The notes beneath the pieces were generated by a model, which saw only the letters and a program-made list of their open reading frames with translations, had not been told where the DNA came from and did no database searches. Source: Symbiodinium sp. CCMP2592 (lineage: Eukaryota; Sar; Dinophyceae; Suessiales; Symbiodiniaceae). From it: a stretch of 64,000 nt of DNA. The stretch spans positions 1,786,923-1,850,922 of the forward strand of contig CAJNDT010000002.1 of NCBI GenBank assembly GCA_905221615.1, in the 5' to 3' direction. Of the stretch, positions 1-64,000 are shown piece by piece. Both the position numbers and the translations under genes were made by a program. Positions within the stretch are counted from its first letter, which is position 1; every line of letters starts with the position of its first letter.

Positions 1-535
1 GGAGATAGGCACACCTGCAGGATTTGTGGGAGCTGTGGTGTCCATTGCACTACGAAGAGCTATACAAGCTACGGCTGATAACCTATTGTTAACAGCGGAA
101 AGCACGGACTGTTTTCACACTTGAGCCATACGGTAGCGTAGGTAAGACTGTAAGACAAACGTATGAACAGGATAAAAACATTTAAGGACTATTCCTCGGT
201 TAGGGTATATTGGAGTCTCTGGGTCTAGGCCTCCCGACAAACACCCGCATGCTAGATCCAGGCACTTCGAATCGTCAAGCGTCTTCTGGCAAAATCTATT
301 AGGCCTGTTTGGGGTTTAGGGGTTAAGGAGTCTAGATTCGGAAACGATAAGTGTTGACTCTGGGATGGAATATAGTTGGAACCCACCTGTCATTTGTAGA
401 ACTTCGAATCAATAAGTTTGAAGATGTGCCTGTTCTTGGAGTTGATCACTTGAGATACGGACTCAATCCGATGGCGAAACTACTGGCCTATTCTTAGAAG
501 AGGATGGGCCTTGGGGACGAAGAGGGCAATAGATC
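1..535. other. Unassigned sequence
   Basis: I see no long open frame, RNA gene or repeat boundary here. A degenerate telomere-like stretch (ggggtttaggggttaagg) occurs around 312-330. Nothing else can be supported. Confidence 0.5.
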
Positions 536-665
536 CAAGGGTAAAAGGAAGGACCCTTAATAAGGACCCCTAGGTATATACCCTTAATATGGCTATTCTA
601 TACCCATTATATAGCCCATTATAGGGTAGGGGTCCCCATTAAGGGTCCCTCCTTTTTCCCCTTTG
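536..665. mobile_element. MITE-like hairpin element
   Basis: About 40 bases at the left end, containing ggacccttaataaggacccc, are repeated in reverse complement at the right end, which contains ggggtccccattaagggtcc. The roughly 40-base middle is AT-rich with several TATA/ATAT blocks. A short element with long inverted termini and no coding capacity is the form of a non-autonomous DNA transposon (MITE). I see no convincing target duplication, so the ends are approximate. Confidence 0.55.
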
Positions 666-771
666 AATAGAGAAAGCTCTTTCAGAGGAGCCATGGCACT
701 TACGGATAGAGGCAAGGCCTAAGACAGTCAGTGCTACCAGTCAAGTTCTGTCATTGTCGCTGTAACCATCT

Positions 772-955
772 GGGAGTTTCCGAGCATAGGGGACCCTAAT
801 ATAGTATCCTACTTAGTAGGATCCTTATTATAAGGACTCCAAGATAAGATTCCCCATATTTCGGAAACTCTAAACCCTTATAGAGCCCTTTAAAGGTACC
901 CGTATAGTGCACCTTTAAAGAAAGCCTAAAGTACCCTTAGTTTTCGGAAAGTCCC
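772..955 (+). mobile_element. MITE family A, copy 1 (compound right end)
   Basis: The left end reads GGGAGTTTCCGA, followed by the family core with gggaccctaatatagta and gtaggatccttattataagga. Two right-terminal sequences follow: ttcggaaactct near 860-872 and ttttcggaaagtccc at 941-955. The outer boundary gives flanks atct (768-771) and atgt (956-959), a 4-base pair with one mismatch, like the 4-base target duplications of copies at 16519 and 58315. The extra 80 bases, with ctttaaaggtacc and its inverted partner, suggest an insertion or rearrangement inside this copy. Confidence 0.7.
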
Positions 956-1038
956 ATGTCAACGATCTGCGGGAACTGAAAAAAAACATGCACCATGGAG
1001 CAGGACGTTTCTGACCATGCTTGAGAGCAAGGCTTGAC

Positions 1039-1127
1039 GTAGCGGCCCTAACAATTAGAATAGGGTTTGGGGGTATAGTATACTGTACTTACCCCCAAAA
1101 CCCTATGCTAATCACTAAGGCCTCTAC
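1039..1127. mobile_element. MITE family B, copy 1
   Basis: The inverted termini are about 30 bases. The left begins gtagcggcc and runs to ttagaatagggttt; the right runs from aaaccctatgctaat to ggcctctac. The middle is tatagtatactgtac. TA lies at both edges, compatible with a TA target duplication (Tc1/mariner type), but TA would also arise from the inverted repeat alone. Related copies lie at 3924, 5555 and 20199. Confidence 0.55.
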
Positions 1128-1199
1128 ATTACGCGATCTTGAGGTTCAGCTTCTCTTCAAACCACCTGTGAAGGACTGGCTGGCCCAACTGTCTGCAAC

Positions 1200-3000
1200 C
1201 GACAGGATGTTGATACACCGCCCACAAGCCACGACGTCTGAGAAAGTGCCGACCACCGGGGACAACTGTGTGCAATCGTGAAGCGTATCCTGCCTTCCGT
1301 CATGAGGACATGGTGGACTGCATGTTGCCAACCAACTCCTCCACCATCGACACTTGTCGGATTGAGCCGACAGAGGATGTCGCGCATTGCGGAGTATCCA
1401 CAGAGTCGCGGCCCGGGCCACAAGCACCCAAAGTCCAGCCCTATGTGCCGACAGTGTTACCAGATAACCGGGCGTCACCGCCTCGGCTGCCACGGCCTCG
1501 GAAACCACACTTGGCTCAACCGAAGCTATCATGTCTCCAGTACCATCCTCTTCAACCATCATTGCCGTCACAGTGCACTCATTCAAGTTCTGCACCTCAG
1601 AAACGTTTGATAGTGCAGCCGTCGTCAAGCTCTGCGGGGAGAGATCGTACTCCCACGCTCGGAGGATGTGGCGCAGGTTCACCCAACGGGCATCTCTGCT
1701 TCAAGAAGACCGCATGGCTTTCTAAATGGCAGCCACGTGAAAATGTTCTCACATGCTGTCTGGAAGACTGGTTTACAGGGAGAGCGCAGGCAGAAGTACC
1801 TCCAGGTTAGCATCAACCACAATCACCGCCGTCACTGCCTGCCGGCTGACATTACCTCACAAAAAGCTGACAGCACCCTAAGCGCTTCCAAGCTGGTCCC
1901 CCAGGCCAGTACTAGGCGGGCTCTCCACCGCTTAACGTCTGAGGTCGAAAGAGATCCGGTGATATCCGGTGTTCGATGAGATATGGTCGTCAGCGAGCAC
2001 AGTACAATGACAAACGAACTGGCCCAAAAGACTAACAATTCGGGACAAGAAGCCTTTACCGACCGGTGCAGTTCCTGGAGAATGTATGGAACCGCAGCCT
2101 TCGACAAAGTGTAAAGCCTTGGTTGCCAGTGCCTCGGCCTGCGATTGGCACGCACTTCCTCTTGGCTCCTGATACTGGGCACAGGTTCCATGTTTCCCTC
2201 ATAGCAGCAGCTCGGCCACTCGCTAGGAGGGCCCTCACTGAGGTGGTCGGCGCGCTCCTAACCTCCAACTGGGCCCCGGAGGGCAGGAGGACCCACACAG
2301 TCAACATCCATTGAAACCACACGGCGATAGTGCATCGTCACTGTCTGCCGGTTGACATTCTGCATGTCCCGTGCAGATCCCGGACAGAATCTGGAACCGC
2401 AACCCTCGAAAAAGGAATGCCGAGACTCCACCTTGCCAAAATCGACAGATGTACCGCAGGCTCACCCGACGGGCACCTCGAGACTGGAAGGGTCACCCGG
2501 GTATCCTCTTAGCAGATGTATAATGCCATTCCACAAGTCTGGAAATGAGACTTGACTCAGAGTACGAAACTCTCTATGCTTGCACAGCAGCGCAGAAACT
2601 CCACAGAATCATGGTCTACGTGACAGGCATCCACGGTCCAGCCGGATGTGCCCAGATCGTTACCAGACCACCAGAAGTCACCGCACGCACCAACCAGCAA
2701 GCCGTGTAGACATACGGGATTCATTTCAGTGCAGCATCTCAAGTCCAGCAATGAACAAAGCACCTGAGCGCCACGAAGAAAAGCCGAGGCCGACCAACAG
2801 CTTGTGCGACCACCTCCTCCTCGTCGCGGCAACCGAGACTGAGCTAAGTGCTGCAGTGCCCTGCATCGCAGTATCATCTCGTTCAAGGAGATGGTGAAGG
2901 GTGGAACACGATTAGGAGGAGATGGCCGAAGAAGTCATCCTGAAGCTCTGGAATCTGCCAGGAACGATCGGCAATCTTGGTGCCTCTAACTGATCTCGCA
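1200..3000. repeat. Diverged internal duplications; no recognisable gene
   Basis: Several segments recur in direct orientation within this stretch. One is cgtcactgcctgccggctga (about 1833) against cgtcactgtctgccggttga (about 2336). Another is gcaggttcacccaacgggca (about 1672) against gcaggctcacccgacgggca (about 2457). A third, a block with tgttaccagataacc (about 1454), matches tcgttaccagaccacc (about 2655). The distances differ (about 500, 790 and 1200 bases), so this is a decayed mosaic rather than a clean tandem array. Open frames of 180 codons (1268-1810, +) and 178 codons (1146-1682, -) overlap on opposite strands. Neither resembles a family I know, and I do not call either a gene. Confidence 0.4.
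2273..2284 (+). repeat. 12-base palindromic motif GCCCCGGAGGGC, outlying copy
   Basis: Exact copy of the motif that heads the tandem units further right; GCCC and GGGC can pair around a CGGA loop. It is followed by aggaggacccacacagtcaa, recalling the agaatcacacagttc that follows the copy at 11074. It lies well outside the main array. Confidence 0.75.
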
Positions 3001-3276
3001 CTCCATGTATGGCTTTTTACGGCACTCAAAAAGATGAACCTGCGATCCTGACTGCTGAGGGTTTGGGATTTCGGGATTCCAGGCTTCTGGCTGGCCACCA
3101 TGCATCACGGATGTTCGACGACTACTTAACGCCCCATGATGCTTCCGAAGAACGTCTGTGTCAGCCCAGCGCACGAAATCCCCACCGAAAATGTCTGAAA
3201 ACTTACACCCCGAAAGCAGACCACCGACCCCAAAAGCCCCGCACAACCAAAACGAAATCCCCAGCTCTCTCCCAAA

Positions 3277-3376
3277 CCCTAAACCGTAAACCCTAAACTC
3301 TAAACCCTAAACCCTAAACCCTGAACTCTAAACTCTAAACCCTAAACCCCAAACTAAAAACACCAAACCCTAAACC
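3277..3376 (-). repeat. Interstitial telomeric repeat (CCCTAAA)n, degenerate
   Basis: About a dozen heptamers of CCCTAAA type, many with single changes (ccgtaaa, actctaa, ccctgaa, ccccaaa). In this orientation the G-rich strand is the minus strand. The degeneracy shows this is an old internal tract, not a chromosome end. Confidence 0.85.
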
Positions 3377-3460
3377 GTCTCCCCCGACATGGCCCTGGAA
3401 AGCGACACACGGCCAAGGAGTGGGCCCGGATCTTCGGCTCGCGGCCTGAAGAATAATCTA

Positions 3461-3918
3461 GGGGCCTTAAGAGTTAGAACAAGGATCCCTGTAAATTTAA
3501 AGGGGTCGTTTTTTGAAGGATCTATAAGGGATCTATATGAGGGTAGGAAAAATAGGGGCCTTAAGAGTTAGAACAGGGATCCCTGCAAATTTAAAGGGAT
3601 CTTTTTTTGAAGGATCTATAAGGGATCTATATGAGGGTAGGAAAATAGGGGCCTTAAGAGTTAGAACAGGGATCCCTGCAAATTTAAAGGGATCTTTTTT
3701 TGAAGGATCTATAAGGGATCTATATGAGGGTAGGAAAAAATTGGGGCCTTAAGAGCTAGAATGGGGATCCCTTTAAAGGGGTCTTTTTGAAGGATCTATA
3801 AGGGATCTGTATGAGGGTAATATAGGGTCCTTAAGAATTACATAGAATTAGAATAGGGCTCCTTTAAACGGGTTCTTTCACAAGGGCTGCTGTAAGGGAA
3901 CTATTTAAGGGTAGTATG
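3461..3918 (+). repeat. 94-base tandem repeat, about 4.5 copies
   Basis: Each unit starts with ggggccttaagagttagaac and ends with ggatctatatgagggtagga. Starts are at 3461, 3555, 3648, 3743 and 3825 (spacings 94, 93, 95, 82). The second and third units are almost identical; the fifth is degenerate and runs out near 3918. The unit start resembles the terminus of MITE family B (ggggcctt...ttagaa.aggg), so the array probably grew by tandem duplication of one MITE end plus flank. Confidence 0.85.
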
Positions 3919-3923
3919 ATATC

Positions 3924-4000
3924 GGGGCCTTTATCCATAGAATAGGGTTTCGGGTCCCGTTATACTATAATTATAATAGGTACTTGTTAAGGCCTCTATA
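3924..4000. mobile_element. MITE family B, copy 2 (diverged)
   Basis: Begins ggggcctttatccatagaat, continues agggtttcgggtcccgtta, and ends gttaaggcctctatatta, an imperfect inverted copy of the start. It follows directly on the 94-base array. Confidence 0.4.
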
Positions 4001-4019
4001 TTAAGCGGCTAAACGGACG

Positions 4020-4110
4020 CGGGTAGATGGTGATGCGGATGCCACTGACGATGAGGATGACGATGACGATGATGATGGCAAAGGCCCGATGGTGATGTTC
4101 GTCATGACGG
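4020..4110. repeat. GAT/GAC-rich imperfect triplet repeat
   Basis: Runs of gatgatgatgg, gatgacgatgac and gatggtgatg form an imperfect GAT/GAC triplet tract. It is simple sequence; any aspartate-rich open frame here is a by-product. Confidence 0.55.
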
Positions 4111-4378
4111 CTGCACGACGATGCTGATGGCGATCAAGACTCTTTAAGCAAAGATCAGGAAGGGTTTAGGGTTAAGGGAGGAAGCTGATTAAGCACACTG
4201 TGAATGAGGGCTCACCTGATTGTGAAGTATCCGGTGAGAGTCAAGGTGATGAGGATGATGATAGTGGAAATCCGATGCTGACGCCGTTGATGCTGTTGAC
4301 GATGAACCGTGATGATGCCGAGCTTGGTGATTATGCAGAAGATGGGAAAAATGCGAAGGCACGAAGGTAGGGAGACCA

Positions 4379-4434
4379 ATGACCAGCAGCACCAGCAGCA
4401 CCAGCAGCACCATCCCCATCCCATCCCCATCGCC
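4379..4434. repeat. CAGCAC / CCCATC simple repeat
   Basis: Four imperfect CAGCAC units (ccagcagcaccagcagcacc) are followed by ccatcccc-type repeats. The open minus-strand frames over this stretch (4189-4485 and 4331-4600) owe their length and odd composition to the repeat. Confidence 0.6.
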
Positions 4435-4633
4435 ATGACGAGCATCCCGCAGATTTCCTGCTTCTTGACCTGAACGGGTTACCACAAGGGATACTATTCA
4501 TGGTTCTTAGACTATAAAGCTTGCTAGAAGGGTTACTGTAAGAACTGAAGCTTGTCGACCGACTTCGGCCAGCTAGAGAGCTCTGCGCGATGGCCAGCAA
4601 ATCCTTCGGCGATTAGTGCTTAACTAGGCTGCG

Positions 4634-4705
4634 CCCTAAACCCTAAACCCAAAACCCTAAACCCAAAACCCAAAACCCCTAAACCCCTAAACCCCTAAAC
4701 CCTAA
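4634..4705 (-). repeat. Interstitial telomeric repeat (CCCTAAA)n
   Basis: About ten units alternating CCCTAAA with CCCAAAA and CCCCTAAA variants. The next tract, about 95 bases to the right, is in the opposite orientation. Confidence 0.85.
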
Positions 4706-4798
4706 GAGACACACACAGAGAGCTGCACCTTCACACGGAGAGCAGCCTGGATTCGGAAGAGCGAGGCCACCTCGCGACCTTTGCATTAAGAGCCCTGG

Positions 4799-4826
4799 TT
4801 TAGGGTTTAGGGTTTAGGGTTTAGGG
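4799..4826 (+). repeat. Interstitial telomeric repeat, four perfect TTTAGGG
   Basis: Four perfect TTTAGGG copies, inverted relative to the tract at 4634-4705. The intervening sequence (4706-4798) holds ag/ac-rich DNA and no recognisable element. Confidence 0.9.
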
Positions 4827-4829
4827 TCC

Positions 4830-5345
4830 ATGCCACAACCTCCAGGAAACACCGACTCTTGAAGCGGTTTGAGGCTCATGGGATGCATGTTACGGATCCC
4901 AGTTGCGGTCTCTGGCAAGCATCTCCGGATCTACGAAGCTTTCGAGGCTCCGGGGCTTCGAAACAACAATTTTGAGAATTTAGGAGGGGGGCTTTCGGAA
5001 GTTGAGAAGTCTTAGTCGTATGCTCATGCTCCTTATGAGGGTTCTTTACAAGCAGGATCCTAGTCTTACTCCTTGAGAACTTTTGGCTCGGCTTGCCCGG
5101 CCTTGACGTTCTTTAAGAGCCCTTGCGAGTTCTAGAAGCGACCTGTACGGGTTCTACAATACAGGGCTGCCTAATGAGCTTCGGGGTTTGGTTGACTAAC
5201 AATTTTTGTTGCACACGGGCCGGCAGGGAATACAAAGACGAAATATCCAGACCCCGAAAATTCCTTTCCACGATTTCCGACCCGTTTTCCAACCGAAACA
5301 GTCGCGGGCTCAAAAGCCTCCGACGTAAAACACCATCGTAGCAAG
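4830..5345. other. Unassigned sequence between telomeric tracts
   Basis: No gene recognised. Two overlapping opposite-strand open frames near 5113-5341 (66 and 72 codons) show no family resemblance. The string ttttggctcg at 5081 only partly resembles the dinoflagellate spliced leader and is not accepted as one. Confidence 0.4.
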
Positions 5346-5351
5346 GCAGGG

Positions 5352-5372
5352 TTTAGGGTTTAGGGTTTAGGG
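5352..5372 (+). repeat. Interstitial telomeric repeat, three TTTAGGG
   Basis: Three perfect TTTAGGG units. A degenerate CCCTAAA-type trace (ctaaaccctcagccccaaac) lies about 100 bases downstream at 5477. Confidence 0.85.
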
Positions 5373-5554
5373 CACCAGGGCGTTGTGCAACCGAAGCACG
5401 GGCCTTGGACTGTTACTTGGGGTTCCAACAGGCAATATCTACATTACCAGGCTGATGCCACGTGCTAAAACATCGCTAAACCCTCAGCCCCAAACCCTAA
5501 GATTCCAGCCCCTCGCTCTAAGACGCAACCCCGTCACTAGCTGTGCTGGTCTAA

Positions 5555-5645
5555 TAGAGGGGCCTTAGTGATTAGAAGAGGGTTGTGGGGCCCATTATAC
5601 CATAATTATAATTAAAAAAACCCTCCAAAATAGTATAGGTAGACC
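5555..5645. mobile_element. MITE family B, copy 3 (right end decayed)
   Basis: The left side reads ggggccttagtgattagaag followed by agggttgtggggccc, matching the family B terminus. The inverted right side is largely lost; the AT-rich centre (ataccataattataatt) remains. Right boundary is approximate. Confidence 0.4.
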
Positions 5646-5848
5646 CCTTTTTCCCGGCTGCCTCCAGGGCACCATGCTCCCCAAACGCGAAACCCGACAA
5701 AGCCGGGCGGGTGCCTCCGTGCTCCGCTTGCTGCCGGCCATCGCGCACGCCCAGGAGATCGAGCCACTCCCCCCGGGGCCCAAGGATTTGCTTCGTTTCG
5801 AGGGCCACTTTAGAGTTGAGAACTGAGAGTTTAAGCGGTTTAGGTTAG

Positions 5849-5873
5849 CAGCAGTAGTAGTAGTAGTAGTAGT
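5849..5873. repeat. (GTA)n trinucleotide repeat
   Basis: Seven or so consecutive agt/gta triplets flanked by gcagca and cgtcatt. Simple sequence; it generates a threonine run in a minus-strand frame that is not a gene. Confidence 0.8.
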
Positions 5874-6006
5874 CGTCATTAAGGGCTGCTAGGAGGGGCA
5901 CTCCTAAGTAGCCGAGCACTGGTGGTGTTGTTCCGGCGGTGGAATGTCGGCCCCAAGTTCGGTATGAGTAGGTTGCTCGGTAATCTGGTCACGGCTACTT
6001 TTGCGG

Positions 6007-6031
6007 TTTAGGGTTTAGGGTCTAGGGTTTA
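6007..6031 (+). repeat. Interstitial telomeric repeat, short
   Basis: Two TTTAGGG, one TCTAGGG and a partial unit. Confidence 0.8.
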
Positions 6032-6104
6032 ACGATGTTTCTGATCATGGTCCTTTCTCTGTCCATGCTTGGAGATGGTGGCACTAAGATTGAACTTCGT
6101 CAAC

Positions 6105-6240
6105 TACTTGGAGGGTCGGGGGACTTAGTAACTGGTTATTTTAGGGACTTATAAGTACCCTAACCCCAATTAGGGTCCCTTTCGGGGTACTTATAAGTCT
6201 ACTTACTACCCACTTACTAAGTCCCCCGACCCTCCAAGTA
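6105..6240. mobile_element. MITE-like hairpin with 27-base perfect termini
   Basis: The first 27 bases (6105-6131, starting tacttggagggtcggg) and the last 27 (6214-6240) are exact reverse complements. The interior also pairs over a shared acttataagtacccc block, so nearly the whole element can fold into one hairpin. TA at both edges (6105-6106 and 6239-6240) may be the target duplication of a Tc1/mariner-type element, leaving a body from CTTGG to CCAAG. The perfect termini imply a recent insertion compared with its degenerate neighbours. Confidence 0.75.
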
Positions 6241-6339
6241 CTGTCCTTATTGCAAACCTTTTGATGTTTTAGTCCTCTTTGCAATTTTTCGGCTCTATGA
6301 AAGGATGCTCGAGCTCATGGCTGTATCCTAGTAACACGG

Positions 6340-6394
6340 TTTAGGGTTTAGGGTTTAGGGTTTAGGGTTTAGGGTTTAGGGTTCAGGGTTTAGG
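6340..6394 (+). repeat. Interstitial telomeric repeat, six perfect TTTAGGG
   Basis: Six perfect TTTAGGG copies (6340-6381), then TTCAGGG and a partial unit. Longest uninterrupted tract in the window. Confidence 0.9.
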
Positions 6395-6960
6395 CTTTGG
6401 CCTTTCGGGTTCTGGGCCCCAGAGTTCTTTGCCGGCTGGAGCTTGGCTTCGGGGGCCCCTGGAAAAGCCCCAAACTCATCTGAGAGAAAAGGTTTGGGGC
6501 TTAGGGTTTCAGTCCTTTGCACGCCAGGCTCCTTGCTGTGGAGAGCTCTTCCACTAGGAATTCGGGGTTCGGGGCTTGGGACTGCGGGATTCAAAGCTGG
6601 GACTGTGGGGTTTTTGGGCTCATGGTCTCAACTTTCAAAACCCCTACTCTAAGCTTCCCTAGCCCCAAACCTCCAAACACGATCTGATATGGGTCTGAAA
6701 AATCAGTAATATCATCCCTCGTCATAGTAGGCGCTATCATCGGCCCCGATACTACTATACCGCCTTTTAGTAGAACGATGATTGAAATAATGTGTTTAAT
6801 GCTCTCAAGGGCTTTATATGAACAAAAACAGACATGAATTCCTAAGGAGCCCATAGACTGCAAAAGCCCGGAAAGCCCCACCCCAATCGCCGGTCAAATC
6901 GAGGAAGCGGCCCGCTTGCCGTTCCGGCCCTCAAGCTGCGAGGCCGGACGATCACATCGG

Positions 6961-7091
6961 TTCAGGGTTTAGGGCTCAGGGGGTTTAGGGTTTTCGCTTT
7001 GGGGTTCAGGATTTAGGGTTTAGGTTTTACAGTAGGGTTCAGGGTTTAGGGTTTGGGGTTCAGGGTTCAGGGTTTAGGGCTTAGGGGGTCC
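6961..7091 (+). repeat. Degenerate telomere-derived G-rich tract
   Basis: Repeated gggtttaggg, gggttcaggg, ggggttcagg and ggcttagggg blocks on the + strand, with TTTAGGG-like spacing but many changes. Reads as an eroded telomeric array, and the drift continues to about 7200 (gttaggattaggggg). Confidence 0.65.
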
Positions 7092-7209
7092 AGGGCTGTG
7101 AGGGGGCTGACGGGGTTGGGGCACGTGGCTTTAGGGGGCCAGGCTCTTGGCGTCGGGATTTACGGCTTAGGGTTTGGGGATGAAGGTTTCGGGTCTAGGG
7201 GAGTTAGGA

Positions 7210-7310
7210 TTAGGGGGACCCTTGGGGATATAGACCCTCTTCAATAAGGCCCCTTTTAAGAGAGCCAGAAGTAGGGTTCAGAAGGGGTACCCTTTAAGGG
7301 GTCCCCCTAA
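7210..7310. mobile_element. Short imperfect hairpin element
   Basis: The left end, ttagggggacccttgggg, is answered at the right by ttaaggggtccccctaa; the interior has ataaggccccttttaag. It resembles the other small AT/GC-block MITEs in this half of the window but is too eroded to assign to a family. Confidence 0.4.
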
Positions 7311-7439
7311 TAAGGTTTCGGGTCCAGGGGTCGATGCCGGGATATCGTTGTAAGGCTAGGGAGACTTCGGGTTCGAGGCACTGCGCAAAGGCAGAGCTAT
7401 GGCCTTGAAAAGTAGGAAGCTCTCAGCTTCCAAAATGAG

Positions 7440-8650
7440 CAAGTTATCCACAACTAAAGCTACACCCAAACCCCATAGCCAAATCCCACAGACCCGGACA
7501 GGACAGCTTAGACCCTTAAGCCCGGATGCCTTTAGCTTTTCGCACGCACGGGGCTTCGAGTGTTGAGGGCCTCAAGATTAGGGAAGTTAGGGTTCAGGGA
7601 GAATCCATATGACGAAGTTAAGTGACTTGCTCGAAAAAAGCATGAAGATGTCGGGTCTTTGGCACGCTCCGCTTCTCCAAGAATATCGCTTCTCACTGCG
7701 CGCAGACCACTTCCCACTCCCCATCCTGTCAAAGCCAGTCCTGCCGAGCTTAGAGTGCTTTCACCCTTCTTCCGGGTCCGGGAGGTGCCGAATCTGCAAA
7801 ACGCTCCCGCCCTTCTACGGTATTCCGCACCCCGGAGGGTGGTCTTCCTAGCGGCGCATGGGTCATGCCGCACTACCCTTAGGATCCCCTAGGATCCCCT
7901 AGGCCCTCACCTCTCAGCTCGACTAGGGGCCTCCAAAGCTGCTCCACCGTTGCATGCGCCCGTCTATGAATCTGCGAACCGCAAAGTGTCATCTCATGTC
8001 AGTGCAAACTGAAAGCAGCAGCTCAAACCGTCGGAAACTTCTCTTGCGCCTCTCCTGGTCATCGTCACACTTGACTCCCGTCTGGACTGGGCCCCGGAGG
8101 GCTGGGAAGGTCAAAGCACTCACTGCACTCCTCAGTTCACTCACACTCCTCAGCAGTCCTCTGCCTCTACTCACTCAAAGCTGCACCGGCCCAGCCCGTC
8201 ACGTCCATCACCCGTCCGCCGGCTCCGCTTCGGGGCTCTGGGGCACTGCTGACTTCGCCGCCGACTCGGCACTGGCACTGGCACCACTCACTCTTTTCTC
8301 TTCGGAACCCCGGAGGGCCATGCTTCGCGCGCTCAAGCGAGAGTCCATCACCTTTGCCACCAGTCGCTGGAGCGAACTCCGAGCTCTTGGCCGCAGGTGC
8401 GCCGTTCTCGCGCCCACCTTGGCACAGTTTCAGCAGGACTTGCCCTAAAGAAGTACTTCAAAAGCACCGTGCTGCCGGAGGCTGAGGCCACTGCACGTCC
8501 TCTCCCTGTAAGGAGCCGGCAGCGAGGGCTCCAATCCTTAGGCGTAGGTGTCCACTCATGATCTCTTGCACAGCTCCCTTCCTTCACTCTCCCCTCAAGC
8601 CGGTGCGGTCTCTGAGCCCTCCGCGCCATCCGACTGCAGGACATTCGTGC
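7440..8650. other. GC-richer stretch with two motif copies; no recognised gene
   Basis: Exact motif GCCCCGGAGGGC at 8091-8102 and a one-mismatch copy (ACCCCGGAGGGC) at 8307-8318, 216 bases apart, both + strand. Open frames of 113 codons (7532-7873, -) and 164 codons (7954-8448, +) cover it. The latter is serine/leucine-rich with both motif copies read through as P-R-R-A, so its openness partly reflects the repeat. No domain recognised on either strand. A decayed gene fragment cannot be excluded. Confidence 0.35.
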
Positions 8651-8665
8651 AGGTACTTGCATTAT

Positions 8666-9010
8666 ATATAATATAATATAATATAATATAATATAATATA
8701 ATATAATATAATATAATATAATATAATATAATATAATATAATATAATATAATATAATATAATATAATATAATATAATATAATACAATACAATATAATATA
8801 ATATAATATAATAAAATATAATATAATATAATATAATATAATATAATATAATATAATATAATATAATATAATATAATATAATATAATATAATATAATATA
8901 ATATAATATAATATAATATAATATAATATAATATAATAAAATATAATATAATATAATATAATATAATATAATATAATATAATATAATATAATATAATATA
9001 ATATAATATA
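8666..9010. repeat. (TATAA)n pentanucleotide satellite, about 345 bases
   Basis: Near-perfect period-5 tract of about 69 units with only a few single-base changes (atacaataca near 8782, ataaaata near 8812 and 8938). Because 5 and 3 share no factor, every frame is free of stops on the minus strand, which explains the 123- to 262-codon Tyr/Ile/Leu frames seen there. Confidence 0.97.
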
Positions 9011-9121
9011 CATACATACATACGTACATACATACATACATAGATAGATAGCTAGATAGATAGATAGATAGATAGATAGATATATATATATATATATGTA
9101 TGTATATATATATATATATGT
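9011..9121. repeat. Compound (CATA)n-(GATA)n-(TA)n microsatellite
   Basis: Follows the pentanucleotide satellite directly: catacataca, then tagatagataga, then alternating TA with tgtatgta. The abrupt motif switches suggest stepwise slippage from a common AT-rich seed. Confidence 0.95.
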
Positions 9122-9139
9122 GACTGCAAATCTCATGTA

Positions 9140-9738
9140 TTATAGAGTATGTGCTATATGTAATACCAGTATGTATGTCATGTTGCCACCACGGCCACTA
9201 TGCTGGGCAAGACGCTCTTCCATGCGTGACCAAACCAAAGGCAGCTTCCAAATCTGCTCGAGGATGGTCGCCATCGGAACTGCCATGAGCCATGAGCGCT
9301 GTCTGATGCAATTCTTCCTGTCGCCTTGATTCCGAAAGTCTCGAAATACTTCAGATGGCCTGGTCCGAGGGCATAGCCGAACTTGAGATGAGAGAAGTTG
9401 CGGCACTCCAGCGACGAAGATGGCTCTGTGCTCAGATGTGTCATCGATGGGCAGCAACAGAAAGCTGGCAACCTCCATGCAAGACCTTCGTGACGTCGCG
9501 GCACTCCACTTGGTGCATGCCGAGTTACAGTCCCACGGTACACAAGCATGCGTTTCAGAGAGGTGCCAGAGATTGCCAGGTTTAGCACATGTGTGGGTTG
9601 CCCATAGAAAGCTGAAGTTGCCATGCCTGTTCCAATGCTCGAAGACATTGCCTAGGTCTGGACAAACTGCACACGAATTGCACCTGAGAATGTAGGAACA
9701 CCTATGATAACACAATACTTTGCAGGCTTTACAGTGTC
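9140..9738 (-). other. Unassigned sequence with overlapping minus-strand open frames
   Basis: Two minus-strand frames stay open for 205 codons (9140-9757) and 156 codons (9178-9648). The longer starts inside the MITE at 9739 and ends in microsatellite-flanking DNA. It has a cysteine cluster near its start (C-x2-C, C-x3-C), but I recognise no zinc-binding fold. The sequence is not obviously part of the array further right. A real exon is possible but not supported. Confidence 0.2.
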
Positions 9739-9845
9739 GGGAGTTTCCGAAATTCAAGGTACCTTGTACCTTATTTTGGGGACCTGATAGAAAGGATCCT
9801 ACTATTAGGGCACTAGATTAGGGTCCCCTATTTTCGGAAACTCTC
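9739..9845 (-). mobile_element. MITE family A, copy 2 (inverted)
   Basis: Starts GGGAGTTTCCGAAA and ends ttttcggaaactctc, with the core reading aaggatcctactattag and ggtcccctatt, i.e. reversed relative to copies at 16519 and 58315. The internal ggtaccttgtacc block is specific to this copy. Flanks tgtc (9735-9738) and, five A residues beyond the right end, tgtc (9851-9854) may be remnants of the target duplication. Confidence 0.75.
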
Positions 9846-10950
9846 AAAAATGTCTTTCTTCTGATGTCACACGGTAAAAGCAACCCTGTGGTCTTCCGTC
9901 ATGATGTCACAGCTCGCAACAGCCACCCAAGAATTTCACCAAAGCCAGCTCTGCATTTTGGGGTTTAGGGTAGCATTCTGACGCTGACTCCTAGCATGGC
10001 AGAAATGCCCGTGAGTGAACTCCATGGCGCTGTAAAGGATCCGTGCCCGTTCTCCCATGTGATCTTCCCATGCACCTAGCCGGGAACCACCGGCTCTTGA
10101 GGTCCAAGCCAAACATCACCTAGGCCTAGAACTGCTACCAAAAGGGTACCACATCCCCTGTAGCAAAACCTCAGCTCCGAGGCTAGGCATACATGCAAAG
10201 CAACCATTTCCAGACCAATTCGCCAGCCAAAACCTACACTGTATCTGCATTCTTCAGCCACGAGCATCGCGTCTGAAAGCACTACATCGCCCTTGCCCGA
10301 CCAAGTACTTCACATTAAAGCCGGGGCAGCCCCACGTCCTCTACTTGAACGAGGGCATGCTACCGTGCGATGTCTGCCGGCTATGCACAACGCCTCGCCG
10401 TATCAGATGATTCACCAAGCTCATATGCCACAAACTTGATTCTTCTCCGCTCCGATGGTTTGTGCCTCGATTCCCATCCCCGGGCCCCATACGCCCCGCC
10501 GTTTCTGTCGAATAGTTCGTGAAAGTATCGGCATTGCATATCGTTCCTGTCGTATCAACAGTGCATTGATTTATGTCATATTGCAAGCTTACAGCAAGAC
10601 TTCGCAACGGTCCTCGTGAGGTGAACATGCATCTGGTCGTGACATGGAGCTGGCCCAAGACATCCCCAAGCACAGCTCCTTCGCGACCAGAACAACACGA
10701 CATTGCGTGGGAGAGCACCATGGAAAGGATGCCTGGAATCCTGGAAAGCTTGACGTAGTTGTTGTTGCCAAATTGTGGCCGCATCCTGCACATTTCCCAG
10801 CCTATAACCAACAACGGGCACATCAGTCGCTGGCGACGTTACCATGCATGATCTTCGTGTGTTTACTCCACGTGATCTGCACCGGACTGTGTAGTACAGG
10901 TAGAACATCTCGATATCGCAATGTTGAAACTACCTTCAACGTCTGCGACA
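9846..10950. other. Unassigned sequence left of the array
   Basis: One telomere-like octamer (ggtttaggg, near 9962). Opposing open frames of 160 codons (10341-10823, -) and the start of a 217-codon frame (10644-11297, +) lie here. The latter runs through the first array motif and is read as chance. No promoter, RNA gene or domain recognised. Confidence 0.4.
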
Positions 10951-13900
10951 GACCGGACAAATCTTACTCGGCCGGTGACTTGCAAATACAAGGTCCAACA
11001 CAATCTATGTCGGCTGCTTTCACTTTGGTTCAAGCCCTCCAAAACCACGTCTGCTGCCTTCACACGATCCAGGGCCCCGGAGGGCAGAATCACACAGTTC
11101 AAAGGGGTGAAAATGTGAAGAATCCACTTGGTACCTGCCATGTGCATTGTGTTCGCGCAGGTACAGCATCTGCCCCAAATTTTTGTGGGGCACCCCTCTT
11201 CGTTGAGAATGCAACTCACCGAATGGACTCGGGAACGCGGCAATGTACGAGAACAGCATGCCATGTGACGAGCGGACAACCCATAAAGTTAGGCTGAACG
11301 TGCCAAATGCCAAACCCCTTCGCACGACTCGCTGGATTTGACACCTCAAACCCGCAAGGTCTCCAAAAAGACTTCGTGTCAAAACCAACGATCGGCCTGG
11401 GATGTAATGGGTGTCGGTCGATCTGTGACAGAAGCCAAACTCAGCTGACTGCCATCAACTGCTAGCACAGTCCAAAATAATTCATATCTGCTGCTGTTGC
11501 TGTCACTTCGACTTAGCCAATTCAAAATCACGTCTGCGACTGTCACATGATCTCTGGCCCCGGAAGGCAACGTAACAGAGCGTCGCGGGTGCGAACTGCT
11601 CGTCCCATTTTTGCGGCAGGCTCACGGCAATACGTGCGGTGGCTGAAAACTGCAGAAGGATAGCCACACATGCAATAAATACCCGTTGCAATTAAAGCCA
11701 GGGTGATTCAAAGACCTGGAGCCCACAGTTCAATAATATTTTTCTTTCGGTTTTACACCAAACACTGTGTTAGAAGTTAGAAGAGGATGCAATGACTGCT
11801 CTGCAAAGTTTCTTTTTCTTTTCATTGTGCGATAAGAACAAGGCGTGCAACTCGCACTGGCTGAATTCCTGACAACTTCCATGCACGTCACGCTACGAAT
11901 GGCAACTGCGTGTGAGCTCCTCGTAGTCTTCTGCCCACAACAACGACTTGCGGGGATGCAATGCTCTTATTAGCAATCGCACTTACACAGCTCTTGAACA
12001 CCATGCCATGGGATGAACTGCACAACACGAAAACCCCATAAAGTCTGTTTGACAGGTCCCAGAACCTTTCGGTAGGATTTGCTGGACTTGATACGTCGTA
12101 CTGGGTTGATTGCTCGGACTGTAATGTACTGGGTCGCCTTGCGGTCCGTTACAACTGTCAAACCCATCCATTTGCCACTCGTAACGGTCCAGCACAGCTC
12201 ATATTTTTTTTCACGTTGGCCTAAGCCCCCAAAACCACGTCTGCTGCTTTCACAAGATCTAGGGCCCCGGAGGGCGAGTCAAAGACTTTTGCTTGCATCC
12301 AACATGGCTGTTAAGCTTCGGAAGCTGCAATGATCGTTCGGAAAACCAATGTTATGATATTTGGCATGTCGCACCAGTGGAACCAATGCCCTTAGAAGCT
12401 GCTGTGTCAATGCTCCTGCATGTAGTAAACTCCACAAATGCACACTACGAACAAAACTCAACCTTTCTGTGTCGGAGCCCTCATGACTTCCCACGCAACC
12501 GAATACACCCGCGAGTTCCGAAGGCCATGTGATGAAGAAACCTCATGGATAAACTGTTGCAAAAAAAGAAGCCTTCGGGACTTGATCAGTTGCGTCGAAC
12601 CCGCAAAATATGCTCTCACTCCTAAGCCCGCAAAACCACGTCTGCTGCTTCCACAAGATCTAGGGCCCCGGAGGGCGAGTCAAAGAATCTTGCTTGCATC
12701 CAACATGCCTGCTAAGCTTTGGAGGCTGCAGTGGGTGCTCGGAGATCCAACGTTATAGTCTTTGGCATGTCGCAGCCCTTGGAAGCTGTTGCGTCAATGC
12801 TCCTGCACGTTTGTAAACTCCACAAATGCACACTACGAACAAAACTCACCGCTTCTGTGTCGGAGCCCTCATGTCTTCCCACACAACCGAATACAGTTCC
12901 CAAGGCCATGCGGTGAAAAACCTCATGGATAAACTGTTGCATAAAGGAAGCCTTCGGGACTTGACTAGTTGCGTCGAACCCGCAAAATCTCAGACTAGAA
13001 ATCCAAAGGGCGCGACAAGGACAACTTCAAACAACAACCATTAAACTAAACGCCCGGAACCTGACAGGTTTCGCTGAAATTTGTGAGATTTATCAAGCCC
13101 AACCATCGGCCAGGCGCTGTCTGCAAGCTCCAACACAGCTGATGTCTGCGCTCCCAAGTTGGCCCAGGCCCCCAAAACCACGTCTGCTGCTTTCACAAGA
13201 TCTAGGGCCCCGGAGGGCGAATCACAAAATTTTGCTTGCATCCAACATGCCCGCTAAGCTTTGGAGGCTGCAGTGATTGTTGGGAAAGCCATGTTTTAAT
13301 ACTTGGCATGTCGCATTAGTTGAAGTAATGCCCTTGGAAGCTGCCGTGTCAATGCTCCTGCATGTTAGTAAGATCCACGAGTGCACACTACGAACAAAAC
13401 TCACCGTTCCTGGGTTCTGCAGACGCAACCCAATACACCCCCGAGTTCCCAAGGCCATGTGATGCAAAAACCTCATGGATAAACTGTTGCATTAAAGAAG
13501 ACTTCAGGACTTGACTAGTTGCTTCAATCCCGCAAAGTCTCAGACTGGAAACCCAAACACCGCGACAAGGACAACTTCGAACATCTTCGAACAACAACCA
13601 CGTGCCTAAACGCTCGGAACCTAGTGGGTTTCGTGGGGTCTGTGAGATTTATCGAAAGCGCTGATGGTTGTGCTTTCACTTTGGCCGAGGCCCCCAAAAC
13701 CACGTCTGCTGGTTTCAGAGGATCTAGGGCCCCGGAGGGCAAGTCAATGAATTTTGCTTGCATGTAACATGCGCACAATGCTCCGGAGGCTGCAATGATC
13801 TGCAGCGAGTGCTCTGAAAAAACGCTGAATGCTTTTGCTGTAAAAACAGTGGCGCGTACATGCTGCATTGGCTGAATTGATGCCCGTGGAAGCTGCTATG

Positions 13901-16110
13901 TTAATGCTTGTGTATGGTGGTCAGCGCATACGTGTACGGCGCGAACCAAAACCCATTTTATGGTCAGGAACACGGCATGGTTCGTGAACCTGTATGCGCC
14001 CTGCAAGCGAGAAACATGCCCTACCTGCGGTATCACGTTGATGCTCATGCATGATGTGGGTCATGACTCATGCACTTTGATCAGTGCTTTGAGGGTGTGT
14101 GGGGTTTAGGGTTTTCAATGTTTTATGCTTCTGCGGTACTCGTCATGCGATGAGGCGTGCAACAAGAAATCAGCATGAAATCACATTGGTACGTGACAGA
14201 GCCTTCGGGAAGATTGGACATGTCAAAGTTGAAAAGTTCTCAGAACGAAACCTCACAACAACCACCTACCAAGGCAAGGACTTCGTCGAGCAACCTGGCT
14301 GTTGAACATTGTCAAAACCCATCCATCTGTCACCCGCTCGCAGCAAAGGTCCAATGCAGCTTATGTTTGCTGCGTTCACGTGTCCCAAAGCCCCAAAACC
14401 ACGCCTGCTGCTTTCACAATATCTAGGGCCCCGGAGGGCGCGTGTAAGCTTGCTAGCACTCAACATGCGCGACTGCCATGATAGTTCTGAGCAACTTGTA
14501 GCGACCGTGCTGTCAAAAATAGCGGGTGCATGTCGCACTGGCCAAAATAATGCCCTTGGAGGCTGCCGTGATAATGCTCGTGCACGTTAGTTAAGTCCCA
14601 GTCCCATAAACCCGGATTCTGTGGGGTGTATGAGCGAGCAAACTGATGGATTGGACTTTAAAACACTGCGCCGCTCGTGGACGTTGTACAATGCGATAAA
14701 CCGCGCAACAAGCAACCACAATGAAATCCAGCTGGCAGGTCTCACAAGCCCTACTAGATTTGCTAGACTTGGCACGTCGAACCTGTGAGGTCGCAGAATA
14801 AACACTCAAAACAACCACATGCCACGACAAAGACTTAGTCGAGCGATCACTGGCCAAAAGGTTCGGAACCCACTGAGTCCCGCACAGCCTGTAAAGTTAT
14901 CAAATTCATCCGTCTGCCACCCGCTCGCGGCCAGGTCGCACGCAGCTAGTGTTTGCTGCTGCTTTCACTTTGGCCCAAGCCTCCAAAACCACGTCTGCTG
15001 CTTTCACAGGATTCAGGGCCCCGGAGGGCAAGTCAAAGACTTCTGCCGACATCCAACACGTGCACAATGCTCCGGACGCTGCAGTGATTTGAAGCGACTG
15101 CTCTGAAAGTACAAGAAGGCACGTGCATCTTGCACTGGCTGAATTCAAGCCCTTGGAAGCTGCTGTGCTAGTGCCTGTGCATGCTAGTCACTATGAATCA
15201 AGCGCATGCCTTCTGTGTCGGAGCGTCGCCCATGCGTCTGCCCAGGAAAGCGAGCCTTGCGTGAGAGCAAGTCTTTTTCGGAGCAGGCAAGGTTAGGACC
15301 TAGCACTGTTCCTGACCACCAGGCCATGTAATGAACAACACGTACAATAATTGGACTCTCATGAAGTCAGACTGGCACTTGAAAGAAGCCCTCACAAAGT
15401 TTGCGGGGCCTGAAATGTCCAACCCGCCAGCTCTCAGAATAGAAGTCTCTGTACATCCACCTGGTACAACACGGGCATAGTCGAGCAACCACTGGCCAAA
15501 ATGCTCGGAATCCCGCTGGTTCTCGTTGCGGCCTGTGAAAACTGCCAATGCCATCCATATGCCACTCTCTCCAATATGAAGTGACAAGCTTGCAACCACA
15601 AAAAGCCCATCTATACGATAAGCTGTTTCGGTGGGAGCGGGGTGGGATGTGCCCAAGTCAAGATGGCCTCTGGCTTTGGAAAGAAGCTGCGCAGGCTGCA
15701 AGCACGATCTAACAACTCGGTATGCCATGTATCCCTGAAGTCTGTTGTTAAGTGCATGGTTAAGCCATCCTGCCACATTTGATCAAAAGCTCTGTCATGA
15801 AACTGGCGATCAACGCCGTTCACAAGGAGCATCAACCTCACATACATCAAATCCGACAAGATAATATAGAGTCGTACCTTATATACAATACCATATGATA
15901 TACTAGAATGGTTGAATATAAGATGATATCGAATATCTGCGTCTGCATCGCCCGGGTAACAGCTGGAGCCGACTTCTGCCAAGCCCACAGGGCAGATATC
16001 CAACATCAAGCCAAATCTTTAAGAGCCCCGGAGGGCCAACTCACTATGTCGTCCAAGTGTAACGACATCACTCAAGACTCATGCGGGCAAGCGAAATCTG
16101 CGCAATGAAA
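10950..16110 (+). repeat. Array segment I: short units (0.4-1.0 kb) with motif GCCCCGGAGGGC
   Basis: Motif copies at 11074, 11557 (one mismatch), 12264, 12665, 13207, 13729, 14428, 15018 and 16025 give spacings 483, 707, 401, 542, 522, 699, 590 and 1007. In the first eight the motif is preceded by ccaaaaccacgtctgctgc (or a close variant) and, in most, agatctag. It is often followed by caacatgc, a ggaggctgcagtgat-type block and gcccttggaagctgc. The 12264 and 12665 units are the most alike. The 16025 copy already has the other context (tctttaagagCCCCGG), so the family switches there. Minus-strand frames repeatedly read PSGALDxVKAADVVL from this block. It is interrupted by stops and indels between copies, and I treat it as repeat, not gene. 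Confidence 0.8.
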
Positions 16111-16518
16111 CACTTGCATGGAATCTGTACGCGCATCTGTGCGCCAGAACTGAGGCTCATAGCTATGCATGCCACACCTGGCGAGTGCGTCATCTCACCA
16201 ACTTCCCGTCGAAGTTAGACATCGAGGATGAGCACACATGCTTCAAATTTTGCCATGACCCGCGCAAGGATGTCCGGCTGCAAGCCAGAAGCAAATCGAT
16301 TTCCGATCTGATCTGGCAGCTCAGCACACTTTACCCCAGATGACTGTACTCCCCAGCTTCTGATGCAGAGGTGAAACCTGTATCCACGATTGAGGGTGAT
16401 CTACGCATCTTTGAGCCGTGCAGTCATGTATTTGCTCATGTGGAGCACGCATGAAATCAAGACGACCAACACTTCGTCTCAACAACTACCGGCGTGTAAA
16501 CAAGTGTGAGTATGATAT
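16111..16518. other. Unassigned sequence
   Basis: No open frame of note and no clear match to the array units. It separates the last segment-I motif from the MITE at 16519. Confidence 0.4.
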
Positions 16519-16620
16519 GGGGCTTGCCGAAAATAGGGGACCCTAATATTGTACCCTAAATAGTAGGATCCTTATTATAAGGACCCCCAAATAAGGTACC
16601 CCTAATTTTCGGAAGCTCCC
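16519..16620 (+). mobile_element. MITE family A, copy 3, with ATAT target duplication
   Basis: 102 bases. The left end ggggcttgccgaaaat is a mutated GGGAGTTTCCGAAAA; the right end is attttcggaagctccc. The core is ggggaccctaatattgta, agtaggatccttattataag and aaataaggtacccct. The four bases ATAT stand on both sides (16515-16518 and 16621-16624), the expected target duplication. No coding capacity; it would depend on a transposase elsewhere. Confidence 0.85.
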
Positions 16621-16755
16621 ATATGAAGGCAAAAGGCACAGGGCGCGCAAGTCGGATCATCAGACCGGTGGTCGTGGATCGCGTCGCAACGGGGGGTTGC
16701 AGTCTGATCAGCTCTCTTGAGGATGCTATGCAACGGATATACGCTGTTACGTCAA

Positions 16756-16820
16756 TGTATGCGTATATGTAGGTGTATATGCATTTGTATATGTATATGT
16801 ACAGGTATGTGTATACATAC

Positions 16821-16857
<37 letters not shown>

Positions 16858-16866
16858 CGGCCATAT
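16756..16866. repeat. (TATATG/TA)n microsatellite
   Basis: Imperfect gtatatgt/tgtatatg repeats lead into about 26 bases of pure alternating TA (16826-16851). Open frames reading Tyr-Ile or Cys-Ile across it on both strands are artefacts. Confidence 0.9.
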
Positions 16867-16869
16867 GCA

Positions 16870-18640
16870 CGACGTGCGCCGGAGCTCCAACGAAGGTTTC
16901 CATGTGGTTGCTTGCATGCGAGCTGGGGTCAGCCAAATTGCCTGATATGGTTGATCCGGACCATTCTCGGAGATGCCGATGTGAGCACGTCAACGTGCGC
17001 CAAGAAGGCCATCATGCCGCGTCCCGAGCGCGTCGGACCCTGGATGTATAGTATACCGCGGATACCACACCCGTTGCCTCAAGAGCTCTGGGCATCCCAG
17101 ACGTGTAGAACCACTACTGTAGACTCCATCGTTTGTCTGGAGACTAGTTCCCGACAAAGACCGTGCCTCTCTGCCCACGAGTTGGCAAGATACTGACGCA
17201 TGTCTGATGTACGTCTCTGCAGCCGGTGCTGCACCGACGAAGGAGAGCATCGGGAAGAAATACACGGTGTGCTGGTGTGCTAAGATGTAGCCAACACGGT
17301 CCGACCGATAGTGATCTAGACACGTCGCCAAGAAGCAAACCAGCACCCAGGATTTCAGAGTAGACAACATTGGTCTGTGACGGTCGGGCACATGGCCCCA
17401 AAAAAATCTCTTTCTGTAGCATGCGTAACACATGCAGATACTCGTGAGCACTATGATCTTGGCTGACTAGCGCAATGCCACACCACGCAACGACGACGTC
17501 ACACTACCGGAAAGAGACCAAAGTCGTCAGATGGATTTGCCAGGCATGACATACTGAAACTATCAGGTTGGAGAATAGCACATCCACAAGCTGTTGTGGC
17601 CGGGTTCTCTGCAGTGGTGGATACGTTCGAGCTTCTGCTGGCCTGAGCAGTTCATGAAAGCCCTGTAGAACTGCCAAAGCCAAAGATCCATGCTCGTATC
17701 TTCACGTCGAAACAGCCCAAGGCATATGACAAACCTAGCAACTAGCACTTGACAAACTCGTCGGGGAGCACACACAGGGCTGGCGAAGTTGGGATGGAGC
17801 GTGTAACTGATTTCCGATCTGGAAGCACGAAGGCATGGAAGTGCTCAATTCCTTCGGTGGTGTCCGCTTGGCTTAGACGAGGAACCAAAGGCCTCAACTG
17901 TCTGAGATTCTACCCGGTAGCCTACCTGCCGCATCTCTCTCCCCTACACGTGAGTCCCCCAGCTCATTCTTACCCACCTCTTGAGAGACGCATGAAGCTC
18001 AAGAGCCAGCAATCGGAAACCGACATTTCCAGTTGACCTCCAGGCGAGACGTCGGGGCAAGGTACCAGAGTGAAGCGAGAATCGCATCCAGGAACACAGG
18101 CTTCTGGGAAAAGACTATGCTGAAAGCACCGGAAGTGCACACCACCTGTAAACCTTTTGTCCTTGAGAACACACCCTGAGGTAGCTTGCACCGAAGAAGA
18201 GTTTTACCTGGTGTTGCCAAGCCAAGGCTTCGATACTGCTGATAAATCTCAAGCCAATTTCTTGCAAATAACATCCCGCTGCTGACTTGAACGATCCCAC
18301 TTGGTGCTTGCAGCTGCTTTGTGAAGTCAACCCATCAGAACCTCGGAAATATCGATGCGAATGTGCCAACGTAGGCAAAGAGGACAACCACCCCGGCAAC
18401 TGAAAGACCAAGGCATGACGCATGTTTTAACATCAGGGAGAGGCTGCTCCTGGAGGAGGATCCAGGTGAGCACACACTGCAACAAAAAACTCGGGGATAC
18501 GAAAGGTTCAGGAGAAGCTGCTGTTGCCGTACCAATCGATAGCAACGTCATCGTGCGAAGTTGAAAGCAACGTGTCTGGCTCGATGTAGGCATGCGAGAT
18601 CCGAGAACCCCAAATCCTGGACGCATACTAAATCTTCAAG
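16870..18640. other. Poorly resolved array remnant; no recognised gene
   Basis: Short stretches recall array units (for example gcacttgacaaactcgtcgg near 17746), but I cannot align whole units. Open frames of 153 codons (16990-17451, -) and about 100 codons (18115-18626, -) show no family features. Either strongly decayed array DNA or unrelated filler. Confidence 0.3.
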
Positions 18641-18750
18641 AGCCCCGGAGGGCAAGGTTACCATGCCATAGAAATATGCACAGTGCTCGTGGCGATGGAA
18701 GCCTTGTGCACGTGCCGCATAAGCCTGAATGGCAAGTGCCGTAATGCAGT

Positions 18751-18823
18751 ACACATATACATATACATCTACATCTACATCTACATCTACATCTACATCT
18801 ACATCTACATCTACATCTACATC

Positions 18824-18889
<66 letters not shown>

Positions 18890-18943
18890 CATACACATAT
18901 ACATACACGTATACACATACATATACATATATGTATATACACT

Positions 18944-18975
<32 letters not shown>

Positions 18976-19040
18976 AATTCATACTTATCTATGTATGTTT
19001 ATACATATACATACGTGTATATAAAAATATATGTATGCGG
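18751..19040. repeat. Compound microsatellite (ACATCT)10-(ACATAT)n-(TA)n-(TG)n
   Basis: Ten perfect ACATCT units (18765-18824), then ACATAT units, about 18 bases of TA, mixed acatac/tatatg, and a GT run ending near 18975; imperfect TA/TG continues to about 19030. It yields frames reading Asp-Val, Tyr-Thr, Arg-Cys or Tyr-Ile repeats on the two strands, none of them genes. Confidence 0.95.
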
Positions 19041-20198
19041 ACCCATGTACATTAGCATAATGGGTTTAGTGTCTAGCGTTGCAAGCATGAGCTCGAGCAA
19101 AGCACGCGGATTACACTTCGGATCTTTCCGGACCTGTATGTTCGGCGTGGGGATGCCGCAAGCTGTCCATTGATGAAAAAATGTCAACGTCGAGGGAACG
19201 GAGTGCTCGGACATGATGGCACAACGCCGTGCTATAGACTTGCGACCACCACGGCGCGCGATGAACTACAGTTGACACTAACGACAGCATCAAGTCAAAA
19301 GAAAATGCTCACAACGAAAATCCACGGCCGACACTGCCCAACCTGTAAGGTTGGTGCTATTGAGGACCAAGATCCCCTTCAGAAATGCAACCAAAAAATA
19401 CACGGTCGAGCTTCCACCCCACGAGCCGATGTACTTGACAAACTCTTCGAGGAGGTGGGGTGAAATGATGTCCAACGCAATCTGGTGGAAAGTTTCTACA
19501 CTGCCATGACGCGTTGTGTAAGCCAACCTGATTTCCGATCTGCAAGTTTGTCATTTCGCAAGGAAGCGGCTGAATCAACTGAGAAATTCTACCTGACACA
19601 TGCATCAAAAGGGTCCCGGGCTCCTATGGGCTGCTTCACACCGGCTTGTAGTCTTGTCTGGTTCCGTTGTACGTCAGCATGGAGGCTGCATGAAACCAAG
19701 ATCTCATCAGGGACCTACACAGAACAAAGACCACGACATCCCCAATGTTCACGACGGCTGCATGCTTCAATTCTTGTTCACTGCGCCTTTTGCCTCGCCT
19801 GCTGAACTGCCCCATGAATGTAGACTGCGGACGACGTCAGGAGCTTCGCGAATAATAGTTGCTAATGTTGCTGAAACTCAATCGGCCAGACGTTTCACAT
19901 GGCATCACCCACCAGCCTAAAACTCAACCTCACGCTCCTGAAAGGCCTGGGTGAACTTCGACATCGAACCGCCGGACATGCCATGGACATCACCGACAAC
20001 ATAGCAGTCTCCAAGCTCTCCCACAAAGCTGAAAGACTATCTCATCACACATGCGGTGTTCGAGAAGCGGTCGCTCTGAAAGATCTATGTCGTTGAGTCC
20101 ATCGGAAAACCTATTCGACGAAGTGACATCGTAGAATGTTGCTTGTGAACCGGCATTCGGGGGGCACATGCCGAGGACAAGACAGGTCTGCTGATGTA

Positions 20199-20290
20199 GG
20201 GGCCTTCACAATTGGAACAGGATTCTGGGTATATGATACTACAATTATAACAGGGAACCCCCAAAACCCTATTCTAATTATTAAGGCCCC
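20199..20290. mobile_element. MITE family B, copy 4, flanked by TA
   Basis: Left terminus ggggccttcacaattggaac, right terminus ccctattctaattattaagg plus cccc, inverted relative to each other. The centre is tatatgatactacaattata. TA lies directly outside both ends (20197-20198, 20291-20292), as expected for a TA-targeting element. It sits about 90 bases before the motif at 20378, inside the repeat array, so it inserted after the array formed. Confidence 0.7.
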
Positions 20291-20377
20291 TATTTTACCG
20301 TGGCTGTTTGCAGGGACCCCTGTTAGACTGAAGGTCCGACTCATCTCGAGTTCGACTGACCGCAGCTCCCATAAAGC

Positions 20378-23300
20378 GCCCCGGAGGGCAGAGCGCCGAT
20401 GCTATCGAAGATGAAGACATCAAGGAGCTGTGACGACCTTCGAGATCTGCTCCGTACGGGTCACGATCTGCGCTGAGGAACTTGAAGAAAATGTTTCGAA
20501 GTTGGCCGGAGCGGGTGAAGGTGGAAGCATCGATGAAACGTGCCTGATTCGGTGTTTTGCGTTACACTGCACAGGCACAGTATGCAGTTTCCACATAGGG
20601 GCTTCTCCCGTTTGCCAGCCACTTTCCGTTCTGAAAGTCTGCACTGGTGTCTGATGAACTGCACAGCCAGAACTCACGAAAGCTTTCGGGAAGGCTCGAC
20701 CTGATAGTGCTTCAAGACGTACACCCTCTTGAGGAGCCCAGGTCTCTGCAATGCCGCATGTCGCGAAAAGGACGTGGTCGAGCACTACATTCGGAATCGC
20801 CTCGATATGTTCACTGTCCGACGACTTGTTCGAGAATCGAAGAGGTCAAAAGAAGTGGAAACATCCTCTGGAAAGTGGCTGCTGCGGGGCAAGGTGTAAG
20901 CATGTAGAGTTGCACACGAAACATCGCACGCACTTGACAAAGATACTTTACAAGGATGCGTCAACTGTCTGACATGCTGATTAATGCAAGCAGCTGAAGA
21001 GTCTGAGTCGTTTTATGTCCTGCTGCACACCGACTTGTAATCTGGTTCCGGTTTACGAACTCTTGGACGCTCAATCAAAGTTCAAATCCCATCAGGGAAC
21101 ATCAATGCACGAACAGCCCGATCTGCACCCCGTATGGCATGGGAGCTTCTAACCATGTTTGTTGGCCCTTCCCATTACCTCGACTGCCGTGCGAACCTCA
21201 AACAGTGAAAGGCGATTGCTCGGTGATGATCCACAATTCCCGTCCCACTGGTGTAGACCGTGGTTTCCATCGAAAGCTCCGCGATAAAAACCGATGCTCC
21301 GGTCGTTTTTCACCAGAACTTGAACTGACATTGCGAAGACAATCACCCGCCAGCCCTAAAAACCAACCTCGCCCATCTGGAACACCTGAGCGAAGGTAGA
21401 GTTCTCCGAGATCTTCCACGAAGCTGTAAAGCAACGGGATCCCACATGACGCCCTTTTGCAAATCCCGCTGTAGTGGTGCGAATCGATGGCAATCTTACC
21501 GCATGTACTGCTAACGCTCTGGTGCACTCCACTACCAGTTGCTCATCTCGTGCTTGAGACGGCTGCTACTCCCGAGTTAGACCTGCAGTAGAGGGTCCGA
21601 CATCTGTCAAAATATCTCAATATAAAATCGACAAGTGCCCCGGAGGGCGGACATCCGCCGTGTACTGTAGATATGAAGAGATGTGCCGGCGTTCGAAATC
21701 TGAACATATCTGCACAACGCTGTCGAGGAGGCTCTGCTCGCACTGATGGCTGCTGATTTGCTGCGAAAAAGATGCCAAACTCCCGGGAACAAGTGGCGGT
21801 CAAAGCATTGTTGCTGCACCTTGCCTGATTTGGTGTGTTGCCTTACACCGCACAAGCGGCGCACGCAGTTTTCGAAAAGGAGCTTCTCCGGTTTGCCACC
21901 ATCTTTCTGTTCTGAAAGTAGAAACTGGTGTCTGAGGATCTGCACAACAAGAACTCACACCGATACCGACGAAAGCATTCGGAAAGCTAGACCTGACAGT
22001 ACTTCAACATGTACACCCTCTTGAGGCCCAAGGTCTCTGCAAAACCGCCTGTCGCTGACAAACAGTCGGAGAACCACAAATGTCTAAAGAAGTGGAACCG
22101 TCTTCTGGAAAGTGGATGCCCTCCAACAAATCGTTAGTGGATGCTCTGCCGCGGAGTGTAAGACCACTGATTTCGAAATGAAGGCTTGGCCTTGCTCCAA
22201 AACGCCGCACAATTCGACAGAGATACTTGACAAGGATCCAGATGCCTCAACTGTCTGACATGCTATTTGATGCAACCATCTGAACAACTTAGACTCTGTC
22301 TATGGACTTGAGTCGTTGAGTCATCTGGTTCCGTGTGACATAGGCCTGGAGGCTGCATCAAACCAAGATCTCATCGGAAACTAACACAGGACGAACAGCC
22401 CAACATCCCCGATCTTCACGACGTACGAGCGCTTCGGATAGTGCTTGTCCACTGCAACTGTTGCCTCGACGGCCGTGCGAACCTCCGAAAGTGGAAGTCC
22501 ATTCCTCTGTGATGATCTGCAACCACTCATGTAGATCATGGCTTCCTTCGAAAGCTGCACGATAAATGCCGATGCTATGGTCGCTGCTTTTTACGAGAGC
22601 TGGAGTTGCACAGACAATCACCTACCAGCCTGAAAACCAACCCCGCCCGTCCAGAACGCCGAAGTGAGCTTCGACATCGTGAGCGCGACCCTCCGACCAA
22701 TCATGTTATGGACTTGACCGACGACGTCACACATGCGATGTTCATGGAGATGTCGCGCCCGTTTGCTGTGGCCAAATAAGGAACCTTGCTGTAGTGCCGC
22801 GAGTCGGTAGCAATCTTATCGCGTACTGCTCGTGTCCTGGAGGACTCCACTACTTACCCCGGCAACTCTCAAGCCCAGCGCAAGGCCCGACTGGTCTCGA
22901 GCTGACATAGAAGATCCGACATCACTCAAAACAAAGTCATCGACAGGCCTCGAGACCGGAGTCACACTGCATCCAAACGTGTAGACATCAAGACGAGTTC
23001 TTGCGAAATGGTGGGGAGATTGCCTTGCTTGCACTGACGGTTGCCGACTTGCTGCACCTGTCGTGGCTTCAAAAAGATGTCAATCTAGCCGAACCCCTGG
23101 CCGAACCTGTGACATTGTATGCATTGCTGCGGCACGTTGCCTGTTTCGGTGTTCTGTCTGATGCTCCACAGCAAAGTACGCAGTTGTCGAAAAGGAGCTT
23201 CTCCGGTTTGCCGCCATCTTTCCGTTCTGAAAATAGACATTGCTGTCTGATGATCTGCACAACAGGAACTCACACCGGCAGTCACGAAAGCATTCGGCAA

Positions 23301-26300
23301 TATTGACCTGACACTACATTCACACGCACCCTCTTTAGGCCCGTCATCTTTGCAAAACCGCCTGTGGCTGCATGAATATCGATTGTTGCACTGAGCACAT
23401 TCTGAGACCACCACAACCACATCCACTGATTGCATACTCAGAGCCTACATGCTCGACGAACTCTTCGAAAAGTGCAAGTTGAAACGTGTCTGGAAAGTGA
23501 ATGCTCTCCGACGAGGTGTTGAGGCAACTGATGTCCGATTTGAAGGCTTGGGATTGCTCAAAGCCTTGCACACACTCGACAGACCTACTTTTACAAGGAA
23601 CCAGATGCCTCAACTGCCTGACATGCTTTTTGATAACAACATCTGAACGGTCCAACTTTTTCTGCAATGTGCTGCACTACACAGGTTTGCATCGTTGAGT
23701 CATCTGGTTCCGTTTTACACATGCATCAAGTTCATATCCCATCAAGGACCAACGCAGGACACACAGGGCAACATCCCCAATCTTCACGACGTATCTCGAA
23801 CAGCGCTTGTCCACCATGCCCATTGCCCTGACTGCCATGCGAACATAAAACAGGAGGCGATTGCTCTTTCATGATCCACAGCTCCCGTCCCACTGATGTA
23901 GACCATGGTTTCCATCCAAAGCTCCGCGACGAATGCCGAAGCTGAAATTGTCTGAACTGGCGGTGGGAAGGCGATCACCTAAAAGATCCTAACAGCCTAC
24001 AACATCCTACAACCCAACCACACACACCTGGAACACCTGAGTAGACTTCGACATCGTGACATCAACGCTCCGTCCAAACATGCCACCGACTTGACCGAAG
24101 AGATAGCACCATCCGAGATGAAGCTGTAGCACCACGACATCACACATGCGATGTTTATGGAGATGACACGCTCTCGCTGTGGCCCTATGGGAAGCCCCGC
24201 TGTAGTAGTGGCGAGGGCTGATAGCATATGATCTGAACCATTCCACCACTAATTGTACATCGGCAAAGACAAGGTCCGACTGATCTCGAGCTGACATAGA
24301 ATATCCGACATCCCTCAACAAAGTATTCAAGAGCCCCGGAGGGCGGCGTCACAATGTCATCCGAGTATAGACAAGAACTGTTCTGGCAACAGCAATCTGC
24401 GCACTGCTGGGGAGGATGCCTTGCTTGCAGTGACGGCGGTGACTTGTTGCATGTGTGTCTGCCCTTCCGTTCTGCAAATAGACGTTGGTGTCTGATGATC
24501 CGCACTCGGCACTCACGAAAGCATTCGGAAAGCTCGACCTGACAGTACTTCAACAACTACACCCTCTTGACGCCCAAGATCTCTGCAAAACCACCTGTCA
24601 CGGAAAGGACGTAGTCGAGCACTACATGCGGAACCGCCTGGACCAACCACGACCACACCCACTGATTGCGTACTCACAGCATGCGTGCTTGACAAACTGT
24701 TGGAGGACCACAAATGTCTAAAGAAGAGGAACCGTCCTCTGGAAAGATGCTCTGAGACAAATCGTTGGTGGATGCTCTGTGGCGAGGTATATGACAACTG
24801 ATTTCCAAATTGAAGGCTTGGGCTTGCTCCAAAACATCGCACACACTCGACTTTACAAGGATCCAGCTGCCTCAGCTGTCTGACATGCTGACGATGCATG
24901 CATCTGAACACTTATACTCCTTCTATGAACTTTTATCATTGAGTCATCTGGCTTGAGGTTGCACCAGACCGAGATCTCATCAGGGACCAGCGCAGGACAG
25001 ACGCCACAACATGCCACAACATCCCGATGAAAAATGCTTGTCACCGTACCCGTTGCCTCGACGGCAGTGCGAACCTCAAAAAGTGGAAGTCAATTTCTCT
25101 GTGATGATCTGCAACCACTCATATAGATCATGGTTTCCGTCGAAATCTGCGCGATAAATACCGATGCTATGGCCGCTGCTTTCTTACCAGAACTGTCGTT
25201 GCGCCTACAATCACCTACCAGCCTGAAAACCAACCTCGCCCAGCTGGAACACCTAAGCGGCCTTCGACATCGTGACATCGACCCTGCGTCCAAACATACC
25301 ATGGACTTGACCGACAACATGGCGCAAGCTGTAAAACCAAGGCATCACGCATTTCATGGAGATGTCGCCCTCTTGCTGTGGCCAAATGGGGAACCTTGCT
25401 GTAGTGGTGCGAGTCGGTAGCAATCTTATCGCATGTACTTCTCCCGCCCTGGAGGCCTCCACTACTAGTTTCCTGGGCAACTCAAGCTTTGCACAAGGCC
25501 CGACTTGTCTCGAGCTGACATAGAAGATCCGACATCACTCAAAACAACATCATCGACGGTCCTGGAGGGCGGAGTCACACTGCAACCAAACGTGTAGACA
25601 TCAAGACGAGTTCTTGCGCACTGGTGGGGAGAATGCCTTGCTTGCACTGTGTCGTGGAACTTGAAATCAAACCGCCTGTGACCGCCTGAATATTGTTGCA
25701 CTGAGCACATTCTGAGACCACCACAACCACATCCACTGATTGCATAGTCAGAGGCTCGACAAACTCTTCGAAAACCGCACACGTCTGAGCAAGTTGATAC
25801 ATCCTCTGGAAAGCGGATGCTCTACAAGTGTAAGCCCATTGATGTCCGATCTGAAGGCTTCGGATTGCTCAAAACCTTGCGCATACACACACACACACAC
25901 ACTCGACAGAGAAAGTTTTACAAGGAACCAGATGACCCAAATGTCTGATATGCCTTCTGATAACTACATCTGAACAGTGCAACTTTCTCTGCAATGTGCT
26001 GCTATACACGGGTTTACATGGTTGTGTCATCTGGTTCCGTTTTACACATGAATCAAGTTCATATCCCATCAAGGACCAACGCAGGACACACAACGCAACA
26101 TCCCCAATCTTCGCAACGTATGCGTCCAGCGAATAGCGCTCATCTGCCGTATTCATTGCCTGCACGACCGTGCAAACCTCAAACAGTAGAAGGCAATTGC
26201 TCTGTGATGATCTGCAGGTCCGATCCCAATGATGTAGACTGTAGGTTTCATCAAAAATCCCGCGACACATGCCAAAGCTGAAACCGTTCTTCTGCTCCAG

Positions 26301-29300
26301 AACTGACGTTCCGAATGCAATCACCTGCCAGATCCCACCAGCCTAAAACCCAACCTCGCACACCTGGAACACCGACATCGTTACATCAACGCTCCGTCCA
26401 AACATGCCATGAACTTGATCGACAACGTAGCGCTCTCCGAGATCTGCAACGCTGTTGCACAACGGCATCGGACATGCGGTATTTACGTAGATATCACGCT
26501 CTCGATGTGGCCCTATGGGAAAACCCGCTGTAGTAGTGGTGCGATTCGATAGCCCATGCTCGGAATCACTCCACCACTAGTTGCGCACCGGCATAGACAA
26601 GGTTCGACTGATCTCGAGCTGACATAGAATATGCGACATCCCTCAACAAAATATTCAAGAGCCCCGGAGGGCGGGGTCACGATGTCATCCGAGTGTAGAC
26701 AAGAACTGTTCTGGCAACAGCAATCTGCGCACTGCTGGGGAGGATGCCTCGCTTGCAGTGACGGCGGTGACTTGTTGCATGTGTGTCTGCCCTTTGCATT
26801 CTGCAAATAGACATTGGTGTCTGATGATCTGCTCTCGGTACGAACGAAAGCATTCGGAAAGCTCGACCTGACAGTACTTCAACAACTACGCCCTCTTGAC
26901 GCTCAAGATGTCTGCAGTCACAGAAAGGACGTAGTCGAGCACGACATGCGGAACAGCCTGGACCAACCACGACCACACCCACTGATTGCGTACTCACAGC
27001 CTGCGTGCTTGACAAACTGCTGGAGAAACACAAATGTCTAAAGATGTGGAACCGTCCTCTGGAAAGAAGATGCTCTGAGACAAATCGTTGGTGGATGCTC
27101 TGCAGCGAGGTATATGACGACTGATTTCCGAATTGAAGGCTTGGGCTTGCTCCAAAACGTCGCACACGCTCGACTTACAGGAATCCAGATGCCTCAACTG
27201 TCTGACATGCTGACGATACATGCATCTGAACAACTTACACTCTATGGACTTGTATCCTTGAGTCATCTGGTTCCGTTTTACATTGGCCTGGAGGTTGCAC
27301 CAAACCGAGACCTCATCGACCACCAGTACAGGACAAACATCACAACATCCCCATTCTTCACGACGTACGAGTGCCTCGAATAGTGCTTGTCCACCGCAAC
27401 TGTTGCCTCGACGGCCGTGCGAACCGCAAACAATCGAAGCCTTTTGCTTTCTTATATGATCTGCAACTCCCGTCCCACTCTTGTAGAACTAGTTTCCATC
27501 AAGAGTTCCGCGACACATGACGAAGCTGAAATCGTTCTTTTTCTCCATCCTACCAGCCTAAAACCCAACCTCGCATACCTGGAACACATGAATGGACTTC
27601 GACATCATTACATCAACACTCCGTCCAAACATGCCATGAACTTGACGACAACGTAGCGCTCTCCGAGATCTGCAACGGAGCTGTAGCACAACGGCATCAG
27701 ACATGCGGTATTCTTTGTATGCGAAACCCGGCTGTAGTAGTGGTGCGATTCGATAGCCCATGCTCGGAATCAGTCCACCACTAGTTGCGCACCGGCATAG
27801 ACAGGGTTCGACTGATCTCGAGCTGACGTAGAATATGCGACATCCCTCAATCAAGTATTCAAGAGAGGGCGGGGTCACAATGTCATCCGAGTTTAGACAA
27901 GGACTCCTCTGGCACTGCAATCTGCGCACTGCTGGGGATGATGCCTTGCTTGCACTGACGGTTGCTGACTTGCTGCATCTGTGACATCTGTGACATGGAA
28001 CTTGAAAAGGAAGTCGAGCTCGCTGGAACAAGTGACGGGAAAAGCTTTGTTGCAGCACCTTGCCTTACTTGGTGTTTTGCCTTACGCTGCACAAGCGATG
28101 TACGCAGTTTCCACACACTGGAGCTTCTCCGCTTTGCAGCCATCTTCCCGTTCTGAAAATAGATAATGGTGTCACGAAAGCATTCGGAAAGCTCGACCGG
28201 ACAGTACTTCAACACCTACACCCTCTGGACGCCCAAGATCTCTGCAAAACCACCTGTCACGGAAAGGAAGTCGTCGAGCACTACATGCGGAACAACCTGG
28301 ACCAACCACGACCACACCCACTGATTGCGGACTCACAGCCTGCGTGCTTGACACACTGTTGGAGAACCACAAATGTCCAAAGAAGTGGAACCGTCCTCTG
28401 GAAAGAAGATGCTCTGAGACAAATCGTTGGTGGATGCTCTGTGGCGAGGTATATGACGACTGATTTCCGAATTGAAGGCTTCGGCTTGCTCCAAAACCTC
28501 GCACACGCTCGACTTACAGGAATCCAGATGCCTCAACTGTCTGACATGCTGATGATGCATGCATCTGAACAACTTAAACTCTATGGACTTGTATCCTTGA
28601 GTCATCTGGTTCCGTTTTACGTTGGCCTGGAGGTTGCACCAAACCGAGACCTCATCGACCACCAATACAGGACAAACATCACAACATCCCCAATCTTCAC
28701 GACGTACGAGTGCCTGGAATAGTGCTTGTCCACTGCAACTGTTGCCTCGACGGCCGTGCGAACCGCAAACAATAGAAGCCATTTGCATTCTTACATGATC
28801 TGCAACTCCCGTCCCACTGTTGTAGAACTAGTTTCCATCAAGAGTTCCGCGACACGTGCCGAAGCTGAAATCGTTCTTTTTCTCCAGAACTGACGTTGCG
28901 AATGCATTCACCTACCAGATCCTACCAGCCTAAAACCCAACCTCGCACACCTGGAACACATGAATGGACTTCGACATCATTACATCAACACTCCGTCCAA
29001 ACATGCCATGAACTTGACGACAACGTAGCGCTCTCCGAGATCTGCAACGGAGCTGTAGCACAACGGCATCAGACATGCGGTATTTTTTGTATGCGAAACC
29101 CGGCTGTAGTAGTGGTGCGATTCGATAGCCCATGCTCGGAATCACTCCACCACTAGTTGCGCACCGGCATAGACAAGGTTCGACTGATCTCGAGCTGACA
29201 TAGAATATGCGACATCCCTCAACAAAATATTCAAGAGCCCCGGAGGGCGGGGTCACGATGTCATCCGAGTGTAGACAAGAATTCTTCTGGCAACCGCAAT

Positions 29301-30268
29301 CTGCGCACTGCTGGGGAGGATGCCTCGCGTACCCTGTCGGTGGTGACTGGTTGCATGTGTGTCTGCCTTTCCATTCTGCAAATAGACATTGGTGTCTAAT
29401 GATCTGCTCTCGGTACTAACGAAAGCATTCGGAAAGTTCGACCTGACAGTACTTCAACACCCACGCCCTCTTGACGCTCAAGATCTACCAGCTGTCACGG
29501 AAAGGAAGTCGTCGAGCACTACATGCGGAACAACCTGGACCAACCACGACCACACCCACTGATTGCGTACTCACAGCCTGCGTGCTTGACAAACTATTGG
29601 AGAACCACAAATGTCTCAAGATGTGGAACCGTCTTCTGGAAAGAAAATGCTCTGAGACAAATCGTTGGTGGATGCTCTGCGGCGAGGGTGTGACATCTGA
29701 TTTACGGCTTGAAAGCTTGGGCTTGCTGCAACACGTCACACAAAACCGACAGGGACACTTTGAAAGGATCTCGATGCCTAAACTGTCTGGCATGCTATTG
29801 ATACATGCATCTGAACACATAAACTCGATGGACCTGTGTCATTGAGTCATCTGGTTCCGTTTCACGTTGGCCTGGAGGTTGCCCCAACCTAACAGCCTGA
29901 AAACCAACCTCGCACACCTGGAACACCGAAGTGGACTTCGATATCGTGACATCGACCGTCCGTCCAAACATGCCATGGACTTGACCGACAACTTAGCGCT
30001 CTCGGAGATCTTCAACTGTGTCAACGAAGCTGTAGTGCAACGGCATCACGCATGCGATGTTCATGGAGATGTCGCCTTCTAGCTGTGGCCAAAGAGGGAA
30101 CCTTGCTGTAGCGGTGCGAGTCGATAGCAATTCTATCGTCTGTACTGATCGTGCTTCTACTAGTCGCGCTTGTGGAAGAAGAAAACCGCCAATTCGAACT
30201 TGGTCAAGACAACTCTCAAGCTGGACATAGAGTATTCGACATCATCACTGAAAGCAGAACCTTCAAGA
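20378..30268 (+). repeat. Array segment II: eight units of 1.0-1.4 kb
   Basis: Motif or its remnant at 20378, 21637, about 22948 (decayed), 24333, about 25558 (decayed), 26661, about 27859 (six bases deleted) and 29237; the next is 30269. Spacings are 1259, 1311, 1385, 1225, 1103, 1198, 1378, 1032. Common order inside a unit: motif plus gtcacaatgtcatccgag; a tggggaggatgccttgcttg block; gaaagcattcggaaagctcg; caaaaccacctgtcacg; cttgacaaactgttggag; ccagatgcctcaactgtctg; gagtcatctggttccg; ggaggttgcaccaaacc; a block ending atgatctgcaactcc; aacctcgcacacctggaaca; and tcgagctgacatagaat just before the next motif. Units starting at 26661, 27859 and 29237 are closest to each other. Frames of 220 and 151 codons occur but are broken in sister units. 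Confidence 0.85.
25885..25902. repeat. (AC)9 dinucleotide repeat
   Basis: Nine AC units inside a segment-II unit, absent from the sister units at the same place, so it arose locally by slippage. Confidence 0.9.
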
Positions 30269-33200
30269 GCCCCGGAGGGCGATGTCACAATGTCATCCGA
30301 AGTGTAGACTTCAAGAGCTGTACTGGCACAACGCTGGGGAGGACGCCTTGCTTGCTTTGCGATGAACTGCTTAATATGTGATACTCGGGAATGGGCAAAC
30401 ACAAGGGCCGAACACTGACTGGAGCTACATCGATGGTTCTCCACATCTGCACCATGCTGGGAAGCTACAGGACGGGGTCCAGCAAGGTCCCGTGGAAGCC
30501 TTGACCATGCGCTGTGGGACGCATTTTGGTCTTGCTGGCTACCATGCTCGCGATTGGTGCCACGAAGTAGGAAAAGAAGCTGCTTGTGATCACCACCATG
30601 CGATGAGCTGCGAATACTTTGCTGAAGTGACACTAGCAGTCAATGGTGCTGACTCAGGCTGGACCAAACAGCTTGCACATCCTTTCGGGGTCCAAGAGCT
30701 CAAACCCACCCACCGGACAGGACGTAGTCGAGGACCTTGTTGGCCTACATGTTCGGACTTGCGACTCGATTTCGTGGCAACTCGCTCTGCGACCATAGCC
30801 AAGCCAATCTGTCAATTTCAATCGTAAGAATACCCGAGAAGCACGTGTACTGGACAAACTGCACTCTCGTCCGGATAGCGGATACTCTGAAAAGCTGAAA
30901 GGTCTAAGCACGGCCGCTGTGGGACCGCGTCGGTATATCTCAAAACTTCACGCACACGCTCCACGGATCTACGTGCACAAGGAACTACATGCCTCAAGTG
31001 CGTGAAAAGCTTCTCCTATGCGGGTATCTGAACACGCTAGCCCTGCTCTTTACATAAGCTTATGTCTTTTGAGTCATCTTGATATTTTCTTGCACATTCT
31101 GGGAAGCTGCATGACAGATTCGACCCGGGACCCGCGCACAAGACTTCAGGGAAAGGGATGCATCAAAACACATCCACGACCACAGCCTTCTTCCAAAAGA
31201 CGGTGCTGACACATGGCAGGCATGGAGTCGTCATCGACACATACGACACATGGAAACTACTTCCTCGAGAATAGCCGAAGTAACAACTTGCGCAGAAGCC
31301 CATGAATGAAGCCTGCCGCCATCGTGCTCTTATAAACCATGTGAAAGACCGGCCCACAAACGGTTTCCAACCCGTGCAGTCGTTGCCTGCGAATGTGTTG
31401 TAACGTCCTGAAGAATACAACGAATCAACTCAAGACTTGGGAGATTCTGGTGCGAAGATGTCGATGTAGCATTGCCTCCGCTGCTGTGAGAACCTCCAAA
31501 TGCCAAACGCATCTGCTCTCTGGTGCTTGGAACCTCCCTCCGATTACATGCATGTAGACCCAGAACGCCCGCGGAAATCTTCGCCACACACCGACCTCTG
31601 ATATTCACAAGTACTGACGTTCCAAATGTAGACCACCTCCATTCACCGGCTTTAAAGACACCTCGCACACAACTCTGACATCGACCCCCCCATCATGTCG
31701 TGGACCTGACTGAGAACATAGCATCTATAATCTATTTCGAGATTTGCCAAAAGCCACCAACAATGGCATTGCACGTACGAAGTTCATGGAGAAGTCGCCC
31801 GGCAAGGTCCCCATGTTAGGTTTCGTCGTAGCGGTGCAGCTCGAAATTAGCATACACGAGACGGCTCCGATGGCGCGCTTGTCTTCGGGGGTTCGTCACA
31901 CGGGACTTGGCAAACACGATGTGCAACATAGCTCGAGCTACACATGCAATATAGCTACACATGCAATATCCCGCATCACTCAAGGCAAATCTTCCAGAAC
32001 CCCGGAGGGCGAAGTGTCCAGGGACACACACACACTTCCCCCACACTGAGTTTTGTCTGTTGTCCGCCACCATGCGCACAAGCAATTCAAAGCATACCGA
32101 TGTCTCAGTCTCTGCAGTTTCTGCTACAAGGCGATACCACCAAAGCCATACCAAGCTGAGGTGGAGGTATGTGGAATGCGCAGGTGGTCTCGTAGAACCA
32201 TGAAAGCCACGATGTAGCACAAGGAGCAATTTGTGCACACAGTGGTGTGTGATGAACTGCTTAACAATGAACACCTGATGAAGTCATACTGGTGCTTGTG
32301 AAAGCATTCATTCGAAAGCTGGACCTGACAATGCAAACGTGCATGGCTGAATGCGAAACGCGTGCGCGAACTTGTAGTCGGATATCTCTTCGAAACTACC
32401 TGCCACGAAAAAGATGCAGCCGAGCACGTGCTTGATGTCGAGAACCGGCTGGATCTTGCTACGCTGACCACAGGCCCACAGATCGCGACCATAAAAACCA
32501 GACCCAGTCTCCTGCGACTTTCTGCATGCCAAGCCGGACATGCTAGAATACTGGACACATTGCTTCAAGAGCACCGAGGTCCGCGGTCCGCCGAGGTTTG
32601 GACATCGTTTGGAAAGTGCGTCAGGTCCACTGAATTGAGGTCTGAAACCTTGATCTTCTCAGGACTTTGTTCACACGGCGGGTCTACACACGCAAGATAC
32701 CAGATGTCTCAACCGGTTCGCAGAACAGTCTCAGTGTTTCCTATGTGCTGCTATGCCGTACACGTGCTTGCATCGTTGAGTCATCCTGGTTCCGTGTTAT
32801 TGTGCTCATGCCTGGAGACTGCTTGCAATCCAAATCCTATCAGCGACCAACGCTTGTCTTGACATACACGCAGGACGCGGGGAGGCGGGACAGGTCTGAC
32901 ATGTACATCACACCCTTCATCACAGCCGTGCTCGAAGAGAGTATACGAATATGGCGCATGCCAGCGCCTTCAATGACACATAATGTGGAGTTCATGTCCT
33001 TCTGGAATTCTGAATCTGGTGCACGTAAAGCCTGCCCTGGTGCTCCCAAACGAAGGCTGCGACTGCTTCCACAAAACCAGACGTCCATGCACTGCCAAAA
33101 ACTGCATCTGCTCCTCAACAAACGAGCTTCAAACCTGCACAGCCTCGTTGCGTGCAACCGCTTTGTGACGAGGTCCTGAGAAAAAACCTGCCAAAAAGAA

Positions 33201-34565
33201 GCGAAACTAAGCTCAACCTTGGATTGCGTTGAACGATGCTTGCTGCCTGTACCCATTGCCTCAGCTGCTGTGCGAAACTCCCAGTGTACAAGCCCACTGC
33301 TCCTTGGTGCTCGGTACCTCAAATTCATGTCGCCCCATCCTGCCCGCCGAAAATCTTCCGAACAACATCGTGTTCACCACCTCCATGTACTGGACTAAAC
33401 TTTCACCCTCCGTCTGGACACCGAGAACATCGTGCTACTTTCGAGATCTCTCTCAAAGCTGTCTAGCAAAAGCATCGCATGTACGAAGTTCATGTAGTGG
33501 TCGCCCAGAAAAGCCGGTCTTCGTGGGTCCATGGAGACAAAACCTGCTGTTGCAGTACGATTTGCTGAAGTGGTACGCCTCATTGATAAACTCTCATGGT
33601 ACGTACTGCACTGCGAGACACTGCTGGTGGTACAGCTAGCTGCATTTGAGGACACGTGGGACGGCTCCGATGGAGTGGTTGCCTTCGCCGGACTTCGCAA
33701 ACACAAGCTACAACCTAGCTCGAGCTACATATGCACGATCCTACCTCAAAACCAAACCTTCAAGAATTGCGCGGAGCGATGTGAAAGCGTCATCGAAAGC
33801 GAAAACACCACCAAACTGTACTGGCCTCGCAGACTGCACAAGCTGGGAAGCATGTCGTTGTGTTTGTGCCGCAAACGTGGGACACCTGGTTCTGCTGTAC
33901 TAGCAGCACAATGCCGGGTCTAGTGTTTTGCTTGGTAGCATGAACAAGCAAAGCATACCGATGTCGAAGTATGTCCTGGTTCTGCTGCACGGCGGTGCCA
34001 CCACGCAATACAAAGCTTACGCGGTGGGCTCGTAGAACCCTGTAGGCCACGATGTAGCACACGGAGCTGCGCGTTAACACATTGGTGTGTGATGGATCTG
34101 TGATCAACTGATAAGCTGGACCTGACAATGCAAGACTGCAAGGCTGGAGTACGAAGTGCTTACAAGATCTTGAGGCCCTCTTCACCACCTGCCAAGAAAC
34201 TCTTCACCACCTGCCAAGAAAAGAATGTACTAGTAGTGGAGCACCCGCTGGCACCACCGACTGGATGTTGCTACACTGCCCACAAGCTCAAGCATCGTGA
34301 CCACAACAACCAAAAGCCATCATTATGCGACCACAACATAAAGCTCGTTCCTGACATGCCAGAATACTTGACCAACTGCTTTAGGAGCAAAAAAGTCCGC
34401 GCCGAAGTTCAGTTCAATTCTGCGAACCCTCCGCCATAATGCGAGATGTGCGAACTGAGGTCTGAGAGCTTGTCGTTTCATGAGTTTGCAGACGCGGCGG
34501 ATCTACACCTGCAAGCTATCCTGTGCAAACTTGGCATATTACATCCTACGCTGCTGCCGTACACG

Positions 34566-34643
34566 TATATGGAACCCTGGTCAAACTCTTAAGGCCCCTA
34601 TACTATATGTAGCATAGTACCCGCTTTGATCCCTTATCGTAAC
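34566..34643. mobile_element. Insertion resembling MITE family B, fragment
   Basis: Other units read gccgtacacg directly into cttgcatcgttgagtcatc. Here about 78 bases intervene, including cttaaggcccctatactata, a family B right terminus. The left half of the family is missing or unrecognisable. Ends are inferred by comparison with paralogous units. Confidence 0.4.
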
Positions 34644-34704
34644 CTTGCATCGTTAAGCCATCTGGCTGCTCGAACCTGTAGGCTCTTCGTCTTGACATGC
34701 CTAC

Positions 34705-34811
34705 GGGAGTTTCCGAAACTAGGGGACCCTAATATAGTACCCTGAGTAGTAGCATCCTTATTATAAAGACCCCAAAATAAGGTACAGTACCCCTAATTTT
34801 CGGAAACTGCC
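34705..34811 (+). mobile_element. MITE family A, copy 4
   Basis: Left end GGGAGTTTCCGAAA, right end ttttcggaaactgcc, with the standard core (ggggaccctaatatagta, tagcatccttattataaaga). It interrupts a unit between cttgacatgcctac and catagacaggacatcgggg. Sister units have cttgacatgaacagaggaca (36870) or similar without the insert. The immediate flanks (ctac/atag) do not form a clean 4-base duplication, so one edge has probably changed since insertion. Confidence 0.8.
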
Positions 34812-35054
34812 ATAGACAGGACATCGGGGGAAGGAGTACGTCATGTACATGGCATCCTTCACAACAGCCGTGCTCGAACAGACGATGTGAGAATAGAGGT
34901 TGTGAAGGTCTTCCATGGCACACAATGTGGACATGATTTCCAGCAGAAATACTGCAAGGTAGCACCTGGTGCACGTAAAGCCCACCCTTGTCGAAGGGTC
35001 CGTGCAACTCAACAATAAATGCGTCTGCTCGGGAACTCCATCATGAACGATATG

Positions 35055-35157
35055 TCAGAAGCTGCCCCCACCCTGTAATAGTGGTATAATCGGAATACAA
35101 TAGTAGGGCCCTAATGTAATCCTTATAGTCACTATTACAGGGTGGGGGCAGCTTCTA
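35055..35157. mobile_element. MITE with 9-base target duplication (Mutator-like)
   Basis: 103 bases. The left end is tcagaagctgcccccaccct, the right end agggtgggggcagcttcta, and the inner ends pair over gtaatagtg/cactattac. Outside it stand aacgatatg (35046-35054) and aacgatgtg (35158-35166), eight of nine identical. Sister units carry a single uninterrupted gaacgatgtgc at this point (for example 39938 and 41428). A 9-base duplication is typical of Mutator-like elements; that placement is an inference. The TIR sequence is unlike families A and B. Confidence 0.8.
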
Positions 35158-36631
35158 AACGATGTGCAAGATTGGTGATCAACAAACGACCTTCAAAGCT
35201 ACGCGGCCTCATCGCCTGCAGCTTTTTGCGGTGCCGTGCAAAAACACACGCCAAACCAACCTCGGAGATGTGCCGTGCTAGCATCTCGCATAGTGGCATA
35301 GTACTGCAAGAAGACAGCCGGACTTCATTCTCAACCTTCATGAAGCATGAGTACTTAAAACAATGCCGGTTGCCTGTACTGATCGCCTCAGCTGCTGCGC
35401 GAAACTCCGAGTATCGAAGCCGACTGCTCTATGGTGCGTGGTACCTCCCATCCCACTCCATGTAGTTACGGCATGCTCACTGAAAGCTTCGGGACACACC
35501 GTGCTCACCACCTCCATTCACCGGACTGAAGCACATCTTGAACACTTAAAAAAGGAAGAGAGCTCCGACTTCCACCCTCCGTCTGGACATGTCGTGGGCC
35601 TGACCGAGAACATCGAGCCACTTCCGAGATTAAAGAAGCATCGCACGATCGAGGTTCATGTAGATGTCGAACAGAAAAGCATCTGCCTTGTAGTAGTACG
35701 ACTCATTGATAAGATCATGGCATGTACTGCTCTGCGAGAAACTGCTGGTGATACAGCTCTCTGCGTTTGAAGACATGCAGGACGGCTCCGACGGCGCACT
35801 TGTCATCGCGGGTTCGCCACACGGAACTTAGCAAACACAAGCTGCAACCGCCAAGATCCCTCATCACTAAACACCAAAATCCTCGTGATCCCCGGAGGGT
35901 GAAGTGAAATTGTCATCGAAGGCGAAAAACCGTCAAAAAGCTGGACTGGCCTCGCAAACTGCACAAGCTGGGAAGCGTGTCGTTATGTTGGAGCTCTAAA
36001 CCTGGGACACCTAGTCCTGGCATACTGGCTGCTTGGTGAAGAGTTTGGCGGCTTGCCTTGTAGAAAGCGCAAGCAAAGCACACCGACGTCGAAGTTCCTC
36101 AATGTTTCTCCTGTTTCTATTTTGTACGGCGATACCACCAGGCCATGCCAAGGTCACATGACGCACCTGGAGGTGCACCAATCGGGGCCTCGAAAAACCT
36201 GCAAGTCACGATGTAGCGCTCGGAGCTGCTCTTGAACACAATGGTGTAATTTGAACTGCACAGCACAGAACGACTGATGACGTCATAAAGGTACTCGCCA
36301 AAGCCTTCGCAAAGCTGGACCTGAAAATGCAAGACTGCAAGGCTGAAGTACGAAATACCTACCGGATCTTGAGGCCCAGCATCTCTTCAACGAAACCGGC
36401 CAAGAAAAGGACGTACCAGTAGTGGAGGCTCCAAACGTTGAGAACAGACTGGACGTTGCTACACTGCCCACAAGCCCAGGCGTCGTGACCACAACAACCA
36501 AAGCCGTTCTTCTGCGACCCATGACGTTGCCATAATACTTGGCCAACTGTTTCTACAGTTGAAACAGCCTTTGGAAGTTGATCTGTGCAAGACCCTTCCA
36601 TTGAAGCCGAGACTTTGCACAATAACCGATC

Positions 36632-36694
36632 TACATCTATATACATATATATATATATATATGTATGCGTATAATATATATATATATATATAGA
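36632..36694. repeat. (TA)n microsatellite
   Basis: Alternating TA on both sides of atgtatgcgtataa, within an array unit. Minus-strand Tyr-Ile frame over it (36359-36709) is an artefact. Confidence 0.9.
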
Positions 36695-39018
36695 CACCTG
36701 TTTATTCATTTATGCGAGGTACCACATGCCTCAACTGTGTAACAGCCTCCATCTAAACATATGTGCCGCCGTACACGCACTTGCATCGTTGAGTCATCTG
36801 GCTCCGATTGCTCATTCCAGGAGCCTGCCTGGAATCTAAATCCTGTCAGCGACCAACGATTCGTCTTGACATGAACAGAGGACATCGGGGAAAGCGACCG
36901 GTACTCATGAGTGCATCGCATGCTTCACATCAGCCACGCTCCAAAAGACGATGCTGACCACAGGGCATGTCAATGTCTTCCATGGCACATACACCACATG
37001 AAAATCATTTCCTTCAGAGACACCTTGAAGTAGCACCTTGCGTATGAAAAGCCTTTCCTGTTGTTCCTTAGCGAAGGCTTCTACTGCTAGTACACAACCA
37101 GAGGTCCGCAAACTTCCAAAATATTCATCTCGCTGCTCAGGAACTCCGTCACGAACGATGCACGACTCCATGACAACATCATCGCTTGTACTCTCCGCAG
37201 GACATCGTTTCTGTGACACATCTCGACGAACATTTTCAATGGAGAATGCTTTGGAAGATTTCGATGTCGTGGTTGTCTTGACGGGTTCGCCGTATCAGAC
37301 TTATCGAACACAAGCTGCAAACTAGCTCGAGATAGGCATGCAAGATCCCTCATCGAACCCCGGAGGGCCATGTGAAAATGTCATCGAAGGCGAAGACATC
37401 AAATTGCGCAACGCCGCGAATAATGCCTTGATTGGCTGGAGCATTTCTGACTCATCACTCTTGTGCCGTAAACCTGGGGAAAATACTTCTGGCTGCACAG
37501 TGTGGTCCTGCCCGCTAGCATGCACGCAAGCAAAAGCCATCAAGCATGACCAAGAGCTACCAAGCTTACGCGGAGACATGTGTGGACCCATCGAGGATGG
37601 ATTTGCAGGATGCTGCCATGAAGCCACGATGCAGCACACGGAGTTGCTCGTGCACACAATGGTGTGTGTGATGAACTGCACAGCACTGCACAACTGCAAA
37701 GTCATACACGTGGTTGCGACAACCTCCTGTCAACGCAAGACGGGAAGGCTCTGGAACACGAAGCACTTACACGATCTTGAGGCCCGGCATCTCTTCAGCA
37801 AAACCTGCCAAGAAAAAGGACGCTCTAGTTGTGGAGCACCTGCTGGCCCCAAATGTCGAGAACCGACCGGAGATTGTTACAGTTCCCACAGGCCTACACG
37901 TCGTGACCACAACCAAACCCGTTCTTCTTCCACTTCTTGCATGCCAAGACATACTCCTCCGGCCTGACATGCCAGAAAAGTTGACCCAGGAAAACCACCG
38001 AGTTCAAGGTTGGAAAGCGAAAACTCTGCCATGTTGCGAAATGTGAAATCCAGCTGAGTTCATCTGGAAGCTTGGTCTTCTCAGGATTTTGCGCGGCGGA
38101 TCTACATGTATTAACGGTACCAGATGTCTCAACTGTGCAAGAGTGGCCTCTCAACAGTCTTACTGTTTCCTATGTGCTGCTGAATTCGTACTTGCATCGT
38201 TGAGTCATCTGGTCCCGAATTACCGTGCTCATGCCTGGAGGCTGCTTTCAACCCGATGTTACCAGCGACAAGGACAACACTCGTCATGACGATCACACAG
38301 GACGTTGGGGGAAAGGAGTCATGTCATGTACTTCACGTCCTTCACCACAGCTGTGCTCGAAACGATGATGCTGAAAAAGAGCATGTCGAAGTCTTCAATG
38401 ACACACATAACGACATGGAAACCACCTTCTTCAGAAATACCATGAGGTAGGACACGTGTCCACACGAAGCTTACGCTGGTGTCCCCAAACGAAGGCGTCT
38501 GCTGCTACCGCACTTCCAAAGAATGCACCCTGCTGCATGGGGACTTCGTCTTGAACGAAGCGCAAGATTGGTGCTCAACAAAGGAACTTCAAACCTGCGG
38601 CAACTCCCTGCCTAAACTTACTTTGTGAGGTCCCGGGAAAAATCAAGAAATGTCTTCGAATGTGGCGACATAGTAAGGCAAGACGACAACGATGTACCTG
38701 CATGAAGAATGACTGATTGAACCATGATTGTTGCCTCAGCTGCGCGAACCCTCAAAGTGTAAAGGGCGACTGCTCTACGATGCTCGGTACCTCCCGACAA
38801 TTCATGTAGCGACGTCGTGCCGGCTGAAAGCTTCCCAAGGGTCTCTCTGTCTTCATGACAACTTCGTCGTGCGCGTTGAGAGTACTGCTCTGCAAGACAT
38901 TCTGCTGGTGACAAACATCTCGACGAACACTTGCATTTAAGGACACGTGGGACGGTTCCGATGCCGTAGTTGTCTTCACGGGTTCGCCGCATGAGACTTA
39001 TCAAACACAAGCTGCGAG

Positions 39019-40495
39019 AGTCCCGAGGGCGACGGTGGGCGATGTGAGAATGTCATGTCGAAGGCAAAGCCATCAAACTGCACAATGCTGGGAAGAATGC
39101 CTTGATTACCGGAACAATGCTGACTCCTCGAGTTTGTGCCGTATACCTTTGACACATAGTTCTGCACCCTGGCTGCGCCGTGCCGGGTTTAGCTTACACG
39201 AGCTTGAGGCACAGCATCTTTGCAACACCACCTGCCAAGACACGGACGCACTAGTACTCCCACATGTCGAGAACCGACAGGATGTTGTTACACTCCGCAC
39301 AGGCCTACACGTCGTGACCGCGACCACAACAACCAAGCCTGTTCCTCTTGTTGCATGCCAAGACATACTCAAAATATGACCAACTGTTCGATGAGCAAGG
39401 AAGTCCGCCGCAGTTCAAACTTGGAAAGCGACACCTCTGCCATGTTGCGAAATGTGAAAGCCCGCCGAGTTCATCTGAAAACTGGTCTTCACCGGGTTTT
39501 GCACGGCGGATCTACATGTATTAACGGAACCAGATGTCTCAACTGTGCAAGAATGGCCTCTGAACAGTCTTACTGTTTCCTATGTGCTGCTGGATTCGTT
39601 CTTGCATCGTTGAATCATCTGGTTCCGAATTACCGAGCTCATGCCGGCTGCTTGCAACCCGATGTTACCAGCGACAAGGACAACACTCCGTCATGACGAT
39701 CACGCAGGACGTCAGGGGAAGGGACAGGTCATGTGCTTCACATCCTTCACCACATCCGTGCTCGAAACGATGATGTTGACAAAAGCTGATGCTGAAAAAG
39801 AGCTTGTCGATGTCTCCAAACACACACATAAAACCACCTTCTTCAGAAATACCATGAGGTAGCACACGTGTGCACGCAAGGCGTCTACTGCTACCGCACT
39901 TCCAGAAACTGCACCCTGCTGCATGGGGATTTCGTCATGAACGATGTGCCAACCTGCTGCTCAACAAACAAACTTCAAACCTGCGGCGCCTCGCTGTCTG
40001 AACTTACTTTGTGAGGCCCAAATACACCAATCCAAACCAATCACCTCGGAGAAATGTCTGCGATTGTGTCGACGTAGCACGACATAGTACGGCAACACGA
40101 CAACCATGTATCATGCTTTACAATCATGAGGCATGACTGCTTTGAATCATGATTGTTGCCTCAGCTGCGCGAGCCTCGGTGTGTAAAGGGCGAATGCTCT
40201 ATGATGCTCGGTACCTCCCGACAACTCATGTAGCGATGTCGTGCCCGCTGAAAGCTTCCCAAAAGTCTCTGTCTTCATGACAACTTCGTCGTGCACGTTG
40301 AGAGTACTGCTCTGCAAGAAATTCTGCTGGTGACAAGCATCTGGACGAATATCTGCGTTGGAGGACACATGGGACGGTTCTGATGTCGTAGTTGTCTTCA
40401 CAGGTTCGCCACATGAAACTTGACCCCCACAAACTAAATCCTGGCTCGAGCTAGACATGCAAGATGCCTCATAACTCAAGACCTAACCTTCAAGA
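39019..40495 (+). repeat. Core unit 1 (full, 1477 bases)
   Basis: Leading motif degenerate (AGTCCCGAGGGC) and preceded by a deletion joining aagctg to the motif. Carries a 4-base deletion at about 39641 (catgccggctgc where sisters have catgcctggaggctgc). Confidence 0.8.
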
Positions 40496-41985
40496 GCCCC
40501 GGAGGGCGACGAAGGGCGACGTGAGAATGTCATCGAAGGCGAAGCCATCAAACTGCACAATGCTGGGAAGAATGCCTTGATTACCGGAACAATGCTGACT
40601 CCTTGAGTTTGTGCCATGAACCTTTGACACATAGTTCTGCCACACTGGCTGCACCGTGCCGGGTTTAGCTTACACGATCTTGAGGCCCGGCATCTTTCCA
40701 ACCCCACCTGCCAAGACAAAGACGTACCAGTACTCCCACATGTCGAGAACCGACAGGATGTTGTGACACTTCCCACAGGCCTACAAGCCGTGACCGCGAC
40801 CAAGCCTGTTCCTCTTGCTGCATGCCACTACATATTCCTCGGGCCTGACATGTCTGAAAATACGACCAACTGTTCGATGAGCAAGGAAGTCCGCCGAAGT
40901 TCAAACTTGGAAAGCGACACCTCTGCCATGTTGCGAAATGTGAAAGCCCGCCAAGTTCATCTGAAAACTGGTCTTCACCGGGTTTTGCACGGCGGATCTA
41001 CATGTATTAACGGCACCAGATGTCTCAACTGTGCAAGAATGGCCTCTGAACAGTCTTACTGTTTCCTATGTGCTGCTGGATTCGTTCTTGCATCGTTGAA
41101 TCATCTGGTTCCGAATTACCGTGCTCATGCCTGGAGGCTGCTTGCAACCCGATGTTATGAGCGACAAGGACAACACTCCGTCATGACGATCACGCAGGAC
41201 GTCAGGGGAAGGGACAGGTCATGTGCTTCACATCCTTCACCACATCCGTGCTCGAAACGATGATGTTGACAAAAGCTGATGCTGAAAAAGAGCTTGTCGA
41301 TGTCTCCAAACACACACATAAAACCACCTTCTTCAGAAATACCATGAGGTAGCACACGTGTGCACGCAAGGCGTCTACTGCTACCGCACTTCCAGAAACT
41401 GCACCCTGCTGCATGGGGATTTCGTCATGAACGATGTGCCAACCTGCTGCTCAACAAACAAACTTCAAACCTGCGGCGCCTCGCTGTCTGAACTTACTTT
41501 GTGAGGCCCAAATACACCAATCCAAACCAATCACCTCGGAGAAATGTCTGCGATTGTGTCGACGTAGCACGACATAGTACGGCAACACGACAACCATGTA
41601 TCATGCTTTACAATCATGAGGCATGACTGCTTTGAACCATGATTGTTGCCTCAGCTGCGCGAGCCTCGGTGTGTAAAGGGCGAATGCTCTATGATGCTCG
41701 GTACCTCCCGACAACTCATGTAGCGATGTCGTGCCCGCTGAAAGCTTCCCAAAGGTCTCTGTCTTCATGCCAACTTGGTCGTGCACGTTGAGAGTACTGC
41801 TCTGCAAGACATTCTGCCAGTGACAAGCATCTGGACGAATATCTGCGTTGGAGGACACATGGGACGGTTCTGATGTCGTAGTTGTCTTCACAGGTTCACC
41901 ACATGAAACTTGACCCCCACAAACTAAATCCTGGCTCGAGCTAGACATGCAAGATGCCTCATCACTCAAGACCTAACCTTCAAGA
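40496..41985 (+). repeat. Core unit 2 (full, 1490 bases)
   Basis: Exact leading motif followed by gacgaagggcgacgtgagaa. Apart from scattered single changes (for example gtgccatgaacc against gtgccgtgaacc) it matches unit 3 over the shared length. Contains the 166-codon open frame 40763-41263, treated as non-coding (see rejected items). Confidence 0.85.
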
Positions 41986-43236
41986 GCCCCGGAGGGCGAC
42001 GAAGGGCGACGTGAGAATGTCATCGAAGGCGAAGCCATCAAACTGCACAATGCTGGGAAGAATGCCTTGATTACCGGAACAATGCTGACTCCTTGAGTTT
42101 GTGCCGTGAACCTTTGACACATAGTTCTGCCACACTGGCTGCACCGTGACGGGTTTAGCTTACACGATCTTGAGGCCCGACATCTTTCCAACCCCACCTG
42201 CCAAGACAAAGACGTACCAGTACTCCCACATGTCGAGAACCGACAGGATGTTGTGACACTTCCCACAGGCCTACAAGCCGTGACCGCGACCAAGCCTGTT
42301 CCTCTTGCTGCATGCCACTACATATTCCTCCGGCCTGACATGTCTGAAAGTATGACCAACTGTTCGATGAGCAAGGAAGTCCGCCGAAGTTCAAACTTGG
42401 AAAGCGACACCTCTGCCATGTTGCGAAATGTGAAAGCCCGCCAAGTTCATCTGAAAACTGGTCTTCACCGGGTTTTGCACGGCGGATCTACATGTATTAA
42501 CGGCACCAGATGTCTCAACTGTGCAAGAATGGCCTCTGAACAGTCTTACTGTTTCCTATGTGCTGCTGGATTCGTTCTTGCATCGTTGAATCATCTGGTT
42601 CCGAATTACCGTGCTCATGCCTGGAGGCTGCTTGCAACCCGATGTTATGAGCGACAAGGACAACACTCCGTCATGACGATCACACAGGACGTCAGGGGAA
42701 GGGACAGGTCATGTGCTTCACATCCTTCACCACATCCGTGCTCGAAACGATGATGTTGACAAAAGCTGATGCCGAAAAAGAGCTTGTCGATGTCTTCAAT
42801 GACACACATAAAACCATCTTCTTCAGAAATACCATGAGGTAGCACACGTGTGCACGCAAAGCTTACCCTGGTGTCCCCAAACGAAGGCGTCTACTGCTAC
42901 CGCACTTCCAGAAACTGCACCCTGCTGCATGAGACTTCGTCACGAATGATGTGCCAACCTGCTGCTCAACAAACAAACTTCAAACCTGCGGCGCCTCGCT
43001 GTCTGAACTTACTTTGTGAGGCCCAAATACACCAATCCAAACCAATCACCTCGGAGAAATGTCTGCGATTGTGTCGACGTAGCACGACATAGTACGGCAA
43101 CACGACAACCATGTATCATGCTTTACCTTCATGAGGCATGACTGCTTTGAACCATGATTGTTGCCTCAGCCGCGCGAACCTCAATGTGTAAAGGGCGAAT
43201 GCTCTACGATGCTCGGTACCTCCCAACAATTCATGT
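41986..43236 (+). repeat. Core unit 3 (short, 1251 bases)
   Basis: Exact leading motif. The tail lacks about 240 bases: ttcatgtagcga joins cgatgggcgacg of the next unit, so the next unit has no motif. Confidence 0.85.
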
Positions 43237-44749
43237 AGCGACGATGGGCGACGTGAGAATGTCATCGAAGGCGAAGCCATCAAACTGCACAATGCTGGGA
43301 AGAATGCCTTGATTCCCGGAACAATGCTGACTCCTTGAGTTTGTGCCGTATACCTTTGACACATAGTTCTGCCACACTGGCTGCACCGTCACGGGTTTAG
43401 CTTACATGATCTTGAGGCCCGACATCTTTTCAACCGCACCTGCCAAGACAAAGACGTACTAGTACTCCCACATGTCGAGAACCGACAGGATGTTGTTACA
43501 CTCCCCACAGGCCTACACGCCGTGACCGCCACCACAACAACCAAGCCTGTTCCTCTTGTTGCATGCCAAGACATATTCCTCGGGCCTGACATGTCTGAAA
43601 ATATGACCAACTGTTCGAGCAAGGAAGTCCGCAGAAGTTCAAACTTTGAAAGCGACACCTCTGCCATGTTGCGAAATGTGAAAGCCCGCCAAGTTCATCT
43701 GAAAACTGGTCTTCACCGGGTTTTGCACGGCGGATCTACATGTATTAACGGCACCAGATGTCTCAACTGTGCAAGAATGGCCTCTGAACAGTCTTACTGT
43801 TTCCTATGTGCTGCTGGATTCGTTCTTGCATCGTTGAATCATCTGGTTCCGAATTACCGTGCTCATGCCTGGAGGCTGCTTGCAACCCGATGTTATGAGC
43901 GACAAGGACAACACTCCGTCATGACGATCACACAGGACGTCAGGGGAACGGACAGGTCATGTGCTTCACATCCTTCACCACATCCGTGCTCGAAACGATG
44001 ATGTTGACAAAAGCTGATGCCGAAAAAGAGCTTGCCGATGTCTTCAATGACACACATAAAACCACCTTCTTCAGAAATACCATGAGGTAGCACACGTGTG
44101 CACGCAAAGTTTACCCTGGCGTCCCCAAACGAAGGTGTCTACTGCTACCGCACTTCCAGAAACTGCACCCTGCTGCATGGGAATTTCGTCATGAACGATG
44201 TGCCAACCTGCTGCTCAACAAAAAAACTTCAAACCTCCGGCGCCTCGCTGTCTGAACTTACTTTGTGAGGCCCAAATACACCAATCCAACCCTATCACCT
44301 CGGAGAAATGTCTGCGATTGTGTCGACGTAGCACGACATAGTACGGCAACACGACAACCATGTATCATGCTTTACATTCATGAGGCATGACTGCTTTGAA
44401 CCATGATTGTTGCCTCAGCTGCGCGAACCTCGGTGTGAAAAGGGCGAATGCTCTATGATGCTCGGTACCTCCCGACAACTCATGTAGCGATGTCGTGCCC
44501 GCTGAAAGCTTCCCAAAGGTCTCTGTCTTCATGACAACTTTGTCGTGCACGTTGAGAGTACTGCTCTGCAAGACATTCTGCTGGTGACAAGCATCTGGAC
44601 GAATATCTGCGTTGGAGGACACATGGGACGGTTCTGATGTCGTAGTTGTCTTCACAGGTTCGCCACATGAAACTTGACCCCCACAAACTAAATCCTAGCT
44701 CGACCTAGACATGCAAGATGCCTCATAACTCAAGACCTAACCTTCAAGA
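43237..44749 (+). repeat. Core unit 4 (full, 1513 bases, motif lost at start)
   Basis: Begins at the deletion junction without the motif. Its tail is full length and ends at the exact motif of unit 5. A 3-base deletion (ttcgagcaagg for ttcgatgagcaagg) lies near 43616. Confidence 0.85.
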
Positions 44750-45962
44750 GCCCCGGAGGGCGACGAAGGGCGACGTAAGAATGTCATCGAAGGCGAAGCC
44801 ATCAAACTGCACAATGCTGGGAAGAATGCCTTGATTACCGGAACAATGCTGACTCCTTGAGTTTGTGCCGTGAACCTTTGACACATAGTTCTGCCACACT
44901 GGCTGCACCGTGACGGGTTTAGCTTACACGACCTTGATGCCCGACATCTTTCCAACCCCACCTAAGACAAAGACGTACCAGTACTCCCACATGTCGAGAA
45001 CCGACAGGATGTTGTTACACTCCCCACAGGCCTACACGCCGTGACCGCGACCACAACAAATCCTCTTGTTGCATGCCAAGACATACTCCTCCGGCCTGAC
45101 ATGTCTGAAAATATGACCAACTGTTCGATGAGCAAGGAAGTCAACCGAAGTTCAAACTTGGAAAGCGACACCTCTGCCATGTTGCGAAATGCGAAAGCCC
45201 GCCGAGTTCATCTGAAAACTGGTCTTCACCGGGTTTTGCACGGCGGATCTACATGTATTAACGGCACCAGATGTCTCAACTGTGCAAGAATGGCCTCTGA
45301 ACAGTCTTACTGTTTCCTATGTGCTGCTGGATTCGTTCTTGCATCGTTGAATCATCTGGTTCCGAATTACCGTGCTGACAAGGACAACACTCCGTCATGA
45401 CGATCACACAGGACGTCAGGGGAACGGACAGGTCATGTGCTTCACATCCTTCACCACATCCGTGCTCGAAACGATGATGTTGACAAAAGCTGATGCCGAA
45501 AAAGAGCTTGTCGATGTCTTCAATGACACACATAAAACCACCTTCTTCAGAAATACCATGTGGTAGCACACGTGTGCACGCAAAGCTTACCCTGGTGTCC
45601 CCAAACGAAGGCGTCTACTGCTACGGCACTTCCAGAAACTGCACCCTGCTGCATGGGGATTTCGTCATGAACGATGTGCCAACCTGCTGCTCAACAAAAA
45701 AACTTCAAACCTCCGGCGCCGCTGTCTGAACTTACTTTGTGAGGCCCAAATACACCAATCCAAACCAATCACCTCGGAGAAATGTCTGCGATTGTGTCGA
45801 CGTAGCACGACATAGTACGGCAACACGACAACGATGTGTCATGCTTTACCTTCATGAGGCATGACTGCTTTGAACCATGATTGTTGCCTCAGCCGCGCGA
45901 ACCTCAATGTGTAAAGGGCGAATGCTCTACGATGCTCGGTACCTCCCAACAATTCATGTAGC
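44750..45962 (+). repeat. Core unit 5 (short, 1213 bases)
   Basis: Exact leading motif. Besides the shared tail deletion it has a private 37-base deletion at about 45377 (ccgtgct joined to gacaagg) and a 2-base deletion at about 45720 (gcgccgctg for gcgcctcgctg). Confidence 0.85.
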
Positions 45963-47219
45963 GAGAGGGCGGCGATGGGCGACGTGAGAATGTCATCGAA
46001 GGCGAAGCCATCAAACTGCACAATGCTGGGAAGAATGCCTTGATTCCCGGAACAATGCTGACTCCTTGAGTTTGTGCCGTATACCTTTGACACATAGTTC
46101 AGCCACACTGGCTGCACCGTCACGGGTTTAGCTTACATGATCTTGAGGCCCGACATCTTTTCAACCGCACCTGCCAAGACAAAGACGTACTAGTACTCCC
46201 ACATGTCGAGAACCGACAGGTTGTTGTTACAGTCCCCACAGGCCTACACGCAGTGACGGCGACCACAACAACCAAGCCTGTTCCTCTTGTTGCATGCCAA
46301 GACATATTCCTCGGGCCTGACATATCTGAAAATATGACCAACTGTTCGATGAGCAAGAAAGGCCGCCGAAGTTCAAACTTGGAAAGCCACACCTCTGCCA
46401 TGTTGCGAAATGTGAAAGCCCGCTGAGTTCATCTGAAAACTGGTCTTCACCGGGTTTTGCACGGCGGATCTACATGTATTAATGGAACCAGATGTCTCAA
46501 CTGTGCAAGAATGGCCTCTGAACAGTCTTACTGTTTCCTATGTGCTGCTGGATTCGTTCTTGCATCGTTGAATCATCTGGTTCCGAATTACCGTGCTCAT
46601 GCCTGGAGGCTGCTTGCAACCCGATGTTATGAGCGACAAGCACAAAACTCCGTCATGACGATCACACAGGACGTCAGGGGAACGGACAGGTCATGTGCTT
46701 CACATCCTTCACCACATCCGTGCTCGAAACGATGATGTTGACAAAAGCTGATGCTGAAAAAGAGCTTGTCGATGTCTTCAATGACACACATAAACCACCT
46801 TCTTCAGAAATACCATGAGGTAGCCCACGTGTGCACGCAAAGCTTACCCTGGTGTCCCCAAACGAAGGCGTCTACTGCTACGGCACTTCCAGAAACTGCA
46901 CCCTGCTGCATGGGGATTTCGTCATGAACGATGTGCCAACCTGCTGCTCAACAAAAAAACTTCAAACCTCCGGCGCCGCTGTCTGAACTTACTTTGTGAG
47001 GCCCAAATACACCAATCCAAACCAATCACCGCGGAGAAATGTCTGCGATTGTGTCGACGTAGCACGACATAGTACGGCAACACGACAACGATGTATCATG
47101 CTTTACCTTCATGAGGCATGACTGCTTTGAACCATGATTGTTGCCTCAGCTGCGCGAACCTCAATGTGTAAAGGGCGAATGCTCTATGATGCTCGGTACC
47201 TCCCAACAATTCATGTAGC
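45963..47219 (+). repeat. Core unit 6 (short, 1257 bases, half motif)
   Basis: Starts gagggcggcgatgggcgacg: only the right half of the motif survives after tgtagcga. It shares the 2-base deletion of unit 5 (near 46976) and has a 1-base deletion at about 46793. Confidence 0.85.
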
Positions 47220-48686
47220 GAGAGGGCGACGATGGGCGACGTGAGAATGTCATCGAAGGCGAAGCCATCAAACTGCACAATGCTGGGAAGAATGCCTTGA
47301 TTACCGGAACAATGCTGACTCCTTGAGTTTGTGCCGTGAACCTTTGACACATAGTTCAGCCACACTGGCTGCACCGTCACGGGTTTAGCTTACATGATCT
47401 TGAGGCCCGACATCTTTTCAACCGCACCTGCCAAGACAAAGACGTACGAGTACTCCCACATGTCGAGAACCGACAAGATGTTGTGACACTCCCCACAGGC
47501 CTACACTACACGTCGTGACCGCCACCACAACAACCAAGCCTGTTCCTCTTGTTGCATGCCACGACATATTCCTCGGGCCTGACATGTCGGAAAATTTGAC
47601 CAACTGTTCGATGAGCAAGGAAGTCCGCCGAAGTTCAAACTTGGAAAGCGACACCTCTGCAATGTTGCGAAATGTGAAAGCCAGCTGAGTTCATCTGAAA
47701 GCTTGGTCTTCTCCGGATTTTGCACGGCGGATCTACATGTATTAACGGTACCAGATGTCTCAACTGTGCAAGAATGGCCTCTTAACAGCCTTACTGTTTC
47801 CTATGTGCTGCTGGATTCGTTCTTGCATCGTTGAGTCATCTGGTTCCGTATTAGCGTGCTCATGCCTGGAGGTTGCTTGCAACACGATGTTACCAGCGAC
47901 AAGGACAACACTCCGTCATGACGATCACACAGGACGTTGGGGGGAAGGAGTCATGTACTTCACGTCCTTCACCACAGCCGTGCTCGAAACGATGATGCTG
48001 ACAAGAGATGATGCTGAAAAAGAGCATGTCGATGTCTTCAATGACACACATAACGACATGGAAATCACCTTCTTCAGAATTACCATGAGGTAGCACACGT
48101 GTGCACGCAAAGCTTACCCTGGTGTCCCCAAACGAAAGCATCTCCTGCTACCGCACTTCCAAAGAATGCACCCTGCTGCATGGGGATTCCGTCATGAACG
48201 ATGTGCCAACCTGCTGCTCAACAAACAAACTTCAAACCTGCGGCGCCTCGCTGCCTAAACTTACTTTGGGAGGCCCAAATACACCAATCCAAACCAATCA
48301 CCGGAGAAATGTCTGCGAGCGTGTCGACATAGTACGGCAACACGACAACGATGTCTCATGCTTCACCTTCATGAGGCATGACTGCTTTGAACCATGATTG
48401 TTGCCTCAGCTGCGCGAACCTCAATGTGTAAAGGGCGAATGCTCTATGATGCTCGGTACCTCCCGACAACTCATGTAGCGATGTCGTGCCCGCTGAAAGC
48501 TTCCCAAAGGTCTCTGTCTTCATGACAACTTCGTCGTGCGCGTTGAGAGTACTGCTCTGCAAGACATTCTGCTGGTGACAAGCATCTGGACGAATATCTG
48601 CGTTTGAGGACACATGGGACGGTTCTGATGCCGTAGTTGTCTTCGACATGTAAGATGCCTCATCACTCAAGACTTAACCTTCAAGA
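47220..48686 (+). repeat. Core unit 7 (full, 1467 bases, half motif)
   Basis: Starts with the half motif gagggcgacgatgggcgacg. The tail is present but shortened by about 55 bases (gttgtcttcgacatgtaaga where sisters continue acaggttcgcc). An extra tacac is duplicated near 47508. Confidence 0.85.
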
Positions 48687-49964
48687 GCCCCGGAGGGCGA
48701 CGATGGGCGACGTGAGAATGTCATCGAAGGCGAAGCCATCAAACTGCACAATGCTGGGAAGATGCCTTGATTACCGGAACAATGCTGACTCCTTGAGATT
48801 GTGCCGTGAACCTTTGACACATAGTTCTGCCACACTGGCTGCACCGTCACGGGTTTAGCTTACATGATCTTGAGGCCCGACATCTTTTCAACCGCACCTG
48901 CCAAGACAAAGACGTACGAGTACTCCCACATGTCGAGAACCGACAAGATGTTGTGACACTCCCCACAGGCCTACACGCCGTGACCGCCACCACAACAACC
49001 AAGCCTGTTCCTCTTGTTGCATGCCACGACATATTCCTCGGGCCTGACATGTCGGAAAATTTGACCAACTGTTCGATGAGCAAGGAAGTCCGCCGAAGTT
49101 CAAACTTGGAAAGCGACACCTCTGCAATGTTGCGAAATGTGAAAGCCAGCTGAGTTCATCTGAAAGCTTGGTCTTCTCCGGATTTTGCACGGCGGATCTA
49201 CATGTATTAACGGTACCAGATGTCTCAACTGTGCAAGAACGGCCTCTTAACAGTCTTACGGTTTCCTATGTGCTGCTGCATTCGTACTTGCATCGTTGAG
49301 TCATCTGGTTCCAAATTACCGTGCTCATGCAAGGAGGCTGCATGCAACCCGATGTTGTCAGCGACAAAAGACATTGCTCCGTCATGACGATCACACAGGA
49401 CGTTGGGGGGAAGGGACAGGTCATGTACTTCACGTCCTTCACCACAGCCGTGCTCGAAACGATGATGCTGACAAGAGATGATGCTGCAAAAGAGCATGTC
49501 GATGTCTTCAATGACACACATAACGACATGGAAACCACATTCTTCAGAAATACCATGAGGTAGCACACGTGTGCACGCAAAGTTTACCCTGGTGTCCCCA
49601 AACGAAGGTGTCTACTGCTACCGCACTTCCAGAAACTGCACCCTGCTGCATGGGGATTTCGTCATGAACGATGTGCCAGCCTGCTGCTCAACAACAAAAC
49701 TTCAAACCTGCGGCGCCTCGCTGTCTGAACTTACTTTGTGAGGCCCAAATACACCACTCCAAACCAATCACCTCGGAGAAATGTCTGCGATTGTGTCGAC
49801 GTAGCACGACACAGTACGGCAACACGACAACGATGTTTCATGCTTTACATTCATGAGGCTTCACTGCTTTGAACCATGATTGTTGCCTCAGCTGCGCGAA
49901 CCTCAATGTGTAAAGGGCGAATGCTCTATGATGCTCGGTACCTCCCAACAATTCATGTAGCGAG
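48687..49964 (+). repeat. Core unit 8 (short, 1278 bases)
   Basis: Exact leading motif; closest to unit 7 in the middle part (both have the gtcggaaaatttgacc and caatgttgcgaaatg variants). Tail carries the shared deletion. Confidence 0.85.
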
Positions 49965-51370
49965 AGGGCGACGATGGGCCACGTGAGAATGTCATCGAAG
50001 GCGAAGCCATCAAACTGCACAATGCTGGGAAGAATGCCTTGATTACCGGAACAATTCTGACTCCTTGAGATTGTGCCGTGAAACTTTGACACATAGTTCT
50101 GCCACACTGGCTGCACCGTCACGGGTTTATCTTGCACGATGTTGAGGCCGGCATCTTTTCAAACCCCACCTGCCAAGACAAGGACGTACTAGCACTCCCA
50201 CATGACGAGAACCGACAGGATGTTGTTACACTCCCCACAGGCCTACACGCCGTGACCGCGACCACAACAACCAAGCCTGTTCCTCCTGCTGCATGCCACG
50301 ACATATTCCTCGGGCCTGACATGTCTGAAAATTTGACCAACTGTTCGATGGGCAAGGAAGTCCACCGAAGTTCAAACTTGGAAAGTGACACCTCTGCCAT
50401 GCTGCGGAATGTGAGCCCGCTGAGTTCATCTGAAAGCTTGGTCTTCTCCGGATTTTGCACGGCGGACCTACATGTATTAACGGTACCAGATGTCTCAACT
50501 GTGCAAGAACGGCCTCTCAAAAGTCTTATTGTTTCCTATGTGCGGCTGCATTCGTACTTAAATCGTTGAGACATCTGGTTCCGTATTACCGTGCTCATGC
50601 CTGGAGGCTGCTTGCAACCCGATGTTGTCAGCGACAAAAGACAACACTCTGTCATGACGATCACACAGGACGTCGGGGGAAGGGACAGGTCATGTACTTC
50701 ACATCCTTCACCACATCCGTGCTCGAAACGATAATGCTGACAAGAGATGATGCTGACCAAGATCATGTCGTTGTCTTCAATGACACACATAGCGACATGG
50801 AAACCACATTCTTCAGAAATACCATGAGGTAGCACACGTGTGCACACAAAGCTTACCCGGGTGTCCCCAAGCGAAGGCATCTGCTGCTACCGCACTTCCC
50901 AAGAATGCACCCTTCGTCATGAACGATGTGCAAAGGTGGTGCTCATCAAACGAACTTCAAACCTGCGCCGCGGCGCCTCCTTGCCTAAACTTACTTTGTG
51001 AAGTGCCGGAGAATCAAAAAAACTCTGCGAGTGTGGCGACATAGTAAGGCAAGACGACAACGATGTACTTTCATGAAGCATGACCGCTTTGAACCATGAT
51101 TGCTGCTTCAGCTGCGCGAACCTCAATGTGTAAAGGGCGAATGCTCTATGATGCTCGGTACCTCCCGACAACTCATGTAGCGACGTCGTGCCCGCTGAAA
51201 GCCTCCCAAACGTCATCGCCGTGCGGACTAGAATACTGCTCTGCAAGACAGTGTTCTGGTGGCACACATCTCGACGAATATCTGCGTTTGAGGACACATG
51301 GGACGGTTCCGATGTCGTAGTTGTCTTTACAGGTTCGCCGCATGAGACTTATCAAACACAAGCTGGAAGA
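49965..51370 (+). repeat. Core unit 9 (full, 1406 bases, half motif)
   Basis: Starts with the half motif after tgtagcga. The tail is long but again has the direct join aagctg to gaagagCCCCGG, as before unit 1, so the unit-1 and unit-10 boundaries share an independent deletion. Confidence 0.85.
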
Positions 51371-53030
51371 GCCCCGGAGGGCGACGATGGGCGACGGCAG
51401 AATGTCATCGAAGGCGAAGCCATCAAACTGCACAATGCTGCGAGGAATGCCTTGATTACTGGAATAATTCTGACTCCTTGAGTTTGTGCCGTGAACCTGT
51501 GACACATAGTTCTGCCACACTGGCTGCACCGTGCCGGGTTTCGCTTACATGATCTTGAGGCCCGACATCTTTTCAACCGCACCTGCCAAGACAAGGACGT
51601 TCCAGCACTCCCACATGTCGAGAACCGACAGGATGTTGCTACACTTCCCACAGCCCTACACGTCGTGACCTCGACCGCAACAACCAAGCCTGTTCCTCTC
51701 GTTGCATGCCACGACATATTCCTTGGGCCTGACATGTCTGAAAGGTTGACCAACTGTTCGATCAGCAACGAAGTCCGCCGAAGTTCAAACTTGGAAAGTG
51801 AAACCTCTGCCATGTCGCGAAATGTGAGGGCCCGCTGCTGAGTTCATCTGAAAGCTTGGTCTTCTCCGGATTTTGCACGGCGGACCTACATGTATTAACG
51901 GTACCAGATGTCTCAACTGTGCAAGAATGGCCTCTCAAAAGTCTTATTGTTTCCTATGTGCGGCTGCATTCGTACTTAAATCGTTGGGACATCTGGTTCC
52001 GTATTACCGTGCTCATGCCTGGAGGCTGCTTGCAACCCGATGTTGTCAGCGACAAAAGACAACACTCTGTCATGACGATCACACAGGACGTTGTGGGGAA
52101 GGGACAGGTCATGTACTTCACATCCTTCTGCACAGCCGTTCTCGAAAGATGATGCTGGAAAAGAGTACGTCAATGTCTTCAATGACACATAACCACATTC
52201 TTCTGACATGCCACGATGACGCACACGTGCGCACGCATAGCCTGCTCTGGTGTTCCCAAACGAATTGCTATCGTACTTCCCAAGGAATGCACCCTGCTGC
52301 ATGAGGACTTCGTCATAAACAATGTGCAAGACTGGTGCTGAACGAACGAACTTCAAACCTGCGGCGCCTCGCTGCCTAAACATACTTTGTGAGTTCCCAA
52401 TTAAATCAATCCAAACCAATCACGTCGGAGAAATGTCTGCGAACATGTCGACATAGTAAGGCAAGACGACAACGATGTACCTTCACGAAGCATGACTGCT
52501 TTGAACATGATTGTTGCCTCAGCTGCACGACCCTCAAAATGTAAAAGGCGACTGCTCTACGATGCTCGGTACCTCCCGGCCAATTCATGTAGCGACGTCG
52601 TGCCCACTGAAAGCTTCGCCACACTGATATTCACCGGTACAGCCGTTCCGAATGCATACCACCTGCCCGAATCACACCTCCCACACCTGAAAGCGCTGAG
52701 AGAACTCCCACATCGACACTTTGAGTGGACCTGTCGTGGACCTAATCGAGAACATGGAACTCTCTCGAGAAGTGCGTCGAAGCTGAAAAAACGATGGCAT
52801 CATGGGTACGAAGTTCATGGAGAGGTCGTCCTGAAAGGTCTCTATGTTTGGTGGTCACGGGGCCAAACTGCTGCCTTCGTAGAATTCAGTCTGGCTGTCC
52901 GATTCAATGGCAATGTTGTCATCGTGCGTACCGCTCTGCGCAACATCGCTCAAAAAACACGTCTCGACGACACACTGTCTTCTAACATGCAAGACCCCGC
53001 CCCGCATCACTCAAACTTAGATCTTCAAGA
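51371..53030 (+). repeat. Edge unit (1660 bases)
   Basis: Exact leading motif. The first 1.2 kb is core-like (nearly identical to unit 9 around 51840-52090). The last 400 bases switch to the diverged long form, with a block near 52620-52830 (caccggtacagccgttccga, cctgtcgtggacct) that core units lack. It marks the right limit of homogenisation. Confidence 0.75.
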
Positions 53031-53150
53031 GCCCCGGGGGGCGGAGTGCAAATGTCATCGAAGGCGAAAGCATCCAAAAGCTGTACCAGCAAACTGCAGG
53101 AGCTGGGAAGCATGCCTTGATTACCTGGAGATTGACGTGGAGGGATGTCT

Positions 53151-53253
53151 GGGAGTTTCCAAGAATAGGGGACCCTAAAATTGCACCCTAAATAGTAGGA
53201 TCCTTGTCATAAGGACCCCCAGAATAAGGTACCCGTAATCTTCGGAAACTCCC
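53151..53253 (+). mobile_element. MITE family A, copy 5
   Basis: Left end GGGAGTTTCCAAGA, right end cttcggaaactccc, core ggggaccctaaaattgca and gtaggatccttgtcataagg. 103 bases. Inserted in a segment-V unit just after its motif. Flanking bases (gtct/ctat) do not give a clean duplication. Confidence 0.85.
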
Positions 53254-53346
53254 CTATGCAGGTAGAGAACACATCGTGGCTCGCAGAACTCTGACATGGA
53301 ACCCACGGTGTCTCCAAGGAAACTGCAGAACACGGCACATCCGAGG

Positions 53347-53381
53347 TTTAGGGTTTAGGGTTTAGGGTTTAGGGTTTAGGG
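53347..53381 (+). repeat. Interstitial telomeric insertion, five perfect TTTAGGG
   Basis: Five perfect TTTAGGG copies in the middle of an array unit, between acatccgagg and ttaaagccttcgacaagctg. Sister units have ordinary unit sequence here (for example gtactcgccaaagccttcgc near 36289). Perfect copies imply a recent event relative to the eroded tracts near 3-7 kb. Confidence 0.9.
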
Positions 53382-56300
53382 TTAAAGCCTTCGACAAGCT
53401 GGACCTGATACTGCAAGACCCACATGGAATACACCGCCATTACACGATCTTGCGGCCTGTGTGTCTCTTCACAACGACCTGACACGAAAAGGATGCCTAG
53501 ATGTCCGGAAACAACTGGGTTTTGTAACACTTCCCACCGGCCCACATGGCGCGATCATAACAACCAGACCATTGTTCTGCAGTGAGGCTAAGGAGTACCA
53601 CTGCGTGCGGCCGTTGAAAGTAGAGCTGGAAGGGATCTTCCAACTGTCGTCCATGAAACATAGAACACATCGAAACCATTTCCTTGAGACGCATCCCGAG
53701 GCCTCAAGTTGCGCATGGAAAGCCTCACCCGGTGCTCTGATTGGAGAGTTGCTACTGCTAGTTTGACAACAAGTCCGACAACTTCCGATGAATACATCCT
53801 GCTGCTCAGCACTGTACCTTGAATGATGTCCAAGTCTGCTGCTTAACATAGCTTCGAAGCTCTGTTGCCTGCAACTGTGAGGTCCTGACATAGCCAGTCC
53901 AACCCAACCCCGGAGATTTGCCTCAAAACATGTCACCGTAGCGCATGTAGGGGCAAGAGGACGACCACGTGTCACCCCCAACTTTCATGCTAAACGCGTG
54001 CTGTGAAGAATATTTTCTCACCATGCCAGTTGCATCAACTGCTGGAAGAAGCTGCAAGATATGAAGAGCGACTGCTATCTCATGCTCGACACCTCCTGAC
54101 AGATTGATGTACACCCATCATTTCCGTCGAAAGCCTCACCACAGACACGCACGCGCACAGACACCGATCTTCGATATTCACACCTCGTGATGTTGCAAAT
54201 CAAAGGCATACGACTTTCATTCACGGGCCTGAAAGGAAAACCCGCGCACCCGAAATTTCTGAATGAACTCTGCGCCTGGACATGTCCTGGATTCCACCGG
54301 CAAAATGCGATCTTTGCGAGATCCCACAAAGTTGTAAAACAACGGCATCGCATGGTCGAAGTTCCTGAGGAAGTCACCCTTAACTCCGTGCGGTACGAGG
54401 TGTCGGCATGGTGCAACTCGACGACAATGTCATGGTGCCTTCTGCACGTGCTCTGCAAAATGTTGCTCCAATTCGTTCCCATATCACATCTCGACAAAAG
54501 ATCTTTATGAGGACAAGCGGGACGGTTCCGATGGCATGGTTGTCTTTGGGGGTTCCAACATGAGACATGGCAAACACAAGCTACAACTTCGCGGGAGCGT
54601 GCAAGATTTTGCTGGGGCACACAAGTATAGTGCACTGGCTTGAATCGTCGATGAAAACTTCGTCCGTGCAATCGCAGGGTTTAGTGTCTTGCAAAAGCCA
54701 ACCACTCGACATCGAAGTTTGTCCTGTTTCTGCTGCACCGGGAAGCCACCAAGCCATAGAGAAAGCTTCCATGTAGGTATGTGCAGGTAACACTTCGAGG
54801 GTCGGCTCACAGAACTCTAAATACTCTAAAGTTAAACCAACATGGAGCACGTGGTGCTGCTTGTGAACACAATGGTTTGTGATGAACTGCTCATCGGACA
54901 ACCAATGAAAGTATACGGTACTCGTGAAAGCCTTCGGAAAGCTGCACCTGACAATGCAAGACTGCAAGGCTCAAATATAACGGTGCTTAAACGAACCTGA
55001 GGCCCAGTATCTCTTCAACACCAGCTGCCACGACAACGACGTGGTAGCTGAATACGCTGACCTACATCCTGACCCGGCTGGAGGTTGCAAAACTGCCCAC
55101 AAGCCCGCTGTTGCCTGACCAACGCCCAAAGTACGTATTTGGCCAATCTTTGCACCAGCAATCTTGAGAAACTGTTGGAAAGCAGATGCCATCCGGTGCT
55201 GCCATACATACGCCCCGCGATCTCTGCTCTGAAAACTCCAAGCCTCGCACACATCCTACTCGGCTTATCATGTGCAAGGAACCAGACGACGCAACTCTGA
55301 TGTAAGCATCTGAACAGCCTAATTTCTCCTGCACACATACTTGTGCCGTTGAGTCATCTGGATCCTGCTTACACTTACACATGCAATTCCCGTCCAATCA
55401 GACGCCAACACTTCGTCTTAACATGCACATACGACGTCGGGGAAGGCGACAAGTCGCGAACTTCACATCCTTGATCACAGCCGTCATCGAAAACACGATG
55501 CTGAAAATCGAGCTTTTCGGTGCCCAAGGGATTTCAGTGACACATGCAGCACACACGAAAACCGTGTCCTTGACCCGAAGGTACCTGAGGAAGGCCCTGC
55601 TGCTAGGTTGCAACCAGAACTCCACGCACTTGTGACTTGCGTCTACACAAGAACTAAAGAAACCTGCGCAGCCTCGCTGCCTAGAAGTGTTTTCTGAGGT
55701 ACTGCTCTATCCAATCCAACGACCGCAGAAGACAACCACGAACCTTCTTGTTAATGCGTGGGCTCCTTTGCACAATGCTTGCTGACCGTACACTTCGCAT
55801 GAACTGCTGCAGGTCCAACCCACAAAGCTGCACAATGGCATCGCACGTACGAAGTTCATGGAGCTCTGCAAATCTAGCAAATGCAAACGCCGCTCTAGTG
55901 CTCCACTGTAGTAGTAGGATTCGTTGTAGTAGCGCGATTCATTGTCCTCATTCGTACTGCTTTTGCTCCGCAGGACTGTTCTTGTAGCAAATGAATTCCA
56001 ACTTAGCCCGATCCGACATCAATAAAACTTCATCTTAAAGAGCCCCGGAGAGCTGAGTCACAATGCCACCGAAGGTGAAGAAGGACATGGAAAACTTCTG
56101 ATAGCGTTCGCAAACTGCACAAGGCTGGGAAGACTGCACTGCTGGCCTTGAACCTTTCTGACTTGCTCTGTGCTGCACGACTGGGGCAGGCGGTGATGGG
56201 TTTTGTGACGGGCTAGCACATGCACAAACAAGGTCCGCTAAGTCCAACTTTCAGTGGAGGTCAACACAGCGGTGGTGGCTCGCTGAACTCTGAAATGAAG

Positions 56301-58314
56301 CCAATGGAAGCCACGACGTAGCGCACGAAGCCCGTGAAGACCATGTCTCATGAACCGCAGAACACTGAGAAACATATTTAGTCACACTAGGTCTTGATGT
56401 CGGAAAGCCTGGATGTGACACTCCATGACTTGTCCTACCGTTTTAAAGCTTTCACTCTCTCGAGATTCATCTGCATGTAGTCGAGGACTGGTTGTCCTGA
56501 ATGTTCAGAACCGGCTGGATCTCGTCGGACTGCCTAGAAACTCACACCATGTGACCACCACAGCCTCTCGATCTGTATTTGCCGATATCAAAACGCTTGA
56601 CAGCCCGACATACTCGACCAAATTTTCGAGGAGTACAACGTTCTGCCGAATTTCAAGTGTCTGGAAAGTGGATGCTCAGCCATGCAAGGTGTAAGTCCAT
56701 TGATTTCCGGTCTGAAAGCTCGGTAGCAAACACGCTCAGCTGACATGTGCACGGAGCCAGGTGACGCAACTCTGCGAAATTCTGCACGGAGGATCTCTCA
56801 TGCCTTACGTACTGTTGTCCTAACGCTGATGACGTTGAGTCGTGTTTAGAAATGAAACATCAAACCTGCACACACTCCACCTGCAATCATGTCGTGGGGT
56901 CCTAAAATAACCTCTCCAGGTAAACCTGGGAGATGCACATGCGAACGTGTCAACATAGGGCCACAAGACAACCACACTTCTTTCTTGACATCCATGAAGC
57001 ATGACTTTTTTGACAATGCTGGTTTCCTGTACCCAGTGAACCAGCTGCTGTGCGAACCTCTCAAAGTGTAACAGGCAACTGCTTTCTGCTGATGTGTAAC
57101 TCCTGTCGCCTTCATGTAGTGAGTCATCTCTTTCGAAAACTACCTACACATACTGATGCAGATGTCTCTACTCTACCGCCCAAACTGACATTCCGATTGC
57201 ATTCCAATGACGATGAAAGCAAACCTCGCACACCTCAAGCGAATCTGCTCTCTGTCTTTGTGGATCCGGGGAAAACCTGCCGTAGCGGTACGATTCGCTG
57301 TGGTGGCTCGATTCGACGGCAATGTCATGGGATGTGCGGCTCGTGCTCTGCAAGACTGTTGTTCCGGTGACACCCTTGGGGACATAGTGGGACGGTTCCG
57401 GGGCATCGCCAACCGAGACTTGGCAACCACACGTTCCCACCTGGCCCGGGCATGCTCGAGCTGTACACGTATAATCCAGCATCACTCAAACCAAATCTTC
57501 AACAGCCCTGGAGGGCAGGGTCGCGATGCGATGCCTTCCATCGAGGGGTGGGCTCGCAGAAGTCGGTCTCTATGAAGCTCACGGAGATACTCGTGAACAC
57601 CATGGTGTGCTACGAACTGAGTTCCGATGATGTCATACTCGGAGTCGGGAAAGCCTTTGTAAAGTTGACAACGCAAGACTACGAGGCTGAACTATGAAGT
57701 ACTTTATGCTTACACGTTCTTGAGGCCCAATACCTTTGCAAAGCCACCTGCCAGGAAAAGGATGTACCGTAGTGGAGTGATGGATGCCCGCATTGTCCGG
57801 AGAAGTCGACCAAGCTGCAAAATTTAAAACTCACTGCTTTCGGATCTGAAAGTTGCGCAACACTCGAAAAAAATCGCACAGGCGCAAACACTCTACGGCT
57901 CGACACGTGCAGGCAACCAGATGCTTCAACTGTGTGACATCTCGCAGCATCTCGACCACCATGCGGTCTTGATATGCAGACAGGACGTCGTGGGAAGGGA
58001 CAAGGCACGAACATCACATCCATGACGACTGCCTTCGTCATAAGGACGATGCTAAAATAGACCGAGTCTGCATGGCAACGGATCTTCAATCACACATGCA
58101 CCATATTGGAGCCACCATACCCTTGAGAAATACTCCGACTGGTTCTCTCGAATGAAGGCGTCTACTGCTGACAATGCCCTCCTGACGAATACTGTATCTG
58201 CTGCTGCTAGGAACTCTGCATGAACCATGTGCAATGATTACGAGTGAACATCAAGCCTGCACAGCCTCGTCGCTTGCGACTGTTGTGTGAGGTCCTGACA
58301 TAAGCACTCCAAAT

Positions 58315-58415
58315 AGGAGTTTCCGAAAATGGGGGACCCTAATATAATACCCTAGATAGTAGGATCCTTATTCTAAGGACCCCAAAATTAGGTACCCCTC
58401 TTTTCGGAAACTCCC
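58315..58415 (+). mobile_element. MITE family A, copy 6, with AAAT target duplication
   Basis: 101 bases: aggagtttccgaaaat at the left, ttttcggaaactccc at the right, with the standard core. AAAT stands on both sides (58311-58314, 58416-58419). A sister unit keeps the empty site aatccaaatcaacctgg at about 60050-60066, where the left flank ends ccaaat and the right begins aaatcaacc. This is the clearest boundary proof for the family and supports a 4-base target duplication. Confidence 0.9.
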
Positions 58416-61400
58416 AAATCAACCTCGGAGATGCTCATGTTGCACAGACGAAGACAACCACACAGCGTCCTCAATCTTCATGATGCACGAGTGATGAAGT
58501 AGGCGTCTGTTTACTGGAGCCATTGCCTCAACTTCTGTATACGAACCTGTTTGAAAGGCCACTGCTCTCCCCCCATTGCTGTCCCGTCCAATCGGACTGA
58601 CCCGTCGTTTCCATTCAGTAGATTCGCGCGACACATCCGACCTCCAAACGAACAGCATCCTCGTACACCTGAAAGTCTTGAATGAACTTCGCCATCGACT
58701 CCGTCCGAAACACACATCGTGGACCTGACCGATATTAAAGAGCTTTTTGCAAGATCTCCCACACACATACTGAATTGTCGCTCACAAACTCTGTGCCGAT
58801 GAGGAAGCCCGTTGTCCCGGAGAGATTCTATTCAGTGCTTCGCTTCGAACTAAGTCGGGTCTGCAGGACTTCGCTCTGATCAAACATCTCGATGGAAAGA
58901 TCTGCACTTGAGGACAACTGGAAGGGTTCCGCTGGCCTGGTTGATGCGATTCGATGTTTCGAAGACAAGTTGAAAGCCTGGTTCGAGCTAGACATGCAAG
59001 ATCCTGAGGCTTGGCAAAGATAAGTTAAAAGTCTAAGTCCCACCTCACTCAGAACAAAAGCTTCCGGAGCCCCGGAGGGCGGAGTCACACTGTCGTCGAA
59101 GATGGAGGAAGACATCGAAAATCTGAAGGATGCTTTGACTTCCGCAGTTCCGACACGGTTATGCCGGACTCGCTGCAACTAGCGACGCGTTGTCCACGCA
59201 CCCTTTTGGATTTGGTGTTGCATGCAGCATGCACACAAAGAAAGCACACTCTTCGACTTCCAACTTTATCTTGCCACCAACTCTTGGTAGAGGTAAACAC
59301 ACCGAGGGAGGGCTCGCAGAAGATGCCACCCTGTAGCAAACGGTCTGCTTGTGAAGATGGCGTGCTCTGAACTGCACAACACTGAGAAACCAGATGAACA
59401 GATGATAGTCATACGGCTACTTGCCAAAGCCCGCGCAAAGCTGACAATGCAAAACGGAAAGGCTGAAATGCACACTGCTAACAGCTACAAGATCCTTAGG
59501 TCCAATATCCATTCAAAACCACCTGCCACGAAGAGGACGTAGTGGAGCACTAGGCTGACCTAATGTCAGGAAAGGATTTCGTCACAGCTCACAGGCCAGG
59601 ATTTTGTGACCACAACAATCCGTGCTTCTGCGACTCCTTGCATGCCAAGGCGTACAGCTTGGAACTGACAAGCGACCGATTATTCGTAATGACAACCGCT
59701 CACGACCTTGGGGAAAGGGACTGGTCACGTGCATCGCATCCATGACGACAGCCTTCATCGAAAAGACGGTGTTGAAAAAGAGCGTGTCGGCATAGCGAGG
59801 CATCTTCTAAGACACGCGGGGTCTTCAATGACATGTATACCATACGGAAACCATTTCACCGAGGCAACAACATGTGCACGAAAAGCGTGCTCTGGTGCTG
59901 CCGCTAGATTGCAACCAGACCTCCACGTACTGCCATACTGTTGCTAAAGATTTTGCCACTTACGATTCGCAAGACTTGTGTTTACAGATGAAACCCAAAT
60001 CTGCGCAACCTCGCTGCCTGTCAGTCATTCTGCGAGGTCCTGAAATACCAATCCAAATCAACCTGGAAGAAGCACATGCGCGGATGTCAAACATAGAGCG
60101 AGAAGATGAACGCAGTCACACATCATCCTCTGCATGAAGCTCGAAGTCTGTATATCAGGCGACTGCTTTCTGTACCTCCCGTCTATTTCAGACAGACCTG
60201 TTGTTTCCGTTTGAAAGATTCGCGACACCTCCGATGGGTCTGCGTTTAACGCTGCATTTCAGCACCCGCCATCCTTCGAAGAAGCCTGAAGCACCCGAAA
60301 ACACTGTAATGCCCACAAAGATCTGCCACAAAGCCTCGAAACGACGTGATACTGGATGAGAAAGAACGGTCGCCCTGAAAGATCTGTGGCGCTGCGGGGA
60401 ATCTGACATAGTTGTGCGGGTCGGCATGGTTCGATTCAATTAGCTATGTCATCGAGCGTACTGCCTGTGCTTTGAAGCACTTGCTTCTGCAAATATATCT
60501 CGACGAAAGATATTCGCTTGAGGAAAAGGGGTGCGGTCTCGATGGCATGGCTGTCTTCGATGTTCCGCCACATGAGCAAGTTCCAACCTATCTTGACCGA
60601 GACACGTAAGATGCGACATCACTCAAACCAAGTCCCGTAGAGACGGGTGGTCTCCTGCTGGACTGTGAAATCTGCAAAATGCTTTGGAAGACGCCTTGAC
60701 AACCATGAACGCTTCTGACTCGCGGTCCCTGTCTTGTCAACCTGGGAAACATTGCCGAACAAACAAAAGAGACCGAAGCCCAGCATACACAACAACAAAG
60801 TAGACCGCTTCCGGATTGTAGCTTTTCCTGCTTCTGTTGCACGGGGATGCCACCGAGCTGTATAAAGCCGTCGTGGTGGTCGGTGGAGGTGCACACATCG
60901 TGGGTGGCCCGGCAAAGGTTTAAAATGATGAGCTACGATTCAACGAATGGAACTGCTTATCAACACGACGGTGTGTGGTGAGCTGCACATGGCGAACCGA
61001 GGAAGTCAACCTGGTACTTACAAAGGCCTTCCCAAAGCTGGACCTGATAGGCTCTGCGAAACTGCACAGCTAGAACACGAACTGGCCCGCTATCTCTGCA
61101 ACACCATCTGCGACAAAAAGGACATGGTGGAGCACGGGCTGCCCTGAGTTCTCCAAGACCGACTGAGTCTGCTTCAAAGCGCAGATGTCATGACCACAAC
61201 AGCCAAACCTCTTCGTCTGCGATGCATTGCATGACAAGAAATACCGCCTGCATCCCACCAGCCTGCATCTTGCATACTTGACAAACTGTTCCAATAGCGC
61301 CGAATTTCAAGCGTCCTGTGGAAATCCGATACTCTGCCATGCTGCAAGGCGTATTGCAATCCTGGAAAACGCAGACACAAACACTCTACAGTGCTACAGT

Positions 61401-62463
61401 TCGACACACGCAAGAAAGTCCTGAACTGTGTGTTCGTTGCATACATGTGGGCCATCTAGATGCTCCTTAAATACCGCTGTGCACGCAATTACTGCTGCAG
61501 TGGACTCATCTGTATCATTGTTGCCGATGAAGAGCGTGAAAACAAAACCACGCAACATCTTCCCGAGTCTCACTGTGGCCCACCGCTGTCTGTACTTCCC
61601 GTCCCGTGCACCCGGCGTTTCAATCCATGTGCCTGCTCTTGATCATGCATTCCATCCATTGCCATCCTTAAAGGAAACCTCAAAGCTGAAAGGCCGAGTG
61701 AACTTCGACATCAACTCTCTGGACATGTCGTGGACCGACAAAACTCATAGAGCCCCTTGCAAGATCTCCCAGACAAAGTTCATGAAGGAGTCGCTCACAA
61801 AGGATGTTATGGGACGATAACTTGGCCTGCTGACGCGGTAAGGTTCGCTGTAGTGCTTCGTTTCGATTGAATGTGGTCGAGAGAGCTCGGCTCGACTTCG
61901 TTCTGGCACTACAGGACAGGTGGGGGGCGCTTGTCTTCAAGCTTTCGCGACAAGAGCTTGGCAAACACGAGCTTCAAAGTAGTTCGAGCTAGACACGCAA
62001 GATCTGAAACCACACAATTCAATCAAATCTTCCAGAGCCCCGGAGGGCAGAGTCACAATGCTATCGAAGTTGAAGAAAGATAGGGATCGACCTGCCGTCT
62101 GCTCGCGCGGAGGGTACCGAACCGAACATGTCAGTCAAGACCCTGCGCATGATGGTAGGACCGCTGGGTCGTGAAGGCGGACTTCATGGAGAGGGCTCTT
62201 CCACGGAAAACAATCGAAGGAGCAGAGCATGATGAAGTAACGTACCACTCCACGGCAAAATCTTCAGTCACCCTACTTCTCGCACTCCGCGCAGGGACTT
62301 GAATACTGCTGTGACACGAAATCCTAGACCCAGAAACCCCGAAAACTTGAGATGTGGTTTGCTACCTTCAGGGTCTCATCAGATCCTGGAGAGCCAATAG
62401 ATGGCAGACTGGATCAACATCACAAAACCTTCGAAATAGAAACATTCCAGCACCCCGGAGGGT

Positions 62464-62929
62464 GAAGTCAGAATGTGCTGCAGAAAATGAACCTATCACT
62501 GCTTTGCCTGCCACCAAATTCTCTGTAAGTGCTTTCTCGAACCATGACGAAGCCTCTTCCATGTTTTGACATGATGCAGGCAACGGGAATGCTTCTGCGA
62601 AACCGGCAGGAAGAGTTGTGAGGCAAACGTCTCGATGCTATGCACGCAAGAGAACTTGAAACCATCTTGAAGTAGAACGTGGGAAGGCTTGTGAACACCA
62701 TGACGTTGGATGTACTGCGCAACATCCACGAAAGCCTGCGGAATAGTTTCAGGGATTCTGCAAAGCAGCCCGCAATCTCTTCGCACTACGAGTAGGACAC
62801 TGTAAGATATGAAAACAGTGAGTCTAAGCTCTCTTGCACGCCCGCCACGAGAAGGGTCTTGCAACTCTTGTCCCAAGCCCCCACCGGCTGACAAAGCCCT
62901 TCGATCTGCGACCTCACACCGCACAGCAC
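62464..62929. other. Right edge of the array
   Basis: Fragments recall array blocks (ggaaggcttgtgaacaccat near 62679, then gtactgcgcaacatccacga). After about 62.8 kb I no longer see unit landmarks. A 142-codon minus-strand frame (62496-62924) has ordinary composition but no recognised domain. Confidence 0.35.
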
Positions 62930-62979
62930 AGCACTAAACATATTGGGGAAAAATATTTTTCCCCAATATGTTTAGTGCT
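62930..62979. repeat. Perfect 50-base palindrome
   Basis: Left arm 62930-62954 and right arm 62955-62979 are exact reverse complements with no spacer. The arms start agcactaaacatattgggg and the centre is gaaaaatatttttc. It could extrude as a cruciform or fold as a tight hairpin. It may be a very small MITE or the joined ends of one; I see no target duplication that decides. Confidence 0.95.
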
Positions 62980-62999
62980 TCTACCTGCCGACTTTGTCG

Positions 63000-64000
63000 T
63001 CCTCCACATAGGAGCATGCACTGCCGAAAGCGTGCTGGAGCCTGAATTTGTTTGAGTTGGGTATATCGTGGCACTTTGCCTTACACCTCAGAAGGCTTGT
63101 GGGGGTACTAAGCCACTAAGCCTTCATTAAGCAGGTGTCAAGTATCCAGGCTCCGAGCACGACTGCCGACGCTATGAGGTCCCTTCGACCTGTACACTGT
63201 ACGAACCTACACATATGTTGCAGACACACTGTGATTCTTTCAACCATCCCGATGCCTTGTCGAGCTTCGGAATTGAGATCATCAAAAGCGACCTATCGGC
63301 GAGCAGGAGATGATGCACAGGAGAACTGCAGGTGCATCGCTTCGCAGCCAGGTGCTCTCAATGTACTATATACAAGCAAACCCTTAAGGTTCATTCTCAG
63401 CCCGGCGATGTGCTGCAAGCAATGTTCCATGTCGTTCTTTGGCAGTTTCGCGCAGATATCGAGACTCTCGGACAATGGGAGATACCATGGAAACACCATT
63501 GAGATGACGTGTACGTGAAGAATCTCATCACAGGGCAGGACAAAGCCACATCCCGTCTTTGATTGAAGCTGATGCATTGCGGCTTTGATCATTTGGGCTC
63601 CCAGGCTTGTCCTTCAGCTGCAGAAGGTGCTGACTGCTGCATGCAATCCGAGGACAGCTGGACGCCTTCTGGACATCTGCGCACCGGGTGCCAACTCCAA
63701 GCCGACCAGTTCCGCTTGTGCGATCGACGTACTGTGTCAATGAAGGTTGCGTCAAAGGTCTACGGCAGTGGCTGATTTTCAATGACCATGAATCATGAAC
63801 AATCCCAAGACTTCCCTCTGGCATGTGCATGACTTAGACACATCTCAAGACTCGACGGACGCTGGATGAACCTGTCTTTATGCCTCGAGTCCCAGTACCC
63901 CTGCGAAATATCCCAAAATCATCTCATCCAGCCCTGAATCAGCCGCAACCCTAAACCCCGACACGGTTGATGCCATTTGCCGTTGCAGAGCTCGAAGCCA
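63000..64000. other. Sequence outside the array
   Basis: No array landmarks and no telomeric tract apart from one aaccctaaacccc near 63947. Holds the possible exon at 63293-63592. The rest shows nothing I can name. Confidence 0.4.
63293..63592 (-). CDS. Possible exon or gene fragment, function unknown
   Basis: A 99-codon minus-strand frame from an ATG at 63592 to a stop at 63293. Its composition is balanced and protein-like (segments such as GCGFVLPCDEILHVHVIS and PKNDMEHCLQHIAGLRMN), unlike the repeat-driven frames elsewhere. An in-frame TGA lies about 25 bases upstream of the ATG, so a longer product would need splicing. I recognise no domain, signal peptide or membrane segment and cannot place splice sites. 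It lies outside the tandem array, where a unique gene is more plausible. Chance openness remains quite possible. Confidence 0.18.
   Translation of the reverse strand: MIKAAMHQLQSKTGCGFVLPCDEILHVHVISMVFPWYLPLSESLDICAKLPKNDMEHCLQHIAGLRMNLKGLLVYSTLRAPGCEAMHLQFSCASSPARR

Follow-up and report, generated by a model that had tools for sequence, protein, structure and literature searches.

A single-locus tandem superarray with a conserved hairpin in the dinoflagellate Symbiodinium sp. CCMP2592

Organization of the array

The window (the whole 64,000-nucleotide stretch analysed here) carries a long tandem array whose units are marked by a short conserved head and belong to two types, i and ii (Table 1). 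Head profiles, built from 23 of the 40 heads counted and searched on both strands, find eight type-i and 32 type-ii heads, not counting one extra fragment at 58,962. All 40 lie on one strand, and there is no minus-strand head in this search. The ladder of more than 35 diverged tandem units put forward in the original prediction is real. The eight type-i units, which are short, lie at 11.0–15.1 kb. Type-i heads are 401–707 bp apart, and type-ii heads are 1,044–2,602 bp apart with outliers of 3,039 and 440 bp. The stretch of highest conservation in type-i units, as found by a conservation scan, is CAAAACCACGTCTGC...GGGCCCCGGAGGGC. Its 14-mer GGGCCCCGGAGGGC occurs 31 times with up to two mismatches, 30 of them on one strand, against an expectation of 0.25.

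Self-BLAST of the window yields 371 off-diagonal pairs on the same strand, a count that takes in microsatellite pairs. Examples are 41992–47221 with 45965–51183 (89.6% identity), 23355–25325 with 25669–27659 (78.6%) and 12626–13277 with 13168–13799 (74.4%). Neither of the contrary outcomes named beforehand, a lack of off-diagonal lines between segments or their confinement to the 12-base motif, occurred: the matches are present and extend beyond the motif. The constant internal block order also holds, since the pieces of a profile built from ten young units are ordered alike from 18,150 to 61,346. The same profile has 12 matches on the opposite strand, all of which are the unit's own palindromic hairpin block. 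Self-BLAST and profiles agree on a single tandem family, young and homogenised in its centre (37.8–52.6 kb) and diverged in its flanks, which are the older parts according to self-BLAST. A segment of about 265 bp that ends in the head motif is variably present among the young units and is missing before 43238, 45965, 47222 and 49964.

The array runs on beyond 62,463, the end given in the original prediction. Past the window, the head motif persists to about 76.4 kb with unchanged orientation in type-iii units of ~800 bp. The three unit types share a 12-mer of the head and are otherwise unlike each other. Together they form a superarray that spans about 65 kb, or 75 kb counting outlying motifs, and has at least three unit types. 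The head motif is able to fold as GCCC-UCCG-GGGC, and G-U pairs in the head at most lean towards the minus strand (6 vs 2).

Table 1. Features of the array in window coordinates. For hairpins, "+" is the strand modelled, and the basis gives the E-value of model R1, then the fold z against dinucleotide shuffles.
Feature	Position	Strand	Basis or remark
Type-iii-like stretch	1271..2710	.	72–91% similar by piece to units at 67.5–75.6 kb beyond the window; self-BLAST of window and flanks
Eight type-i units	11002..15113	+	head-i profile, conservation scan
Type-i heads (motif first base, GGGCCC...)	11072, 11555, 12262, 12663, 13205, 13727, 14426, 15016	+	head-i profile
Thirty-two type-ii heads	15973..62476	+	head-ii profile, both strands searched
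Type-ii heads 1–16 (starts of profile matches)	15973, 18575, 20375, 21567, 22881, 24265, 25492, 26593, 27797, 29169, 30213, 31932, 33699, 35834, 37306, 39001	+	
Type-ii heads 17–32 (starts of profile matches)	40428, 41918, 43246, 44682, 45977, 47234, 48625, 49976, 51353, 52957, 55996, 57450, 59024, 60577, 61963, 62403	+	
Young homogenised centre	37766..52617	+	units 80–95% identical, higher-order duplications; self-BLAST and alignment of ten units
~265-bp segment ending in head motif	41727..41991	+	alignment of ten young units
Hairpin, decayed	19555..19678	+	E 0.0036; fold not better than shuffles
Hairpin, decayed	20947..21061	+	E 9.6e-5; z near 0
Hairpin, old, sound	22227..22345	+	E 1.5e-23; z -3.0/-4.1
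Hairpin, old, sound	23590..23724	+	E 1e-30; z -2.3/-2.5
Hairpin, decayed	24852..24962	+	E 4.5e-11; z near 0
Hairpin, old, sound	25917..26050	+	E 3.7e-27; z -2.2/-2.4
Hairpin, old	27174..27287	+	E 3.2e-22; z -1.7/-1.9
Hairpin, old	28513..28626	+	E 2.4e-22; z -1.8/-2.8
Hairpin, decayed 5' arm	29759..29871	+	E 1.3e-16; z near 0
Hairpin, decayed	30974..31093	+	E 8.4e-5; z near 0
Hairpin, weak	32689..32805	+	E 1.1e-24; z -0.7/-1.5
Hairpin, old	36711..36817	+	E 4.9e-24; z -1.8/-1.1
Hairpin, young block	38109..38228	+	E 6.2e-39; z -6.4/-5.4
Hairpin, young block	39519..39638	+	E 3.5e-39; z -7.7/-5.6
Hairpin, young block	41005..41124	+	E 2e-38; z -6.3/-4.2
Hairpin, young block	42495..42614	+	E 2e-38; z -6.3/-4.2
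Hairpin, young block	43743..43862	+	E 2e-38; z -6.3/-4.2
Hairpin, young block	45256..45375	+	E 2e-38; z -6.3/-4.2
Hairpin, young block	46477..46596	+	E 1.8e-39; z -7.8/-6.0
Hairpin, young block; arms about 47746–47767 and 47828–47849	47740..47859	+	E 6.2e-39; z -8.0/-8.3
Hairpin, young block	49205..49324	+	E 9.7e-39; z -5.8/-4.8
Hairpin, young block	50475..50594	+	E 8.3e-38; z -5.3/-5.8
Hairpin, young block	51893..52012	+	E 4.7e-37; z -4.1/-4.5
Hairpin, old, sound; 2,314 bases past its head	55271..55377	+	E 1e-21; z -3.6/-4.6
Hairpin remnant, doubtful	56746..56861	+	E 0.83; no fold

A conserved hairpin in type-ii units

The original prediction saw no recognisable product in the units; what can be recognised, in most of those of type ii, is a conserved hairpin. 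Model R1 finds a single fold-back in 25 of the 32 units of type ii, with E < 0.01 for 24 of them, 17 of the hairpins so counted having served to build the model, and finds none in the other seven. The distance from a head to the hairpin that follows it is fairly constant across most type-ii units, and the hairpin measures about 90–125 nt from arm to arm. The arm duplex is about 20 bp with few mismatches in old units and is longer in young ones; the loop is variable. A duplex of the miRNA type, 20–22 bp with few mismatches, is formed by the 11 young and about seven of the old hairpins. Compared with dinucleotide shuffles on both strands, the 11 young hairpins reach z of -4 to -8 and seven older ones -1.1 to -4.6, while six of the 25 do not exceed the shuffles in folding and another is weak.

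Conservation was ranked over 21 diverged units, the heads being the sole basis of selection, in a set that excludes the ten young units 39001–51353 and the last head (62403) and in which unit 37306 is trimmed to 454 bases. The arms hold the top six of 1,259 19-mers, and ten of the 12 best-conserved 19-mers overlap the two arms; loop and flanks drift. The 19-mer at the exact start of the 5' arm (47746) ranks 58th, and the one shifted by three bases ranks 8th. The arms are thus better conserved than loop and flanks across the diverged units but not within the young block, where they vary like the rest (variable columns 4 of 19 and 1 of 16, vs 24% overall). RNAalifold finds no pair changed on both sides among 18 hairpins. 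A second hairpin, present in the dispersed copies, has two stem pairs kept through changes on both sides. G-U pairs in the arms point to both strands. The hairpin of the type-ii family was not found in type-i or type-iii units, the inverted repeats listed being other ones, so it leaves part of the array unexplained. What is new relative to the original prediction is this hairpin, a third type of unit and the extension of the array past the window.

Relatives in the genome and known families

Hairpin-bearing relatives occur at a few other genomic loci, the count from the unit search being a lower bound. The hairpin arm is found with up to two mismatches at 68 places in 1.1 Gb, vs 12 for a reversed control; 31 of these fall in the window, 18 belong to a single unrelated dispersed repeat and five more lie where there is no unit. 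The dispersed GTTGAGTCTTCTGGTTCCC repeat is treated as a single event, because the four copies compared share at least 99.5% identity across 1 kb. A single-mismatch arm at C5240 has no surrounding unit and lies in no clear gene. No arm target is convincing, as the matches outside the family are as many as expected from chance or from one dispersed repeat. Two exact patterns are not present in viral_contigs, and six 14-base arm strings in a parrot-mitogenome paper were judged to be chance. The array is one low-copy locus and not a genome-wide satellite. What stands of the "long-lived satellite" originally suggested is the tandem head-to-tail arrangement; high copy number at many genomic places, which the term also implies, was not found, the arm having 68 places in 1.1 Gb.

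The units, which the original prediction could not match to a described family, match none in Rfam and, in the ten frames scanned, none above the cut-off in Pfam. Within the array, no Rfam family reaches its gathering score and the tRNA model has no match. The sole Rfam- or tRNA-type match is a 5S-like sequence at 1865–1994, outside the two unit blocks. Sub-threshold matches, to miRNA families over AT microsatellites and to PVT1_3 at 24,561 and 28,220, were attributed to chance. At the level of domain matches, small-RNA processing machinery is present in the genome, with ten Piwi matches on six contigs and one RNase III match. The 1.1-Gb genome also contains 429 exact spliced-leader 21-mers (control 0), which identify it as that of a dinoflagellate. 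None of the titles and abstracts retrieved on dinoflagellate small RNAs, hairpins, and tandem repeats or satellites describes a comparable array.

Interpretation and comparison with known systems

Because the hairpin arms are kept better than nearly all of their surroundings, the locus may consist of clustered genes for small regulatory RNAs. We tentatively read the array, with somewhat less than even confidence, as a partly decayed tandem cluster of putative miRNA-like or siRNA-like hairpin RNA genes. In favour of this reading are the single hairpin of most type-ii units, the arms conserved across diverged units, the folds of the young and of seven older copies, the precursor-like length, the two stem pairs kept in the second hairpin, the Piwi and RNase III domains and the lack of a coding signal. 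Against it are the G-U pairs of the arms, which point to both strands, the arms of the young block, which vary like the rest, the hairpins that have decayed or are missing from units, the RNAalifold result, the type-i and type-iii units, and the lack of matches to published Symbiodinium small RNAs and of a convincing target. One strand would be transcribed across the units, an RNase III enzyme would cut the fold-back, and one arm would be loaded into an Argonaute protein and guide it to matching RNA. The short head motif may mark a promoter or processing site. Duplication within the locus, most recently in a burst at 37.8–52.6 kb, would have multiplied the hairpin, and redundant copies would decay. 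It is a more doubtful proposition that the ~65-kb superarray as a whole, with at least three unit types under a shared head hairpin, is a lineage-specific putative small-RNA cluster expanding through tandem duplications in place, an independent protist counterpart of mammalian tandem miRNA clusters. If the locus does encode small RNAs, then young, old and dead hairpin copies adjoin each other, with outgroup copies in the same genome, and birth, constraint and decay could be read at one locus. If it makes none, it is still an unusual single-locus satellite in which an inverted repeat is conserved.

The latter would fit a complex satellite of low copy number in which the conserved pieces work at the DNA level: the head 12-mer and both inverted arms would serve as protein-binding or cruciform-forming sites, much as other satellites, e.g. 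alpha satellite, retain a CENP-B box. Such a satellite, rather unlikely in our estimate, would account for tandem units in a single orientation with a homogenised centre and old flanks, for a 12-mer common to three otherwise different unit types, and for arms that show no strand bias and are both conserved at the sequence level, compensatory changes being nearly absent. A conserved stem with a free loop, however, is the pattern expected of an RNA hairpin, and the array is confined to one locus instead of being genome-wide. That the hairpin is a MITE-like insertion in the ancestral unit, copied ever since as a passenger, is very improbable: MITE-like palindromes are frequent in the window, but the arms of a passenger would be expected to decay along with the unit around them, and in the diverged units they are the best-conserved stretches.

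Tandem gene copies are frequent in dinoflagellates, and the array could in principle be a decayed cluster of protein-coding genes with small exons, the head being one of them. The young units have open stretches of up to 213 aa, some frames show peptide-like similarity near the head, and splice-like pyrimidine-AG stretches are visible. We nevertheless consider this origin improbable, as the frames break between units, the young units align with 149 gap runs, of which only 26 are multiples of three, and no Pfam domain exceeds the cut-off in the ten frames scanned, a scan that very short exons could still escape (best match Rgg_C, sub-threshold at E 0.0042 and 17.3 bits vs a cut-off of 27). The peptide-like strings of the head occur on both strands, and the head was rejected as coding because of the broken frames and of indels that ignore triplets. 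A weak three-base periodicity, seen in one stretch of the aligned young units (chi-square 8.5), does not hold up against the number of stretches tried.

Satellites with a CENP-B box resemble the array in having diverged tandem units with one short conserved motif in common. The array differs from them in being one locus of a few dozen units of mixed type, with an inverted repeat conserved in most type-ii units.

Comparable with the proposed hairpin RNA genes are the miRNAs and hairpin siRNAs of another dinoflagellate, Symbiodinium microadriaticum, which are described as 21–22-nt products of fold-back precursors of 84–90 nt, with Dicer, Argonaute and HEN1 homologues reported in the same account (PMC3853145). 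The length of the array hairpins, about 90–125 nt, is near that of these precursors and counts for the hairpin-RNA reading. Of the 21 small RNAs in that report, 20 were compared, and none matches the array, or the window at large, with fewer than five mismatches. Its main text reports no tandem array and does not use the word "tandem". Accepted miRNA genes of single-celled eukaryotes are few, going by the passages on them in PMC3853145 and PMC11014262.

The arrangement itself resembles that of the C2MC miRNA cluster in intron 10 of mouse Sfmbt2, as characterized in PMC3212979: a 55–65-kb array of head-to-tail units with pre-miRNAs, with a regular, recently expanded centre, irregular flanks and a unit specific to the locus. 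The same source describes working hairpins that differ greatly between related species. C2MC, whose miRNAs are annotated, has a unit of 296 nt and an intronic position within a known gene (PMC3212979), whereas the Symbiodinium array belongs to a protist, combines several unit types of 0.4–2.6 kb and carries hairpins predicted from sequence.

Units and heads of the superarray

The superarray contains three types of unit, type-i, type-ii and type-iii, the start of a unit being its motif-bearing head. Self-comparison of the window gives 371 off-diagonal pairs on the same strand, microsatellites included. The strongest block lies at 37.8-52.6 kb, where the young units are 80-95% identical and show higher-order duplications, while older copies (65-91%) occupy 22-30 kb and shorter units 12-15 kb. 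Head profiles, built from 23 of the 40 heads that they report, recognize eight heads of type i and 32 of type ii, which all share a single orientation. The two types look homologous, because the type-i profile reaches past the motif in some type-ii heads (29,231-29,323, E = 2.1e-5; 26,655-26,774, E = 1e-4). Adjacent young units differ in the presence of a segment of ~265 bp (41727-41991 and counterparts), whose edges are short GCGA/GAGGGC repeats adjoining the head motif, the pattern expected of a microhomology deletion or of an insertion.

Read on the minus strand, the head 12-mer is GCCC-TCCG-GGGC, a 4-bp stem capped by a loop of UNCG type. Nine heads were excluded for insertions or gaps, and matches stopping short of the motif were left uncounted; the 43 ungapped heads supply 172 pair cells, with 162 Watson-Crick and two broken. 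G-U cells number six on the minus strand versus two on the plus strand, which is no proof of strand. Conservation in type-i units is highest at the motif and at CAAAACCACGTCTGC, ~30 bases before it (0.96 versus a mean of 0.60).

Other repeats of the window are collected in the table. Pfam found no domain above cut-off in ten frames, no tRNA was found, and 26 of the 149 gap runs in the young alignment are multiples of three. At the gathering score, Rfam gives a single match in the window, the 5S rRNA-like sequence, perhaps a pseudogene, and none in nine fetched loci.

Other repeats and RNA-like sequences of the window
Feature	Position	Orientation	Source	Remarks
MITE-like palindrome, dispersed	771-848, 9739-9846, 16524-16620, 34707-34811, 53150-53253, 58317-58415	both	self-comparison	~100 bp; ends like GAGTTTCCGAAAA; copies 76-83% similar; some interrupt array units
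5S rRNA-like sequence	1865-1994	minus	Rfam	61.3 bits; ~8 extra bases, several mismatches; within type-iii-like region
Interstitial telomere-like tracts (AAACCCT / GGTTTAG)	3274-7086, 53345-53383
93-bp tandem repeat	3459-3819
100-bp palindrome	35057-35156			very stable fold, -66.6/-69.6 kcal/mol
Perfect 50-bp palindrome	62930-62979

A fold-back within the type-ii units

The profile of the young units matches its own reverse strand at model positions 579-682, which marks a fold-back. The same arms recur in old units as AAGGAACCAGATGCCTCAACTG and CGTTGAGTCATCTGGTTCCG or close variants of them, and the loop that they enclose differs from unit to unit in length and sequence. A covariance model made from 18 hairpins, 17 of window origin, detects 25 hairpins in the window, 24 with E<0.01 and one with E = 0.83. 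Assigned to heads, these matches place one hairpin in each of 25 of the 32 type-ii units and none in the other seven; the distance from the start of the head match is 425-980 nt, with a single exception of 2,314 nt.

An earlier comparison of 12 units was biased because they had been selected for a good 3' arm. Conservation was therefore scored in 21 diverged units chosen by heads alone. For every 19-mer of the young consensus (1,259 in all), the score is the agreement of its best ungapped match in each unit, with a mean of 0.641 (s.d. 0.027). The top six 19-mers (0.734-0.747) all come from the arms, and ten of the top 12 overlap them, the remaining two lying at 47,281 and 47,391; one 5'-arm 19-mer that takes in the variable outer bases ranks 58th. 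It is chiefly on this ranking that preservation of the fold-back, rather than of the repeat as such, rests. Arms are not preferentially conserved in the young block (4/19 and 1/16 variable columns versus 24% overall); since they vary there like the rest of the unit, the recent copies look redundant.

Against 200 dinucleotide shuffles, the 11 young hairpins reach z-scores of -4.1 to -8.3 whichever strand is folded, and seven older ones score (22.2, 23.6, 25.9, 27.2, 28.5, 36.7 and 55.3 kb) from -1.1 to -4.6. The 32.7-kb hairpin folds weakly (-0.7/-1.5), and those at 19.6, 20.9, 24.9, 29.8, 31.0 and 56.7 kb are no more stable than the shuffles. On these scores, sound and dead copies coexist in the array.

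Relatives and surroundings

The assembly searched comprises 1.10 Gb in 5,383 contigs, and the window spans C2:1,786,923-1,850,922 in it. The source organism is a dinoflagellate, because the 21-base spliced leader occurs at 429 exact places genome-wide versus 0 for its reversed control. One young unit finds at least 40 pieces (69-91% by piece), a lower bound because none of the window's own young copies is among them. Tandem relatives lie on contigs C990 and C95, and others on C335, C2319, C3348, C3979, C2557 and C5342.

The arm pattern, with up to two mismatches, occurs at 68 places versus 12 for the control (complete counts). Of the 68, 31 fall within the window, 14 belong to units at other loci and 18 to a single dispersed repeat; the last five have no unit. 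The dispersed repeat, found at those 18 places by its arm-like 19-mer, shows an identity of 99.5% or more over 1 kb across four contig places (L056-L059). In each of five near-identical duplicated segments (C491, C5100, C5194, C5270, C5342), a head and two hairpins fit into ~550 bp. In their second hairpin, two stem pairs are changed on both sides relative to the window with pairing retained (A-U to C-G, A-U to U-G); RNAalifold found no such pair among 18 hairpins of the first kind. The segment (L017-L021) spans 2.3-5.7 kb at 96.5-99.8% identity, which points either to a mobile segment or to segmental duplication in the recent past.

The exact 12-mer GCCCCGGAGGGC has 350 places genome-wide versus 102 for its reversed control. 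On C2, the contig of the window, 37 fall within 74 kb on one strand only (24 in the window, 13 to its right); among 100 listed places of the 350, the 63 off this cluster show no clustering. Most right-hand copies, at 66.2-76.4 kb in window coordinates, head ~800-bp type-iii units, which are 76-97% alike and resemble window positions 1,271-2,710 (72-91% by piece). One type-iii unit matches the superarray locus only, a lower bound because a second subtype next door was missed. The type-ii profile has no match in 9.9 kb to the left and 29.8 kb to the right of the window. A copia-like element (RVT_2, 33 bits) occupies the left flank as a minus-strand gag-pol (L013, 973-9923); its first long frame also has a sub-threshold match to 2OG-Fe(II) oxygenase as well as CCCH zinc fingers, an unusual content for a retrotransposon. 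The right flank holds a 3,277-aa open frame ending in a sub-threshold RNase H match.

Possible working and closest parallel

The array might be a hairpin RNA gene cluster, the reading that we favour, though at somewhat under even chances. The fold-back would be transcribed, from a presumed strand, and an RNase III enzyme would cut the transcript, whose product would be loaded into Argonaute to act on putative targets. Directly seen are the anatomy, its conservation, and Piwi and RNase III domains in the genome. Type-i and type-iii units are left unexplained by the hairpin. Working in this manner would differ from membership of the class of miRNA or hairpin-siRNA genes, which is defined by small RNAs from the arms. 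The closest parallel is C2MC, the miRNA cluster in intron 10 of mouse Sfmbt2, whose tandem units with pre-miRNAs form a regular centre with irregular flanks, as the units of this array do (PMC3212979).
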